Positions 1 to 64,000 of a stretch of DNA of 64,000 bases are shown in pieces. A program made the position numbers and the translations under genes. Source of the stretch: Owenia fusiformis (lineage: Eukaryota; Annelida; Polychaeta; Sabellida; Oweniidae); contig CAIIXF020000011.1 in assembly GCA_903813345.2 (NCBI GenBank), forward strand, positions 2,318,571 through 2,382,570, in the 5' to 3' direction. Positions within the stretch are counted from its first letter, which is position 1; every line of letters begins with the position of its first letter. The notes under the pieces are model-generated. The model ran no database searches and had not been told where the DNA came from. It saw only the letters and a list, made by a program, of their open reading frames with translations.

Positions 1-95
1 TGAATAACATACTACTGTAAAACAGCATTACATACCAGTGGATAACTATTGCATACCAGCATATAACAGTATAACGTAACAGGAAGAAGGCCAAT

Positions 96-2348
96 ATGGA
101 AAGAATGACCTTGATGCTGATTTTTCTGGCAGTAGGTTTCATGAATGTGAAAGGATGGGATAACGATGTCAAAAATCAACAATGTCACCAGTGCAATTGT
201 ACTTTGCAGAGTGCAGACTGTAGTAATAGGAACATTGATTCGCTACCTCTTGATCTCCCAGGAAATATAACAATTCTGAATCTATCCAGAAATCATATAC
301 AAAAGCTACCCAACTTTCTCTTGGGTAGACATTATAAAAATTTACAGACTTTAGACATACAATACAACTCTGAAGTATTGCATCTACATAAAGATGTATT
401 TGAAGGACTTGATAAACTGCAAAACCTTTACATCGGGAAAAAAGTAGTTGTACATCCTCTTGTTTTCAAACCTTTAAAGGAGATACGAATCATTGAGGTG
501 AAAGGGGATGGTATATTAACAGGTTTTCCACTTGCAAGAGACGCTTGGCTCAAAGCATTTGAAGGACTTCAAAACTCAACCATTGAGAAAATAACTTATG
601 AATACATATCATCAATACCATTTGTATTAAGAAAAAAGTATTTTTCATATCTTAAAAACTGCCAACTGAAGGAGTTGCATTTGCCTAAAAACCAGATCAC
701 TGCAATAGAAATAGGCCTTGTAAATTATCTCCCAAAACTGGAAGTAATAGATTTATCAAGAAATATGATAGCAGCACTCATTCCTTTTTCCAAACAGCAT
801 TTTGCTCTCCAGTTACTGACTATGGTTAATTTGAGGGTGCTCAAATTTGATGATTCAGAGAGAAGGATTCCTATAGACCTGAACCACCCTCGCATCAATA
901 ATTGTGAAGATACAGAATGGCCATTACCAATGAGACTTGAGGAAATCAATTTTAGGTGGAATTCTCTCGATGCTCAACCAGCTTCTCTTCCCTGTGAATT
1001 TAAGTTACAAAGAAACAAGCTAAAGGTTTTTAATGCTGCGTATACCAATGTTGTGATCTACTTTGGGGGTCCTTTGAAAGGATTAGTTAATCTACAGCAG
1101 TTTATTTATAACAACAATGATTGTGAAATCGAACCTGAATTTTTCACATGTGCAAGTGGCTATTTTGAAAGTTTACAAGTTCTAAATTTAGCCTACAACA
1201 GAGTCCAGTTGTCTAAACCAAGCTCCAATTTTTCCCTGTTTGAGAACTGCTCTAAGTTGCTACATTTAGACATATCATACAATGACTTGGCAGACATTCC
1301 TTCTGATATGCTAAGGGATACACCTTTAATCGAGACTTTGAACCTCGGTGGAAACAATATTATCAACTTTAATTTAGACTTAAATACACTAATCTCTCTA
1401 GAGTTGCTGAATTTATCAAAGAACAATCTAAAAAGCCTTGATGAGTCTGCCAGAAATAACATTGCCGCTGCATATGAAAGATCCAATGGCAGGCTTATTG
1501 TTGACCTTAATGGCAACCCACTGATGTGCAACTGCGACGCATTCCGTTTCATAAATTGGATGAAGGATCACGTTGACATCATCTACCGAGGGTCTGATCT
1601 AACATGTCAGTACGTTAATGGATCACAGATTCAGTTCACACACTTGGATGCATCTAACATGAAGTTTGAGTGTTGGAAAGGTGCTATTATGGCATCAGGA
1701 ATATCAGTGGTATTTGTCCTATTGATTGTTGGGTTTGTTATATATGGATATAAGCGAAGATATAAGATTATATACATAGCCTTACATCTGAGGGCGTTAC
1801 TGAAACGCAAGGAGTTGCTAGACGTGGACTTTGATTTTGATGGCTTTATAAGCTACAGTTCTTTGGACAAAACCTGGGCTATTGATAACATATATGGTCA
1901 ATTAGCTGGTCAGTATGGATATAACATTTGCGTAGATGACCGCAACTTCAGACCTGGCACATATATATCTGACGTTATTGTTGAAAGTATTAGCAAGAGC
2001 AACAAAATCATACTGATTATAAGTCAGAATTTCTTAAGAAGTGGTTGGTGTAAATTTGAAATGAATCTGGCAAGGGGTGAGCTTGCCACAAGGCGGCGGG
2101 ACTGCTTAATCTTGATTCTCAAAGAGCCAAAAGAGTTACTACCCCGAGAGCTAATCAACCCCACACTACGCTCCCTACTTGATACAAGAGTGTACCTAGA
2201 GTGGAGTGAAGAAGAGGACAGAAAATTGCTGTTCTGGCAGAAAATGAGGGATGGTCTAGGAGAACCTAGATTCAGGGGAGAAGAAGATACCCCCTTTCTG
2301 TATCAGAATAATGATGGAGATGAAGAGATGCTTCACAATCTCATATAA
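96..2348 (+). CDS. Toll-like receptor, single exon, 750 aa
   Basis: This is a type I membrane receptor expected to sense a ligand outside the cell and signal through adaptor recruitment by its TIR domain. A hydrophobic signal peptide covers residues 1-20. A Cys-rich N-terminal cap (CHQCNC) follows, then irregular leucine-rich repeats (for example NITILNLSRNHIQKLP and LEVIDLSRNMIAAL). A Cys-rich C-terminal cap (NPLMCNCDAF, from about residue 469) precedes one membrane helix at about 528-551. The TIR domain runs from about 578 to 725, with box 1 FDGFISYSS, a box 2 region with RNFRPGTYI, and a box 3-like FW (LLFWQKM). The architecture, with one C-terminal LRR cap, matches single-cysteine-cluster TLRs. 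The ORF is uninterrupted from ATG 96 to the stop at 2346-2348. A decayed partial copy lies about 1.2 kb downstream. No orthologue to a named vertebrate TLR can be assigned. The gene may sit inside an intron of CTU1, because only CTU1 3' exons follow it. Confidence 0.93.
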   Translation: MERMTLMLIFLAVGFMNVKGWDNDVKNQQCHQCNCTLQSADCSNRNIDSLPLDLPGNITILNLSRNHIQKLPNFLLGRHYKNLQTLDIQYNSEVLHLHKDVFEGLDKLQNLYIGKKVVVHPLVFKPLKEIRIIEVKGDGILTGFPLARDAWLKAFEGLQNSTIEKITYEYISSIPFVLRKKYFSYLKNCQLKELHLPKNQITAIEIGLVNYLPKLEVIDLSRNMIAALIPFSKQHFALQLLTMVNLRVLKFDDSERRIPIDLNHPRINNCEDTEWPLPMRLEEINFRWNSLDAQPASLPCEFKLQRNKLKVFNAAYTNVVIYFGGPLKGLVNLQQFIYNNNDCEIEPEFFTCASGYFESLQVLNLAYNRVQLSKPSSNFSLFENCSKLLHLDISYNDLADIPSDMLRDTPLIETLNLGGNNIINFNLDLNTLISLELLNLSKNNLKSLDESARNNIAAAYERSNGRLIVDLNGNPLMCNCDAFRFINWMKDHVDIIYRGSDLTCQYVNGSQIQFTHLDASNMKFECWKGAIMASGISVVFVLLIVGFVIYGYKRRYKIIYIALHLRALLKRKELLDVDFDFDGFISYSSLDKTWAIDNIYGQLAGQYGYNICVDDRNFRPGTYISDVIVESISKSNKIILIISQNFLRSGWCKFEMNLARGELATRRRDCLILILKEPKELLPRELINPTLRSLLDTRVYLEWSEEEDRKLLFWQKMRDGLGEPRFRGEEDTPFLYQNNDGDEEMLHNLI

Positions 2349-2433
2349 CTAACACTGTTAAATTTGCTTTGTATAGAGATGATGAGATATTCAGACTTTA
2401 TAATTACATGAATATGAATATGATTCATACAAC

Positions 2434-2471
2434 CAAGGACGTCTATCTCTATCTCGAGATAGACGTCCTTG
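2434..2471. repeat. Near-perfect hairpin just downstream of the TLR ORF
   Basis: Two 16-nt arms, CAAGGACGTCTATCTC and its exact reverse complement, are separated by 6 nt. The hairpin starts 86 nt after the TLR stop codon, so it probably lies in the 3' UTR. It may be a small inverted-repeat insertion or an RNA stem-loop. Confidence 0.75.
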
Positions 2472-3582
2472 ATTCAACTAACCTTAAGACTTGATGTATA
2501 CAGAGCTTCAAAAACGCATACTAGTATAATTAATACTTGGACATGTGTAGAAAAATGAGGATATGCTTCAGACTATATTCTAATTAACATTTGGGCTTCA
2601 CATGTACAGAAAAGAAGTCTCTCATTACCAACAAAACAAGGAAGTAAATTTAGGGTACAAACTTATTAGTCCCCTTAAATGAATTCTCTAAAAGCGTTTT
2701 CCTAACTATCAAAACAAGGTAAAATTCAATCTGTTTATTATATGTGCAAATAGTGATAGATCTGTTATAGGATTTAAGACCTGGACTTGATGCATTGTCT
2801 GCCGAATTATTCCACAAAATCTATACTGATTTTACACTAGTTCCAGATTTTTGTATCATTTCTACATTGTACATCTTAAAATTAATTGTAAATACCATTT
2901 TTATTTTAACAAAATATAAATGCTTTCTTTTACATGTAGTCTAAATGTAATTAAAAATTTAATTCCGTTACAAAACAACATAGTGTATATTATATATGAA
3001 TTATGAAATGAATTAAATTGAATTGACTAAGGTGTTGTTTTTGAATATTTTCATGCCTCCTCACTAGGTAAAAGGCAATTTTGTAAAACGTCTTTAGAAA
3101 TCACTCATTTGGTGAACAATTTTTCAAAACATTCAATTTTTTTTATTTTAATTCTTTCCAAATATATGCCAAACTTCAAAACAAACCAATGTTGATTGAC
3201 TTAACTAGATTGAAAACAATACATATATTATGTTTTAAATATTACGGTACCGTTGTGAATTGTCACTCAAATGTAACAATATGTGTGACATCTAAAATTA
3301 AGTGTTACATAAATTCATGATTTTTCAAACAAAAATTCCTCCAAAACTTCTTTTTGAAATTATAACCTCACATATCACATTTTGATAACATGGGATAAAA
3401 CTGCAATATAAGCCGAAGATGTAAAGTGGTTTTATTAAACTTTTAACGGGACCTTTTTGAAGTGTAATAAAGAAAAGAAAATATTAGAAAGATTGATAGG
3501 AATTTAATAAAACCTTTCCCCTTTTTTTGTTTATAATAATATTATATCCAGTGTCATTTTGTGTATTTAGTGTTTTAACAAA
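2472..3582. other. AT-rich spacer, nothing coding seen
   Basis: The region holds the TLR 3' flank and AT-rich sequence without convincing ORFs or repeats. Poly(A)-signal-like hexamers are too common here to assign. Confidence 0.5.
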
Positions 3583-4491
3583 GTATGAAAAACTTACAGA
3601 CTTTGGACATACAATACAGCACTGAAGTATTAGATCTACATGAACATGCATTTCAGGGACTTCCAAACGTGCAGAACCTTTACATTGGAAATCATTCAGA
3701 TGTACATCCTCTTATATTCAAACCTTTAAAGGAGATACGAATAATTTAGGTGAATGAAGTCGGTAGAGGTTCTTTTCTTTTTCCTGGAGCTTTTGTTCCT
3801 CTTCCTGGAGATTCTTTGCTCAAAGCATTTAAAGGACTTCAAAACTCAACCATTGAGAAAATAACTTATGAACATATCACATTGATACCATTTATGTTGA
3901 AAAAAAACATATTTTACATTTTACACATTGTCAGCTTAAAGAATTGCATTTGTCTCAAAATAAGATCACAGCAATAGAAATAAGCCTGGTAAAATATCTT
4001 CCGTATCTGGAAATACTAGATTAATCAAGAAACATGATAGCAGCATTTGCTCCTTTTTCCAATTTTGTTACTTTTATAAGTCTATGGAGTATGGATCACT
4101 TAAAGGTTGTTAGACTACATACATCACAAAGAAGGACTATTGGAGACCTTAACAATCCCAAAATGATCTCAAACTGTGGAGATACAAGATGGCCATTACC
4201 AGCGGAACTTGAGGAACTAAATCTGGGGGGACTTCACTTGATGACCAACCACGATCATTTCCCTGTGAATTTAAGTTTGACAGAGATAACAAGCTAAAGG
4301 TTTTAAATGCTGCTTATACCAATGCTGTGATCTACTTTGGGGGTCCTTTGAAAGGATTGGTTAATCTGCAGCAGTTTATTTACAACAACAATAATTGTGA
4401 AATCGAACCTGATTTCTTCACATGTGCAAGTGGCTATTTCGAAAGTTTACAAGTTCTAGATTTAGCCTACAACAGAGTCCTGCTGTCTAAC
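3583..4491 (+). pseudogene. Partial Toll-like receptor pseudogene (LRR region only)
   Basis: Translated pieces closely match the LRR ectodomain of the TLR at 96-2348. Examples are KNLQTLDIQY, VHPLIFKPLKEIRI, LQNSTIEKITYE, and GGPLKGLVNLQQFIYNNN followed by CEIEP and FFTCASGYFESLQVL. The frame is broken by a TAG at 3747-3749 and by later stops and frame changes. There is no signal peptide at the left end. Similarity stops abruptly at about 4491, before the C-terminal cap, membrane helix and TIR domain. This is a truncated tandem duplicate, not an expressed receptor. It lies directly 5' of a CTU1 exon. Confidence 0.9.
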
Positions 4492-4559
4492 TGTCATTTA
4501 TCCTGTGCCGGTGCCATTTATCATGTGTCTGTGTCATTTATTATGTGTCTATTTTTCAG

Positions 4560-7500
4560 GGTATGGAGGGAACACTACCTAGATGTAAGCCATTCAAATA
4601 CACGTATGAAAAGGAAATCGTCATGTGAGTGAATACTTTTACTTTTTTTGTATTGAAGCTTTCCTTAATTTTGTGCTACTTTAGTTTGATGATTTTGCCA
4701 GTTTGTATTTGAAAGATTATCTTCCAATTTCCAAATGTAAATTTTTTACATGATTTGTAAAAAGTACTGTTTGTGGAAATGATTACAAATACTTGCAATA
4801 GAAACTCATGATTCTGTATTTCATTTTGGGTCTGAAGGAAAAATGATGATTCAAAAGTAATGGACAAAATGTTACTTTTCAATCACTCTTTATACAGGGT
4901 GTCCATAAGTCGCTTTACACTTTACAAAGACTTTGTATTGGTATTGTAAAGATACTTCATGAACACCCTGCATAATGTATTACTAGAGCTTAACTCTTCA
5001 ACATTTTTCACTTAACGTGCCATTTAACACTTTTGCCTTTAAACGGGTGTCAAATTAAGTATCTTTATGCTACTTATTTTAAAACACATCCATTATAAAA
5101 TACTACAATGTCACGCAGTAAAAATTTACAGTGCATCATAAGAGTAACATTTTTAATATAAATGCAATAAAATAAAGATTAGACTTGTATTGCATAATAT
5201 TGTATAACTATATTATATTGTGTCGTTACTTATTGTATTGACATTGTATTGAATTGTATTGTATTGTATAGTTTTACATCCTTTGTCAATATTAACTACA
5301 GTGCATATGTTTAAAATTTTAATTTTCAGGTATGCTTATTTCAAGAAGCTTGACTATTTCTCAACTGAGTGTATCTATTCTCCACTAGCATTCAGGGGCC
5401 ATGCTAGGACATACATCAAAGATCTGGAAGCCATCAGGCCTAGCTCAATCATTGGTCAGTATTAAAAAATGTTTAGACCAATCATTGGTCAGTAAAATAA
5501 ATGTTTAGTTCAATCATTGGTCAGTATTAATAAATGTTATAGTTCAATCATTGGTCAGTATTGATAAATGTTTAGTTCAATCATTGGTCAGTATTAATAA
5601 ATGTTTAGACAAATCATCGGTCAGTAAAGCAAATGTTTAGTTCAATCATTGGTCAGTATTAATAAATGTTTAGACCAAACATTGATCAGTAAAATAAATG
5701 TTTAGTTCAATCATTGGTCAGTATTAATAAATGTTTAGACCAATCATTGGTCAGTATTAATAAATGTTAAGTTCAATCATTGGTCAGTATTGATAAATGT
5801 TTAGACCAATCATTGGTCAATATTAACAAATATTTAGACCAAGCATTGGTCAGTATTAATAAATGTTTAGTTCAATCATTGGTCAGTATTAATAAATATT
5901 TAGACCAATCATTGGTCAATATTAATAAATATTTAGACCAATCATTGGTCAGTATTAATAAATGTTAAGTTCAATCATTGGTCAGTATTGATAGATGTTT
6001 AGTTCAGTCATTGGTCAGTATTGATATGATTATGCCGAGTTCAATCATTGGTCAGTATTAACATAACGCCTAGTTCAAGCATTGGCCAGTATTAATACTA
6101 TGCCTAGTTCAATCATTGGTCAACTTGTACTATGAAAGCTATACTTACAGAGGGGATGTATTGAATTATATTGAAAATGAATGTGAACAAATAAATTAAT
6201 CTGTTCCTCGGCATAATTATGATTCCCATATAGTCTGATAGTTTCTGAATGTATTTAACTCACATGAAATGGAAGGAATATCACATGAACAAGAACCCAT
6301 CTCTACTCAAGTGAGTCATCAATGTCTCATCCTTTGAATGGTCCATTTCAAGACATGTGTCATGCAAGTTTTCAATGCTAGTTTGACTGGCTTTAAAAAT
6401 AAGCCAAATGAACTTATGAGAATTTTTTGAGGGAGATATAAGGCATGGCTACGTTTTCTTCAAATTTGGTGCACTTATTAAGCATACATTGAAGAATAAC
6501 TGACATGAATTTCAGTCACATATCTTTTATATTTCTGAATCTATTGACATTTAAATTCTACATAGCCACAAACCCTGGAGTTGTCAGAGAAATAATGTAT
6601 AGTTCTATGCATATTTTAGACATATTTTATTTCCTTTACATTTATTGAAATTCAAACTGAATGTAGGTCTACTTATAATTTCAGATATAATCCACTCTGG
6701 AGAGAGTTTATCAATTAAGAAAGATGTAAAGATGCCCACCCAGGGTCTTTGTACAAGATGTCAGTATATATCAAGTCATCCTGTATGTAAAGCTTGTGTT
6801 CTCTTAGAAGGTCTCAACAAAGGTCTACCAAAACTAGGGATAGGAAAACCTCACAAGATTAGAAAGGTATGGGGTATATAAAGGGCTATGGTGGCGGTAA
6901 GATGTCAGTATATCAAGTCATCCTGTCTGTAAAGCGTGTGTTCTCTTAGAAGGCCTTAACAAAGGTCTACCAAAACTAGGGATAGGAAAACCTCACAAGA
7001 TTAGAAAGGTATGGGGTATATAAGGGGCAAAAGTGGGGGGGTGTCAGTATATACCAAGCTATCAATATCCTCAAAGCTTGTGTTCTCTTAGAAGGCCTTA
7101 ACAAAGGTCTACCAAAACTAGGCATTGGAAAACCTCACAAGATTAGAAAGGTAAGGGGTATATAAGGGGCAAGGGTGGGGGTTAGATGTCAGCTTATATT
7201 AAGTCACTATATTGATCTTGTGTTCTCATTGAGGGCCTGGAAAAGGATCTTCAAAAACTAGGGATTGGAAATTCTCACAAGATTCAGAGGTATGGGGTAT
7301 ATAAGGGGCAAGGGTGGGAGTTAGATGTCAGTTTATATTAAGTCACTATATAGATCTTGTGTTCTCTTGTCTTAACAAAGGTCTACCAAAACTAGGGATC
7401 AGAATACCTTTCAAGATTAGAAAGATATGGGGTATATAAGGGGCAAGGATGGGGGTTACACAAGTTTGTATATCATTATATACCAAGCCTCCCATCCTGC

Positions 7501-8929
7501 AAAGTTTGCGTTCTCTTAGAAGGCCTTAACAAAGGTCTACCAAAACTAGGGATAGGGAAACCTCGCAAGATTAGAAAGGTATGGGGTATATAAGGGGCAA
7601 GGATGGGGGTTACACAAGTTTGTATATCATTATATACCAAGCCTCCCATCCTGCAAAGTTTGCGTTCTCTTAGAAGGCCTTAACAAAGGTCTACCAAAAC
7701 TAGGGATAGGAAAACCTCACAAGATTAGAAAGGTATGTGGTATATAAGGGGCAAAAGTGTGTGTGGGGGGGTTGAATGTCATTATATACCATGCCATCCT
7801 GTCTGTAAAGCTTGTGTTCTCTTAGAAGGCCTTAACAAAGGTCTACCAAAACTAGGGATAGGAAAACCTCACAAGATTAGAAAGGTATGTGGTATATAAG
7901 GGGCAAAAGTGTGTGTGGGGGGGTTGAATGTCATTATATACCATGCCATCCTGTCTGTAAAGCTTGCGTTCTCTTAGAAGGCCTTAACAAAGGTCTACCA
8001 AAACTAGGGATAGGAAAACCTCACAAGATTAGAAAGGTATGTGGTATATAAGGGGCAAAAGTGTGTGTGGGGGGGTTGAATGTCATCATATACCAAGCCA
8101 CCCTGTCTGTAAAGCGTGTGTTCTCTTAGAAGGCCTTAACAAAGGTCTACCAAAACTAGGAGTTGGGAAACCTCACAAGATTAGAAAGGTTTGTGGTATA
8201 TAAGGGGCAAAAGTGGAGGGGGAATGTCAGTATATACCAAGCTATCTTGTCTGTAAAGCATGTGTTCTCTTAGAAGGCCTTAACAAAGGTCTACCAAAAC
8301 TAGGCATTGGAAAACCTCACAAGATTAGAAAGGTTTGTGGTATATAAGGGGCAATAGTGGCAGTTAGATGTCAGTTTATATTAAGTCACTATATAGATCT
8401 TGTGTTCTCTTGTCTTAACAAAGGTCTGCCAAAACTAGGGATCGGAAAACCTCACAAGATTAGAAAGGTATGGGGTATATATAAGGGGAAAGTTTGGGAG
8501 TCTGGGCAGGACTGAGTTGGATCAGTCAAATAAAATGAGTAATATTTTGTACATATGCCATGCATGCATCTGATATGTATCATATAATATTGCACTGTAT
8601 TATGTAAAGTTACAGGCTATTGTATGAATTTGTATTCTATTAGTATATGTAATCTTTTTTTTGTATTATACAGTTTATTGTGTTTCCAGCAAGCTGCAGA
8701 AGAGGAGAGCAGAAAAGCCACACAATCACAAATAGACAGTGTTGAAGGGGTCCACAATCATGATAACCCATCAGATTCAAACATTCAAGGGGCCTGCAAG
8801 TCATGTAATTGTACAAAGGCGACACTAGTGGATGGATTGGAAACTAAGAAAATGGAAGGACAAATTGAGTCAAATAAAACAAGGACTAGTATTTTAACTA
8901 ACTCTACAACAAAGGATATAGACTTTTAG
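4560..8929 (+). CDS. CTU1: Cytoplasmic tRNA 2-thiolation protein 1, C-terminal four exons
   Basis: CTU1 (Ncs6/ATPBD3) works with CTU2 to add sulfur to U34 of the cytosolic Lys, Glu and Gln tRNAs, receiving it from the URM1 pathway. I place coding exons at 4560-4624, 5330-5454, 6685-6866 and 8690-8929; their phases are continuous and give 203 residues plus TAG. Family landmarks are [42 protein letters not shown], and the zinc-binding tail CTRCQY..CKAC followed by [16 protein letters not shown]. The last exon is a lineage-specific polar tail containing CKSCNC. The N-terminal half with the PP-loop SGGKDS ATPase motif is absent between 1 and 4560, so it must lie left of the window or be lost. Both introns after 5454 and after 6866 carry tandem arrays derived from the adjoining exon edge. 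The assignment rests on recognised family sequence. Confidence 0.9.
4895..4970. mobile_element. Short MITE with CAGGGTG/CACCCTG ends, 76 bp
   Basis: It begins CAGGGTGTCCATAAGT and ends TTCATGAACACCCTG. The left flank is TA; the right flank is CATA, so the TA duplication is imperfect. It belongs to the recurrent mariner-like MITE family of this window and lies in a CTU1 intron. Confidence 0.8.
5440..6125 (+). repeat. Minisatellite built from a CTU1 exon 3' end and splice donor, about 20 units of about 33 bp
   Basis: The unit reads roughly TTCAATCATTGGTCAGTATT plus AATAAATGTTTAG. The first unit overlaps the end of the CTU1 exon at 5330-5454, where TCAATCATTG is exonic and GTCAGT is the donor. 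Most later units repeat that exon-end plus donor sequence, with point changes accumulating toward the right. Confidence 0.92.
6867..8490 (+). repeat. Tandem array of about 11 extra copies of a CTU1 exon with its donor site
   Basis: Units of about 140-155 bp repeat most of the exon at 6685-6866, from about TGTCAGTATATATCAAGTC through GTTCTCTTAGAAGGCC to CACAAGATTAGAAAG, then a GTATGG-type donor and intron sequence ending in TATATAAGGGGC. The exonic part is better conserved between units than the G-rich linker. Copies near 7211 and 7360 are degenerate. The true acceptor, upstream of 6685, is not copied; units carry only a TGTCAG that could act as a weak acceptor. Confidence 0.93.
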
Positions 8930-9950
8930 GTGTGAAAGTAAAGAAGTAAAGAAATAGTTATCCCAAGTTGATATGGTAGAGGGGGGGGGCATATTAAGGG
9001 GGGATATGGGGTTTGGGATATTAATCTGGGATCTTTGAATTATGAATCGTAAATAGGATAATTGCATCGGAATAGGATACCAAATAAGTCAAGATAGTCT
9101 CCTTAAACGCCCCATTTAAAGTTTAAACCACTCTGGCTATAGTATAATCTTAGGGATTGTGTCAAATTATCAACAGTTGTAGATTAATGAAGTTAATTTT
9201 GTTAATGGTTTGCCCCCCCCCTCATTTAACAAAATTTTAAAAGGTTGAATATTAAAAACGAATCAACATTTACCCTTTCCTCTCCTAAAGAAAAAAACTA
9301 AGTTCTTATTTCATGACTTTTGATAATTGGATATCATCCCTTTTATATACCCAGTGTTATCAATGTGAGATTTTTTAATCTAATTTCAAAAAATTAAACA
9401 TTATAACAAAACTGCTTTGGAATTCCATTAAATGGTTGAAATAATATGACTTTTGCCCGACCATATATTCAAAGGAGTAAAGAAAATAATGTCTTCTAAA
9501 GTGTTAAGTGTTGTATTTGAGGATCTTAAACACTTTTCTTTCAAGAATGGTAAGAAACTAAATAATTATTTGAAATTATTAGATGAACAACTTTTTCAAG
9601 TCAATTTTTCAAAAAATGTCTCAAATGATTTTTCAAGTCATGAAAAGTAATATTTGAATGATTAAAATCTGTTTTCAAACTTTACACGGGACCTTTAAAT
9701 GAGACACTTGGAGCAGGTGGGTGACTGATGTTTTCCCTTAAGTTTGACATCACAAGCTGTACTCATTAATGTGTTCTCCTCCGCGTATCAATGACAAAAT
9801 ATAATTGTGAGATAATAAATAAGTAAATAAATTAAAATAATAAATTATCAGTAACTCCTATTTTCTATTGTTTTATGTGTTAGGTATAATCAGATAATTC
9901 CAAAATTAGAAATATTACTTGCAATTGAGATTGCAATTGAGATTGTTATA
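8930..9950. other. CTU1 3' flank, AT-rich
   Basis: This stretch contains the probable CTU1 3' UTR, G- and C-homopolymer runs near 8980 and 9215, and no ORF that I would call a gene. Confidence 0.5.
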
Positions 9951-10146
9951 CAGGGTGACCCCAAAAAACACCCACTATATTTTGTCAAGTTTGGTGAACT
10001 GACTCGTTTATTGATTAATATGAGAAAAGAGATATCTCTTAATTTCCAAGTCATTGATGCTGAATATACTGATCTTTCTTCCATTAAACACTAAACATAT
10101 ATAAAGTTATTGCAAAAATTGTGGGTGGCATTTTTGGGTCACCCTG
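9951..10146. mobile_element. MITE with CAGGGTGACC/GGTCACCCTG ends, 196 bp
   Basis: The ends begin CAGGGTGACCCCAAAAA and finish with TTTTTGGGTCACCCTG, flanked by TA on both sides. The TA target and the ends fit the mariner-like MITE family. No transposase is present. Confidence 0.85.
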
Positions 10147-10773
10147 TATTTGGAATCAGATCAAGTCAGAAAAAAACTTCTGTGCTTGTTCGGAAATTTT
10201 TTTTGATCCACTAGTGAGGTCACCACCCAGGGGGTTCCCTGTATTTTAACCTTGATGGTCCTTGGAGCACATGGGGTACCTTTTTGACATTTGGTATGGC
10301 AATGAACCCAAATTTTAGGGTCTGGTATGAGGATGCCCCCCAAATGAGGCCGATTTTTTCCACTTTCTGTTTCTGGTATGAGAATGGTCGTTGAAAATAT
10401 GTTACCTCACACTTGTGGTAATATATTGGTCTAATAGTTTCACGTGTTTCACATATCCTTAATTCGAGGTTCCCTTCGGATCGTTTTCTTCATAGATTTG
10501 CCTTTTTCTCAAGGCCTTCTTCAGTTTGAATAATACCTAGCTTTGGACATTTGGTATGGTATTGGTCCTGTTTTTGGACATTTGGTATGGCTGTTGCGCT
10601 TCATTTTGGTTGGTATGGAAAGTTGGGAACATATTGATATTTGACAGATTGGTTTTGGAACATATTGATATCTGAATTTGTATGTACAGTTCAAAACAGG
10701 TGAACCCTTCAATATTTAACATGGGTGACATCTATAAATAAATAAATACATTTTTGCATTAAATATTAAATAG
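10147..10773. other. Spacer upstream of PRDX4 with diverged TTTGGTATGG motifs
   Basis: The words GGACATTTGGTATGG and GGTATGG recur between about 10290 and 10620. No gene is seen. The proximal PRDX4 promoter must lie in the right part, but I see no clear core promoter element. Confidence 0.4.
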
Positions 10774-13700
10774 ATGTCGCGCCTATCGTGTATTGGTTTA
10801 CGTGTCAACATGGCGGTAAAAAAGTTTGTTTTAAAAATAAGCTTTCTTCTGGGACTTTCTGCAATCATTCGGGCAGAGGAGGCATGTTATAACTACGGAG
10901 GTGGAGATGTATATCCCCAAGAAAGTCGAGCTAGGGGTAACCATGCAATGCATTGGAGCAAAGCCCTCAGTAAGTCAAATATGTTTTTAAGAATTCAATA
11001 CTGTACTCTATTATCGCCCACAAGAAAAATTTATTTACTTTTTATTTACAAGTATGGACCTAAATCTACAGCCACTATAATTCATAATATGACCCGTTTC
11101 CTTGAGAATATTGACAGTATGAAGATGAATCAGTTTTGTATTCTAAATAGCCAAGTTTATTCAACGTATTTTAGTCTTGTTTATTGTTTCAGGAACTTCA
11201 CATGTAAGTTCAATTCCTACAATTAAATTATTTATTCTGTGAATCAGTTCATATGGTTAGAATAAGGAAAGAATGTGATGTAACCACGTGACTACTTACT
11301 AGCTTGTTCTATGTCATCCATTGGACTAGGTTACATCGTGGAACGCAGCCAAACACGACAATGTTACAACGGAACCATATGAACTGATTCACAGAATAAA
11401 AAAAATGAATGTAGATCCCTGTAGTTATCCCGTTCCCGGACTATAGTCCTGCACTGAGCGCATTCATTTGCCTGTACGATTACAACTTGGGAGAATTATC
11501 TACGCCCCTTACACTTAAGATACCTACCTCAATGCATTATAGAACTCAAGATGTAACTTCTAATATATTGGAACCGCCGATTGTCTGGGTATATCGGCAG
11601 AACGGGAACATTTCTCTTTTTCATCGAGAGAGATTCCATCACTTTTCAAAATGGCGGTTGGATTTAAAAGGGGAATCCCCCGTTTGGCTGTCCCGGATGT
11701 AGCCCGGAAGTACCAATATGGAGGAATTTGACGGTTGAAATAAGTTAAATGTTACACGCAAATTTGATATCAAAAACGAAAATGTCTTCGTTCTGCCGAT
11801 AAACCCAGACAATTGTGGATTCAACTACACGAAAAGAATGCTAAATTACCAAGGAATCTATTGAAGTAGGTATCAGAAGTGTAAGATGAGTAAAAAATTC
11901 TCCCATGTTGTAATCGCACAGGCAAAAGATTGAGATGTTCACAGGACCATAGTCCGGGAACGGGATAACCCTGTAGCCTTGAAGAAGGCTTCTCCAGTTT
12001 TTTCTCTTTCACCAGGGCACACCATTCTCCTTTCCTCTGAGTCTCCTTCTCTTCAGTAGCATGAACAAAACCACTGAGAATTGGCTTAAAAAGGGGGATG
12101 CTATCAAATATAATGCACTCCCTAATGCACACACATGATATTCATCACCATGGTGTATCTTGTTCTTTTCAGTCTCTAAACCAGCCCCTGATTGGGAAGG
12201 TACAGCTGTCGTAAATGGAGAACTGAAAGATCTGAAACTGTCAGACTACAAAGGGAAATATTTGGTTTTCTTCTTCTACCCTTTAGATTTGTAAGTACAT
12301 ATACTTTTCACTGAGCTCTATACTGTATTTTGTCAACATGGTTCTACATGTTGTTAATCGTCGTTTCAATAGTTCTGGTTGCAAACAAAGTTTCATCGCA
12401 TGGTTTGTCATTTTGTCAACATTTAAAGTCTATAGATAATACTTTGCAATTTTTATGTCACCACCAGAAGTGATGACATTGTTATAGCCTCCAACTTTTT
12501 TGTGGATGGTGTTCGGTGGTTCGGAGATCTGCGGTTGGTGTTCAGGTCTGTAACAAATGGCAGTTTATGTTAGTGCCTTGTGATTTTGTGTTTTTGAGGC
12601 TCAAAGTTTATGTCCAAGTCTTTTGATTGTGTTAGTAACTTTGACTACTGAGCATGTGTGCTGTGGCGATTGCTCATTATAAGAAAGTTCAATTTACATG
12701 TATTAGAAAAAATATATCTTAACGGAAGGAATCTTGTCGAAGAATTCAACATCTTTTATTTCAGCACATTTTTGTATTTTATTTCAGCACATTTGTGTGT
12801 CCAACAGAGATCATAGCATTTAGTGATAGAGTGGAGGAGTTTAGAGCTATCAACACAGAAGTCGTGGCTTGCTCCGTTGATTCACAATTTACTCATCTAG
12901 CATGGTAAGATTTCTTGTTGTCTCAAAAGAGTTTACAAGATAATATTTTTAGCTGAAAGTAAAAAAGTAAAAAATGATTTTCAGACAGAAACTCACACAA
13001 GCATATTATCACATAAGGATCCAAAATGTGATAACATACTTATTGTATCAATATTTTAATGTCCGTCAAAAGACGTAATTAATTTATTAAGTTCTTAACC
13101 CCCTTCAAACGAAAGTCAAAATGTTGATTCATAGCTGTTACATATTAATGATCATACCAATGCAGAAGAGGAATCTCCTGGAAACAAAAAATCAGTTTCT
13201 GTCTTAGCCTTATTAAATGGGGCTTTACCCCCTCCCTTCTAACATAATTAATTACGTTTTTGAGGGACATTGAAATATTGACCCGGCCCCTAATATGTTT
13301 CATCATTCAAAGTATTTCTCATTTTATCAGTTACTCAAGTGGGTAAATAGATTTTAAGGTAGATGCAAGCCTCTTCTTAATATCTCAAATTGGTCAAGCA
13401 CCAACTTTTTTTAATGCTAGAATTATCACTGTGTTTATATTATTAACTTGGAAAGGCCTTAATGAGAAAATCATTTGTTACTACAAGGTGGCCTTTAACT
13501 GCTTAAAACCGTCCTGGGGCTCTTATTGACTGTGATTAATGGTAACGTTAGCTGGTTAACGCTAACGTTAAAGGTAAAGTCAGCTGTAACTTGTATTAAG
13601 GGAGTGAGGTATGATCGCAAACAATTTTATAGCAAATGATGTATATCACCAAACCTATGTCGGCTTTAGTAAGTGGCTTTCCAATTCCTGCTGTCAAACT

Positions 13701-16700
13701 CATTGAGGGGGGTGTATTTTTACTTGAAAATTAAGGTGGAATAGCGATAAATAGGGAATAATTTCTTAGAAAAACTCAAAAAGAAATCGTTGGACAGTAC
13801 CTTAAACCTGCCCTGGAGAATGGCTATGACACCAACTTACTTTGGTCAAAATACCAGAGTCTGAAAAAAATTACGACCAAACTTCAAGTTGAACTGAAAG
13901 GTTTCCATTCATGAGAAATGGACTTTGTTTAAATTATTTTGGACTCGATAGAGGGCTTTGACCTCTTTTTCATTACGTCACCTGGTGACAGTTAATCATT
14001 CCGCGAAAATGCCAAAGGCATCGTCACATATCGGAACAAAGGGTTCATAACCCTTCAACCAAGTAAGAAAAAAGTATGCAGATAGTTAATTTAATTGAAT
14101 AAATATTATGAATATTCTTCCTTTAACATAAGACCCCATTGAAGATGTTGAACTACCTTAACAGGCTTGCAGTAAAGAGTTAGATTTCGGTTATGTGGCA
14201 ATGATTTTTAAATCGAAAAGTAACCTTATCGGCATTGCTGTCATTTTCATTATCATGGCCATAATGAGAATATGGATTCAGGATTCGATAAACAGCCAAA
14301 AATATGAAAGTGAGACACATTTTAAACATTACTCAAAACAGGTCTCAAACAAGAACTCAACACAGGACTGGAACCAAAATCCAAAACGGGATTCAAATGA
14401 TTACTTAAAACAGGATTTAAATGTGAACTCAAAACAGGATTCAAAAGAGTACTCAACACAGGATGCAATTGAGTACTCAAAACTGGATTCAAATGAGTAC
14501 TCAAAACAGGATTCAAATAAGTACTCAAAGCAGTTTTCAAATGTGCATTCAAAACAGGATTCAAAAGAGTACTCACCACAAGATGCAAGTGAGTACTCAA
14601 AACAGAATTCAAATGAGTACTCAAAACAGGATTCAAAGGAGTATTCAAAACATGATTCAAATGAGTACTCAAAACAGGACTCAAATGATTATTCAAAACA
14701 GGATTCAAAGGAGTATTCAAAACAGGACTGGATCCAGTCATCAAAACATGATTCAAATGAGTTCTTGAAACAGGACTCAAATGAGTACTCAAAACAGAAT
14801 TCAAAAGTGTACTCACCACAGGACTCAAATGTGTTGTCAAAACAGGACTCAAATGTGTACTCAAAACAGGACTCAAATGAGTACTCACCACAGGACTCCA
14901 ACTCAAAATTAATTGTGATGCTTTACCACAAACCCAAATTAGATCCAGAAGAAGTAAAGGAAATGTTTCTTGAATGTCCTGAAGTGAAATGTGAGTTTTC
15001 GCATGATGTTGCTTATGTTAATAAAAGTTCCGCTGTCATTGCTCACAAATTGATCCAGGACTATACGAACCATGTGTATTCTCTGCCAAAACGTAGTCCT
15101 GGACAACTCTGGTTCTATTTCGATCTTGAGAGTCCAAATTACATCGGTATGTCATCTAAAGATGCAGAATACTTAACTGAAGAACGGAAATTTAATGCGA
15201 CCATACATTATTCACCATCAAGCCTTATATGGATGAGTTATGGGAAATATAATGGTTCCCATATATGGAATTACCGAAGAATTTATAACATGATTCTTGA
15301 TAAGAAAGTTGACTTCGCTGCCAAAAAAGATAAATTGCTGTTTTGGGCCGTGAGTAATTGTCAAGCAGTGAGTAAGCGTCAGAATTATGTGAAAATACTT
15401 GCGAAACATATACAAATAGATATTTACGGGAAATGTGGAACTTTTGTGTGTTCTCGAAATGAAAACTGTGAAACTGAAGTGTTCAAAAAATACAAGTTTT
15501 ACCTGGCATTTGAGAATCACATTTGTGATGATTACATCACTGAAAAATTATGGAAAGCACTCGCAATACGAGAGGTGGTACCAATAGTTCTCGGTGGTGT
15601 AGGCCATGAGAAATACCTCCCACCAAAATCTTACATTGACATACGTGATTTCGCTACACCAGCTGATTTAGCAAACTACTTAAAGAAATTAGATGAAGAT
15701 GACGAGTTATATAATGAATATTTTGCATGGCGATACAAAATAACTCCTGTGTTTGATTTTAAACAAGCTAAAACAAAATGGCCGACAGAGTACTTCCTTT
15801 GCCAAGTGTGTAGACTTATTCACTCTCAAGATTTGAATACAACTTATGTTGATTTTACTGACCGAAATAATGATGAAAAATATTGTAGAAATCCTGATGA
15901 ATATTTTAAAGATATGAAAATACCGCTTGGGGATGTAAAACTGTGATGAACTGTACGCTCTTTGTCTGGCTGTTTGACTTTTAAATACATGTATTGACTA
16001 AGTCACATTTTAGATATATTAGAGAGATTTCGCACATAAGTGAAAGTACAACTTATACGTTACGTATACGTATACTTTAAATGGTCATGTCGAACTATTA
16101 TATTTACTAAAATCAATTTTAAATTGTACTTAATGGAACATAACTATTCCCGATATAGAAACGTTCCATCAACTAGAGACTGTGAATGCACTGTCATCTG
16201 CACGTGTAGATTATGCACAGTTATAATTAAATGCTTGCTTCCGCGTCCTAGTAGTTGTAGTGTATTATGAACACGATCCTTTAAAGTGAGTCATGATCCT
16301 TTAAAGTGAGTCATCACATAAACAAGTTGATTATTTCAAAGTTTTCATGATCAGTATAAGTTCAATGAACTTACAAAATTGTATATACACGTAGATGATA
16401 AACGTATACAGTTGGATCTACGTATAAAGCTTTACCTACATGTGTGTGGAACAATTGACCGCAAGCATTTTCTAAATTAATCGGCTGAGTATGAACAGTA
16501 TCCAATCAAATACTTTAACCATCAATTTGAAACACCAATCAAACCAGTAGGTTCTAGCAATTCCTGGAAACGACCCATTCAGTAGCTCAACAAATGACAT
16601 ACAGGGTGTTTCATAACGAGCATCTCCAAAAAGTCAATTTGAGAAGAGATGGGTCTATATGTATGTACTATATATGAGCCTATTTTATTCTAGACAAACA

Positions 16701-19700
16701 CATTTGGATCAACTAAACATGCTACAATTCAAGAAAGTGCAAGAGGCATCCCTTTGACCTTTATTTATTACAGTCCGAGAAGATCTTTCCTGACAAAATA
16801 TCCACATTATGAAACACCTTGTACGTCTTCTTATAAGTATAAGTATACGTTATAAGTTGTATTTTACGTATGTGCGAAATCTCTCTATTGGCTTGTATTG
16901 ATTTTCAAATAATGACTTCTAAAATTCAAAATATGTTTATGTCTTTGAACATGATGGGTTCTTGTTCTCACAAATGCTAAGAAAAAAAAAGATTATTCTG
17001 TTTACATGATTTCAGAACTTTATGCTACAGACAGAACTATAGCTTCACTGGCAGAGCCAGCGGGTGGGGGCATGTGGGCTGCCCCCCACCCACTTGGGTG
17101 GGTTCAGAAAAAAAATTGTAGGCCTTTTTGGGCATTACTTCGCCTTTTTGGGAAATTATCATAAAATAAACTGCATTGTCCAGAATTCCACTTGTCCTAC
17201 AATTGTAGAAGTTAAACCTCAAATACATGTAGTATAAATCATTTTATTCATTTTCTACCTCTCATTGTTTCCAAAGTACACTTTTATTTCAGTGTATTTG
17301 ACCTTTGTTTCAATGCTCATGTCTTGACCCATTGGTCTTTTTTAATCCATTTGACTTTTGTATCGATGTGCTTGACCTTTGTTTCAGTTTGCTTAACCTT
17401 TGTTTCAGTGGACTTGACCTTTGTTTAAATGCACTTGACCTTTGTTTTAATGCACTTGACCTTTATTTTAATGCACTTGACCTTTGTTTCAGTTTGCTTA
17501 ACCTTTGTTTCAGTGGACTTGACCTTTGTTTTAATGCACTTGACCTTTGTTTCAATGCATTTGACCTTTGTTACAATGTACTTGGCCTTTGTTCCAGTTT
17601 TCTTAACATTTGCTGTGCTTGATGTTTGATTCAATTTGGTTGACATTTGTTTCCATGTACTTGACCATTGTTTCAGTTAGCTTGGCCTTTTTATCGTACC
17701 TAACAAGAGGTACGATATTGTAGTCAGCTTGACGGGCGGCGGGCGGGGTCTCATTTTTCAGCTTGTCTACAGGTTTCCAGCCAAACCATTTGACAGATTC
17801 ATCTGAAATTTTCAGGAATGTTTCTACGTATCAAAGTTAAGAACTGATTAGTTTTTTGGCATTCTGGGTAAATTTTAAGGTGGCCATTTTGGATTTTCCG
17901 TCCTAAAATCTTCACTTTCAAGACTTGTCTACAGGTTTCCAGCCAAACCATTTGACGGATTCATTTGAAATTTACAGGGATGTTTCTACATATCAAAGTT
18001 AACAACTGATTAGTTTTTGGGCATTCTGGGTTAATTTTAAGGTGGCCATTTTGGATTTTCCGTCCTAAAATCTTCACTTTCAAGACTTGTCTACAGGTTT
18101 CCAGCCAAACCATTTGACGGATTCATCTGAAATTTCAGGGATGTTTCTACATATCAAAGTTAAGAACTGATTAGTTTTTGGGCATTCTGGGTAAATTTTA
18201 AGGTGGCCATTTTGGATTTTCCGTCCCAAATTCTTCACTGTCACACTGCTGTGTTTTAGGTACGATATTGTTCATTTCCACTTTTCTTGACATTTACTGT
18301 ACTTGGCATTTGTTTTAGTTTCGTTGACCTTTGTTTCCATGTTCTTGACCATTGTTTCAGTTGGCTTGACATTTGTTGCCATGTACTTGACCATTGTTTC
18401 AGTTGGTTTGACATTTGTTTCAGGATCAATACTCCAAGAACCCAGGGTGGTCTGGGACCAATGAACATACCCCTTCTGTCAGATCTCACTCATAAAATAT
18501 CTAAGGATTATGGCGTCCTATTGGAAGATGCTGGTCACACTCTCAGGTAAGTTGCATTGTGGGTAAATCCTCCTTTTTGGTATTATTATGTAAGCGCAAT
18601 GGTTTTCCATGTTTAATTTGGCTCTCATTAAATTTTTGTGGGCAAAAACCTTTTCAGGGAATTTCATGATTGATTCAGGACAATCAGCATTTTGATTTGT
18701 TTTGATTTTAAAACCCTGTTTCAATGCTTGATATTTGATTTCATAAGAATAGTAAACATAAACGCATTACATACATTTTAAAACTCTGGGTTCCAAATGA
18801 GATTCTTGGTATTCAAAAGGTAAAGATTTAAAGTGCAAAAATAATTCTCCGTTTAAGCTGAGACCATCATAAAAATTGTTTTATGTTAGTCTCAGCTTTA
18901 AGATAGATGACAATGTACTTATGCATTGATAGACCCCTGGTATATTATGAGTCACTGTTCTGTTCTTTCAGAGGGCTGTTTATCATTGATGATAAGGGTG
19001 TACTACGACAGATCACGATGAATGACCTTCCCGTGGGAAGATCAGTGGATGAGACACTACGTCTTGTGCAGGCGTTCCAGTACACAGATAGCCATGGGGA
19101 GGTTTGTCCTGCTGGCTGGAAACCTGGTCAAGATACAGTAAGTTTCGGGATGAGAGAGCACAAAGGGCAATATCTAAAAAATAAAATAATTGCAGTGTTC
19201 ACTCTAGGGCTTTTGGGGGTACAAAATAAGCCACCCATTTTCACAATCGAAGCCAATTTTTCTACTTCAAGAGCTTTAATAGACTAATACAAAAAAAGAC
19301 AAGGCATTGACATGACAAAATGTCACCACCTAAAACAATTTGGTCAATTTCTGGGAACTTCTGAGAACATGTAGATGATTTTGAAAAAAAAAATTAATCA
19401 ATTTGAAGCAAGTTGAAAAAAGACCTTTTTGACCTTGAGAAGGTCATTGAAGGTCAACGGTCAAATCTAAAGTCAGATTTGAACTTCTGAGAACTTGTAA
19501 AGTCAAATTTGAACTTCTGAAAAGATGTAGATGATTTTTAAAAAAATTTGGTCAATTTGAAGCAAGTTGAAAACAGACCTTTTTGACCTTTTTTGACCTT
19601 GAGAAGGTCATTAAAGGTCAAATGTCAAATCTAAAGTGAGATTTGAATTTCTGAGAACATGTAGATGATTTTGAAAAAAAAAGAGTCAATTTGAAGCAAG

Positions 19701-21281
19701 TTGAAAAAATACCTTTTTGCCCTTTTTGACCTTGAGAAGGTCATTGAAGGTCAAATGTCAAATCTAAAGTCATATTTGAATTTCTGAGAACATGTAGATG
19801 ATTTTGAAAAAATTTTTAGTCAATTTGAAGCAAGATGAAAAAAGACCTTTTTGACCTTTTTTGACATTGAGAAGGTCATTGAAGGTCAAATGTCAAATCT
19901 AAAGTCAGATTTGAATTTCTGAGAACGTGTAGATGGTTTTGAAAAAAAAAATAGTCAAATTGAAGCAAGTTGAAAAAAGACCTTTTTGACCTTTTTGACT
20001 TTGAGAAGGTCATTGAAGGTCAAATGTCAAATCTTAAGTCAAATCTAAAGTCAGATTTGAATTTTTGAGAACATGTAGATGATTTTGAAAAAAAATTTAG
20101 TCAATTTGAAGCAAGATGAAAAAAGACCTTTTTGACCTTTTTTGACATTGAGAAGGTCATTGAAGGTCAAGTGTCAAATCTTAAGTCAGATTTGAATTTC
20201 TGAGAACATGTAGATGATTTTGAAAAAAAAATTAGTCAAATTGAGGCAAGTTGAAAAAAGACCTTTTTGACCTTTTTTGACTTTGAGAAGGTCATTGAAG
20301 GTCAAATGTCAAATCTTAAGTCAAATCTAAAGTCAGATTTGAATTTCTGAGAACACGTAGATGATTTTGAAAAAAAATTTTAGTCAATTTGAAGCAAGTT
20401 GAAAACAGACCTTTTTGACCTTTTTTGACCTTGAGAAGGTCATTGAAGGTCAAGTGTCAAATCTTAAGTCAAATCTTAAGTCAGATTTGAATTTCTGAGA
20501 ACAAGTAGATGATTTTGAAAAAAAAATTTAGTCAATTTGAAGCAAGTTGAAAACAGACCTTTTTGACCTTGAGAAGGTCATTGAAGGTCAAATGTCAAAT
20601 CTAAAGTCAGATTTGAAGGTCAAATGTCAAATCTAAAGTCAGATTTGAATTTCTGAGAACATGTAGATGATTTTGAAAAAAAATTTAGTCAATGTGAAGC
20701 AAGTTGAAAAAAGCCCTTTTTGACCTTGAGAAGGTCATTGAAGGTCAAATGTCAAATCTAAAGTCTGATTTGAACTTGTGAGAACATGTAGATGATTTAG
20801 AAAAAAATTGAAGTCAGTCTAAACAGTATTTGTTAAGTTATAGAAAGTTGTAAGAAATTGTTACAGACGCCGGACGCCAACCTCCAACCACCAACCGCCG
20901 TCGCAAAAAAACGGAGACCATAACAATATGTCACCACTTTTGGTGGTGACATAAATATTAAGAAACAATGAATGCCCAAAATTTGAACAACAAAACCACT
21001 GAGCCTCAGTTTCAATCCATTTTGTCTTGGCTTTAAATTATTTATTGGATAGTTAAATTATTTAGATAGACCATTTTGCTTGTAATGTGTTTTGTCCAAA
21101 GGACATAATTGTATGTAAAATACATGTATTGGTATTGTTCATGTTTATTGTAATCATTGTATATAATATAATGTATTGTACATATATATGTAAAATTGTA
21201 CATGACTTGTTTTCCTTGCAGATTATTCCAAATCCTGCTGACAAACTCAAGTACTTCAACAAGAAAAACAATGAAAAGTGA
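10774..21281 (+). CDS. PRDX4: Peroxiredoxin-4, ER 2-Cys peroxidase, six exons
   Basis: PRDX4 reduces hydrogen peroxide in the secretory pathway and drives oxidative folding through protein disulfide isomerases. Exons are 10774-10969, 12173-12290, 12788-12904, 18424-18546, 18972-19137 and 21222-21281; all junctions are GT-AG, phases agree, and the product is 259 aa. A start at the next ATG (10810) would give 247 aa and still keep the hydrophobic signal peptide [19 protein letters not shown]. The extra N-terminal region typical of PRDX4 is present, including a Cys ([14 protein letters not shown]). The peroxidatic Cys is about C109 in FVCPTEI and the resolving Cys about C230 in EVCPAGW, 121 residues apart as in human PRDX4. 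The GGLG motif and a C-terminal YF motif mark the hyperoxidation-sensitive type. Intron 3 is 5.5 kb and contains a complete fucosyltransferase gene on the same strand. Three exon edges carry local sequence duplications. Confidence 0.96.
11232..11399. mobile_element. MITE with perfect 27-bp terminal inverted repeats, 168 bp
   Basis: The left end TTATTCTGTGAATCAGTTCA plus 7 nt is exactly inverted at 11373-11399. It is internally non-coding and lies in PRDX4 intron 1. Confidence 0.85.
11418..11976. mobile_element. Foldback element with long imperfect arms, about 560 bp
   Basis: The left end GTTATCCCGTTCCCGGACTA is mirrored at the right by TAGTCCGGGAACGGGATAAC with small differences. Inner matches include CGCCGATTGTCTGGG against CCCAGACAATTG, so each arm is about 200 bp or more. 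No transposase is seen. It lies in PRDX4 intron 1. Confidence 0.8.
12456..12560 (-). mobile_element. Terminal fragment of the TGTCACCACC element
   Basis: This stretch, starting TATGTCACCACCAGAAGTGA, resembles the reverse complement of the right end of the repeat-bearing element at 19321-20951 (its last ~95 bp). It is a diverged solo end in PRDX4 intron 2. Confidence 0.7.
12754..12787 (+). repeat. Duplicated splice acceptor at PRDX4 exon 3
   Basis: The segment TTTTATTTCAGCACATTT occurs twice, 23 bp apart, with AG at 12763-12764 and 12786-12787. Only the second acceptor keeps the PRDX4 frame. Confidence 0.85.
12905..14194. other. PRDX4 intron 3, left part
   Basis: Non-coding as far as I can see. 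It includes a small palindromic patch at about 13546-13570 (TAACGTTAGC and GCTAACGTTA). The right end must hold the promoter of the nested fucosyltransferase. Confidence 0.45.
14195..15946 (+). CDS. Alpha-1,3-fucosyltransferase-like (GT10), intronless, with 8-residue repeat stem
   Basis: GT10 enzymes are Golgi type II membrane proteins that transfer fucose from GDP-fucose to GlcNAc in glycans. The 583-aa ORF has a short cytosolic tail and a membrane anchor ([18 protein letters not shown]). A stem at about residues 45-237 is made of roughly 24 copies of an octapeptide such as YSKQDSNE. The catalytic domain starts near 240. Landmarks are [27 protein letters not shown], and the family signature around residue 439, [20 protein letters not shown], then VVPIVLGG and [11 protein letters not shown]. 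These cover the nucleotide-sugar binding half of the family. The stem DNA is a 24-bp minisatellite, so repeat number probably varies between individuals. The gene is complete inside PRDX4 intron 3 on the same strand; lack of introns suggests retroposition or a single-exon subfamily. Acceptor specificity cannot be read from sequence. Confidence 0.93.
   Translation: MAMIFKSKSNLIGIAVIFIIMAIMRIWIQDSINSQKYESETHFKHYSKQVSNKNSTQDWNQNPKRDSNDYLKQDLNVNSKQDSKEYSTQDAIEYSKLDSNEYSKQDSNKYSKQFSNVHSKQDSKEYSPQDASEYSKQNSNEYSKQDSKEYSKHDSNEYSKQDSNDYSKQDSKEYSKQDWIQSSKHDSNEFLKQDSNEYSKQNSKVYSPQDSNVLSKQDSNVYSKQDSNEYSPQDSNSKLIVMLYHKPKLDPEEVKEMFLECPEVKCEFSHDVAYVNKSSAVIAHKLIQDYTNHVYSLPKRSPGQLWFYFDLESPNYIGMSSKDAEYLTEERKFNATIHYSPSSLIWMSYGKYNGSHIWNYRRIYNMILDKKVDFAAKKDKLLFWAVSNCQAVSKRQNYVKILAKHIQIDIYGKCGTFVCSRNENCETEVFKKYKFYLAFENHICDDYITEKLWKALAIREVVPIVLGGVGHEKYLPPKSYIDIRDFATPADLANYLKKLDEDDELYNEYFAWRYKITPVFDFKQAKTKWPTEYFLCQVCRLIHSQDLNTTYVDFTDRNNDEKYCRNPDEYFKDMKIPLGDVKL
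14330..14906 (+). repeat. Coding 24-bp minisatellite in the fucosyltransferase stem
   Basis: Units such as TACTCAAAACAGGATTCAAA plus TGAG encode YSKQDSNE. The period is a multiple of three, so length changes keep the frame. Because of that, long open frames appear on both strands; these are shadows. Confidence 0.95.
16021..16886. mobile_element. Inverted-repeat transposon, about 866 bp, with a second MITE inside
   Basis: The left end AGAGAGATTTCGCACATA is inverted exactly at the right (TATGTGCGAAATCTCTCT); inner blocks rich in ACGTATACG also mirror each other. ATT flanks both ends and may be a 3-bp target duplication. It begins 74 bp after the fucosyltransferase stop. No transposase is seen. 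Confidence 0.8.
16602..16821. mobile_element. CAGGGTG-family MITE nested in a larger element, 220 bp
   Basis: The left end CAGGGTGTTTCATAA and right end TTATGAAACACCTTG are inverted. It lies entirely inside the element at 16021-16886, so it inserted later. Confidence 0.8.
17285..18423 (+). repeat. 21-bp-type minisatellite running up to the PRDX4 exon 4 acceptor, interrupted by an insertion
   Basis: Units like CTTGACCTTTGTTTCAATGC repeat from about 17285 to 17690 and again from about 18280 to 18423. Many units contain TTTGTTTCAG. The last unit supplies the real splice acceptor of exon 4 at 18422-18423. The array is split by the element at about 17704-18262. Confidence 0.85.
17704..18262. mobile_element. 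Insertion with three 160-bp internal repeats, bounded by GTACGATATTGT
   Basis: AGGTACGATATTGT occurs at about 17709 and again at about 18258. Between them a block starting GTCTACAGGTTTCCAGCCAA is repeated three times. The insertion separates two halves of one minisatellite. Class unknown. Confidence 0.65.
19321..20951. mobile_element. Repeat-filled element with TGTCACCACC/GGTGGTGACA ends, 1.63 kb
   Basis: Ten-bp terminal inverted repeats bound a core of about 11 tandem units of about 135-150 bp. Each unit contains GAGAACATGTAGATGATTTT, poly(A), TTTTTGACCTTGAGAAGGTC and CATTGAAGGTCAAATG. The right end forms a hairpin (ATGTCACCACTTTTGGTGGT, then GACAT). It is non-coding and lies in PRDX4 intron 5. 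A fragment of the same family sits in intron 2. Confidence 0.8.
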
Positions 21282-21340
21282 CACACTCAAACAATGAAAA
21301 GTGACACACTCAAACAATGAAAAGTGACACACTCAAACAG
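21268..21340 (+). repeat. Three tandem copies of the PRDX4 stop-codon region
   Basis: The unit ACAATGAAAAGTGACACACT plus CAA (23 bp) occurs three times. The first copy holds the last PRDX4 codons and TGA (21279-21281); the other two are in the 3' UTR. Confidence 0.92.
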
Positions 21341-22729
21341 TTTGCCTGTTAGACAAGTTCAATGAGCCCACAATGATTCATAATTATTTTAAAGACAGAA
21401 AGAATATAGCCTAGGTTGTATCAAAATGCCCATCTTTTTTCTCATCAACAAAGTACACCAAGTTCAAAGAAATACAGCTCAACGTTTCAAGGATTCCTGG
21501 AGATTTAGGCGATTATTTAACCTCTTTTTGGTGTGAAACCAGAGAATTTTTCATTTTTGCCAGTTTTTGACATTTTATTACATGCATATACAAAAGGTGA
21601 TGCTCAATTTAATGATATTAGATGGCAGAGATCATTTCTACACTTTTTAAAAGTTATTTTCTGTAAAATGGATGAAATTTGTTCAAATTAGAGCAATTTT
21701 AGTAAAAAAAATGTGACAGGCTATCTTGGTACTCTGGAAATCAAGGTCATTTCTAAAGTCACTTTAGTTTAAGTCAAGAGGTTAAATAAGCAATATTGTG
21801 ATTTCAATTAAAGAATTAAAGAAAATACAGTTTTTATAAATTCCAAGTTGTTATTTGGTCTGGTGTTGACCATTGACTTGTCCAAGATCTGAAATCCTTC
21901 AGTCATTATGTTAGTGTTACCTCCTATATTAATCTGCTTAATTATATTTTATGCAAATCTTGTTTGTTCATGTATCTGTAAGTTCTGCATTATATATGCA
22001 TTATATATATTGAGCACCTTTTAAACAATTTTGGGGCAAAATTGTCAAATTTGACCCCCCCTCTGGAATTAAAAGAACTGAACCCCTTAAGCAAAAGCTA
22101 GCTAGAGGCTATGTTGTATCTGTATATACCAAACTGATGTATGATGATCTGAGGAGAGTCCACATGTAGACAGTTATGATAAAACCAAGGTGATTTTGTA
22201 GAGTTTGTCCCCCTCCCCCTTCCCATATAACAAAAGTTCATATTGTTGTTTAGCCCTAGGATGAAGGTTCTAGGTTTAGTAACTCACTTGAAATCAACCT
22301 TATTTGCAATGGGATCTTTATTCACTCCTCCTTCCTGTTGAAATTTTTTTTTTCATCCAAAACTGTTGATATTTGGACACTGTCCCTCATCATTCCTTAT
22401 GAGATGGTCCCTTAATTTTGCTCCATGATGAAACTATTGCTCAAAATATTGACACCATGATTAAACTATTGCTCAAAATTGAAACACTTGTTTTATTTAA
22501 TGTTGGATAACAAGATGGTCAAGGAGGAAATGTACACATGCATTAGGGTATTATATAGGCTGCAGGTGTACAATTTCTGCTATCCACTTCTTGAAATGTC
22601 ACTATGCTTTTTATAAAGTGAACTGCTGGATCAAGATTGTGACATTCAATTCAGTATTTGAATAATGTGAATGGTGATATTTGTTTTGCTTTAAAAGTTG
22701 TAACTGTTTGAGTTTTTTTGTATATTAGT
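21341..22729. other. PRDX4 3' UTR and intergenic sequence
   Basis: No gene is visible. Poly(A)-signal-like words exist but none is decisive. Confidence 0.45.
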
Positions 22730-22975
22730 GGGAGTCCTCCTTTGAAGTTTGATGTATGGGGTTACTTCATCATTTGGCTATTTCGACAGTGGCTTATAAT
22801 TTCAATCTCAACTATGTTTGTTTTTTGAAAATTTTAAAAATAAATCAAACTCTTAATTGAAGATGGCAAAACTCGAAAATTGGAATCATAGGCCATGGTC
22901 AAAATAATCCCATGGTCGAAATAGCCCAGTAAGAAGTAACCCCATGTTGAAGTTCAAAGGAGGCCCCCTATATCA
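22730..22975. mobile_element. Foldback MITE, about 245 bp
   Basis: The left block (CTCCTTTGAAGTTTGATGTA, then TGGGGTTACTTC) is mirrored on the right by GAAGTAACCCCATGTTGAAG followed by TTCAAAGGAGG. No coding sequence. Confidence 0.75.
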
Positions 22976-23111
22976 AATATAAAAATAATGTTAACAAATG
23001 TAAAGAATGCTTACATTTCTGGCAATAAATTGTAAAAGAATGCTAACATGTAACCAGATTTTCGTGTTATACAGCCCTGGGTATTAATGAGGGAAAGAAG
23101 TTGATAGGCCA

Positions 23112-23575
23112 CAGGGTGATCCATAAGTACATGTAATGTGAAAGGTGTTGCCATTTCAATACTATTTAACTAATCATCTTGAAAGGACGATTCTCGGTTT
23201 GGAGAACAGTCTCCCGGGCTAATAATTTTTTTCACGAAAAATATAGAAATATTACCCAAATTAAACTATGAATATTCAAAAGAGGACATTTAAATCTACA
23301 AGATGGAAAAGTAACAAATTGGTCTGATTAAATTATGGTCAAATTAAATTATGACTATTCAAAACAAGACATTCAAATCTATATTATGTAAAAAGTCCGA
23401 AGCAGTGATAATGCTCATTTAGATTGATGAACTTCGTTCTCCAAACCGAGAATCGTCCTTTGGTACAAATATTACCCGAGCATTACTGAGTTAATATCTC
23501 AAAGATAATGCTTTTATTTCATTGGTTCATTTTATGGTTGCTGTTATGTTCTTGATGTAGCTTCTGGATCACCCT
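23112..23575. mobile_element. CAGGGTG-family element with internal inverted repeats, 464 bp
   Basis: It begins CAGGGTGATCCATAAG and ends CTGGATCACCCTG. Inside, AAAGGACGATTCTCGGTTTG followed by GAGAAC at about 23180 is mirrored by GTTCTCCAAACCGAGAATCG followed by TCCTTT near 23435-23461. Open frames in it are too short to be a transposase. Confidence 0.75.
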
Positions 23576-24044
23576 GTATAATTGACAGTTGGCAATGTCA
23601 GTTGGGTTTGTAGTTAGTACATACAGTATTAAAGTTAAAGTGAAATTACTCCACTTGAAAATAATCATATGTACATGTACTTGTACATGTATTTGGAAAT
23701 TCAAATGTACATTTACTGTCCTTAGTCCATGTCTGTCAATAATCTGCATAGGCATAGCTAATTTAAACCTTAAAATAGTTAAGAGTAATCAAAACCTCAG
23801 AAAATCCAGAAATATGTCCTTTTGAAGAACCATGATTTTAATACTTAGAACCTTTAGTATTGGCATTGCTCTTTTAATTCCTGGAAACACTTGGAGTTTT
23901 ATGGAGGATTTCAGCAAGGGGCTGACCTTCCACTGGTTATCATCTCATTTTTGGCGGTGAAAAGCCAAAAAATATCTAAAGAATGTAAATAGGGCTAACT
24001 TTTGATTGTTTGCTGTTCAAATAGCTAAATAATGTTACTAATTA

Positions 24045-24080
24045 CATGGGCTTTCAATTAATTCTAGTTGAAAGCCCATG
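24045..24080. mobile_element. Ultra-short palindromic element, 36 bp
   Basis: CATGGGCTTTCAA pairs with TTGAAAGCCCATG. It is flanked by CTAATTA on the left and CTAATAT on the right, an imperfect 7-bp duplication. Confidence 0.7.
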
Positions 24081-24649
24081 CTAATATTGTTAAAATTGTT
24101 TTACACATGGAAAATGAGAAAGTGTTCAAAAACATATAATTATATAAAAAATACTTTGTTTACTAAATAATTTTTAAAGCATGTAGTACATGTTGTAGTT
24201 CATATAAGAGAGTATATCTCAGTCAATTATCAAATTGGATTCTTGTTAATAGGAGTTTAACTAAAAAAGGACCCCTGTTGAACCCCAATACCATTTAATA
24301 AAACTCCAATGGATTTGGCTCAATTTGTACAAATACCAAGAACTGAAAAACTGTCTTTACTGTTTCAAAGTATCGAGGACAATGAGTCTTCAACAGCACA
24401 TAAAACATAACATGTCAAGATCTTTAAAATTATTTGGTTACTAGTGCCATAAATGTTAAAACATTTCAAAAGATTGTGTTCTGTCGTATAATATTGTTCT
24501 GAATAAGTATCAGGAGAGCAACAAGCCTGCACTAGTGTACTTGTAAAAAGGGGGATGTCAATGTGGTAGCCTGACAGTCGTTCCAGGGTATTTCAACAAA
24601 GGGACTTCCTAGGAGGGTATGGGCCAACCTCGGAGTTTCCTTTCAATTT

Positions 24650-26740
24650 TAAAATCATCATCATCATCATCATCATCATATTTAGGAGGGTGAGGTGTAA
24701 TCCTGTGTTATCCTCCCTTCTGATCATTTGTTTGTTACATGACATATTTTTATTGACAGTTTTAATTTCTTTGGTATTTTATTTCCCAAAGACAGTTAGT
24801 TGTGTTGATTATTTTAAAAGTGCCGGGTTGCATCTAATGTGAATCAAAACTGAACAGAATCTAGTGTAGTGTAAACTGGTCATCCTAGGTCTGTCTTCTT
24901 CATGTCAGGGTGGTAGTGGGAGTCGACCTTTGCTTTAAAATCATCTAGCGTCAGGGCAGATACTGCATTTTCTGGGAGGTTGTTCCAGTCGTCTACTATG
25001 CGCTGACTGAAGGACCCTTGTCGTAGGGCGAGATTACATCGACCTTTAAAGAATTTCTGGCTGTGGCCTCTTGTGCTGGTGTGGCTTGGGGTAAAGAAGT
25101 GGGATGATTCTATCTTGTCTATGCCGTTCATTATCTTGTAAACTTGGATTAAATCTCCTCTTTTCCTCCTGTATGTCATTGGGAATAGGTGTAGTTGTTT
25201 TAGTCGCTCTTCATAGGGTAGATCAGACATGCCAGTGATGTGTTTGGTGGCTCGCCTTTGGATTTTCTCGATCTTGTTGATGTCCATTTGGTATCTTGGG
25301 TTCCAGGCTACTGTGCAGTATTCTAGGTGGGGTCGGACAAGGGTTGTGTATAGGGGGAGGAATATATCAGCGTCTTTATTAGAGAATGTTCTTTTGATTG
25401 CACCCAAGATCTTATTGGCTTTGTTGACACAGTTGGATACATGGTCGTGAAACTTTAATTCTTGATCAATGGTCACGCCAAGATCGCGCTCTTTGGTAAC
25501 TTCCTCCAGTGGTTCGTTATCTAATGTGTATTTATGGCTATTGTTGTTGTTCCCCAGGTGAAGGACTTTGCATTTGTTGGAATTGAATTTAAGGAGCCAT
25601 TTGTCTGACCAGTTGACCAGTTCATTTATGTCGTCTTGTAGTTTGGTGGTGTCGTGTTGTCTGGGTATGGCGCTGTAGAGTTTTGTGTCGTCTGCAAAGA
25701 TTTTTAATGTAGATTGGACTTTCTCGGGTAGGTCGTTGATGTAGATTATGAATGCCAGTGGTCCGAGGCAGGAGCCCTGAGGGATACCGCTGGTTACTTC
25801 GGTCCAGTTCGAAAAACTACCATTAACTTTGACTCTCTGTCTTCGTTTTGTCAGGAATGCAGTCAGCCACTTTAAGAGATTCCCCTTGAAGCCGTAGCTG
25901 CTTAATTTTTCTAGTAATCTGCCATGTGGTACGCTATCAAACGCCCGGGAAAAGTCAAAATAAATTACGTCTATAGGGTTGCCGGTATCGAGTAGGCTGG
26001 TCCAATCCTCTAGAACTGTAAGCAGCTGGGTGCTGCAGGAACGCCCAGGCACAAACCCATGTTGGGCATCTGTTATTAGGCCCAGCGTCACCATATGGTT
26101 CACCATTGCGTCCCTGATTATGGATTCCATGGTCTTACACAGAATGCATGTTAATGAAATTGGGCGGTAGTTGCTGGGGGCTGATCTTTTACCCTTTTTA
26201 TGGATGGGCGTTATCTCGCCGTCTTTCCAGATTGGTGGTAGTGTTCCTGATTCTAGGGATTTTGTGAATAGCAGACTGAGGGGGAGGGCTAATTCTTGTG
26301 AACATTCCAGTAGAAATCTTGCGGGGATGTTGTCAGGGCCGGGGGATTTGCAGGCTTTTAGCTTTTTCAGTTTTCGTAGGACTAGTTCCTCTGTAAATTC
26401 CACGGAGTTCAGGGTTTCAGTGGTTCTGGGGATTATTCTAGGGATATTTGTGCCGTCTTCTATAGTGAACATGGTGGCGAAGTAGTCACTAAGGATGTTA
26501 GCCATTTCTGTGTTGACGTCTGTTGAACCTCCGTCTGGTTTGATGAGTGAGCTGATTTTGGGGCGTGTCCTGAGTTTTGAGTTTACGTATGCCCAAAAGG
26601 CCTTGGGATTTAATTTTACTTGTTTGGCTATATCTTTCTCAAATTCCTTACATAGCTGTCTACATAATCTACGGGTTTCATTGCTTGTCTTCTTCGCTTT
26701 CAGGTAGTCTTTGTATGAATTGTAAACCATAGATCTATTT
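24650..26740 (-). mobile_element. 5'-truncated non-LTR retrotransposon, CR1/Jockey-like
   Basis: The span covers the reverse transcriptase ORF (24880-26730) plus a 3' tail of about 230 bp ending in an (ATG)n run, read on the minus strand, at about 24655-24680. A simple-repeat tail of that kind is usual for CR1/L2-type LINEs. The 5' half, including any endonuclease, is missing: an in-frame stop lies just upstream of the ORF. Target-site duplications were not identified. Confidence 0.85.
24880..26730 (-). CDS. LINE reverse transcriptase, 616 aa, uninterrupted
   Basis: The protein is the C-terminal part of a LINE ORF2. An N-terminal stretch has NPKAFWAYVNSKL. The reverse transcriptase fingers and palm follow (CKSPGPDNIPARFLLECSQE, ITPIHKKG, SNYRPISLTCILCKTMESII). 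The first catalytic aspartate lies in YFDFSRAFDSVPH and the strand-switch motif is SGIPQGSCLGPLAFIIYIND. The catalytic box is FADDTKLYSAI. The thumb and C-terminal part contains PHLEYCTVAWNP and DDWNNLPENAV. No apurinic endonuclease domain is present. Being free of stops over 1.85 kb suggests a fairly recent insertion. It cannot retrotranspose alone as it lacks its 5' part. It lies 160 bp from a tRNA gene. Confidence 0.95.
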   Translation of the reverse strand: MVYNSYKDYLKAKKTSNETRRLCRQLCKEFEKDIAKQVKLNPKAFWAYVNSKLRTRPKISSLIKPDGGSTDVNTEMANILSDYFATMFTIEDGTNIPRIIPRTTETLNSVEFTEELVLRKLKKLKACKSPGPDNIPARFLLECSQELALPLSLLFTKSLESGTLPPIWKDGEITPIHKKGKRSAPSNYRPISLTCILCKTMESIIRDAMVNHMVTLGLITDAQHGFVPGRSCSTQLLTVLEDWTSLLDTGNPIDVIYFDFSRAFDSVPHGRLLEKLSSYGFKGNLLKWLTAFLTKRRQRVKVNGSFSNWTEVTSGIPQGSCLGPLAFIIYINDLPEKVQSTLKIFADDTKLYSAIPRQHDTTKLQDDINELVNWSDKWLLKFNSNKCKVLHLGNNNNSHKYTLDNEPLEEVTKERDLGVTIDQELKFHDHVSNCVNKANKILGAIKRTFSNKDADIFLPLYTTLVRPHLEYCTVAWNPRYQMDINKIEKIQRRATKHITGMSDLPYEERLKQLHLFPMTYRRKRGDLIQVYKIMNGIDKIESSHFFTPSHTSTRGHSQKFFKGRCNLALRQGSFSQRIVDDWNNLPENAVSALTLDDFKAKVDSHYHPDMKKTDLG

Positions 26741-26892
26741 TAAATGTTAAGGTTTATATTGTCTATTCAATTTCTATCACTGTTAAACTACATATCTGCT
26801 TAGATGGGCTTATTACCTTCAGAGAAAAGTAATCTATCAAATCATTCATGTTTGAAGATATGGTGTCAACAAAAAAGTTAACAAAAATGTTA

Positions 26893-26975
26893 TACTGCGG
26901 GTGGGGTTCGAACCCACGCGGACATACGTCCATTGGAACTTAAGTCCAACGCCTTAACCACTCGGCCACCACAGT
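26893..26975 (-). tRNA. tRNA-Leu (anticodon UAA)
   Basis: On the minus strand an 83-nt sequence folds as a class II tRNA. The acceptor stem ACTGTGG pairs with CCGCAGT (one G-T wobble) before discriminator A. The A box is TGGCCGAGTGG, the anticodon loop CTTAAGT (anticodon TAA) sits between TTGGA and TCCAA, a long variable arm follows, and the B box is GGTTCGAACCC. No intron. A run of five T on the sense strand at 26882-26886 fits a Pol III terminator. Confidence 0.95.
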
Positions 26976-27503
26976 GCATGTGGAAAGGCGGGAAGTTTGT
27001 TACTATACGAAGAATACTCCTAGTATAATCATATTCAGGCTTAATTTTTTGGTAATTATTTCGGAATTCACAATTATTTCTCAAAAATGACATAAAGCGT
27101 ATCAGTTTTAGTTATTTTCTGTCGTTTTGACGATTTCGTTACAAGGAATGGTCGGTTTCTAAATTTGATCACGTGATCAAATGTTTATGACGTAAAATAA
27201 ACTGAGATAAATAGCAACGAAGATGGCGACGAACATTTGCTAAAATGTGAATTTCTCTAATATCTTTGAAGTATATAAATGAATTATGGAGATGTATACA
27301 TAATAAAGACACAAAATAGCATTCAGAGTATCACCTGGCACAAGGTTCTGTGAAGTAAAAGGAACAATTGAGCTGTAATCGTCGTATAAAGTAAAATATT
27401 CGACCAAAATTTGGACGAAATTCGTCACGAAAATCAGAAAAATCATTGAATCAGGATCTGTACATACAGAATAAGATATCACATAGTTCTACCTCATGGG
27501 GTT
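26976..27503. other. Spacer between tRNA-Leu and ARL13B
   Basis: It likely holds the ARL13B promoter and 5' UTR. No TATA-like element is convincing. No other gene is seen. Confidence 0.4.
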
Positions 27504-30500
27504 ATGTTCAGTCTGATGGGGAAGTGCATATCAAAATCAAAGAGCGCAAGTTCAAAGCGGTAAGTGTTTTTTCATATTTGGCTATATGTATCTAATCCCG
27601 GGCAGCTAGGCCTAGCCTAGGCTAATATCGTACTAAGACCATAGCTTCGATTTCGTCGTATCGAAGTAAACAGTTCAAATAGAGTTGAAGAGATGGTCTT
27701 GGTACGAGATAACATATAGATAACATATTATAATACGTAGACATTACTTCCTGCGAAAGCTATTTGGATTTTGATATAATAGCTTTCCCACGGAGCATTT
27801 GGACAGCTCAATGATCGTGACCTTTGAAATCGAATTAAGTCGATCCGCGGCTTACTTTTGGTCTCTAACTGTGTCTTACATCAGTATCATGAATCCGTGT
27901 AAGTATTGGAGCGCTGGAGTACTTCTTTTTCGATCAAGACTTGTAATTGTTAGTCGATTGAATCGTTTTACTGCCAAATTCCAATATGGCGGTTTCTGCT
28001 CGGACATTTTCGTAAATCTCCGGAGGTTGTCCGAACCTTACTAATTCTCAAAATTCATTTCGTTCGTTGCGTATCTCGCACCTAGCAAACCGCCATATTG
28101 GAAATAGGTCTGTAAAACTTTAACTCGATGAACAATTTACAAGTCTTGATTGAAAAAGAAGTACTCCAGCGCTCCAATACTTACACGGATTGATGATACT
28201 GATGTAAGACACAGTTAGAGACCAAAAGTAAGCCGCGGATCGACTTAATTCAATTTCAAAGGTCACTATTGATCAGCTGTTCACTTCTCCGTTTGAGAGC
28301 CATAAGTTTCAAAATCTAACATGGCTCTCGAAGTGAGTAACGTAGACAGAGATGTCCAGCTCTGGCTAGTCCAACAAGTTAACCTAATCTTGGCCCTCGT
28401 GTCTTGGCCTTAGTTATTTCTGACAAGCAGTGTAGGCCCTAATTGCCGTTCGGACGGACATTGCCTGCAGACTTGCAAACGGACCGATGAAAACTGAAAT
28501 AACCTGGTCCGTTTGACTTAGTGAGATTTAGATGTGAATTTTCCAACCACCGGCTTTGTGTCCGACACTTGAAATTTGAAAATGACCAAATGAAAAAAAA
28601 TGTTTGCACTAGTTTTGAAATATATTTTCACTTCCATGACAATAGCAGTGTAAAGATACTTTTGAGAGCAAGTGACAATAGTCAACAAGTTTGCTCATTT
28701 TAGGTTCTAATTTTCTGAGTTGACAGAGTGAAGCTATTTGGCCCATCATAGTGTTTTAATGGCAAAACTGACCAATTTCAACACATCAATCATGACTTTG
28801 TGCTTTTACTACTGATTACAAGTATACAGGGTGTCCCGAAAGTATGGGGGCCCCCCTAGGCAGACATATTCCAGTGTCCTCATAGTATGTATCATATATC
28901 ATTTTAAAGCTTATCCAAAGTTACATTGATTTGCCAAGTATTATGGTTTAACTCCCAAATGGGAAAAAGTTACAGTCATTTTAAAAGTTAGTGTTTTGTC
29001 AAAATAAAGTTCAATTTTACACCACACTACTAGTGTATGAGACCCCCCTTGGCTATGTTAACAGCAGCAATTATTTTCAAATATGACCTTAAAAGCCCTT
29101 CAAAAAGGGATGTGGAATTTCATAACCCTCTTAAAACCTGTTAAGGCACTTTAGAAGAGTTTCCTTAGAGTTTCTACCCTCACCATTCTCTTTTTCCAAC
29201 TCAATATCCATCCGACCCGAAAAGAATTGCTGCTGTTAAGATGGCCTGGGAGGACACATTGACTAGTGATTTGGTGTAAAATTGAACTTAATTTTGACCA
29301 AACACTAAATTTTGAAATGCCTGTAATTTTTTAACATTTGAGAGTTGAACCATGATACTTGGCGAATCAATGTAACTTTGGATAAGCTTTAAAATGATAT
29401 ATGACACATACAATGACAACACTGGTATATGTCTGCCTAGGGGGGGCCCCATACTTTCGGGACACCCTGTACATATGTTTAACTAAATTCTTAAATTTCT
29501 TCTTTGTTATTGATTTTGAAATGACCAGTGGATTTTGATACGGACCAGTTGATTTTGAAAAAGTGCTGGTCAACATGACCAGTGCATTTTGAAATGGACT
29601 GACAAATTTTGAATTTTACCAGTCCGTTTGACCAGCAGGAGATACTTCCTTAGGGCCTACACTGCTTCCAAGGTCTTGCTTTCCGGCTTTTCATCAGATA
29701 TTCAAATCTATGATTAAGGTTTTGTTTATAGTCTTGAATTAATCTTATAAATACACTATTTGATCTCGCTAACTATTATAATCAGAGTGGTGTACAAGTA
29801 ACAATGATATAAATATTTATAGAAAAATTTATCAAGTGTCATACAACAAAAGAACAAATAATGTACTAAATAAATATATATTTCATCAAATGAATGTAAA
29901 TAAACATAAATGTCCCTATATTTCATCAAATAAACATATATAAACATAAATATCCCTATATTTATTCATTAAATGATGGGGTCTGTCATTAAATAGGTAA
30001 ATGAAACATTTTCAGGAATATTTAATTTCATATTTATTTTATTTTTTTCCAGGAAAGTTGTCATTGGAGTGTTTGGCCTAGATAATGCCGGAAAAACAGT
30101 CACCAGTAAAGCATTACAAGGAGGTTAGTTACACTGACGATTATAAGCTATAAGGTTAAAACAGCAGAATACCAAAAATTGTAGAGGGTCAAATAATCGC
30201 GTATGAATATTTAGAAACTTCCTAGGAGGTCACACTAAAAATAAGAAAAAACCTAATGCACCATTTCAAATGTTTGCTTGAAACAAGCCATCCGGGGAGG
30301 GATTGGAAAATTTGGAATTAAACACAATTAAGTATTATCCCAGGGGTTGGGATTTGACAAAGTACTTGTCCCGGGAGTAACATTCAGGTTTACATTGCTT
30401 GAAATGCATATTCCCCGTAATCGGAATTTGACCAATTATTATTACTCTCAGGATAGAGGATTTGATGGCTCAATTATCATTTTGATCAATTTGAATCCCC

Positions 30501-33500
30501 AACCTTTCCCATGTTAAGGATATCACACATTAAACGTATCCTTTGAATCATGCATAAGGGCTTCTTAATTATTTGAATTAGTTTAAAACCAACTATAAAT
30601 ACTGATGAACTTTCTTATGTTATTTGCAAACTGGAATAGCCTGACAACGGTAAAGTCAGATATCGTTGTCACAAATGGCGGACATAACCGTTGCTTCAAT
30701 TAGATTTTGAAGACACTGATTGATTGTTGTTCCAAAGGAAGTTAGTCTAGGTGCTCTATTAAACATACAGTTCATAAGAATCTAATTGAAGCGACGGTTA
30801 TGTCCTCCATTTGTTACAACATTATCTGACTTTACCGTTTTCAGGCTATTCCGATGTGATTTGAATACTTTCATGATATATTTGATTTTTTTCCAGAATC
30901 CCTCGATGGAGTTGCCCCGACCATTGGCTTTCAGAGCAATGAATTCACACTCAACAAATGTGAGGTGACCCTCTATGATTTGGGTGGCGGGAAGAATATC
31001 CGCGATATCTGGAAAAACTATTACGCAGATTGCTATGGTTCTATATTTGTGATTGACAGTAGTGATTCAGAGAGAATTGAAGAAGTCCATGCTACATTGC
31101 GGGATACTTTGGCAGATAGAAGGATCACTGGAAAACCTGTGCTTATGTGAGTAAACTGAAACAATTTTGATCTGAATTGTGAAAATCAGAATTTTGCACC
31201 CACTTGAGAATAAAATCCTGTGGAGAACTTAAGTTGCTATTGTATAAAAAACACATTGAAGTTAAATGACCGTAGATCTATACTGCTTACATGTTAACAG
31301 TCAGAATAATAAAAGCGATCTTATTTTTTATTTGTAGATTGGCCAACAAACAAGACAAAGTGAACGCACTAGATGAAGCAGAACTTACTGAAAAACTAAA
31401 TCTCGAACAAGTGGTCAATGAGAATAAATGTCCATGTAGAGTTGAAACATGTGTTGCAATAAAAGGAACTGGCAAAAAGCTGGATAAGACAATAAAGACA
31501 GGTAAGTTGTTTTTGGGACTTGTCATATTTGTTGGAATTGTCATATTTGTGTTACTTGCTATGTTTGTGGGACTTGTCATTATTTGTGGGGCTTGTCATT
31601 ATTTCTCATATTATGTATTTGCAGGGTTGTAGGGAAAAGGGTTTTGACAAATTTGCCCCCCCCCCTTGGTCCTTAGTTAAAAATCCCGACCTAACTTTAA
31701 TCATTAACAATACTTGGGGATTTAACAACGTATTCACAAAATAAATTTTTTGACTCAATTCTTTTTTTTGAAAAACAATAGATCCACCTGGCTAAACTTA
31801 ATGTATTTGTGTAAGGTAATCAAAACTCAGTTAAATTTTCATTTATGATTAAAACATGAAAACTAATCAAAATGTAGAATTGAACAGAGCATTCCCAAAA
31901 ATGTTCTCATTCCTCTCAAATCTATAAGAAGAAACCAAACTATCTTTTAATGTTTGCTATCAGTTGTTGACTTCTGTACAGGTGAACAATTTAATTAAAA
32001 ATTGTTAATTGTTGTTTTTAGGTGTGTTCTGGTTACTCGACAACATCAAAGACAATTTTGCTACATACGATGAAAGAGTCCAGGAGGACCTTGACGTACA
32101 AAAAGAGGAGAATAGGAAAGAAACCGCAGAGAGGAAAGAACGTCTCAGGAAACGAAGGGAACAAAGGTTTGTGTTTATGTCTTTAACCCTTCAAAGTATG
32201 GACCATTTCCCTGGAATTTAACCTATTTTTATGAATTAATTTTTATTTTAGATGTCAAAATTACAGATCCAGCAAATATATCTTACATTATTGGTAGAGC
32301 TTTAAATGTTAAAGTGCATCAGTTTTTAAATTGACGTGTCAATTGAGAATTTTATTAGAAAATATTTATTTATCACTTTTCATTAATTCATTTTCATTAA
32401 TCATGGTTGTTTGTATTTACACACATACTGAAATATGAATTAAGCCCTCACACTATACATCACAAACTTGACACACAATGTACAGACACATAATGTACAG
32501 ACACACAATGTACAGACACATAATGTACAGACATATAAAAATGGGATATAACATTTTTGCAGAGAACGTGAAGAGGAAGAAGAAAGACTTCGCAATGGAG
32601 AACCAGAAAAAATTGAAGACTCAGATGATGACATCGTCGTTGGAAGTGATCCATTTAAAAGAGTTGATGTAGAAGCCCTTAAAAAGAAGGTGAGCCTGAA
32701 TTTTGTCTTTCAGTTGATATAATTTTTAGGGGTTTGATGTTGCCTTTGTGTTTCCATCCACAGGTTTAGCAAGAATTGATAAAAAAAAATTTGGTATTCC
32801 CCATCCTTTCTCTGAAATGGTTCTTGCATTCAAGACCAATATCTAGAAAATGATGTCCATGAATAGGATAACAGAACTAGGATAGAGCTCAATTTTTTAT
32901 CGGAAAATCGCAAATATTTGAAATATGGACCAGTTCATACCAATACCATATAAAATGGGACCAGTTCAAGCCCTAGTGAGAATTAATTCACTCATGAGTC
33001 AGGACCAAGAGGGGGAATACCCCAGAATTCATAGATGAATCTCAACATTTTCTCATCTTCTCAAACCTATGCTTATGTCACACTAAGAAACTTATCCCTT
33101 TGTCCTTTGGCTTTGCTCACAATGAAAAATTAGTTACTTAAAGGGGCAACAAGGACTGTAGAGAGAAAATTCGAATTTTTTTATTTTATCTGAGCTATCA
33201 GGTCAATATATGGCTTAACACCTTCAAAGCTTCTATAAAGGGAGCCCCACTTATAGATTTTTAAGATCCAATGACTTATTTTATGAATTATTTTATGATA
33301 GGTTGTTCTGGTAAACAACTGGCTATAGAAGGTACTATAAGTTATTGAATGATTTGAACTGCAATACAGGATATATTCTGCTCGAGAAATTCTGTATTGG
33401 AACGAGAAAAAGTCGAGTGCCAATACAGAATATCGATAGCAGAATATAACCTGTATTGCACTTCAAATCATTCTATAACGTTTTTATCGTGTGATTCTCT

Positions 33501-36500
33501 GTATTGCTACTGAGAATGTCCCCTCCGCACCAATATGTTCTGTATTGCAACTGAGATGATCAATGGGAACAATCTCAGTAGCAATACAGATTGGTACAGC
33601 ACAAGAACTGACCAATCAGAAGGATTCATTTTACAGATCATACGATAAACATTAATATTGCAAATGTTTGAATCATGTTGAATGGTTTTTAGTTGACTGT
33701 TTATTGTTTGTTTGTTATGAATGAGTGGTGATATTTTGTCAAAAAAGACATTCCTTATATGCCCAATATTATGGAATAGAGAGGTTTTTCACATATCAGC
33801 TGCATGTACATGCAGGTGGCATCTAGACTATCTATCTAGACTGTAGTCGCTTCAGGGTACATTTTCACAAAACAATTCAATAATATGTAGGATGGTTCCA
33901 GAGTTCTCTGGAGTCTAATGTCTTAAAACCCTCTTGCTCCAGAGTCTAATAGCTTTTGAGGAGTCTTAATTTTACATTTTTGTTACATTATTTGCGTAAA
34001 ACTCTTGAGAAAATACATAAAACTGGATACAAACTAGGAATAGGAAGTCAGAAACCTTTTAGAAATAAATATTGGGATTAAAATAGCAAGATAATCTTAA
34101 GAAGTATGTTGAAAAGTATACTAATAGGATATCTCTGATCTCACATGGGGGAGAAGTAGTCGCAATACAGCGAAAAAAGTAGTCACAATACGGCTAAAAA
34201 TCCGGGGTCTAAAAATTTCCTGGTGAGAACCTTTGGTTCCAATACTATTGGCAAACAATAAAAATTGAATTGTTGACTTTGTTTATTATTGTAAACTAGC
34301 TTGGTTGTCAGTCAACAATGTGTTTGGATAATTAGATAATTATTGATAATTAGACTGAAAAATTTTACATATGGGTTTGTATGGAGAAGTTGAGTCAACA
34401 TGCCTTGTTTGTTGAAGAAGGCTTGTCAATACATGAACATACAAGTGCCAGATTATAGGCGTATTCAGGTGTTGGTGCGATCTGCAATTGCACCCCCCCC
34501 CCCCTACTCCCACAAAAAAAGCAAAAAAGCAATCCTTCAAAATTTATCCCTCTTTTTGGGGCTCACATAGCTTGCAGACAATGCAAACCCAAAAAGTCGC
34601 TACCCCCTCTCTGACAGTTGCTGGCTATGCCCCTGCCGATGATATAATCAGTTTTCTATGGAAGTCTGGTGAATTAACAGTAGATTACTAAAAATATTTG
34701 ATTGTAAAAATTTATTATAAGCAGGCCCGTAGCCAGGGGTGGGGTTCAGGGTGTTCGGGCGAACTCCCCCCCCCCCCCCCCTGGCCAAAATTTCTTTCAA
34801 AATCATGCAGTTTTTCACCATTCTGAGCACTTTTAAGTCAAATCCTTGTCAAATCCTGGCTACGGGCCTGATAAGTACTGTTAAAGTCCGCACAATAGAA
34901 AGTCTGTGTAATTTGTAAAGAGACTTTATGGACACCCACTATAATAGACATATCTAAACTACATGTACAGTCTTTTTCTTCTTTTGATTTTAGGAGGAAG
35001 AATTGAAGGCCTTAAAAAAGAAAAAGAAAGGCAAGAAAAAGAAGACCCCTCGGTCAGATAACGAAGACTCCACCAACTCTCAAGCCCATAGGTCTCAAAT
35101 AGATAGTGACGATGAAATCATGACTGGTCATAGATTAAGTAAAAAAGGAAGAAGTCGCAGCGATGACGAGGAACTAATAGTACCTCGAAGATCTAGACAA
35201 TCACGTAAAAACTCTGACCCAGAAGCAATATACACAAAATCTGCACACCATGACGGTAATAGCTCAAATGAAAGCCAGGAGGAGGTTGCAATCTCAACAT
35301 CGAAATATCGTAAAAAACGTTTAAGCAATGGTGACACCACTGTTCGTAATACTGATCAGTCAGATGAGGACATTTATACCCAGAAGCCTTTGAGGTCAAA
35401 ACCATCACCGCGAGTGCCAAAGTCACTAATGGACAATGGTTTAAATAATGATTTAGACACACAAGGACCCCCTGTACCAATGCCACGACACTTGGCCCCT
35501 TTAGCTCCAATTGGATTAGATCCAATCGAAGGTAAGACCACAAAATAGTGCTTGAATTTAGAATTTCATATCCATGTCTCACTTTGAGTTTTTATTTTCA
35601 TATTCTAATACAAATTCAGATACTTTTCCATGAGTTTCTTCTAAAGTTTAAAATCAACTTAATCAAAATATTACAGAGGTTTTGGAAGAATTTCTGACAA
35701 AAGACAAAACAAATGACAACAACGATTAAGATTCAATATGATGAAAAAGTACTTTACCAGTAATATTAACATGAAGACAGTAGAAAAACACTTCAAAACA
35801 TTGGGACTTTTGGATAAAACAACCTCTTAAAATCAGTAATTGATTTCTCCACATATTACCCCTTTATCAGCTTTGTATTTACTTCGTACTCAATAAGATG
35901 CTTGCAAATATTAACTGTACCATTGTAGAACCACCAAATTCGGGACGCAAGCAAAAGAAAAAGAAAAGACGACTTTTGGGTAAACACAACAAAACTGCTC
36001 CAATAGGAGGAGACGAGGAGGACCCACAGGATAGTCAATCCGCACCGGGGTTGCAATCTAGGTCTGTTCTGCCCCCACCCTCAGGCTGGGGCACCCCTCC
36101 CCTAGGACAGAGAAATATGTACCAGAGACCAAGTAGTCGCAGTCCAAGGTTGCCTTCTTTGGAAGAACCAAACGAAGATGATAACAGTAAGAGTTGAAGA
36201 ATTTTTTTATTTTTTTTTTGATATATGAATAATTATTTCAGAAAATTTGAAGAGCATCGGGCTAAAATTGCATGTTGAGATCAAAATAAATCAAACCAGT
36301 TTTGGGTAGTATCTTATGTCAGAACATGATTTTTTTGAACTGATCTTAAAGATCAAAGATGATTATGGCCACCATATTTTTACTGAATTTTATTTTGACT
36401 TATTTTCTCACAACCATGGGGAAAACTCCACTACACGCAATAACTTTATTGTACTTATCTATTTTTAATTTTTTCAGATCTCTTTCACAAAGTCTCTTTT

Positions 36501-36743
36501 ACTAAGCCCTTTATTTGTTTCTCTTTTTCTTAGCTCTCTTATTCTAAGCTTTCATTTACTAAACTCTCTTTTTACTTTGCTCGCATTTTCTCACCTCCCT
36601 ACACCATTTTCTGTCAATGAAGACTTATCCTTTACTTTTCAGGATTCTCCAAATATGGACTTATGGATGAACTTCCTGAACTCAATTCATCGTCACGGCG
36701 ATTCAGGCCAAACTCGGACTATGACGATGACATCATGACGTGA
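27504..36743 (+). CDS. ARL13B: ADP-ribosylation factor-like protein 13B, nine exons
   Basis: ARL13B is a lipid-anchored GTPase of the ciliary membrane; it activates ARL3 and is needed for ciliogenesis and Hedgehog signalling. Exons are 27504-27559, 30053-30123, 30897-31146, 31338-31501, 32022-32166, 32563-32689, 34994-35531, 35929-36186 and 36643-36743. Phases are continuous and encode 569 aa. Exon 1 begins MFSLMGKC, matching the MFSLM start of vertebrate ARL13B; its single Cys at position 8 is the likely palmitoylation site. The GTPase domain has G1 [13 protein letters not shown], the unusual DLGGG (no catalytic Gln), NKQD and AIKGTGKK. A charged coiled coil follows (exons 5-6), then a Lys/Ser-rich tail and a Pro-rich segment [10 protein letters not shown], ending [12 protein letters not shown] as in the vertebrate RPNSD end. 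I do not see the vertebrate RVxP ciliary-targeting motif in the expected place. Confidence 0.95.
27795..28285. mobile_element. Foldback element in ARL13B intron 1, arms about 190 bp
   Basis: The left arm (27809 to about 27995) contains GGAGCGCTGGAGTACTTCTT and CCAATATGGCGGTTT. The right arm (28087 to about 28280) is its inverse (AAGAAGTACTCCAGCGCTCC and AAACCGCCATATTGG). About 90 bp separate the arms. No transposase. Confidence 0.88.
28827..29469. mobile_element. CAGGGTG-family element with long inverted arms, 643 bp
   Basis: It starts CAGGGTGTCCCGAAAGTATG and ends with the inverse. A further match (AAAGCTTATCCAAAGTTACA against TGTAACTTTGGATAAGCTTT) lies within about 110 bp of each end. It is flanked by TA on both sides and lies in ARL13B intron 1. 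Confidence 0.88.
29470..30052. other. ARL13B intron 1, right part
   Basis: AT-rich sequence with repeated AAATAAACATAAATNTCCCTATATTTC-like segments near 29890-29960. No gene seen. Confidence 0.45.
31502..31625 (+). repeat. Degenerate short repeats starting at the ARL13B exon 4 donor
   Basis: Words like TTTGTGGGACTTGTCAT recur about five times immediately after the donor at 31502. Confidence 0.6.
32470..32536 (+). repeat. 16-bp-type tandem repeat near the ARL13B exon 6 acceptor
   Basis: Four or five units of ATGTACAGACACA(T/C)A end about 26 bp before the acceptor of the exon at 32563. Each unit carries a TACAG that could act as a competing AG. Confidence 0.8.
32690..34721. other. ARL13B intron 6 with a hairpin-rich segment
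   Basis: A foldback patch at about 33345-33475 pairs AATGATTTGAACTGCAATAC with its diverged inverse GTATTGCACTTCAAATCATT around GAATATATTCTGC-type words. CTGTATTG words continue to about 33600. Poly(C) occurs at 34493-34504. No gene is seen. Confidence 0.55.
34722..34870. mobile_element. MITE with CAGGCCCGTAGCCAGG ends and 5-bp target duplication, 149 bp
   Basis: Sixteen-bp perfect inverted ends (CAGGCCCGTAGCCAGG and CCTGGCTACGGGCCTG) are flanked by ATAAG on both sides. The core has a long C run. The class is uncertain; a hAT-like or other DNA transposon origin is possible. Confidence 0.88.
35677..35729 (+). CDS. ARL13B: Possible alternative terminal exon of ARL13B
   Basis: Inside intron 7 an acceptor (ATTACAG ending at 35676) is followed by sequence that continues exon 7 in phase as [17 protein letters not shown] and a stop. 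If used, it would replace the Pro-rich and RPNSD tail with a short acidic end. No transcript evidence is available, so this is tentative. Confidence 0.35.
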
Positions 36744-36846
36744 AAAAATCCTAGTCTTTTGTATTAAGTACACAACCAGTGCATTTAATGCAAGTTTAAA
36801 AAATATCAAAAGCGTGTTTTAAAAATTATAAAAGTGAATCATAATA

Positions 36847-36920
36847 CAGGGTGTCCATTTGTCCCTATAATATAAATATAAAGTCTGTGTAAAGTGAATG
36901 GAGATGTAATGGACACCCTG
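36847..36920. mobile_element. CAGGGTG-family MITE, 74 bp
   Basis: It begins CAGGGTGTCCATTTGTCC and ends ATGTAATGGACACCCTG, flanked by TA. It lies about 100 bp after the ARL13B stop, probably in the 3' UTR. Confidence 0.85.
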
Positions 36921-39593
36921 TATTTGTTATGAATAAACCATAATCCAAAACTAGAAGATTTGTATCGTGACATCATGTATTTGTATTTAGTAAATCGAAG
37001 TCATTTGATGTCTGTTTAGTTGAAATTTTGTGTAAAATCAGCAATTAGAAATAATCATCACTAAGCAGCAGCTAATAGCTAATATCCCCAAAATTATGAA
37101 ATCTTAGCACCAAATTAAATCAGTTTATGAGTACAAATGAGAACTTTGTTTATAATGATTGTCTAACAACAAAACTATGTAACCCTGTAATTAACTGAGT
37201 CATTACTTTTAAGTGGAATGCATTGTTCTACAGGACATCATGTAAATGAACCAGACAAAGTACATCATGTATACAGAAAAATACAATTTTTTACTAAAAT
37301 TGTTTTCAGTTCAAAAGAAGCTTAAAAGCCTCTTTGGCTCCAATATTTGCCTCATCTACTAACATGTGCCTCAGCTATTTACTTTAGCCTCAACTTAGTC
37401 CCTGTAACTGGTTGCTCAATATCTGCAGTAATTATATATCTGTAATTTGTTAACATATTTTACAAGAGTAAACCATGAGCTATGCAGGCTATGTGTAATA
37501 TCAGACATAAAATATGTCTCATGTCAGAGATTACACAATGAGAGTGTTGTAAAAGATGTGGACTACATTATGTTTATACGAAATAGAGTCATTTTGAATA
37601 CAGTAGAACCTGTGTAACTGGTACGACATTTGCATCTCGGAAAAGTGGTCCATTTACAGAGGTTCATTTAAAATTGAGTCTCAGAGTCTTGAGCTCTACT
37701 TGTGGAGGTGTTTCAATTATGGAGGAGTTCTTCTAAAAGTGTTCCAATTGACTTTCTTTTTATTGTAATTAGAATACTCAATGCTGTGATATGAGTACAG
37801 TGCAATGATTCATAAATTATCCAAATCTTTCAACGTAAATGTACAAAATTGTTCCTCAATCTACTCATCTATGTTTAACTTTTTTGTTATCATTGTATGA
37901 ACATTTTTGATGAAACTATACTAGATTAGTATCTTCAATGTCTGACAATGAAAGTGCATCCCTTAGCTATATATAAGGTTTTAGTACATGTATATGAATA
38001 CTCAATGTATGAAAAATGATTACTCAATGTATGAAAAATGATTACTCAATGTATGAAAAATGATTACTCAATGTATTTCTACCATCTATCAATTGTTGTT
38101 ACGATCAGATTGTGTTCAAAGTATAGTTTGTGGTTAGGCTGGCATAGAACAGAATGTAATTAATGTATGAACCGTCCAAACACTTTCGAAACAGAATTCT
38201 GCAATTGTCCGATGTTCCTGATATTTCAGAATTTATCATTTTATTTTATGATTGTGTACTCAATCTACTGGGAAAGAAAACATACTTGAAATTATATACA
38301 GTATTTAATTGAGTGATACCTGAACTGAAGAGTGTTACATAAGAGTAATATACATATCACTGCAGTACAAGGCCAGTAGTTTAATTCATTGTTCATTATT
38401 TCTCATGAGGTGTTTTGCTTATGGAAACGCAACATTGATATTTCTGAAAATTGACAGTGATTTAGAATTCACATGTGTCATTGACTCAAGGACAATTGGC
38501 TCCCTTAATCGAAGTCGATGTTTTCCAACAATAAAAATGTCGTTATTTTCTGAAATTATAACCGATTATAAATCCAAATTTTGTAGCATGACATCCCCAA
38601 ATAAGGGACATAATATCGATGTTGCACTCTGGGAGCCAATCCTCCTTGTTTGACTGGTAGATTTATGTAGTCATGGTGATATATATGATAAATTTTGTCA
38701 TAGTGAATATATTAAGTCAGTGATTTGTATTATGACATCAATGTTGTCATAGTGATTTATATTGCAACATCAATGTTGTCACGGTGATGTATATGACAAA
38801 ATTAATGTAGTGTCATAGCGATGTATTTTACATCAGTATATAATGAATCACTCTAAAGCTCATCAAGCCAGCATTTAAAAAAATGTAATGTACATATATG
38901 TAAATATGTACATCCGTGTATGTTATTGAATTCTTGTATATCAGTGTAAATAGTCTTTAGTAAAAAAAAGTAGTTTTTACTTGACTCTGTAATCGTGAAA
39001 TAAATAGATATTTTCTTATCTTAAAGTACTAAATCTGATGAAATACATAAAACTATAAAACATTATAAGATTTGTCAGTTCTATTGTATTTCCTGTCTTT
39101 ATCTTATTACTCTCAACAAAATACGTTGCACATTGTCCACTGCATCGTATTTTGGAATGGGGTTAATGTGGACCTAGTGCAGCATATTTTGGAATAATAT
39201 TAATGTTGACCAAGAGTAATACATTTTAGAATAAGTTTTAAAGTGGTCTGCCTTGTGATTTATGAAAATGTCTAAAATTACCCTTGGAATGAATAAGATT
39301 GTGTATCAGGTCACCCTTCTAGCCCACCCGAGCAAAATAATATCACATCTAAAACTTTTTAAGGAAAATACATATTTTGAAGAATCCCGATCCAATCCCC
39401 TTTTACATGAATCAAATCCACTCGATCCACCTTTTAATCTTTACCAGTTTAAAAGGAAACCTTGCCTACAGGCGAGAAAGAGGACATGTTGTCTTTCCCA
39501 TCCACAATTTTTTGTTATCGTTGCCGCAAAATTTTGCAAATCGCCTTGACGTAACCGTCATGGTATAACAGGGTGATATGAATTTAGTTTAAC
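36921..39593. other. ARL13B 3' flank and intergenic sequence
   Basis: A small triplicate of ATTACTCAATGTATGAAAAATG-type units lies at about 37998-38075. A pogo/Tigger-like segment near 37607 begins ACAGTAGAACCTGTGTAACT. No gene is seen. Confidence 0.45.
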
Positions 39594-39634
39594 CATGGGC
39601 TTTCATTCTTTCAACACTCTCTTGAAAGTCCATG
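39594..39634. mobile_element. Ultra-short palindromic element, 41 bp
   Basis: It starts CATGGGCTTTCATTC and ends TTGAAAGTCCATG. Flanks are GTTTAAC and GCTTAAC, a 7-bp duplication with one mismatch. Confidence 0.75.
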
Positions 39635-42150
39635 GCTTAACACTGTGATGGATAGAATTTGAATAGGATATAATTTAAAACCTTAACAAGTATTTAAAAA
39701 TAGATTTACTGCTCCCAAATCCTTCCTTATTCAGTTTTGACACAGGTTATCTCTTAAGTTCTAATTGTTAATTTTAAAAAATTCAGCTATTTCAAACAAC
39801 GTCGTGTATTTTGGAACTCCACGAATAACTTTGTTGTAGACTCATCTATTTCAAATCATCGAGAAATGGAGTGAACCGGCTAAAGTATTAGAATACGTTT
39901 AATGCGTTTTCGGATTTTATAACGAATTTGATACAATTTTTTTGTAAAAAGACTGGATTTTGACTTAAAAAGGGTACTTTCACACAGTAAAGCATGGTGC
40001 ATCAAATACATGTAATATGTCAAATAAAAGGTTAACGGAGGTGAACATGTTCTACTTTATTTGGCAAATATTGTATTTCTCTAATAAAAAGAGCAACTTG
40101 CATGCGTTTCATACATCAATAAATGTCCAAATTATTCATAACGGCGCATTCTGTCTTTGTGTTTTGATTTGACGGACACAATAAAATCTTATTTCTCGCT
40201 TTTGGCATTCAACTCCAATACTTCAGTATTACGCCGGGTCATTTTGTACCGTTGCGGAAGGGTTACCAGGCTTATGGACAGGTCCGCCGTGGTTGGTTGT
40301 GTGATTGCCGCATTAAACATGCGGCAAAGCACGTGAAGTCTGTGTCGATCACTGTACCAGTTGCGCTCCATGGATATGGCCCTTGATTGATTGGCGAACT
40401 GGATCAATTTTGAGTAATCGAAAACACATCAAATAACTTCATTGGAAAGTGATGTCATTTGGCATCACACTTAGTTCTAAATGTATACACAAGCACACCC
40501 AATACACAAAAACTGCCCAAATAAGACTGTAGTTGACTGTGTCCAAGGCGAATAACTAAAGCGAAATCACCAATTTGATAAACAGAGGAAGTGAATTTGA
40601 CTGACCGGGACGGAAAACACTTTTAAAGTGAAGTTGGAACACTATAGTAAGTATCATCATGATACACCATGACATCTCATTTCTTCTCAGCCCTTTCAGG
40701 TGAAACAGAAAGATGCTATGAGTATCAGAATGAGTAAGTATGGTTAAAACAAAACTAAAAGTGCGACATCTTTAAATTAGGACCTTCGTTAATATAGCGA
40801 ATATTTGAACTCACGAGTGTAAAGGAAGGACACTACATGTATATCCAATCCATTCTGTAAAAACACTGCCCTTTATGTAATCGACTCTGATTGCTTGACA
40901 ACAATTTAATGCGAAGATGGTTTATATATATTTCATATCATTGTTTTTGTCATTTTTTGTTTTACTGCAATTGTTTTTTGTTCCTTTCTACTAATTCTTG
41001 AAAATGAAATAAAAAATCTTTCCAAAACTTACTTGTTGGGACAAGACAACATTTATAACATTTCAGAATTTGTTGATGACTTTGAGAAATATGTGTACAA
41101 TTCAGTTCGCCATATCGATAGGGAAATCCACCAAACCCCAAACCGTGCAAATGAAAAATGTTTAGACACATTTGAGAAGCATGCTGATGTTTTGCGATGT
41201 AACGAAAATCATCAAAGACATGAATTGCTGGTATTAACAATATTCACAATATTAAGATTCAATCATTATCAGGTTTTGATTTGCTGGCATTCAACAAAAA
41301 ATTTCGGTTGCCAAATTTATTGAGGAGAGTGTACACATATATTGGTGCATGGTTGACCAATAAATTGTTATCGAGATTCAAAAACGTAATTGGCATGATT
41401 GAGTGTTTTATGTATTGATTGAGTGTTTCTTGTCATGATTGAATGTTTTACGTATTAATATATTGAATGTTTCCTTTACTTGTTTCTTGTCTTCTTTTCA
41501 TGATTGAATGTTTTGATTTGAGGAGGAGTGATTTATGTGCCGCTTGCACAAGATTCGTTACAAATCAACGAGAAATGAAGTGAGTCTGAAGTCAGAGAAT
41601 ACGATTCGTTCAGTTTTCTGACCTTTGTTCTTCTCAAACTCACTCGCAACTGTACTCAGAACGGTTGCGCTAGCCACGCATAATTAGTACTGAACGTAAT
41701 CCGATCAATGTGCTGAAATCACGATAGCTTATTTCCCTTCCATTTTATTGACCGATCTGGACATATCATTATTAGTTGTTTTCACTCATATTATAGTAGC
41801 CAATTGCCCATTTACATTTCTTTCAGACGCAATTGAAATTTCATATTAGCATATATACAACAACGTTCAAAATATTTTTTTTATATGCTTATATTGCGAT
41901 GATTTTCTTTCCTGATTGATCTTGAATATTATGCCAAACATGTACTTTCTGTACCTTGCTTTGTGACTACTGTTATTATTTGCAAGACCTCATTTTTGAG
42001 TTCATTGCGTTTCCTCAATCAAAATGTAAACTTCGAGTCCAACTAAAGTTAGATTTTATATAGGGTTAATTAATTAAAATACATTTACATAATGTGTATT
42101 CAGGCAAATAATTATAACAACTACATTATTTTTTAGCAGTACTGACACCT
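39635..42150. other. Intergenic region with unassigned open frames
   Basis: Two open frames look slightly more protein-like than background: minus strand 40189-40407 (72 aa) and plus strand 41033-41323 (96 aa, containing ISEFVDDFEKYVYNSVRHI). I recognise neither. They may be exons of unknown genes or decayed transposon ORFs. Confidence 0.35.
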
Positions 42151-42660
42151 AAGCAATGTAGCCTCGTGGCGTAGAGACTGGAGAATGATTGTGGTCGAAC
42201 GTAGGCGATACGGAGGTCCCGCGTTCGAGCCGCAGACCGTACTGAGTATTTTTGAATATTGCAATACAGGACATCCTATATAATTATTGCATTTTTGAGT
42301 AATGTTGACACCTGAGCAGTGTAGCCTGGGTGGTTAGTGACTGTGGTCGTACGTACCGAGGGATACAAGGTCCCGCGTTCGAGCCTCGGGTACGGCGTCG
42401 TTCGGATAATAGTTCTACAGGGCACTCGGCCCGAAGGTCCAACCTCCGACCCTTGGCATGGGCCGGTTCTTTGACTGCTCTTGTCGGAGACAGATTGTGA
42501 GACTGTGGTTGGTTCCTCCACTGACGGGCTATAGTAGACGCCGGGAGTCATACAGTATGGTAGCGAGCCCCCACCAAGGGCAGTAGTGGAACGACGCGAA
42601 TCGGTCCCAGTATGGTTGCCTTGCAACTGAAGAGACTCGAGGAAATCATGCCATTCGCAG
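42150..42660 (+). mobile_element. tRNA-derived SINE-like element with a duplicated tRNA head
   Basis: Two tRNA-like heads start near 42160 and 42318, each preceded by TGACACCT(A/G)AGCA(A/G)TGTAGCCT. Each has a B box in GGTCCCGCGTTCGAGCC and an A-box-like TGGCGTAGAG or TGGGTGGTTAG. Only the second is followed by a GC-rich body of about 270 bp. Neither head folds as a usable tRNA. The GC content contrasts with the surroundings. Confidence 0.75.
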
Positions 42661-42821
42661 TGACCCAGAAAAGACTTTTGCTCCTTGATTTAATTTATTT
42701 TGTTATATCAATTTAAACTATAATAAATTTATTTCAACTATGAATAATTAATAAAATATGAAGTTTGTTTGTAATTGTGAAGTTTGTTTACAACCAGTAA
42801 GATAAAAGTTCTTAGCGTCTG

Positions 42822-42971
42822 ATGGACTATACAATGGACCGATTGGGCAAATTCTCCATCTTTCATCTTCCTTCACCAAAACCAAAACCTGATGGGAAGA
42901 GATGGGAATTCACGGGGCGATATTCAGACGATGATGCAGAGGACGATAATTTTTTTGTATCGGACAAATGA
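42822..42971 (+). CDS. Small ORF of 49 aa, unknown
   Basis: From ATG 42822 (or 42834) an ORF encodes a polar, acidic-ended peptide with LPSPKPKPDGKRWEFTGRYS and DDDAEDDNFF. The composition looks protein-like. A possible splice acceptor (CTTAG) lies just before it, so it could be a terminal exon. Not recognised. Confidence 0.3.
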   Translation: MDYTMDRLGKFSIFHLPSPKPKPDGKRWEFTGRYSDDDAEDDNFFVSDK

Positions 42972-43266
42972 ATGATGGAAACATCTTATAAGAAACATCT
43001 ATATTTGATCCAATATTGTTTTTACATAACTCTAGTGCACTTGCCGCGACATCTATGAAATGATATTCGAAACACATACTTACACTCAGGAGCTACTCAC
43101 TTCTTCTGATCAATGGATAAAATGAATGAATGGCCCAACCTCGATTGAATGGAAAAGATGCCGTCCCTGTTATCACGGATCAAATGAATTAGTTTTAGTG
43201 ATGTTAGACCTTTTATCCATTGATCGGAGTAATACCTCGTCACGTGACAGTCGCTAGATAAACAAA

Positions 43267-46200
43267 ATGGCGACCGACGTGGCAGGACACCGGTGGAAGT
43301 TGACGATTTATTTTGTATTATTTATGTTAATCGCTACGCTCGCAAGCTGTGCAAAAGATGCGAAAACGAATTCGGGTAAAAAAGGAAACAAAAGAAATCT
43401 AAACATCGCAAGCGATACCAGGTAAGTCACTCGAAAATGAATAAAATTGGAAAAACTAGACTAGACTCTATCAATTTTTTATTTTTTTATTCAATTTTCA
43501 AATCATGGGCATTCAATAGATTCTATCACAGACAAGGGAACAAGAGTTCATCCCCCTCCCACTCACTATGTATTAGGTAAAAGAGATTTTTTTTACATTA
43601 GCTATACAGTGACTGGGGGGGGGGGGGTGCCTGTGGATTCTATTCTATAGATTTGAAAGATATGGCCGAGTTTCTACGACTAGATGTAGAGGACATAGGG
43701 TTAATCTCGGACACGGGGCATTGTCGGACGATCTTCAATAGTTCTTTGTTTTATATGGTTTCTTTATTGAAACTTTGTATTAGACACATCATATTATAGA
43801 TGTGGTGCTATATATTGTAAAAATTCTAGTTTTGTCCCAGATTTTCACCTGATACCAAGGGTTTGTCTGGGAATGCCCCGTGGCTGAGAATGCCCCTATC
43901 TCCTCTAATAGATTGGAGTGGGTTGGTTGGACGATCTCGATAGATTACAACAAATACACATAAAACTGATATAAGATCTTTAAAAGTTTATTATATCAAA
44001 AATATATTCATAATATGCTCAAAATATGAATCTGAATAGAATAATTATATAAATACCAAAATTGGATCTGAATAAAATAGTTCAGATATGAATATCAAAT
44101 AATTATATAACCTTTCCTGACATAAATCAAATCGAAGCTCAAATCACATTTGAAATCACATTGAGAATCACAGTGGGAATCACATTGGGAATCAAAAGTT
44201 AGCCAAACTAAATTGACGAACCCCGACAGCAATGTATCTTCTAGGTTTTTACCATTCCACTTAATTTGCAGAATCTGCTAGTTATAAAGTGAAAATTTTG
44301 CCCATCTCTAGCAACATAACAGCGTCTTGTTACGTCTCGTTACGGTTAAAAAACGATTTCAGAAAAAATGTCAAAACAAAGCGATCCTATATTTATAATG
44401 TACACGGGAAGAGTTGTGACGTAATGCTTTATGATTGGTTGATTTCCCCAAAATATCAATGCTAGATTCGAATTGACCAATCACAGGTCTGTTTTTACAT
44501 GATTACTTTCTTTTTAGAGCGGCTGTCATGAATAATTCATTGAGTTCCACGAATTGAAATGTTGTAAACTTCTGACCCTCTAAGGCCAAAGTAAACTATT
44601 TTCTAATATAAGGCCAAAGTAAAAAGTAGGTTTTATTTATATTCTCTGATTGTATGGTAACTACCAATATCAGATTCTAGTTCTAGAGCCCATGTTCTAT
44701 TTAAAGCCCATGTTCAAATCTACATGTAGCTTTAGTCAAACTGTTTTGAAATTCCATAATTTTCACAATGAACAAATAGATTTTAAACAGGAAGGGGTGA
44801 TTTAAAAATGTCTTGCTATCCACTTATATCACGGGTGTTAAAACACGAATATACCATGAGCACATGCTTTGAGGATCCGCGTTGTTTGAACCTATCGCCG
44901 AGCACACTTATACATTAAGACCCGTTACACAGTCATGCCGAGCAAGCTCATTGGATCATCGGGTCTGCTTTACCCCCGTGTACGAGGGGTGATCCAAAAG
45001 TCTTGGACGCCCCGCTCTAACTTTGCTATTTTCTAATATAATTGCATAAAACTTTCAGATAATAAAGATCAACATCTTAACAACTTTGTGTATAAGTTTC
45101 AACAGAAAATAATTTATTTTAGCTTTTTGGTAAGTATTTTTTAACACTTGGTCCCTGCCACCCGGAACGGTATTTGAATATAGCAAATCGCGTCACAACT
45201 GTTATAATATGGCAAATACTTTAGGTGCAGGTGCACAACCTAACACCAGTCATGATATGAGAGAATTTCCGATTTTCAATCTCAGTGTCATCTGCCATCA
45301 TCATCTTCACATATTAAGACCTACTTTTCAACATATTTTTCATGAATTTGAACACATCTTTCATACCGCTTTACCAATGAATGGAAGACATTTATGAAAT
45401 CGCCATTCCTTATGTGATACAAATGGTGCTGGAGTGCCACTCTAAACCTCATACAATGAATAAAAAAACATTTTTTCAACCCCCCTTCTAACTTGGAGAA
45501 AAGGAAGACAATCACACTGAGCCATATCTAGACTGTATCGTGCATATAGTAGCTGCTAAAGGTCAATAATAGAATAGAATACCTTGTAGTATTCTTTGTT
45601 CCAGTTTTATTTCTTTCATGTTCTGCATTTCAGCAGCCATTTTGGTCAAAAAGGATACCAGAATGAGGGTTGCTTGTCTGATGTCATTTTCTTAGAATTT
45701 GACAAAATATGGCCATTTTTATATGTGACAATATATATAAAACACAATTAACTGGTTGCCTAGTAACAAAGTAAGTAAACTAACATGGTTTAACATTCAA
45801 AATTCAAATAAAGAGAGTGCTCAAGACTTGCAAAACAAGTCAAATGGCGGCAACATTTAAGGCTGAAAGTTGTCATGTGCGAATACCGTTCCGGGTGGCA
45901 GGGTCCCTGTATTAAAAACTATCTAGAAAACTACATAAACCATATCATTTCTCCATGAAATTAATACACAAGGTAGTTAAGATGTTATTCTTTATTTTTG
46001 AAAAGTTTAAAGTAATTTTATCAAAAACCAACAAAATTAGAGCAGGGCGTCCAAGACTTTTGGATCACCCCTCGTATATGCTGCTGGATTAATCTCTTGT
46101 GCTTTTTATCACCATGGGCTTTCCTATTGAATCTATTGTATGTCCATGTTATCACTAATTACTGGCTCGTATGTTTATTTTACGATGAGCCCCATCTATA

Positions 46201-49200
46201 TTTCAGATTCCTCCTTTACGATTGTGCAATGCATGTACGTTTATTCTTCATTGAGCCCCATCTATATTTCAGATTCCTCCTTTACGATTGTAACCCTGGT
46301 GAAGGTTTTAATTTACGCAGAGATGTCTACATTCGTATTGCGAACCTTGTGAAAAAACTCAATACAATTGAACCATGGACCCTCGTTCTGCCACCATGGG
46401 GACGATTATACCATTGGAAATCAAACGTTGAACAGATGAAGATTCCCTGGAGCCTATTTTTCGACATAGAGAGTTTAAATGCCCACATTCCAGTCATAGA
46501 GATGGAGGAATATATCTCAGTCATAGGAAAACCAGAAGTTGAAGAAATGTATTACCTACAAAGGTTTGTCATGACTTTTTTCATTTAGTGCACATGGCTA
46601 GCTTAGCCTAGCTAGCAGCTTTAGTTTAAACATTGAGGCCAACTTTTACAGAAAATGTTTTTCACAGTTCTGGACTAAAGTGGAAGTAAAGGCCCCATAG
46701 GCCTTGAAGTATCATATCTTTTTTGATATGAGATTTGCCACATATTCAAATTTGCCTTGCCTACTTTCAATGCACTCAATTGCTGGAATTACACATGGCG
46801 TTTTACAAAGCATCTTCGGTTTTAACCAGGTTTAAGAATTAGATGTAATCACGATTGCGGTTTTACAAAAGCGCTTTTCTAAAACTCCAAGAACCCTTGT
46901 CACTAGTAAACGGCATTAGTCGTTAGGGGCTTTAAGTGTACAGTGTAATACCGATCGGTTTTGTAAGACGCCTTACCTGGGTTTTTACTAGTTTTTAACA
47001 TTTGCCCTAAACGAAATATGACCTCATTTCACACTGCTATCTGACTATATCTAAATTGAAAAATGGATGATGGTCGCCAGGTCACATCGAAATCAAGTGT
47101 TATCTTCAGAGAATATGTACATATTTTTCTTTTACCTTTTTATTATGTTTTCTCATGATTAAAAAAGATAAATAAAAATTATGCAATGTCACGCGTTTTG
47201 GCAAATTATGGAAGATCAGTTTTGTCTTAGATGCAAAAAGAATACATTTACAGGAGATGTACACATACATGTATGCTGGATATTATCCATAACTACATCG
47301 TTAAAAGTGCACGAAAGGCGTTTTAGAAAAAACAGGTGTAATTCCAAAATATAATTCCTAAGACGCTTTAGAAATGTTGGTGTAATCAGAATGGCGATTT
47401 TATAAAGCGTTTTCCACTAAAACGTTTTAGCGGATTTTGTGGTGTAATTCCAGCAAATGGCTATGCCTTTGTCAGCTATAAAATCCTTCTGATTTTACAT
47501 TGTAGCAAGTAATCTCATATTACTGGTCATGCCATTCAATCTTGCTTAGCCTTGTCTCCTATCAGCCTATCTGAATATAACTTCATCCAAAGTTGCAAAC
47601 TTAAAACCAAATTAAACATTTTAATACAGGCAGCTGAGTATTATTTGCATTGGTATGTTTCCCATCACATTGATCAGATAATATAACAATTTGCTTATGG
47701 CAGTGATCTCCCCAAATCTTTTATTAGATTGCTGCAAAATTCTCATTTTCACAATTCAGACCAAAATTGATCAAAATATGCCAATTTTTCATGATTTTTC
47801 TCATTTTCAAGTGGGTGCAAATGGATTTTTGAGTGGGTGCAATCCTATTTTCAAAATCTCAGCTGGGTGCTGCGCCCACTTGCTTTAATGCTGGGGAGAT
47901 CACTGGGATCAGTAAACGTTTGCACTTGACTTAGATAAGGTCAATATATTTGATGTGATGTACACCAGGTTAGCAGTGGTATTCAAAGAAGGGAAGAAAG
48001 TCACTTATGTGTTGTTGAAACTATTGAAATTGTAAAATTGTAAACTATTGAAACTGTGAAATTGTTAACTATTGAAATTGTAAACTATTGAAATTGTAAA
48101 ATTGTCAACTGTTTATCGAAATTGTATTTCTATTGACCTGATCCCTTTCATAATATAAACTAATATGATATGTTAGTGGAATAGAAAAGGCCAAATTAAG
48201 AAAATCAGAATTCCTAATTAATGGAAGGGAAACTGTAATTTCTGAATTATTCATAAATCAAAACTATTGATTGATGGGAAAAATAATTAATTGCATCAAG
48301 ACAAATATGTGTAATACCTCAAATGGTGTTTCACTCACAGAGGTATTCTACACATAGGGTTTATTTTACAAAAGTTAATTGGTGTGCTGTTAATTGGGTT
48401 CAATAATGAACTTGAAGTCTTATGTAAGATGAGATATAAAGCGTTTTATTCCAAACACAAATATTATGACATACACATGTCCGACATCTCAGATCTAGCA
48501 ACCCCATAGGCAATTGGTTAAAACACATCACGTGGAACAAAACTAGGTCACTAAACACGTGGCCTGATAAACAAAAGATGTTGATGAGTGAATATATCAG
48601 CTAACACTACAATTGGTCACTTGTCTTTAAAGTGTTTCACTTACATATGTTTTACATATGCTTCATATGTTTTACATTTTAAATCCAAGGTATTCAGAAG
48701 GCTTTACAGTAGTTTTGCAAACAAGGAAAATCCACATGGAATTGGGTACTTGACCATTGACATAGAGAGGAATTTTTAGAACTATAAAGCTATTAATTTA
48801 TTATCACGGTTGAGATCATTAAATTATAGATAATTCCCAATTCAAATACAACCAAGATATACCAATTTACTATATAAAACAAGTCTTAATCAATTTTTCA
48901 TATTTCCAGATTTAAAGAAGGCTGGAATGGTGGCAAATGGGAAGAAAAATTGGAAAGAAGAGAATGTCTCGAGAACTGGGGATATGCACTAGGTAAATAC
49001 AAAAGTACAATAAAACATGTCTAAGTAGAACACCTTTTGAACATCTAAAAAGGTTTACACTTGAGAGGTGTTCCACTTATAGAGCTTCATTTAACATAAA
49101 GTCAGTTGGTCTTGAGAGCAGGTCAAAAGTCTGATCAGTTCTTGGAATACGTATTTCCTTTCTATGACGATAATTATCCTGATACAGTGTTTGTCAACAA

Positions 49201-51610
49201 AGTGATCGAGATAGCAGTACGTTTCCCCGATCAAGAGACTATCAGACGTATGATTATTGCCTTTAACATGAATTGCTATTTGCATAATTTGCCATTTGAA
49301 TGAACTGCCATTTGAATGCCATTTGACTGAATTGCCATTTGAATGAACTGCCATTTGAATGCCATTTGACTGAATTGCCATTTGAATGCCATTTGACTGA
49401 ATTGCCATTTGAATGCCATTTGAATGAACTGCCATTTAAATGCCATTTGACTGAATTGCCATTTGAATGCCATTTGACTGAATTGCCATTTGAATGCCAT
49501 TTGACTGAATTGCCATTTGGATGCCATTTGACTGAATTGCCATTTGAATGCCATTTGACTGAATTGCCATTTGAATGCCATTTGAATGCCATTTGACTGA
49601 ATTGCCATTTGAATGCCATTTGACTGAATTGCCATTTGAATGCCATTTGACTGAATTGCCATTTGAATGCCATTTGACTGAATTGCCATTTAAATGTCAT
49701 TTGACTGAATTGCCATTTGAATGCCATTTGACTGAATTGCCATTTGAATGCCATTTGACTGAATTGCCATTTGAATGCCATTTGACTGAATGCCATTTGA
49801 CTGAATTGCCATTTGAATGCCATTTGACTGAATTGCCATTTAAATGCCATTTGACTGAATTGCCATTTGAATGCCATTTGACTGAATTGCCATTTGAATG
49901 CCATTTGACTGAATTGCCATTTGAATGCCATTTGACTGAATGCCATTTGACTGAATTGCCATTTGAATTTATTACGAGAACATATGGAAACTCTGAATTT
50001 TTGTTTGTTTCTAAAAAGTTGCTTCAATCATATGAAGGAAGTGGGGTTAAACATTAATTACACTCTGTATAGCCTTATTGTATTTGATGGTTGATCCTTT
50101 ATTAAACCCCAGACATACAAACCAGATCAATATTGTCATGAATAATCAATGACAATTTCAGCTGTTATGCCTGGAAAAGTAGCTATATAATCAACTTAGA
50201 TTACATAGTTTGTGCTATTCCCTAAACAGAGTAGAAATTTGCAGATTTAGAAAAATTGAAAAGATAAATTGTGAATGATTTGTAAACTGTACATATTTTT
50301 AGATTAAGCAAAGGTCAAACATTTATACAATCACCTAAACTCTTATTGTACTATGACAATGATACGTATGTTGATCTGAATTTTTGTTTCTTTTTTCTCA
50401 ATTATTTCATCAAAGTGAAACATACAGATTTTAACAGATTGAATAAAAAGTTGATGGGTGAAGAAGGAGAGGGGGGGGGGGCTATTCAAGACTGTTATAT
50501 TTTGTGCATTTGACTATACATGTAGGTTTGGTAATGAGAATTTATCATTGTAATAGATTGATTTGAAATTGCCACGGCCATTTCTTGTATGTCTGACTAT
50601 TTGTATTATGCGTATGTAAATTGTAAGGTGGCCATTTTGGATTTTAGATTCACTATTGTTCACCATATTTGTTGACTCTAATCCCTTTGGTATCTTAACT
50701 CATAATTTAAGGGATTGGACAAAAGGGTGGAACATTGCAGTGTGCCACCCGTTCGATCATCACCGTTAAATTTTGAATAATTTTTCCAGGTGATGACAAT
50801 AACTGGCACGGCTGGTTCTGGGGGTACAACAAATTCTCCGCAAAACATTTTGAATGCCTCTCAGTCCAGATGGAGGCCTGTAGCATGACCACTTTCCTTA
50901 CCAAAGAAACTCGGGCAAAATCGGTGATGCTACACCGAGGAGAGCAGCTAATTCATGGTGCATTTGATTCATGGTCATCTGAATGGTGGTCGGCACGTCG
51001 CAGTTTACGATTCGCAAAACATTTACGAGAAGTAGCAGCAGATTTCAGGGCTAAGTTTCTCGATTCTAACGATGAGAAAGATAATACTTTATTTGAGGAT
51101 GATTGGCGGGGAATGTATCGAAAGCCTGGTGAAGCCAAAGGCGGACCTTACGTTGCGGTTCATTTGCGTCGCCGTGACTTCTTGTACAGTCACGAAAAGG
51201 AAGTACCATCTATTGAAGAATCTGCCAATCAACTTGAAAAAATTCTCGATGAACAAAGGGTGACAAAATTATTTGTTGCAAGTGATATGCCACGATCTGA
51301 GTACGATGAACTTAAACATCATTTAAATGGCTACCAAGTTCATCGTTTCATACCTGATTCTGATTTGCTTGATTTATACAAAGATGGCGGAATAGCGATA
51401 ATTGATCAAATCATATGCTCGCATGCCAAATATTTCGTAGGAACATCTGTTTCAACATTTTCATTCAGAATCCATGAAGAACGTCAAATATTAGGCTTTA
51501 ACCCTGATATGACCTATAATAGACTTTGTGGAAAAGAGGAAGGAAAATGTGACCAACCGTCATCTTGGCCCGTGAAATATCCAACCAATAATAAACATAC
51601 AGAGCTTTAA
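43267..51610 (+). CDS. POFUT2: GDP-fucose protein O-fucosyltransferase 2, four exons
   Basis: POFUT2 adds O-fucose to folded thrombospondin type 1 repeats in the ER. Exons are 43267-43421, 46273-46563, 48910-48992 and 50790-51610; phases agree and the product is 449 aa (human about 429). Exon 1 holds the signal peptide ([18 protein letters not shown]). Exon 2 has [19 protein letters not shown] with the catalytic-type Glu at about residue 62, and [10 protein letters not shown]. Exon 4 has the GDP-fucose binding HLRRRDF at about residue 300, [34 protein letters not shown] and the tail [15 protein letters not shown]. The sequence ends KHTEL, which resembles but does not equal a KDEL-type ER retention signal. 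The exon 2 acceptor is duplicated 66 bp upstream in frame, and intron 3 carries a 27-bp minisatellite. Confidence 0.96.
43422..44982. other. POFUT2 intron 1, left part
   Basis: Includes a G-homopolymer near 43615-43627 and AT-rich sequence. No gene is seen. Confidence 0.45.
44983..46074 (-). mobile_element. Degenerate mariner-type transposon, about 1.1 kb
   Basis: The ends CGAGGGGTGATCCAAAAGTC and their inverse are flanked by TA. Similarity between ends continues inward for about 200 bp to CCACCCGGAACGGTATT. A minus-strand frame at 45321-45515 ends [20 protein letters not shown], which resembles the C-terminus of mariner transposases (…W.KC...G.YVEK). The catalytic residues are not visible, so it is non-autonomous or decayed. 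It lies in POFUT2 intron 1. Confidence 0.75.
46113..46148. mobile_element. Ultra-short palindromic element with exact 7-bp duplication, 36 bp
   Basis: It starts CATGGGCTTTCC and ends ATGTCCATG. Both flanks are TTATCAC, an exact 7-bp match. The inner palindrome is weaker than in the other copies. Confidence 0.75.
46165..46290 (+). repeat. 66-bp tandem duplication of the POFUT2 exon 2 acceptor and exon start
   Basis: GAGCCCCATCTATATTTCAG followed by ATTCCTCCTTTACGATTGT occurs twice, with AG at 46205-46206 and 46271-46272. The offset is 66 bp, a multiple of three, and the frame stays open from the first acceptor through the second. Confidence 0.93.
46779..47457. mobile_element. Inverted-repeat element, about 680 bp, in POFUT2 intron 2
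   Basis: The left end TTGCTGGAATTACAC is inverted at the right (GTGTAATTCCAGCAAA). Sub-terminal copies of GCGTTTTA..AAAGC occur in both halves. No transposase. Confidence 0.72.
47458..48909. other. POFUT2 intron 2, right part
   Basis: Contains a simple tract of ATTGTAAACTATTGAAA-type words at about 48014-48120. No gene is seen. Confidence 0.45.
49295..49970. repeat. 27-bp minisatellite in POFUT2 intron 3, about 24 units
   Basis: The unit is GAATGCCATTTGACTGAATT plus GCCATTT. Since 27 is a multiple of three, several long open frames run through it on both strands (for example repeats of ELPFECHLT); I treat them as artefacts of the repeat. A few units are shortened. Confidence 0.95.
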
Positions 51611-54011
51611 CCCTTTGAATACCATAGCGTAACTCAATTTTTGCTTATTTTGCCAATACTATCTCAATATATATGCAATATTTCATGTTCATCTCGATAA
51701 TATTATTATGTAGACCAATCTTACATTATATTTTTTCTGTTTGAGCTGAGCGCTAGGGTGAATCTAGTAGATAAAAATATTGGTTTCAGTCCCAGTGAAT
51801 ACATTTTCTGATACTCCCTATAATGTTAGTAGCCCATATTGACTGAGTTCACATTTAATTAGTGAAAACAAATGCATATTGCAAAGCAGACGGCTCATGT
51901 ATATCAGCTTTTTATTTATTCAGCAGATTGAAGCTGATAAAATATACATATATTCAATTGCCATGACAACTGTACAAACTTTGAAACAATATGCAGAATT
52001 CTATTCAAGACAATGTATTCAAATGTCAATGTTGTGATTTATTTATCAGAATCTCATTCAAAAAATATTGACTGTTATTGTATTTATCTACATACTTAAT
52101 CGCATTCATTATTATGCCAAATGTACAGTAAAACTTGTGTTGTAGAACATGTTTGGTACTGTAGATACACTTATTTTGAGGCTACTCAATTTGTCGGATT
52201 TGCTCAATTTCAAATATTGGCGGGTATTTAATTTGGCGGATTCAGGACTGACGTTTAATTTTTGTCTATGATTATGTTATTTGGACAGGTATTTACTAAG
52301 CTATTTTCTGTATTTCCTTTGGAATAATACAGAATTGATGACACATTGACAGGAAATTTCTGAACTGCATTTGACAAAAATTCCAAACTGAAATTTGATG
52401 GATTTTTAATTTGGCAGATTTTCTGAATACGCCAGGCAAATTAAAAGGGGAGCCAAATTAAGTGTATCTACAGTACCTTAAAGTAGTGCTCCACTTCGGA
52501 GGTGCTCTATTTACAGTTTCATTTTACATTCAGGTAATTGGGTTTCAATGTTCCATAAAAAGTGTTCCATACTCAAGTGTTCCACATACAGAGGTGTTCC
52601 ACCTACAGAGGTGTTCCACTCTAAGGGCTTTACTGTATTCATATAGCATGATTTTTATGCAATAGTTGAAATGTCATAATCATTAAAATACCATGTAAAA
52701 TAGAAAGACAGAGGCGAGAGTAAAATTAACAGGAAATAACATACTCTCCCCGTGAAAAGTTTAGCAACTTCCAGACTTGAAGTTTGCATGAAAATGACAA
52801 AATCCCAAATATTCAGAAATGGGTAATAAGCACTGAATATAAAAAATCTGTTGGTAAGCCATTACATTCATGGTTGAATGTCAGAACATTCATGGTTGAA
52901 TATCAGACTTTCCATGGGTTGAGCTACCTTAATGGTCGTAGGAGATTTTCACGGATTAATAAATAAGAGTACATAAATAGTGTAGCTAGAAATCATAAAT
53001 CAGCATATTCATGCTTTGATTTCTTTCTTGACTGTTATATGTTTCATTACACAAATTGTATATACGTTTAGCCAAATTCATGTACAAATGTGCACAATGT
53101 ACTTTAAACTCACAAAATAATGTTTTATATTGGTGCTATTGACTGATATGCATGTACACTGTATATACATGTACATTAAAATCAATATATTCTTTACATA
53201 TGAATACTATTGAGATTAAAACTTACAAATATGAACACTTTTAATCCTGTATTTTAGGTGTTTCATTTATTTGAAATCCCCTTACGTTAATGTTGTAACT
53301 CGTTTGTAAATCTTTTTTATTTATTTATGCAAAGGATATCACAGTAAAACACAATGTTCAGAAGTCGTGAGTTGTAAAATTGTAAATCTATTATTAGGAC
53401 TTTGGAAAGTTGATCGTTTTTTTCGACATTGTTTATAATATTGTCAGTTGAGGCTGAAGTAAGTAATTGATTGAGAAACTTTAGAAAGTCTTCATGACAT
53501 TGCTGTTCTTAGATTAAGCTATTTGATGTATTTGAATAGTCCTTTGATGGCTTTACGTAGGTAGTTATTTTATGACTTGAGATAGTCATTTGATGAATTT
53601 AGATAGTCATTTGATGGCTAACAGCTGTAGACAGTCATTTGATGGCTTTAGGAAGTTTATTGTGGTAAAGAAATTCCATAGAACTGTTGTATTTTATTTA
53701 CTATTTATGTATCACATTTTAAAAATGTACAATAGAGAAACAAAAAGACTTATCTAGGGGAATCAGTTTTGACCCAGAAATTATGGGTGAACTTTTCACT
53801 ATTTCAGAAATATCTTCCAATTTCATTTACTTTGATAATAATGCAAAGGATATTCATAATTACTGTCATAAATCAAGCCAATAATACCCTAGTTTCTTTG
53901 GGCCACAAAAAGGGGCCAGGATTTGTTGAAAAGTTAAAAAAAAGTTCTATTGCCACTCATGGATATATCATAATCTACAATTGTAATCAAGTTCATATTT
54001 ATACAAACATA
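51611..54011. other. POFUT2 3' flank and intergenic sequence
   Basis: Contains a fragment related to the AGTGTTCCAC/GGTGTTCCAC repeat at about 52480-52630 (also near 49030-49080) and a small GATAGTCATTTGATG repeat at about 53550-53645. No gene is seen. Confidence 0.45.
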
Positions 54012-54443
54012 CAGGGCGACCAGAAAAAAGTGGATCGCTGTTTTTTTTCATTTAACTTCCACATAAATACCATGACCAGGTTAATTTTAGATGGATATAT
54101 GGATATATCATAATCTACAATTGTAATCCAGTTCATATTTATACAAACATACAGGGTGACCAGAAAAAAAGGATCACTGTTTTTTCATTTAACTTCCACC
54201 ATGGGCTTTCAATATTAGAAAGCCCATGCTTCCACATAAATACCACGACCAGGTTCATTTTTGTCACAAATGTACATTAGTCAATGCATAACATTATGTC
54301 AAAGAGTGAAATGTCAATCTCTTTTCATTTTTATTTCATGCCTATTTCAGGACATGCTCCAAATGTGCTTCCTGGCACTAAAGATAACTTGGATTTCACG
54401 TGCAGTGAACTGGTCATTGGTCAACTTTTTTTTGGTCACCCTG
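54012..54443. mobile_element. CAGGGTG-family element with a tandemly repeated left end
   Basis: The left end CAGGGCGACCAGAAAAAAG recurs as CAGGGTGACCAGAAAAAAAG at 54152. The right end TTTTTTTTGGTCACCCTG closes the element. The 54012 and 54152 units are paralogous over about 90 bp, and only the second contains the 29-bp palindrome. Confidence 0.75.
54200..54228. mobile_element. Ultra-short palindromic element with exact 7-bp duplication and an empty-site paralogue, 29 bp
   Basis: CATGGGCTTTC, a 7-nt loop, then GAAAGCCCATG. It is flanked on both sides by CTTCCAC. The sister repeat at about 54050-54070 reads TTTAACTTCCACATAAATAC without interruption, giving the pre-insertion site. Confidence 0.85.
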
Positions 54444-55833
54444 TATCTTGTTTTCAATTATGCTTAATATATGAGAAACAATAGGATAAGGGTAAAATAT
54501 CAGTCTGGTATTTATAAGAATTTAATACATTAGTAGAATGTGGTGGTAGGGAGGGGGCGGGACCATTAAGTATTGTAGACAAGACACCCATGTCCAATTT
54601 ATGGTTAAAAGAAATGAGAGATTAATGGGATCAGGGTCAGAATATTATACCAGTTATCACCAGTTATTAGTTAATGTGTTATAGATCATTTTGTGAAATA
54701 CATGTAATATAGTACATATGGTACTATTATGCAATTCCAAAAGGATTTTTGATGTTTAATAAATAAATGTTTCAATTATTACACAAATCATGTAGTTCTG
54801 TGTAAAATAGTTGTCTATGTAACACACAGTGGCCACGGCCAGTGAAAAACCAAATTAAACCAAAAACCAAATTAATGATAAAAATGACATGGTCAACTTA
54901 AGAAACACCAAAATGAGGTTACAGTAAGTTTTAAATAACCAGTAACGAACTCCCTTAAAAAGGATATGGGCAATAACTTGCATGTTTTCACTTATCCAGG
55001 AATCTTATCTGTTTTTAACAATATTTTATCACTTTTTGATGGACATAACATGCTATGTATATTTTAGCCTTATTTTATTTCGCATCTTTTGTACATTTAG
55101 CATTTTTAACTCTCAAGTATCACTCTTCTATAACTAACCCCTAGAAATGCATAAGACATTCCCTTTGTATAATTGTTTTGTTAAGTTTATTATTGAAAGT
55201 ACCTTATTAACATCTAACAGTCATCCAATAAACCACATAAGCAGCAGACACATAAAAACAAATAACATAATCATATCTGATAAGCCAAATGGGTTGTTCA
55301 TAAACACAAAATGCAAGGTATAGTAGAGTGAGTATATGTATACACCAGTTCCAAATAAAAGGGAAGGACCAAAATTGTTATATTACAACATATTCAGTCT
55401 TCAACATGCAATATATTCAGGTTTTTTTTCAACTTACAATATTACAAGTTTTTGCAACACTCAATATATTTTTATCTTCAACATTCAACATATTAAATAT
55501 TTTTGATATTAAATCTTTGCAACACTTGATATATTAAGTGTTTTTAACAAACAATATTTTATATCTCCTCTTTGGTAACATATTTAGTATTTCCAACTCT
55601 CCATTACTAAGTATTTTCAACTCTCAATATATTCAATATCTACAACACTTAAGTTATATTCAATTTGATTCAGTATTTAAAAATACCTCCCATAATACAT
55701 AGAAAATATATACTGAACAAATATTCACTATATTTGTATTCATCAACAATTTAAACATGTCAGACAACACAGTGAATATGACATGACTGTTTAAACAATA
55801 ATAACATAAAAATAAGAATGCAGCTCTGAAATA
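54444..55833. other. Intergenic AT-rich sequence
   Basis: No gene is seen. The stretch about 55390-55650 repeats loosely related words such as CAATATATTCA and CAACA. Confidence 0.45.
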
Positions 55834-55910
55834 CAGGGTGTCCATGAAGTCTCTTTACAATTACAATACAAAGTTGGTGTAAAGTGTAAAAAGACTTCAT
55901 GGACACCCTG
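55834..55910. mobile_element. CAGGGTG-family MITE, 77 bp
   Basis: It begins CAGGGTGTCCATGAAGTCTC and ends GACTTCATGGACACCCTG, flanked by TA. Confidence 0.88.
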
Positions 55911-55970
55911 TATCATTATAGTTATAGACAGTTAGCCAATACAAAAAACATTTTTAATTTTAATGTATAA

Positions 55971-56043
55971 CAGGGTGTCCATAAAGTCTCTTTACAATTG
56001 CAATACAAATTCTGTGTAATGTGTAAAGACTATGGACATCCTG
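55971..56043. mobile_element. CAGGGTG-family MITE, 73 bp
   Basis: It begins CAGGGTGTCCATAAAGTCTC and ends GACTATGGACATCCTG. It sits 60 bp from a sister copy and is clearly related to it. Confidence 0.85.
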
Positions 56044-56154
56044 TATATCCGTAATTGCAGCATTTGATCACATGACCCGCATGCCATCTATTGTGGGGCA
56101 TCTACATATATGTACACTAGGTCATGGACTCAATGAAATGATAGATATACACAA

Positions 56155-56592
56155 TTCCACTTGTTACTGTCACAAAGATCAGGGTAACCTAGACATGTTT
56201 CCACTTGTCACTGTCGCAAAGATCAGGGTAACCTAGACATGTTTCCACTTGTCACTGTCTCAAAGATCAGGGTAACCTAGACATGTTTCCACTTGTCACT
56301 GTCGCAAAGATCAGGGTAACCTAGACATGTTTCCACCTGTCACTGTCGCAAAGATCAGGGTAACCTAGACATGTTTCCACTTGTCACTGTCGCAAAGATC
56401 AGGGTAACCTAGACATGTTTCCACTTGTCACTGTCGCAGTGATCAGGGAAACCTAGAGATGTTTCCACTTGTCACTGTCGCAAAGATCAGGGTAACCTAG
56501 AAATGTTTCCACTTGTCACTGTCGCAAAGATCAGGGTAACCTAGACATGTTTCCACCTGTCACTGTCGCAAAGATCAGGGTAACCTAGACCA
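56155..56592 (-). repeat. 43-bp minisatellite copied from the CNK terminal exon, 10 units, distal block
   Basis: On the minus strand each unit contains GATCTTTGCGACAGTGACAA then GTGGAAACATGTCTAGG, nearly the last nine codons and stop of the gene at 57859. Period 43 bp. This block lies about 1.3 kb beyond the stop codon. Confidence 0.93.
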
Positions 56593-57682
56593 CAGTACTG
56601 TACTCTATGTTAACTTTAATGTCATGATTTCTGGCTAGCTAGGATGATTAATTACCAACATATCTGGATAGCGCCTTAGATTTAACTGCCTAGAGTGCCT
56701 GAACTTGATACCATAGCATTAAAATCAGTTATGCTGGCAGTTAACTTGAATTAAACCGTCTGTTAATTGTACTTAGTTTAAGATTTTGTTTTATGATAAT
56801 TCAATTCAAAATTTGTATTTATTTAAAGTGAATTCAATTCTCTTTACAATGGTACCACAATCGAGGGGATCCCAGTTATAATATTTAAATGATTGGAAAC
56901 ATTCCATTGCTGGTCAAATACTCAGTTGTTGAGTTTACTATTCAATTAATTAGAATGGTAATGTTTTAAAGTAAAAATTCATTCTCTGATCAGAATTCAA
57001 ATAAGCTGAATAAATATTGATGGATGCAGAATTAAATTAGCTTTTAGATACAGTTCATCTCATTCCTTACTCATTCCTATAAGTATGTCTAATTAATTTT
57101 TATAACAGAGTAAAAATTCATCAAAAGTTAGTGAAACTGTACAATCCAATGTATTTTACCTATACCAGAGCTAACATTTCACTCTGGATTAATTCCTCGC
57201 TGTATTGTTTTTCTCTGTAGCTGCTGATAAACCGTTGAGTTGTAAACATGCCTGCACATTACTAATGCCTTATTCCATGCTCTTTCTAATGATATAAGTC
57301 TCATAGAAATAAAATTCTGATCTTAAATAGAAAAAGTCATTTAGAAATTGATTGTCTAACTGATGATCAGTTGATTCCAAAGTGCCCTCTTCATTTGAAC
57401 TGCTAATTTCTTAAAAAGTGTTACGCTTACAAACTTCAATCTTTCTCTAGATGGTGTGAAACATGACATTAATGGCCTGTTAACTAATTTGTTCATGAAA
57501 AATACTAGATTGCACAGAGATATAGAGATAAAGTTTAAACATGCAGAATTCTACTTCAACTTTATTGCCAGAGCTGGATGCCTGATTCCTCTGCTTGTAG
57601 CAGCAGCATAGCCAGATGTTGTGATTAATGGGTTTTGAGCTTGACATTAATGTTTGCCAATTTTACAGGATTTGCAGTACTG
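56593..57682. other. Spacer between the two 43-bp repeat blocks
   Basis: AT-rich and non-coding as far as I can see; presumably within or just past the CNK 3' UTR. Confidence 0.45.
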
Positions 57683-57858
57683 TGAGACATGTTTCCACTT
57701 GTCACTGTCGCAAAGATCAGGGTAACCTAGACATGTTTCCACTTGTCACTGTTGCAAAGATCAGGGTAACCTAGACATGGTTCCACCTGTCACTGTCGCA
57801 AAGATCAGGGTAACCTAGACATGTTTCCACTTGTCACTGTCGCAAAGATCAGGGTAAC
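57683..57858 (-). repeat. 43-bp minisatellite adjoining the CNK stop codon, 4 units plus the exon copy
   Basis: The repeat unit is continuous with the coding end. The fifth, rightmost copy is the genuine exon end with the TAG at 57859-57861. Confidence 0.93.
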
Positions 57859-60800
57859 CTAGATATGTTTCCACTTGTCACTGTCGCACAGATCAGGATA
57901 CTTCCGCTTAAACTGTTTTAATTGCTCCCTACTTATATATTTAGATGTCAATAAAGCGTCTATAGCACTCACTTTGTTCTCAGTGTCCTGAAACAGAGAA
58001 TTACCATACAATAAATATCTTACAATGAAGACCATACAATTATTTTACAATTAACATCATACAATGTACAATATGTCGATCCTTAGTCATGGTTAGTGGT
58101 CATCTATTGTACAGGGTGTTCAATAAGTATTCGTAATTTTGCCCATGACAATATTTACCATAGTAACCATAACTTTGTCAAAACAAAGTTGATTGTCAGG
58201 AAATCTTTATAGAATAAGGTCAGATATATGTTCATTATGTTGTAAAAGTTTCATGAATAAAAAAGCAAAAGAACAAACAGCAAAATCAGCGTAACAGCAA
58301 ATACTTATTGAATATTGGATTATTTTTGAGTTTGAGGATTGTACCTGGGTTTTGACTGCTTACCTAAGCTAATCAAACATCAATTATAAGATAATTAAAC
58401 ATCAATTATCATAAACACCCAAGCACAAAGTTGATTTTTCCTAGTTACACTAATTAAAATAAAAATAAAAACCATGAAAGCTGCTTTTAAAATAATTTAA
58501 GGGGATAATAGTGAAAACAAAAATACATAAAACCCAACAAACACCAACAATGTAGAAATCTGTGGGGCAGTGCCCCACCAAGTCCAGAGGCCAACTCAAC
58601 TTAGATGTTGCTTGTCCCCCATTGGTGTATGTTGGGTTAAGCTACCAGCTAAAGCGACATCTATATTTCCTACCCTTAATGTTCTTTCTAAACTCGCCAA
58701 TTTTCGACCTCTCAGCAAATCTGCACTGTTTCGAAGACCAGTTTTAGATAATCGGGTCGTAGTCGTGAGTGCACTTTTCCGCTGGGAATGCAGATCACCA
58801 CCATATATAGATTGCCCCGCTAACCGAATGTTTTTGAAAGCCGTAACCAAGTCATCTATGCTACCCATATCTACAACATTTACGGCTCATCAGTAAGAAA
58901 AAAATCCTGGTGGTCATGCTTTGAATTGCGAAATAGTGTGGAAAAGAGTGGAATCAGCAAGGAATAAAATAAACAGACATGTAGTTAATACTCTAAATTG
59001 TATAGAAATGCAATAAAATCAGACACTTCATTCAAATTTAAGAGAGAAATGAGAGGAATTAGCAAGGAATAAAGTACACCAGCATATAGCTGATACTCCA
59101 AATTGTATAGAAACGCTTGAAAATCAGGCAGTTCATTCAAATTTTAGAGAGAAATACTGTAAAAAAGCATGACCACCACAATCGTTTTCTCATGGAATCT
59201 ATTCTAATTAATGTATCAGCAACAACATCAATATTTAGATACATAAATTGTATGCCCAATCTAATAATACAAATATTTATTTTCAAAAAAAGATAATGCT
59301 TTTGATATTCCAAAAAAAAAAAATTTTGGGAAGTTTTTGCGTTCAAAATGAGAAAATTATTTCAATAAAAAAAATTGGCATAATTTTTTTAGATTGGACA
59401 TAAATTGCTTTAACATTTATAAACAACTTTTTATGTTGAACCTGCCACACAAACAAAGATGTCAAAATAATAATTTAACAAAACTTAATCCAATTCTGAC
59501 TACCTTAAGGTTATCATACAATACAATAAAGTACAATATAATACAATAATAAATAAATAACAAATAGGAAATGGTTGTTCACTTGAATCAAATACTGTTT
59601 TCTTAATTTTTTCGTGCAAATGAATGTAAAACTGATGGGCTAACAAAGAAAGTAGAATATAGCAACGTCAAAATGTGCCAAATTTGGTTGTTGATGCATC
59701 AGCACTTTTTTACTTTTTAAGCTAAACCTACTTCAAAGTTAAACCATATCTACTGATATTTGAAAATGAACAAAGCAATATGAATCGAGAAGTATGAAGT
59801 GAAAAAAAGAAAAGGTGTTTTTTAGAAGATTCGCCTTTTCAAAAAAGATCAAGATTTATTTTCAGAATTCAGACATCGAATCATTTCAGCGATATGAGTG
59901 AATGATATCTGTCTGGCAGTATTTACCTTCTGTGGTGGAAAATTTGATCCTTCAGCTTGCATCCCCAATCATGATGGATTAAGACACCCTGCCTCAATTT
60001 CGAATTTCCCGTCACAGTAACTGACTGATGTCAGACAATATTTTACAGTTAGATATTAAAATTGTCAGTGACGGTTGAACTTTTAAGCATTCCAATGATG
60101 ATTATTCCAATCCAATGTGACAACACTTGAGTGCATTATATACTAATATAATCAAAAGACTTATCGTCAAGGGGCAACAATCACAACAACACAAAAACAC
60201 AACACAACAACAATATGAATCAAAAGACATCCAACATATGTTTCTCCCAGGATATTATTTTTATTTGATACGTACCGTCGTGTTTTTCCTTCTGCTTTGT
60301 TTTCGATTTTCTCATCTGGACCACGGGTGATCCAATTTGTCCACCAGATGGCGACTTAATATGAGGACTTTGAGGAGTCGTCACTTGTGCGCTAGTTGGC
60401 GACGTGACATGGACATTTGGAAATGTTGTCACTTGCTCACTAGGGGGTGACACCGGAGATGTAATTTGAACACTAGGGGGAACTGGGGTAGTACTCTCAG
60501 GCTCGGATTCCTGACCCTCGCTGAGTTCTGAGAGAGAATGGAGACTAGACGTATCACTGATCATCTCCAACTCCTCTTCACTCTCGCTATAGTAACCAGT
60601 ATCTGGAAAAAACATTCAGAATTCAATTTAAATTATTTATTTCAATTTCTTTCATAGTCTTAATTTCTCATATGACACTAGTTGTTCTCCAAATGTTACA
60701 TTTCTCACTATTAAGATACCTATATCTGAAATGGATTATCCAGATATTGATTTGAATGTTAACTTTTCTTTTTTTATTCTTTCATAGTATAAATCATTCC

Positions 60801-63800
60801 TACTTATGTATGACCAGTTTTAGCATGTACATTATTTTTCCCAATTTTCTAAATTATCATTTTTATTAAATTCATGACAATCATTTTAATCAAATCACAA
60901 TATGTGTACTGCATAAAATACATTTAAAAATTTGCAACAGAAAATATGGCACCTCAAATTCAAATAGCCATATTGTAAATTTCCCAGTATGTAGAATACC
61001 TAATCTAATCTTGGTACCTGAGTCTACTCTTGTATCTTTAAAGAGATCCCGTTGCCCAATTTCTTTCCTGGACAATCAGTAATGTCCCATTATAATTGCT
61101 CTATATTCTTAGATATAATACTTAGACCAAATTATGAGCACAGTATCGCTAATATATTGTGAAAATCAATTGACAATCAACAGAACTACCAAGTCAAGGT
61201 AATTAATGATGAAATTCTTACTTTCAAGGTGAATATTTTTAGCAATGTCTTCTTGTTTAACAAAGCCAGCCATGGCTTGGTCTTGGACATCAAACTGTAT
61301 TGCAGCTAGGCCAAGTTTGTTCATCCATCTGTCAAAAAAGACATAAAATGTTAAAAAAAGTACATAAATAGTAAAATAGTATTAATACATAAAATATTCA
61401 TGGAATGCTTATGAATCAAATATTTAACAAAAGTGTGCTATCAAGCTATATATCAGCTAGTTATATACCCTTAGAAAGCACATAAGGTTAAAATGCTGGA
61501 CCATTGATGTCAAAAATCTCACAAAAGAGACATAAAATCTAATACTTGTAAAAATAGAACATTAGAAAGGATTAATACACAAAATATTCATAGAATGCTT
61601 CGAATGTTTAACAAAGCTGTTGAGTTCCATCAAACTATATATCTGACAGTTATATACTCTAAGAAAGCACGTATGGTTAAAATGCTGGACTGATGATGTC
61701 AAAAATCTCACAAATACTCACTTGCTCATATCATCTTGTCTCTCTGCAGCAAAACTGAATGTAGTTCCAGCATGGTGAGCTTTGAATGCACTGAAAAGTA
61801 GAATTAGATCATGAACACAGCCAGGCAGGAGGAGAGCGAGACAAACACCTCACAGAAATGTTTTCAGAAATAATCTTTCAGAAATTTTTTAACTTAAATT
61901 TTTTTGAATAAGTAGTTATTATTACTATAAACTAAATCCTTACTTCTATTTAAGACTTACTATTTTCTTTAACACTTACTATTTTTTAGATTTACTCTCT
62001 GGGGCAGGGGAAATCTTGAAACCAGGCAGACAAACTAAGCCCTGTGCTTTAATCTCCTGTAATTATCAACATATACATGTATATAAAAGATGTAAAGGGT
62101 GAAATCTTGAAACCAGGCAGACAAACTAAACCATGTGCTTTAATCTCCTGTAATTATCAACATGTACATGTATATAAGATATGTTAGGGGGTGAAATCTT
62201 GAAACAAGGGAGACAAACTAAACCATGTGCTTTAATCTCCTGTAATTAGCAACATGTACATGTATATAAGATATGTTAGGGGGTGAAATCTTGAAACCAG
62301 GCAGACAAACTAGGCCATGTGCTTTAATCTCCTGTAATTATCAACATGTACATGTATATAAGATATGTTAGGGGGTGAAATCTTGAAACAAGGGAGACAA
62401 ACTAAACCATGTGCTTTAATCTCCTGTAATTAGCAACATGTACATGTATATAAGATATGTTAGGGGGTGAAATCTTGAAACCAGGCAGACAAACTAGGCC
62501 ATGTGCTTTAATCTCCTGTAATTATCAACATGTACATGTATATAAGATATGTTAGGGGGTGAAATCTTGAAACAAGGGAGACAAACTAAACCATGTGCTT
62601 TAATCTCCTGTAATTAGCAACATGTACATGTATATAAGAGATGTAAGGGGTGAAATCTTGAAACAAGGGAGACAAACTAAACCATGTGCTTTAATCTCTT
62701 GTAATTATCAACATGTACACATGTATATAAGAGATGTAAGGGGTGAAATCTTGAAACAAGGGAGACAAACTAAACCATGTGCTTTGATCTCCTGTAATTA
62801 GCAACATGTACATGTATATAAGAGATGTAAGGGGTGAAATCTTGAAACAAGGGAGACAAACTAAACCATGTGCTTTAATCTCCTGTAATTAGCAACATGT
62901 ACATGTATATAAGAGATGTAAGGGGTGAAATCTTGAAACAAGGGAGACAAACTAAACCATGTGCTTTAATCTCTTGTAATTATCAACATGTACACATGTA
63001 TATAAGAGATGTAAGGGGTGAAATCTTGAAACAAGGGAGACAAACTAAACCATGTGCTTTGATCTCCTGTAATTAGCAACATGTACATGTATATAAGAGA
63101 TGTAAGGGGTGAAATCTTGAAACAAGGGAGACAAACTAAACCATGTGCTTTGATCTCCTGTAATTATCAACATGTACATAAGAGATGTAAGGGGTGAAAT
63201 CTTGAAACCAGGCAGACAAACTAAACCCTGTGCTTTGATCTCTTGTAATTAGCAACATGTACACATGTATATAAGAGATGTAAAGGACATGGAAATAACA
63301 TTAACACACTGGCGGATTAGGGGGGGGGCTGGGGGCCTAATAAATTCTACCTTAATAAGTTAGAATTGTTCATGAATAGCTGCTAAAATCATCTAGAAGC
63401 TAAAGGGTTAAATACTACAACTCTCACATCTCGCAGCTTAGGGTTAAAGAATGCTCTGTATCCTTACAATTGCAGCTAAAGGGTTAAAAACTGGTATACT
63501 TACATCGGGAGATTTGTAATAATACAAAGTGTTGTTTTTCAGGACGCACCAACGTTTAATCCACTTGTGCTGTAGCCCTGATACATGTTCTTTCTTCTTC
63601 CATAGCCAGCCTTGACAGTCTCCGTGTCCCAGATCTTTACATGAAATCCTTCGCCAGTCACCTTCAGAGGAGAGGAATATGAAGGCCAAGGTCAACGTTA
63701 ATCTCAAGGTCAAATGATGAAGTATGTATTAGAAATATATACTATATATGTACTATCTATTAAAATTACTTTTTGACAATAACTTACTTTTTCTCGCCTT

Positions 63801-63827
63801 TATTTTACGTCTGATAACACTGGGAGA
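57859..63827 (-). CDS. Connector enhancer of KSR (CNK/CNKSR family), 3' eight coding exons, 5' end outside window
   Basis: CNK proteins are membrane scaffolds that couple Ras to Raf/MAPK and other small-GTPase signals. In transcript order the exons are 63788-63827, 63504-63661, 61980-62056, 61722-61790, 61222-61328, 60276-60602, 58674-58870 and 57859-57987, all in one continuous frame of 367 aa to TAG. RRISCKDLGHGDCQGWLWKK opens the PH domain; RRISCKDLG.GDC.GWLWKKK is the hallmark of CNKSR2. The PH domain continues through KWIKRWCVLKNNTLYYYK, GLVCLPGFKISP, AFKAHHAG and FSFAAERQDDMSKWMNKL. A Ser/Glu-rich linker (YYSESEEELEMISD) and a Pro/Thr region follow. The end LASLERTLR joined to DTENKVSAIDALLTSKYISR matches the conserved C-terminal block of vertebrate CNKSR2. 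SAM, CRIC and PDZ domains must lie to the right. It is convergent with POFUT2. Confidence 0.88.
58112..58318. mobile_element. Decayed CAGGGTG-family element
   Basis: The left end CAGGGTGTTCAATAAGTATT is mirrored by AATACTTATTGAATATTGG, but the outer CACCCTG is lost. It lies in the last CNK intron. Confidence 0.6.
58871..60275. other. CNK intron, non-coding
   Basis: A paired repeat around 58970-59150 (ATAGAAATGCAATAAAATCAGACACTTCATTCAAATTT and a diverged copy 120 bp on) is the only structure noticed. Confidence 0.45.
60603..61221. other. CNK intron, non-coding
   Basis: AT-rich; nothing convincing beyond a rejected 50-nt candidate exon near 61020-61069. Confidence 0.4.
62057..63290 (-). repeat. 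About 13 tandem copies (92-bp unit) of a CNK exon start with its acceptor
   Basis: On the minus strand each unit has TTGATAATTACAG and then GAGATTAAAGCACATGGTTT, AGTTTGTCTCCCTTGTTTCA and AGATTTCACCCC. This is the acceptor and first 17 or so codons of the exon at 61980-62056 (EIKAQGLVCLPGFKISP). Downstream codons and the donor are not copied. The array lies immediately 5' of the exon in transcript direction. Confidence 0.93.
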
Positions 63828-64000
63828 CTGAAACAAAATCAAAGAACAATAAGCAATAATATAGAAATAGTGCCAACCGTTAAAGATGACACTGTGCAAT
63901 TCATGATCAATTATCTTTTATTTATTTTATTTTTTCAACAATCAGTGAAGATTTAAATTGATTAAATGACATGATTAATAAATGAATTCAAATTAATATG

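Follow-up and report, generated by a model that had tools for sequence, protein, structure and literature searches.

The short palindromes that begin with CATGG and end with CCATG in the genome of the annelid Owenia fusiformis are, very probably, a genome-wide record of the excision of P-superfamily transposons followed by repair of the broken sites by end joining. This reading of the sequences takes in four palindromes of 29–41 bp in the window (the whole 64,000-nucleotide stretch of DNA that was analysed, C11:2318571-2382570), which we call scars.

Genome-wide copies and target duplications

In the whole 498-Mb Owenia fusiformis genome, the pattern CATGGGCTTTC-N0-30-GAAAGYCCATG is matched 1,063 times on the forward and 1,066 times on the reverse strand, nearly every palindrome being counted on both strands in these totals. 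The pattern written backwards has no match in the genome, and a scan of viral contigs with the palindrome pattern gave none. Reading covered the first of the matches listed, which all lie on contig C1, together with their flanks; once copies sharing identical 15-bp flanks had been collapsed to one, 45 distinct copies were left, 25 to 47 bp long.

The 7-bp flanks of these copies are identical in 32, and differ at one position in five, at two in four, at three in one, at four in two and at five in one. A 7-bp duplication with at most one mismatch is thus present in 37 of the 45. Random pairs of 7-mers taken 30 bp apart at the same loci are identical in 13 of 10,600 cases. The original prediction asked for flanking 7-mers to be tabulated over genome-wide copies, and attributed the palindromes to a transposase that makes 7-bp staggered cuts in its target; the exact duplications support this source. 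Target duplications of 7 or 8 bp are also a trait of the P superfamily. Since the palindrome pattern requires some 11 nt at either end, more heavily trimmed scars are missed: two scars found by another route (L081 and L091) retain just 5 and 7 nt on one side.

The 32 exact duplications, counted unsymmetrised, have G in 16 and T in 24 at positions 1 and 2, and A in 25 and C in 15 at positions 6 and 7; positions 3 (T in 10) and 5 (A in 15) are weak. The preferred target is therefore palindromic, opening with GT and closing with AC (GTtNaAC), which is a second trait of the P superfamily. Over 40 sites the motif extends to T.A/GTTNAAC/T.A (slashes at the edges of the duplication), in a table symmetrised by adding reverse complements; the palindromy itself is taken from the unsymmetrised counts only.

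Joints and end types

The interiors of the palindromes are not common to the copies: both their length and their sequence vary among the 45, and some simple joints recur, such as the 32-bp joint of L042, L043 and L044. The sides of the palindromes are of four types, which diverge after CATGGGCTTTCAA (into CTAG, TTAG, GAGA or CAGA) and are joined in pairs. Judged from these sequences, each palindrome consists of two transposon ends that face each other head to head and meet at microhomology or across filler. In L002, a GAGA end of 17 nt meets a CAGA end of 17 nt with nothing between them; L023 has AT between two 17-nt ends, and in L008 two 17-nt ends overlap at a palindromic CTAG. In L010, L022, L041, L045 and L046, one end has 17 nt and the other is cut back to 11 nt or less; there are also copies with 17 nt on one side and 11–12 nt on the other.

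Exactly 17 nt are found on at least one side in 37 of the 45 copies and on both sides in five, counts which alone prove no limit, because the list of ends was itself taken from the scars and limited to 17 nt. Neither side has 17 nt in eight copies, some of which have a long filler (L028, L032). L035 and L047 have one extra nucleotide past nucleotide 17, which we read as filler and which is also compatible with a slightly variable cut.

The original prediction took the 29–41 bp palindromes to be ultra-short MITEs which move themselves, with a transposase supplied in trans. Their terminal inverted repeats, their 7-bp duplications and their thousand or so dispersed copies would suit such elements. 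However, the copies of a MITE inherit their interior from one short element, whereas here no interior is shared and the joints differ from copy to copy; moreover, AAGAGA-type ends stop at 15–18 nt, and longer copies with the same ends exist (see below). For movement, deleted P elements also reportedly depend on about 100 bp or more per end: the minimum is given as 138 bp and 216 bp for the two ends in Drosophila, and some 100 bp per end is suggested for Anopheles, in the available text of PMC1562414. We consider it highly improbable that the palindromes are themselves mobile. The P-derived MITEs of Anopheles gambiae described in that text resemble the Owenia parents discussed below in being non-autonomous, and have P inverted repeats of 27–31 bp, compared with a common end of 28 bp in Owenia. 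Unlike the scars, which keep at most 17–18 nt per end, they have 8-bp duplications and, at each end, P sequence that stays below 100 bp.

Two observations concern the neighbourhood of particular copies. A 26-bp copy, CATGGGCTTTCAATTGAAAGCCCATG, occurs with identical flanks in L026, L019, L030, L031 and L049, two copies lying 4.7 kb apart in L026; the identical flanks indicate a scar amplified inside a larger repeat. L050 contains a complete scar and, a few bases away, a second, one-sided CAACAGA end of 17 nt, possibly as the result of two excision events side by side.

Parent ends and the 17-nt limit

The plain 17-mer CATGGGCTTTCAAGAGA has 286 + 280 matches in the genome and none in the control. 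All of its 24 listed places on contig C1, which extend up to 14.8 Mb, were read. In L086, L087 and L093, CATGGGCTTTCAAGAGA is followed directly by AGGGTATGCAA, which gives the left end of the parent; L086 and L087 are alike over hundreds of bases. The right end of L086, read inward, has CAACAGA followed by AGGGTATGCAA, up to its break. The inner part of this opposite end, TTGCATACCCTTCTGTTGA, ends 342 bp from the left end; it fits the CAGA type and then breaks off. L094, an extension of L087, has a decayed opposite end about 529 bp from its left end. These opposite ends point to a non-autonomous parent of about 0.35–0.53 kb, both ends of which continue past nucleotide 17. A parent that is intact, with two ends and a duplication, was not recovered: L086 and L094 are truncated or decayed at the right. 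Likewise, no opposite CATGGGCTTTC end is present in the 20 kb upstream of each of the solo ends near L008 and L011, and L095, 8 kb from the L093 end, has neither a matching right end nor an open frame of at least 110 codons. Longer copies with the same ends thus exist (L086, L087, L093); the longer autonomous element that the original prediction proposed to look for was not found at the transposase loci read.

In the scars, the match to the parent ends at the junction of CATGGGCTTTCAAGAGA and AGGGTATGCAA, that is, at 17 nt. Compared with the parent, 31 distinct AAGAGA-type ends retain 15 nt in one case, 16 in one, 17 in 16, 18 in ten and at least 28 in three. Hence 28 of the 31 stop at 15–18 nt and none at 19–27. 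This holds for the upper side of the distribution, the lower side being biased by a seed of 15 nt and by the fact that part of the sample was picked by the 17-mer; in addition, several rows (L074, L075, L077 and L080) come from copies of a single repeat and cannot be taken as independent. Where 18 nt match, position 18 has the A of the parent, and its G at position 19 is absent from all of these rows. Five CAACAGA-type ends retain 15, 16 and, three times, 17 nt. For the AACTAG and AATTAG types, the limit of 17 nt is derived from the scars themselves. A third P trait, that up to 17 nt of each end are left behind, is therefore found for the AAGAGA type, as a sequence pattern only.

This ceiling bears on another origin, internal deletion by interrupted gap repair, in which synthesis aborts after excision. 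It is a known route, proposed for defective copies of P and Galileo, and would leave both ends and the duplication in place (PMC4168063, in the text available). Any length of end would be expected from it, yet the AAGAGA-type ends cluster at 15–18 nt and leave the range 19–27 empty, so that we hold this origin to be very unlikely.

By our reading, the 24 places on C1 comprise 13 scars with a 7-bp duplication (at most one mismatch), two of them edges of one larger repeat (L074), three long ends, and eight places that are unclassified (L011, L078, L079, L080, L082, L084, L085 and L090). Scars thus outnumber surviving long ends by about 4:1 among the AAGAGA ends of this one C1 stretch, the unclassified places being set aside. 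In the tandem array of L085, one unit has GTTTCAC, a 17-nt end and CTTG, while two neighbouring units are empty at this site (GTTTCACTTG). A 17-nt end at a site which is empty in the neighbouring units argues for excision scars; the place has no second duplication and is kept as unclassified in the count.

The pairs of ends in L074–L077 were considered as parent elements and rejected, as they are copies of one larger repeat with scars at its edges. This dispersed repeat (L074, L075, L076 and L077) has about 290–490 bp between two inverted AAGAGA ends, and its copies share flanks beyond the ends.

Transposase genes

The TNP-like RNase H domain (PF21787) has 13 matches in the Owenia genome and none in 14 control genomes. 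Open frames of 446–699 amino acids contain seven of them, and four (L055–L058) score identically. We count these P-type matches in favour of a P-superfamily source, and infer that the enzyme is one of the P-type transposases of this genome. One of the four, at C11:2203561-2203971 (L057, L067), lies about 115 kb to the left of the window.

In contrast, the scans around these genes count against excision scars, since they linked none of them to the ends described here. At seven of the 13 loci, about 5 kb on each side contain no 13-bp inverted repeat with a 7- or 8-bp duplication and no CATGGGCTTTC-like end. The 1.5-kb flanks of all 13 contain no exact CATGGGCTTTC, and the end motif with up to two mismatches gave scattered weak matches only. 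L067 and L068, which have tandem repeats of about 220 bp, agree at about 99% through most of the 10 kb, so that their edges may lie outside the stretches read.

Two further searches gave no match. PF12017 has none in the Owenia genome, which is uninformative, as it also has none in all control genomes and reaches just 24.5 bits on the Drosophila P transposase itself. No Owenia name appears among the 120 matches listed, out of 227, when the Drosophila P transposase is compared with a protein database.

The scans around the transposase genes would agree with scars left by a transposon of another superfamily which also makes 7-bp duplications. However, the 17-nt offset, the CA...TG ends and the palindromic GT...AC target are jointly P traits, and we know of no other superfamily which leaves 17 nt per side. 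A source outside the P superfamily is thus unlikely.

Proposed mechanism and comparison with known systems

Excision of a P-superfamily transposon and repair by end joining would account for the scars as follows. The transposon would insert preferentially at GT...AC palindromes and generate a 7-bp target duplication. The parents seen are non-autonomous, and would be moved by a transposase acting in trans. On excision, one strand would be cut at the very end of the transposon and the other 17 nt inside, as the Drosophila P transposase does; we infer both the stagger and its strand polarity. After such a cut, both sides of the break would carry 17 nt of transposon end as a 3' tail. End joining would reconnect the tails, in some cases with trimming, short base pairing or added filler. 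The product would then be the duplication, at most 17 nt of one inverted end, the joint, at most 17 nt of the other end, and the duplication again.

At each transposon end, the Drosophila P transposase cuts the two strands with an unusual stagger of 17 nt (PMC7776569; PMC10983969, as their available text has it), and a 17-nt 3' tail remains on each broken end after P excision (PMC2895639). Chan, Yu and McVey described joints from Rad51-deficient flies in 2010, with an 8-bp duplication, at most 17 nt per inverted end, microhomology and partly templated insertions (PMC2895639). The Owenia scars resemble these joints in layout, having a duplication, at most 17 nt per inverted end, microhomology or filler, and ends that begin with CATG, and we count this resemblance in favour of P excision. 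The two sets differ in that the Drosophila joints were produced by repair at a single site in the laboratory and have 8-bp duplications, whereas the Owenia scars occupy about a thousand natural places and have 7-bp duplications. A frequent class of Drosophila joints loses most of the tails through a longer microhomology (PMC2895639, Table 1, in the text available); such a class would escape the palindrome pattern used here.

Galileo, a member of the P superfamily in Drosophila, also has 7-bp duplications and a palindromic target, GTANTAC compared with GTtNaAC in Owenia (PMC2775673; PMC4168063). This parallel counts in favour of a P-superfamily source. The likeness concerns the duplication and the target only: unlike the scars, Galileo has long foldback-like ends, and the copies described in the available text of these papers are elements or fragments.

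Excision footprints are known, to our knowledge mostly as single cases from laboratory crosses. Among the leading results of a literature search, no paper deals with P elements in Owenia or with P excision scars across a genome. In the present assembly, about a thousand natural candidate scars can be counted, and most of those read have intact target duplications. From their sequence one can read at what offset an unstudied P-type transposase cuts; they also test the conservation of the 17-nt stagger far from insects, and they form a large sample of how the annelid germline joins broken ends. We lean, with some reserve, towards the broader view that 17-nt staggered excision is an ancient property of the P superfamily, seen in an annelid from scars alone; that the assembly serves in effect as a natural assay of excision, with about a thousand records of how germline breaks were joined (with microhomology and filler, in the manner of polymerase theta); and that similar scars have probably been overlooked in other animals, or annotated as tiny MITEs. 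The scars also carry a warning: a hairpin with a clean target duplication need not be a mobile element.

Palindromes of the window

All four palindromes lie where the original prediction placed them, and their 7-bp flanks are, as it claimed, exact in two cases and near-exact in the two others; the palindromes are given without strand. They fit the layout proposed above. Scar 1 (24045–24080, 36 bp) consists of an AATTAG-type end of 16 nt, an ATT filler and an AACTAG-type end of 17 nt. Its flanks are CTAATTA (24038–24044) and CTAATAT (24081–24087), with two mismatches. Scar 2 (39594–39634, 41 bp) has one end of 12 nt, the filler CTTTCAACA and an AAGAGA-type end with one mismatch; it lies between GTTTAAC (39587–39593) and GCTTAAC (39635–39641), which differ at one position. 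Scar 3 (46113–46148, 36 bp) has one end of 11 nt, the repetitive filler CTATTGAATCTATTG and a decayed partner end, between exact copies of TTATCAC (46106–46112 and 46149–46155). By eye, the longer fillers of scars 2 and 3 both look copied from end sequence. A coding match to an O-fucosyltransferase (PF10250) lies downstream of scar 3, which probably sits in an intron. Scar 4 (54200–54228, 29 bp) has an AATTAG-type end of 14 nt and a shorter partner (11 nt exact), between exact copies of CTTCCAC (54193–54199 and 54229–54235). Three of the four fit the genome pattern. With a genome mean of one per 470 kb, this is a density about 20 times as high, which makes the window a rich spot.

The window was also scanned for CA...TG palindromes of 20–59 bp with 9-nt arms (at most one mismatch) and a 7-bp duplication (at most one mismatch). 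Three places were found, 2434–2471, 39594–39634 and 54200–54228; the palindromes at 24045 and 46113 miss these thresholds, by the duplication and by the arms respectively. The same scan found no place in five mononucleotide-shuffled windows; on this and on the backwards control, a chance origin of the palindromes was rejected. The palindrome at 2434–2471 (38 bp, no strand) is of the same style as the four CATGG copies and of another sequence: it runs from CAAGGACGTCTATCTC to GAGATAGACGTCCTTG, between ATACAAC and ATTCAAC, and has an additional TATCTC where its two sides meet. A second P-like family probably left this scar.

The palindromes were also considered as structured RNA, a reading that was rejected: Rfam at its gathering score gave just one tRNA in the window. 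This match (26893–26975, minus strand) lies beside a reverse-transcriptase frame (24880–26730, PF00078) and is possibly a tRNA-related repeat. At 62132–63142, the window has a tandem array of units of about 92 bp, each with CATGTGCTTTA or CATGTGCTTTG, whose likeness to the end motif is probably due to chance.
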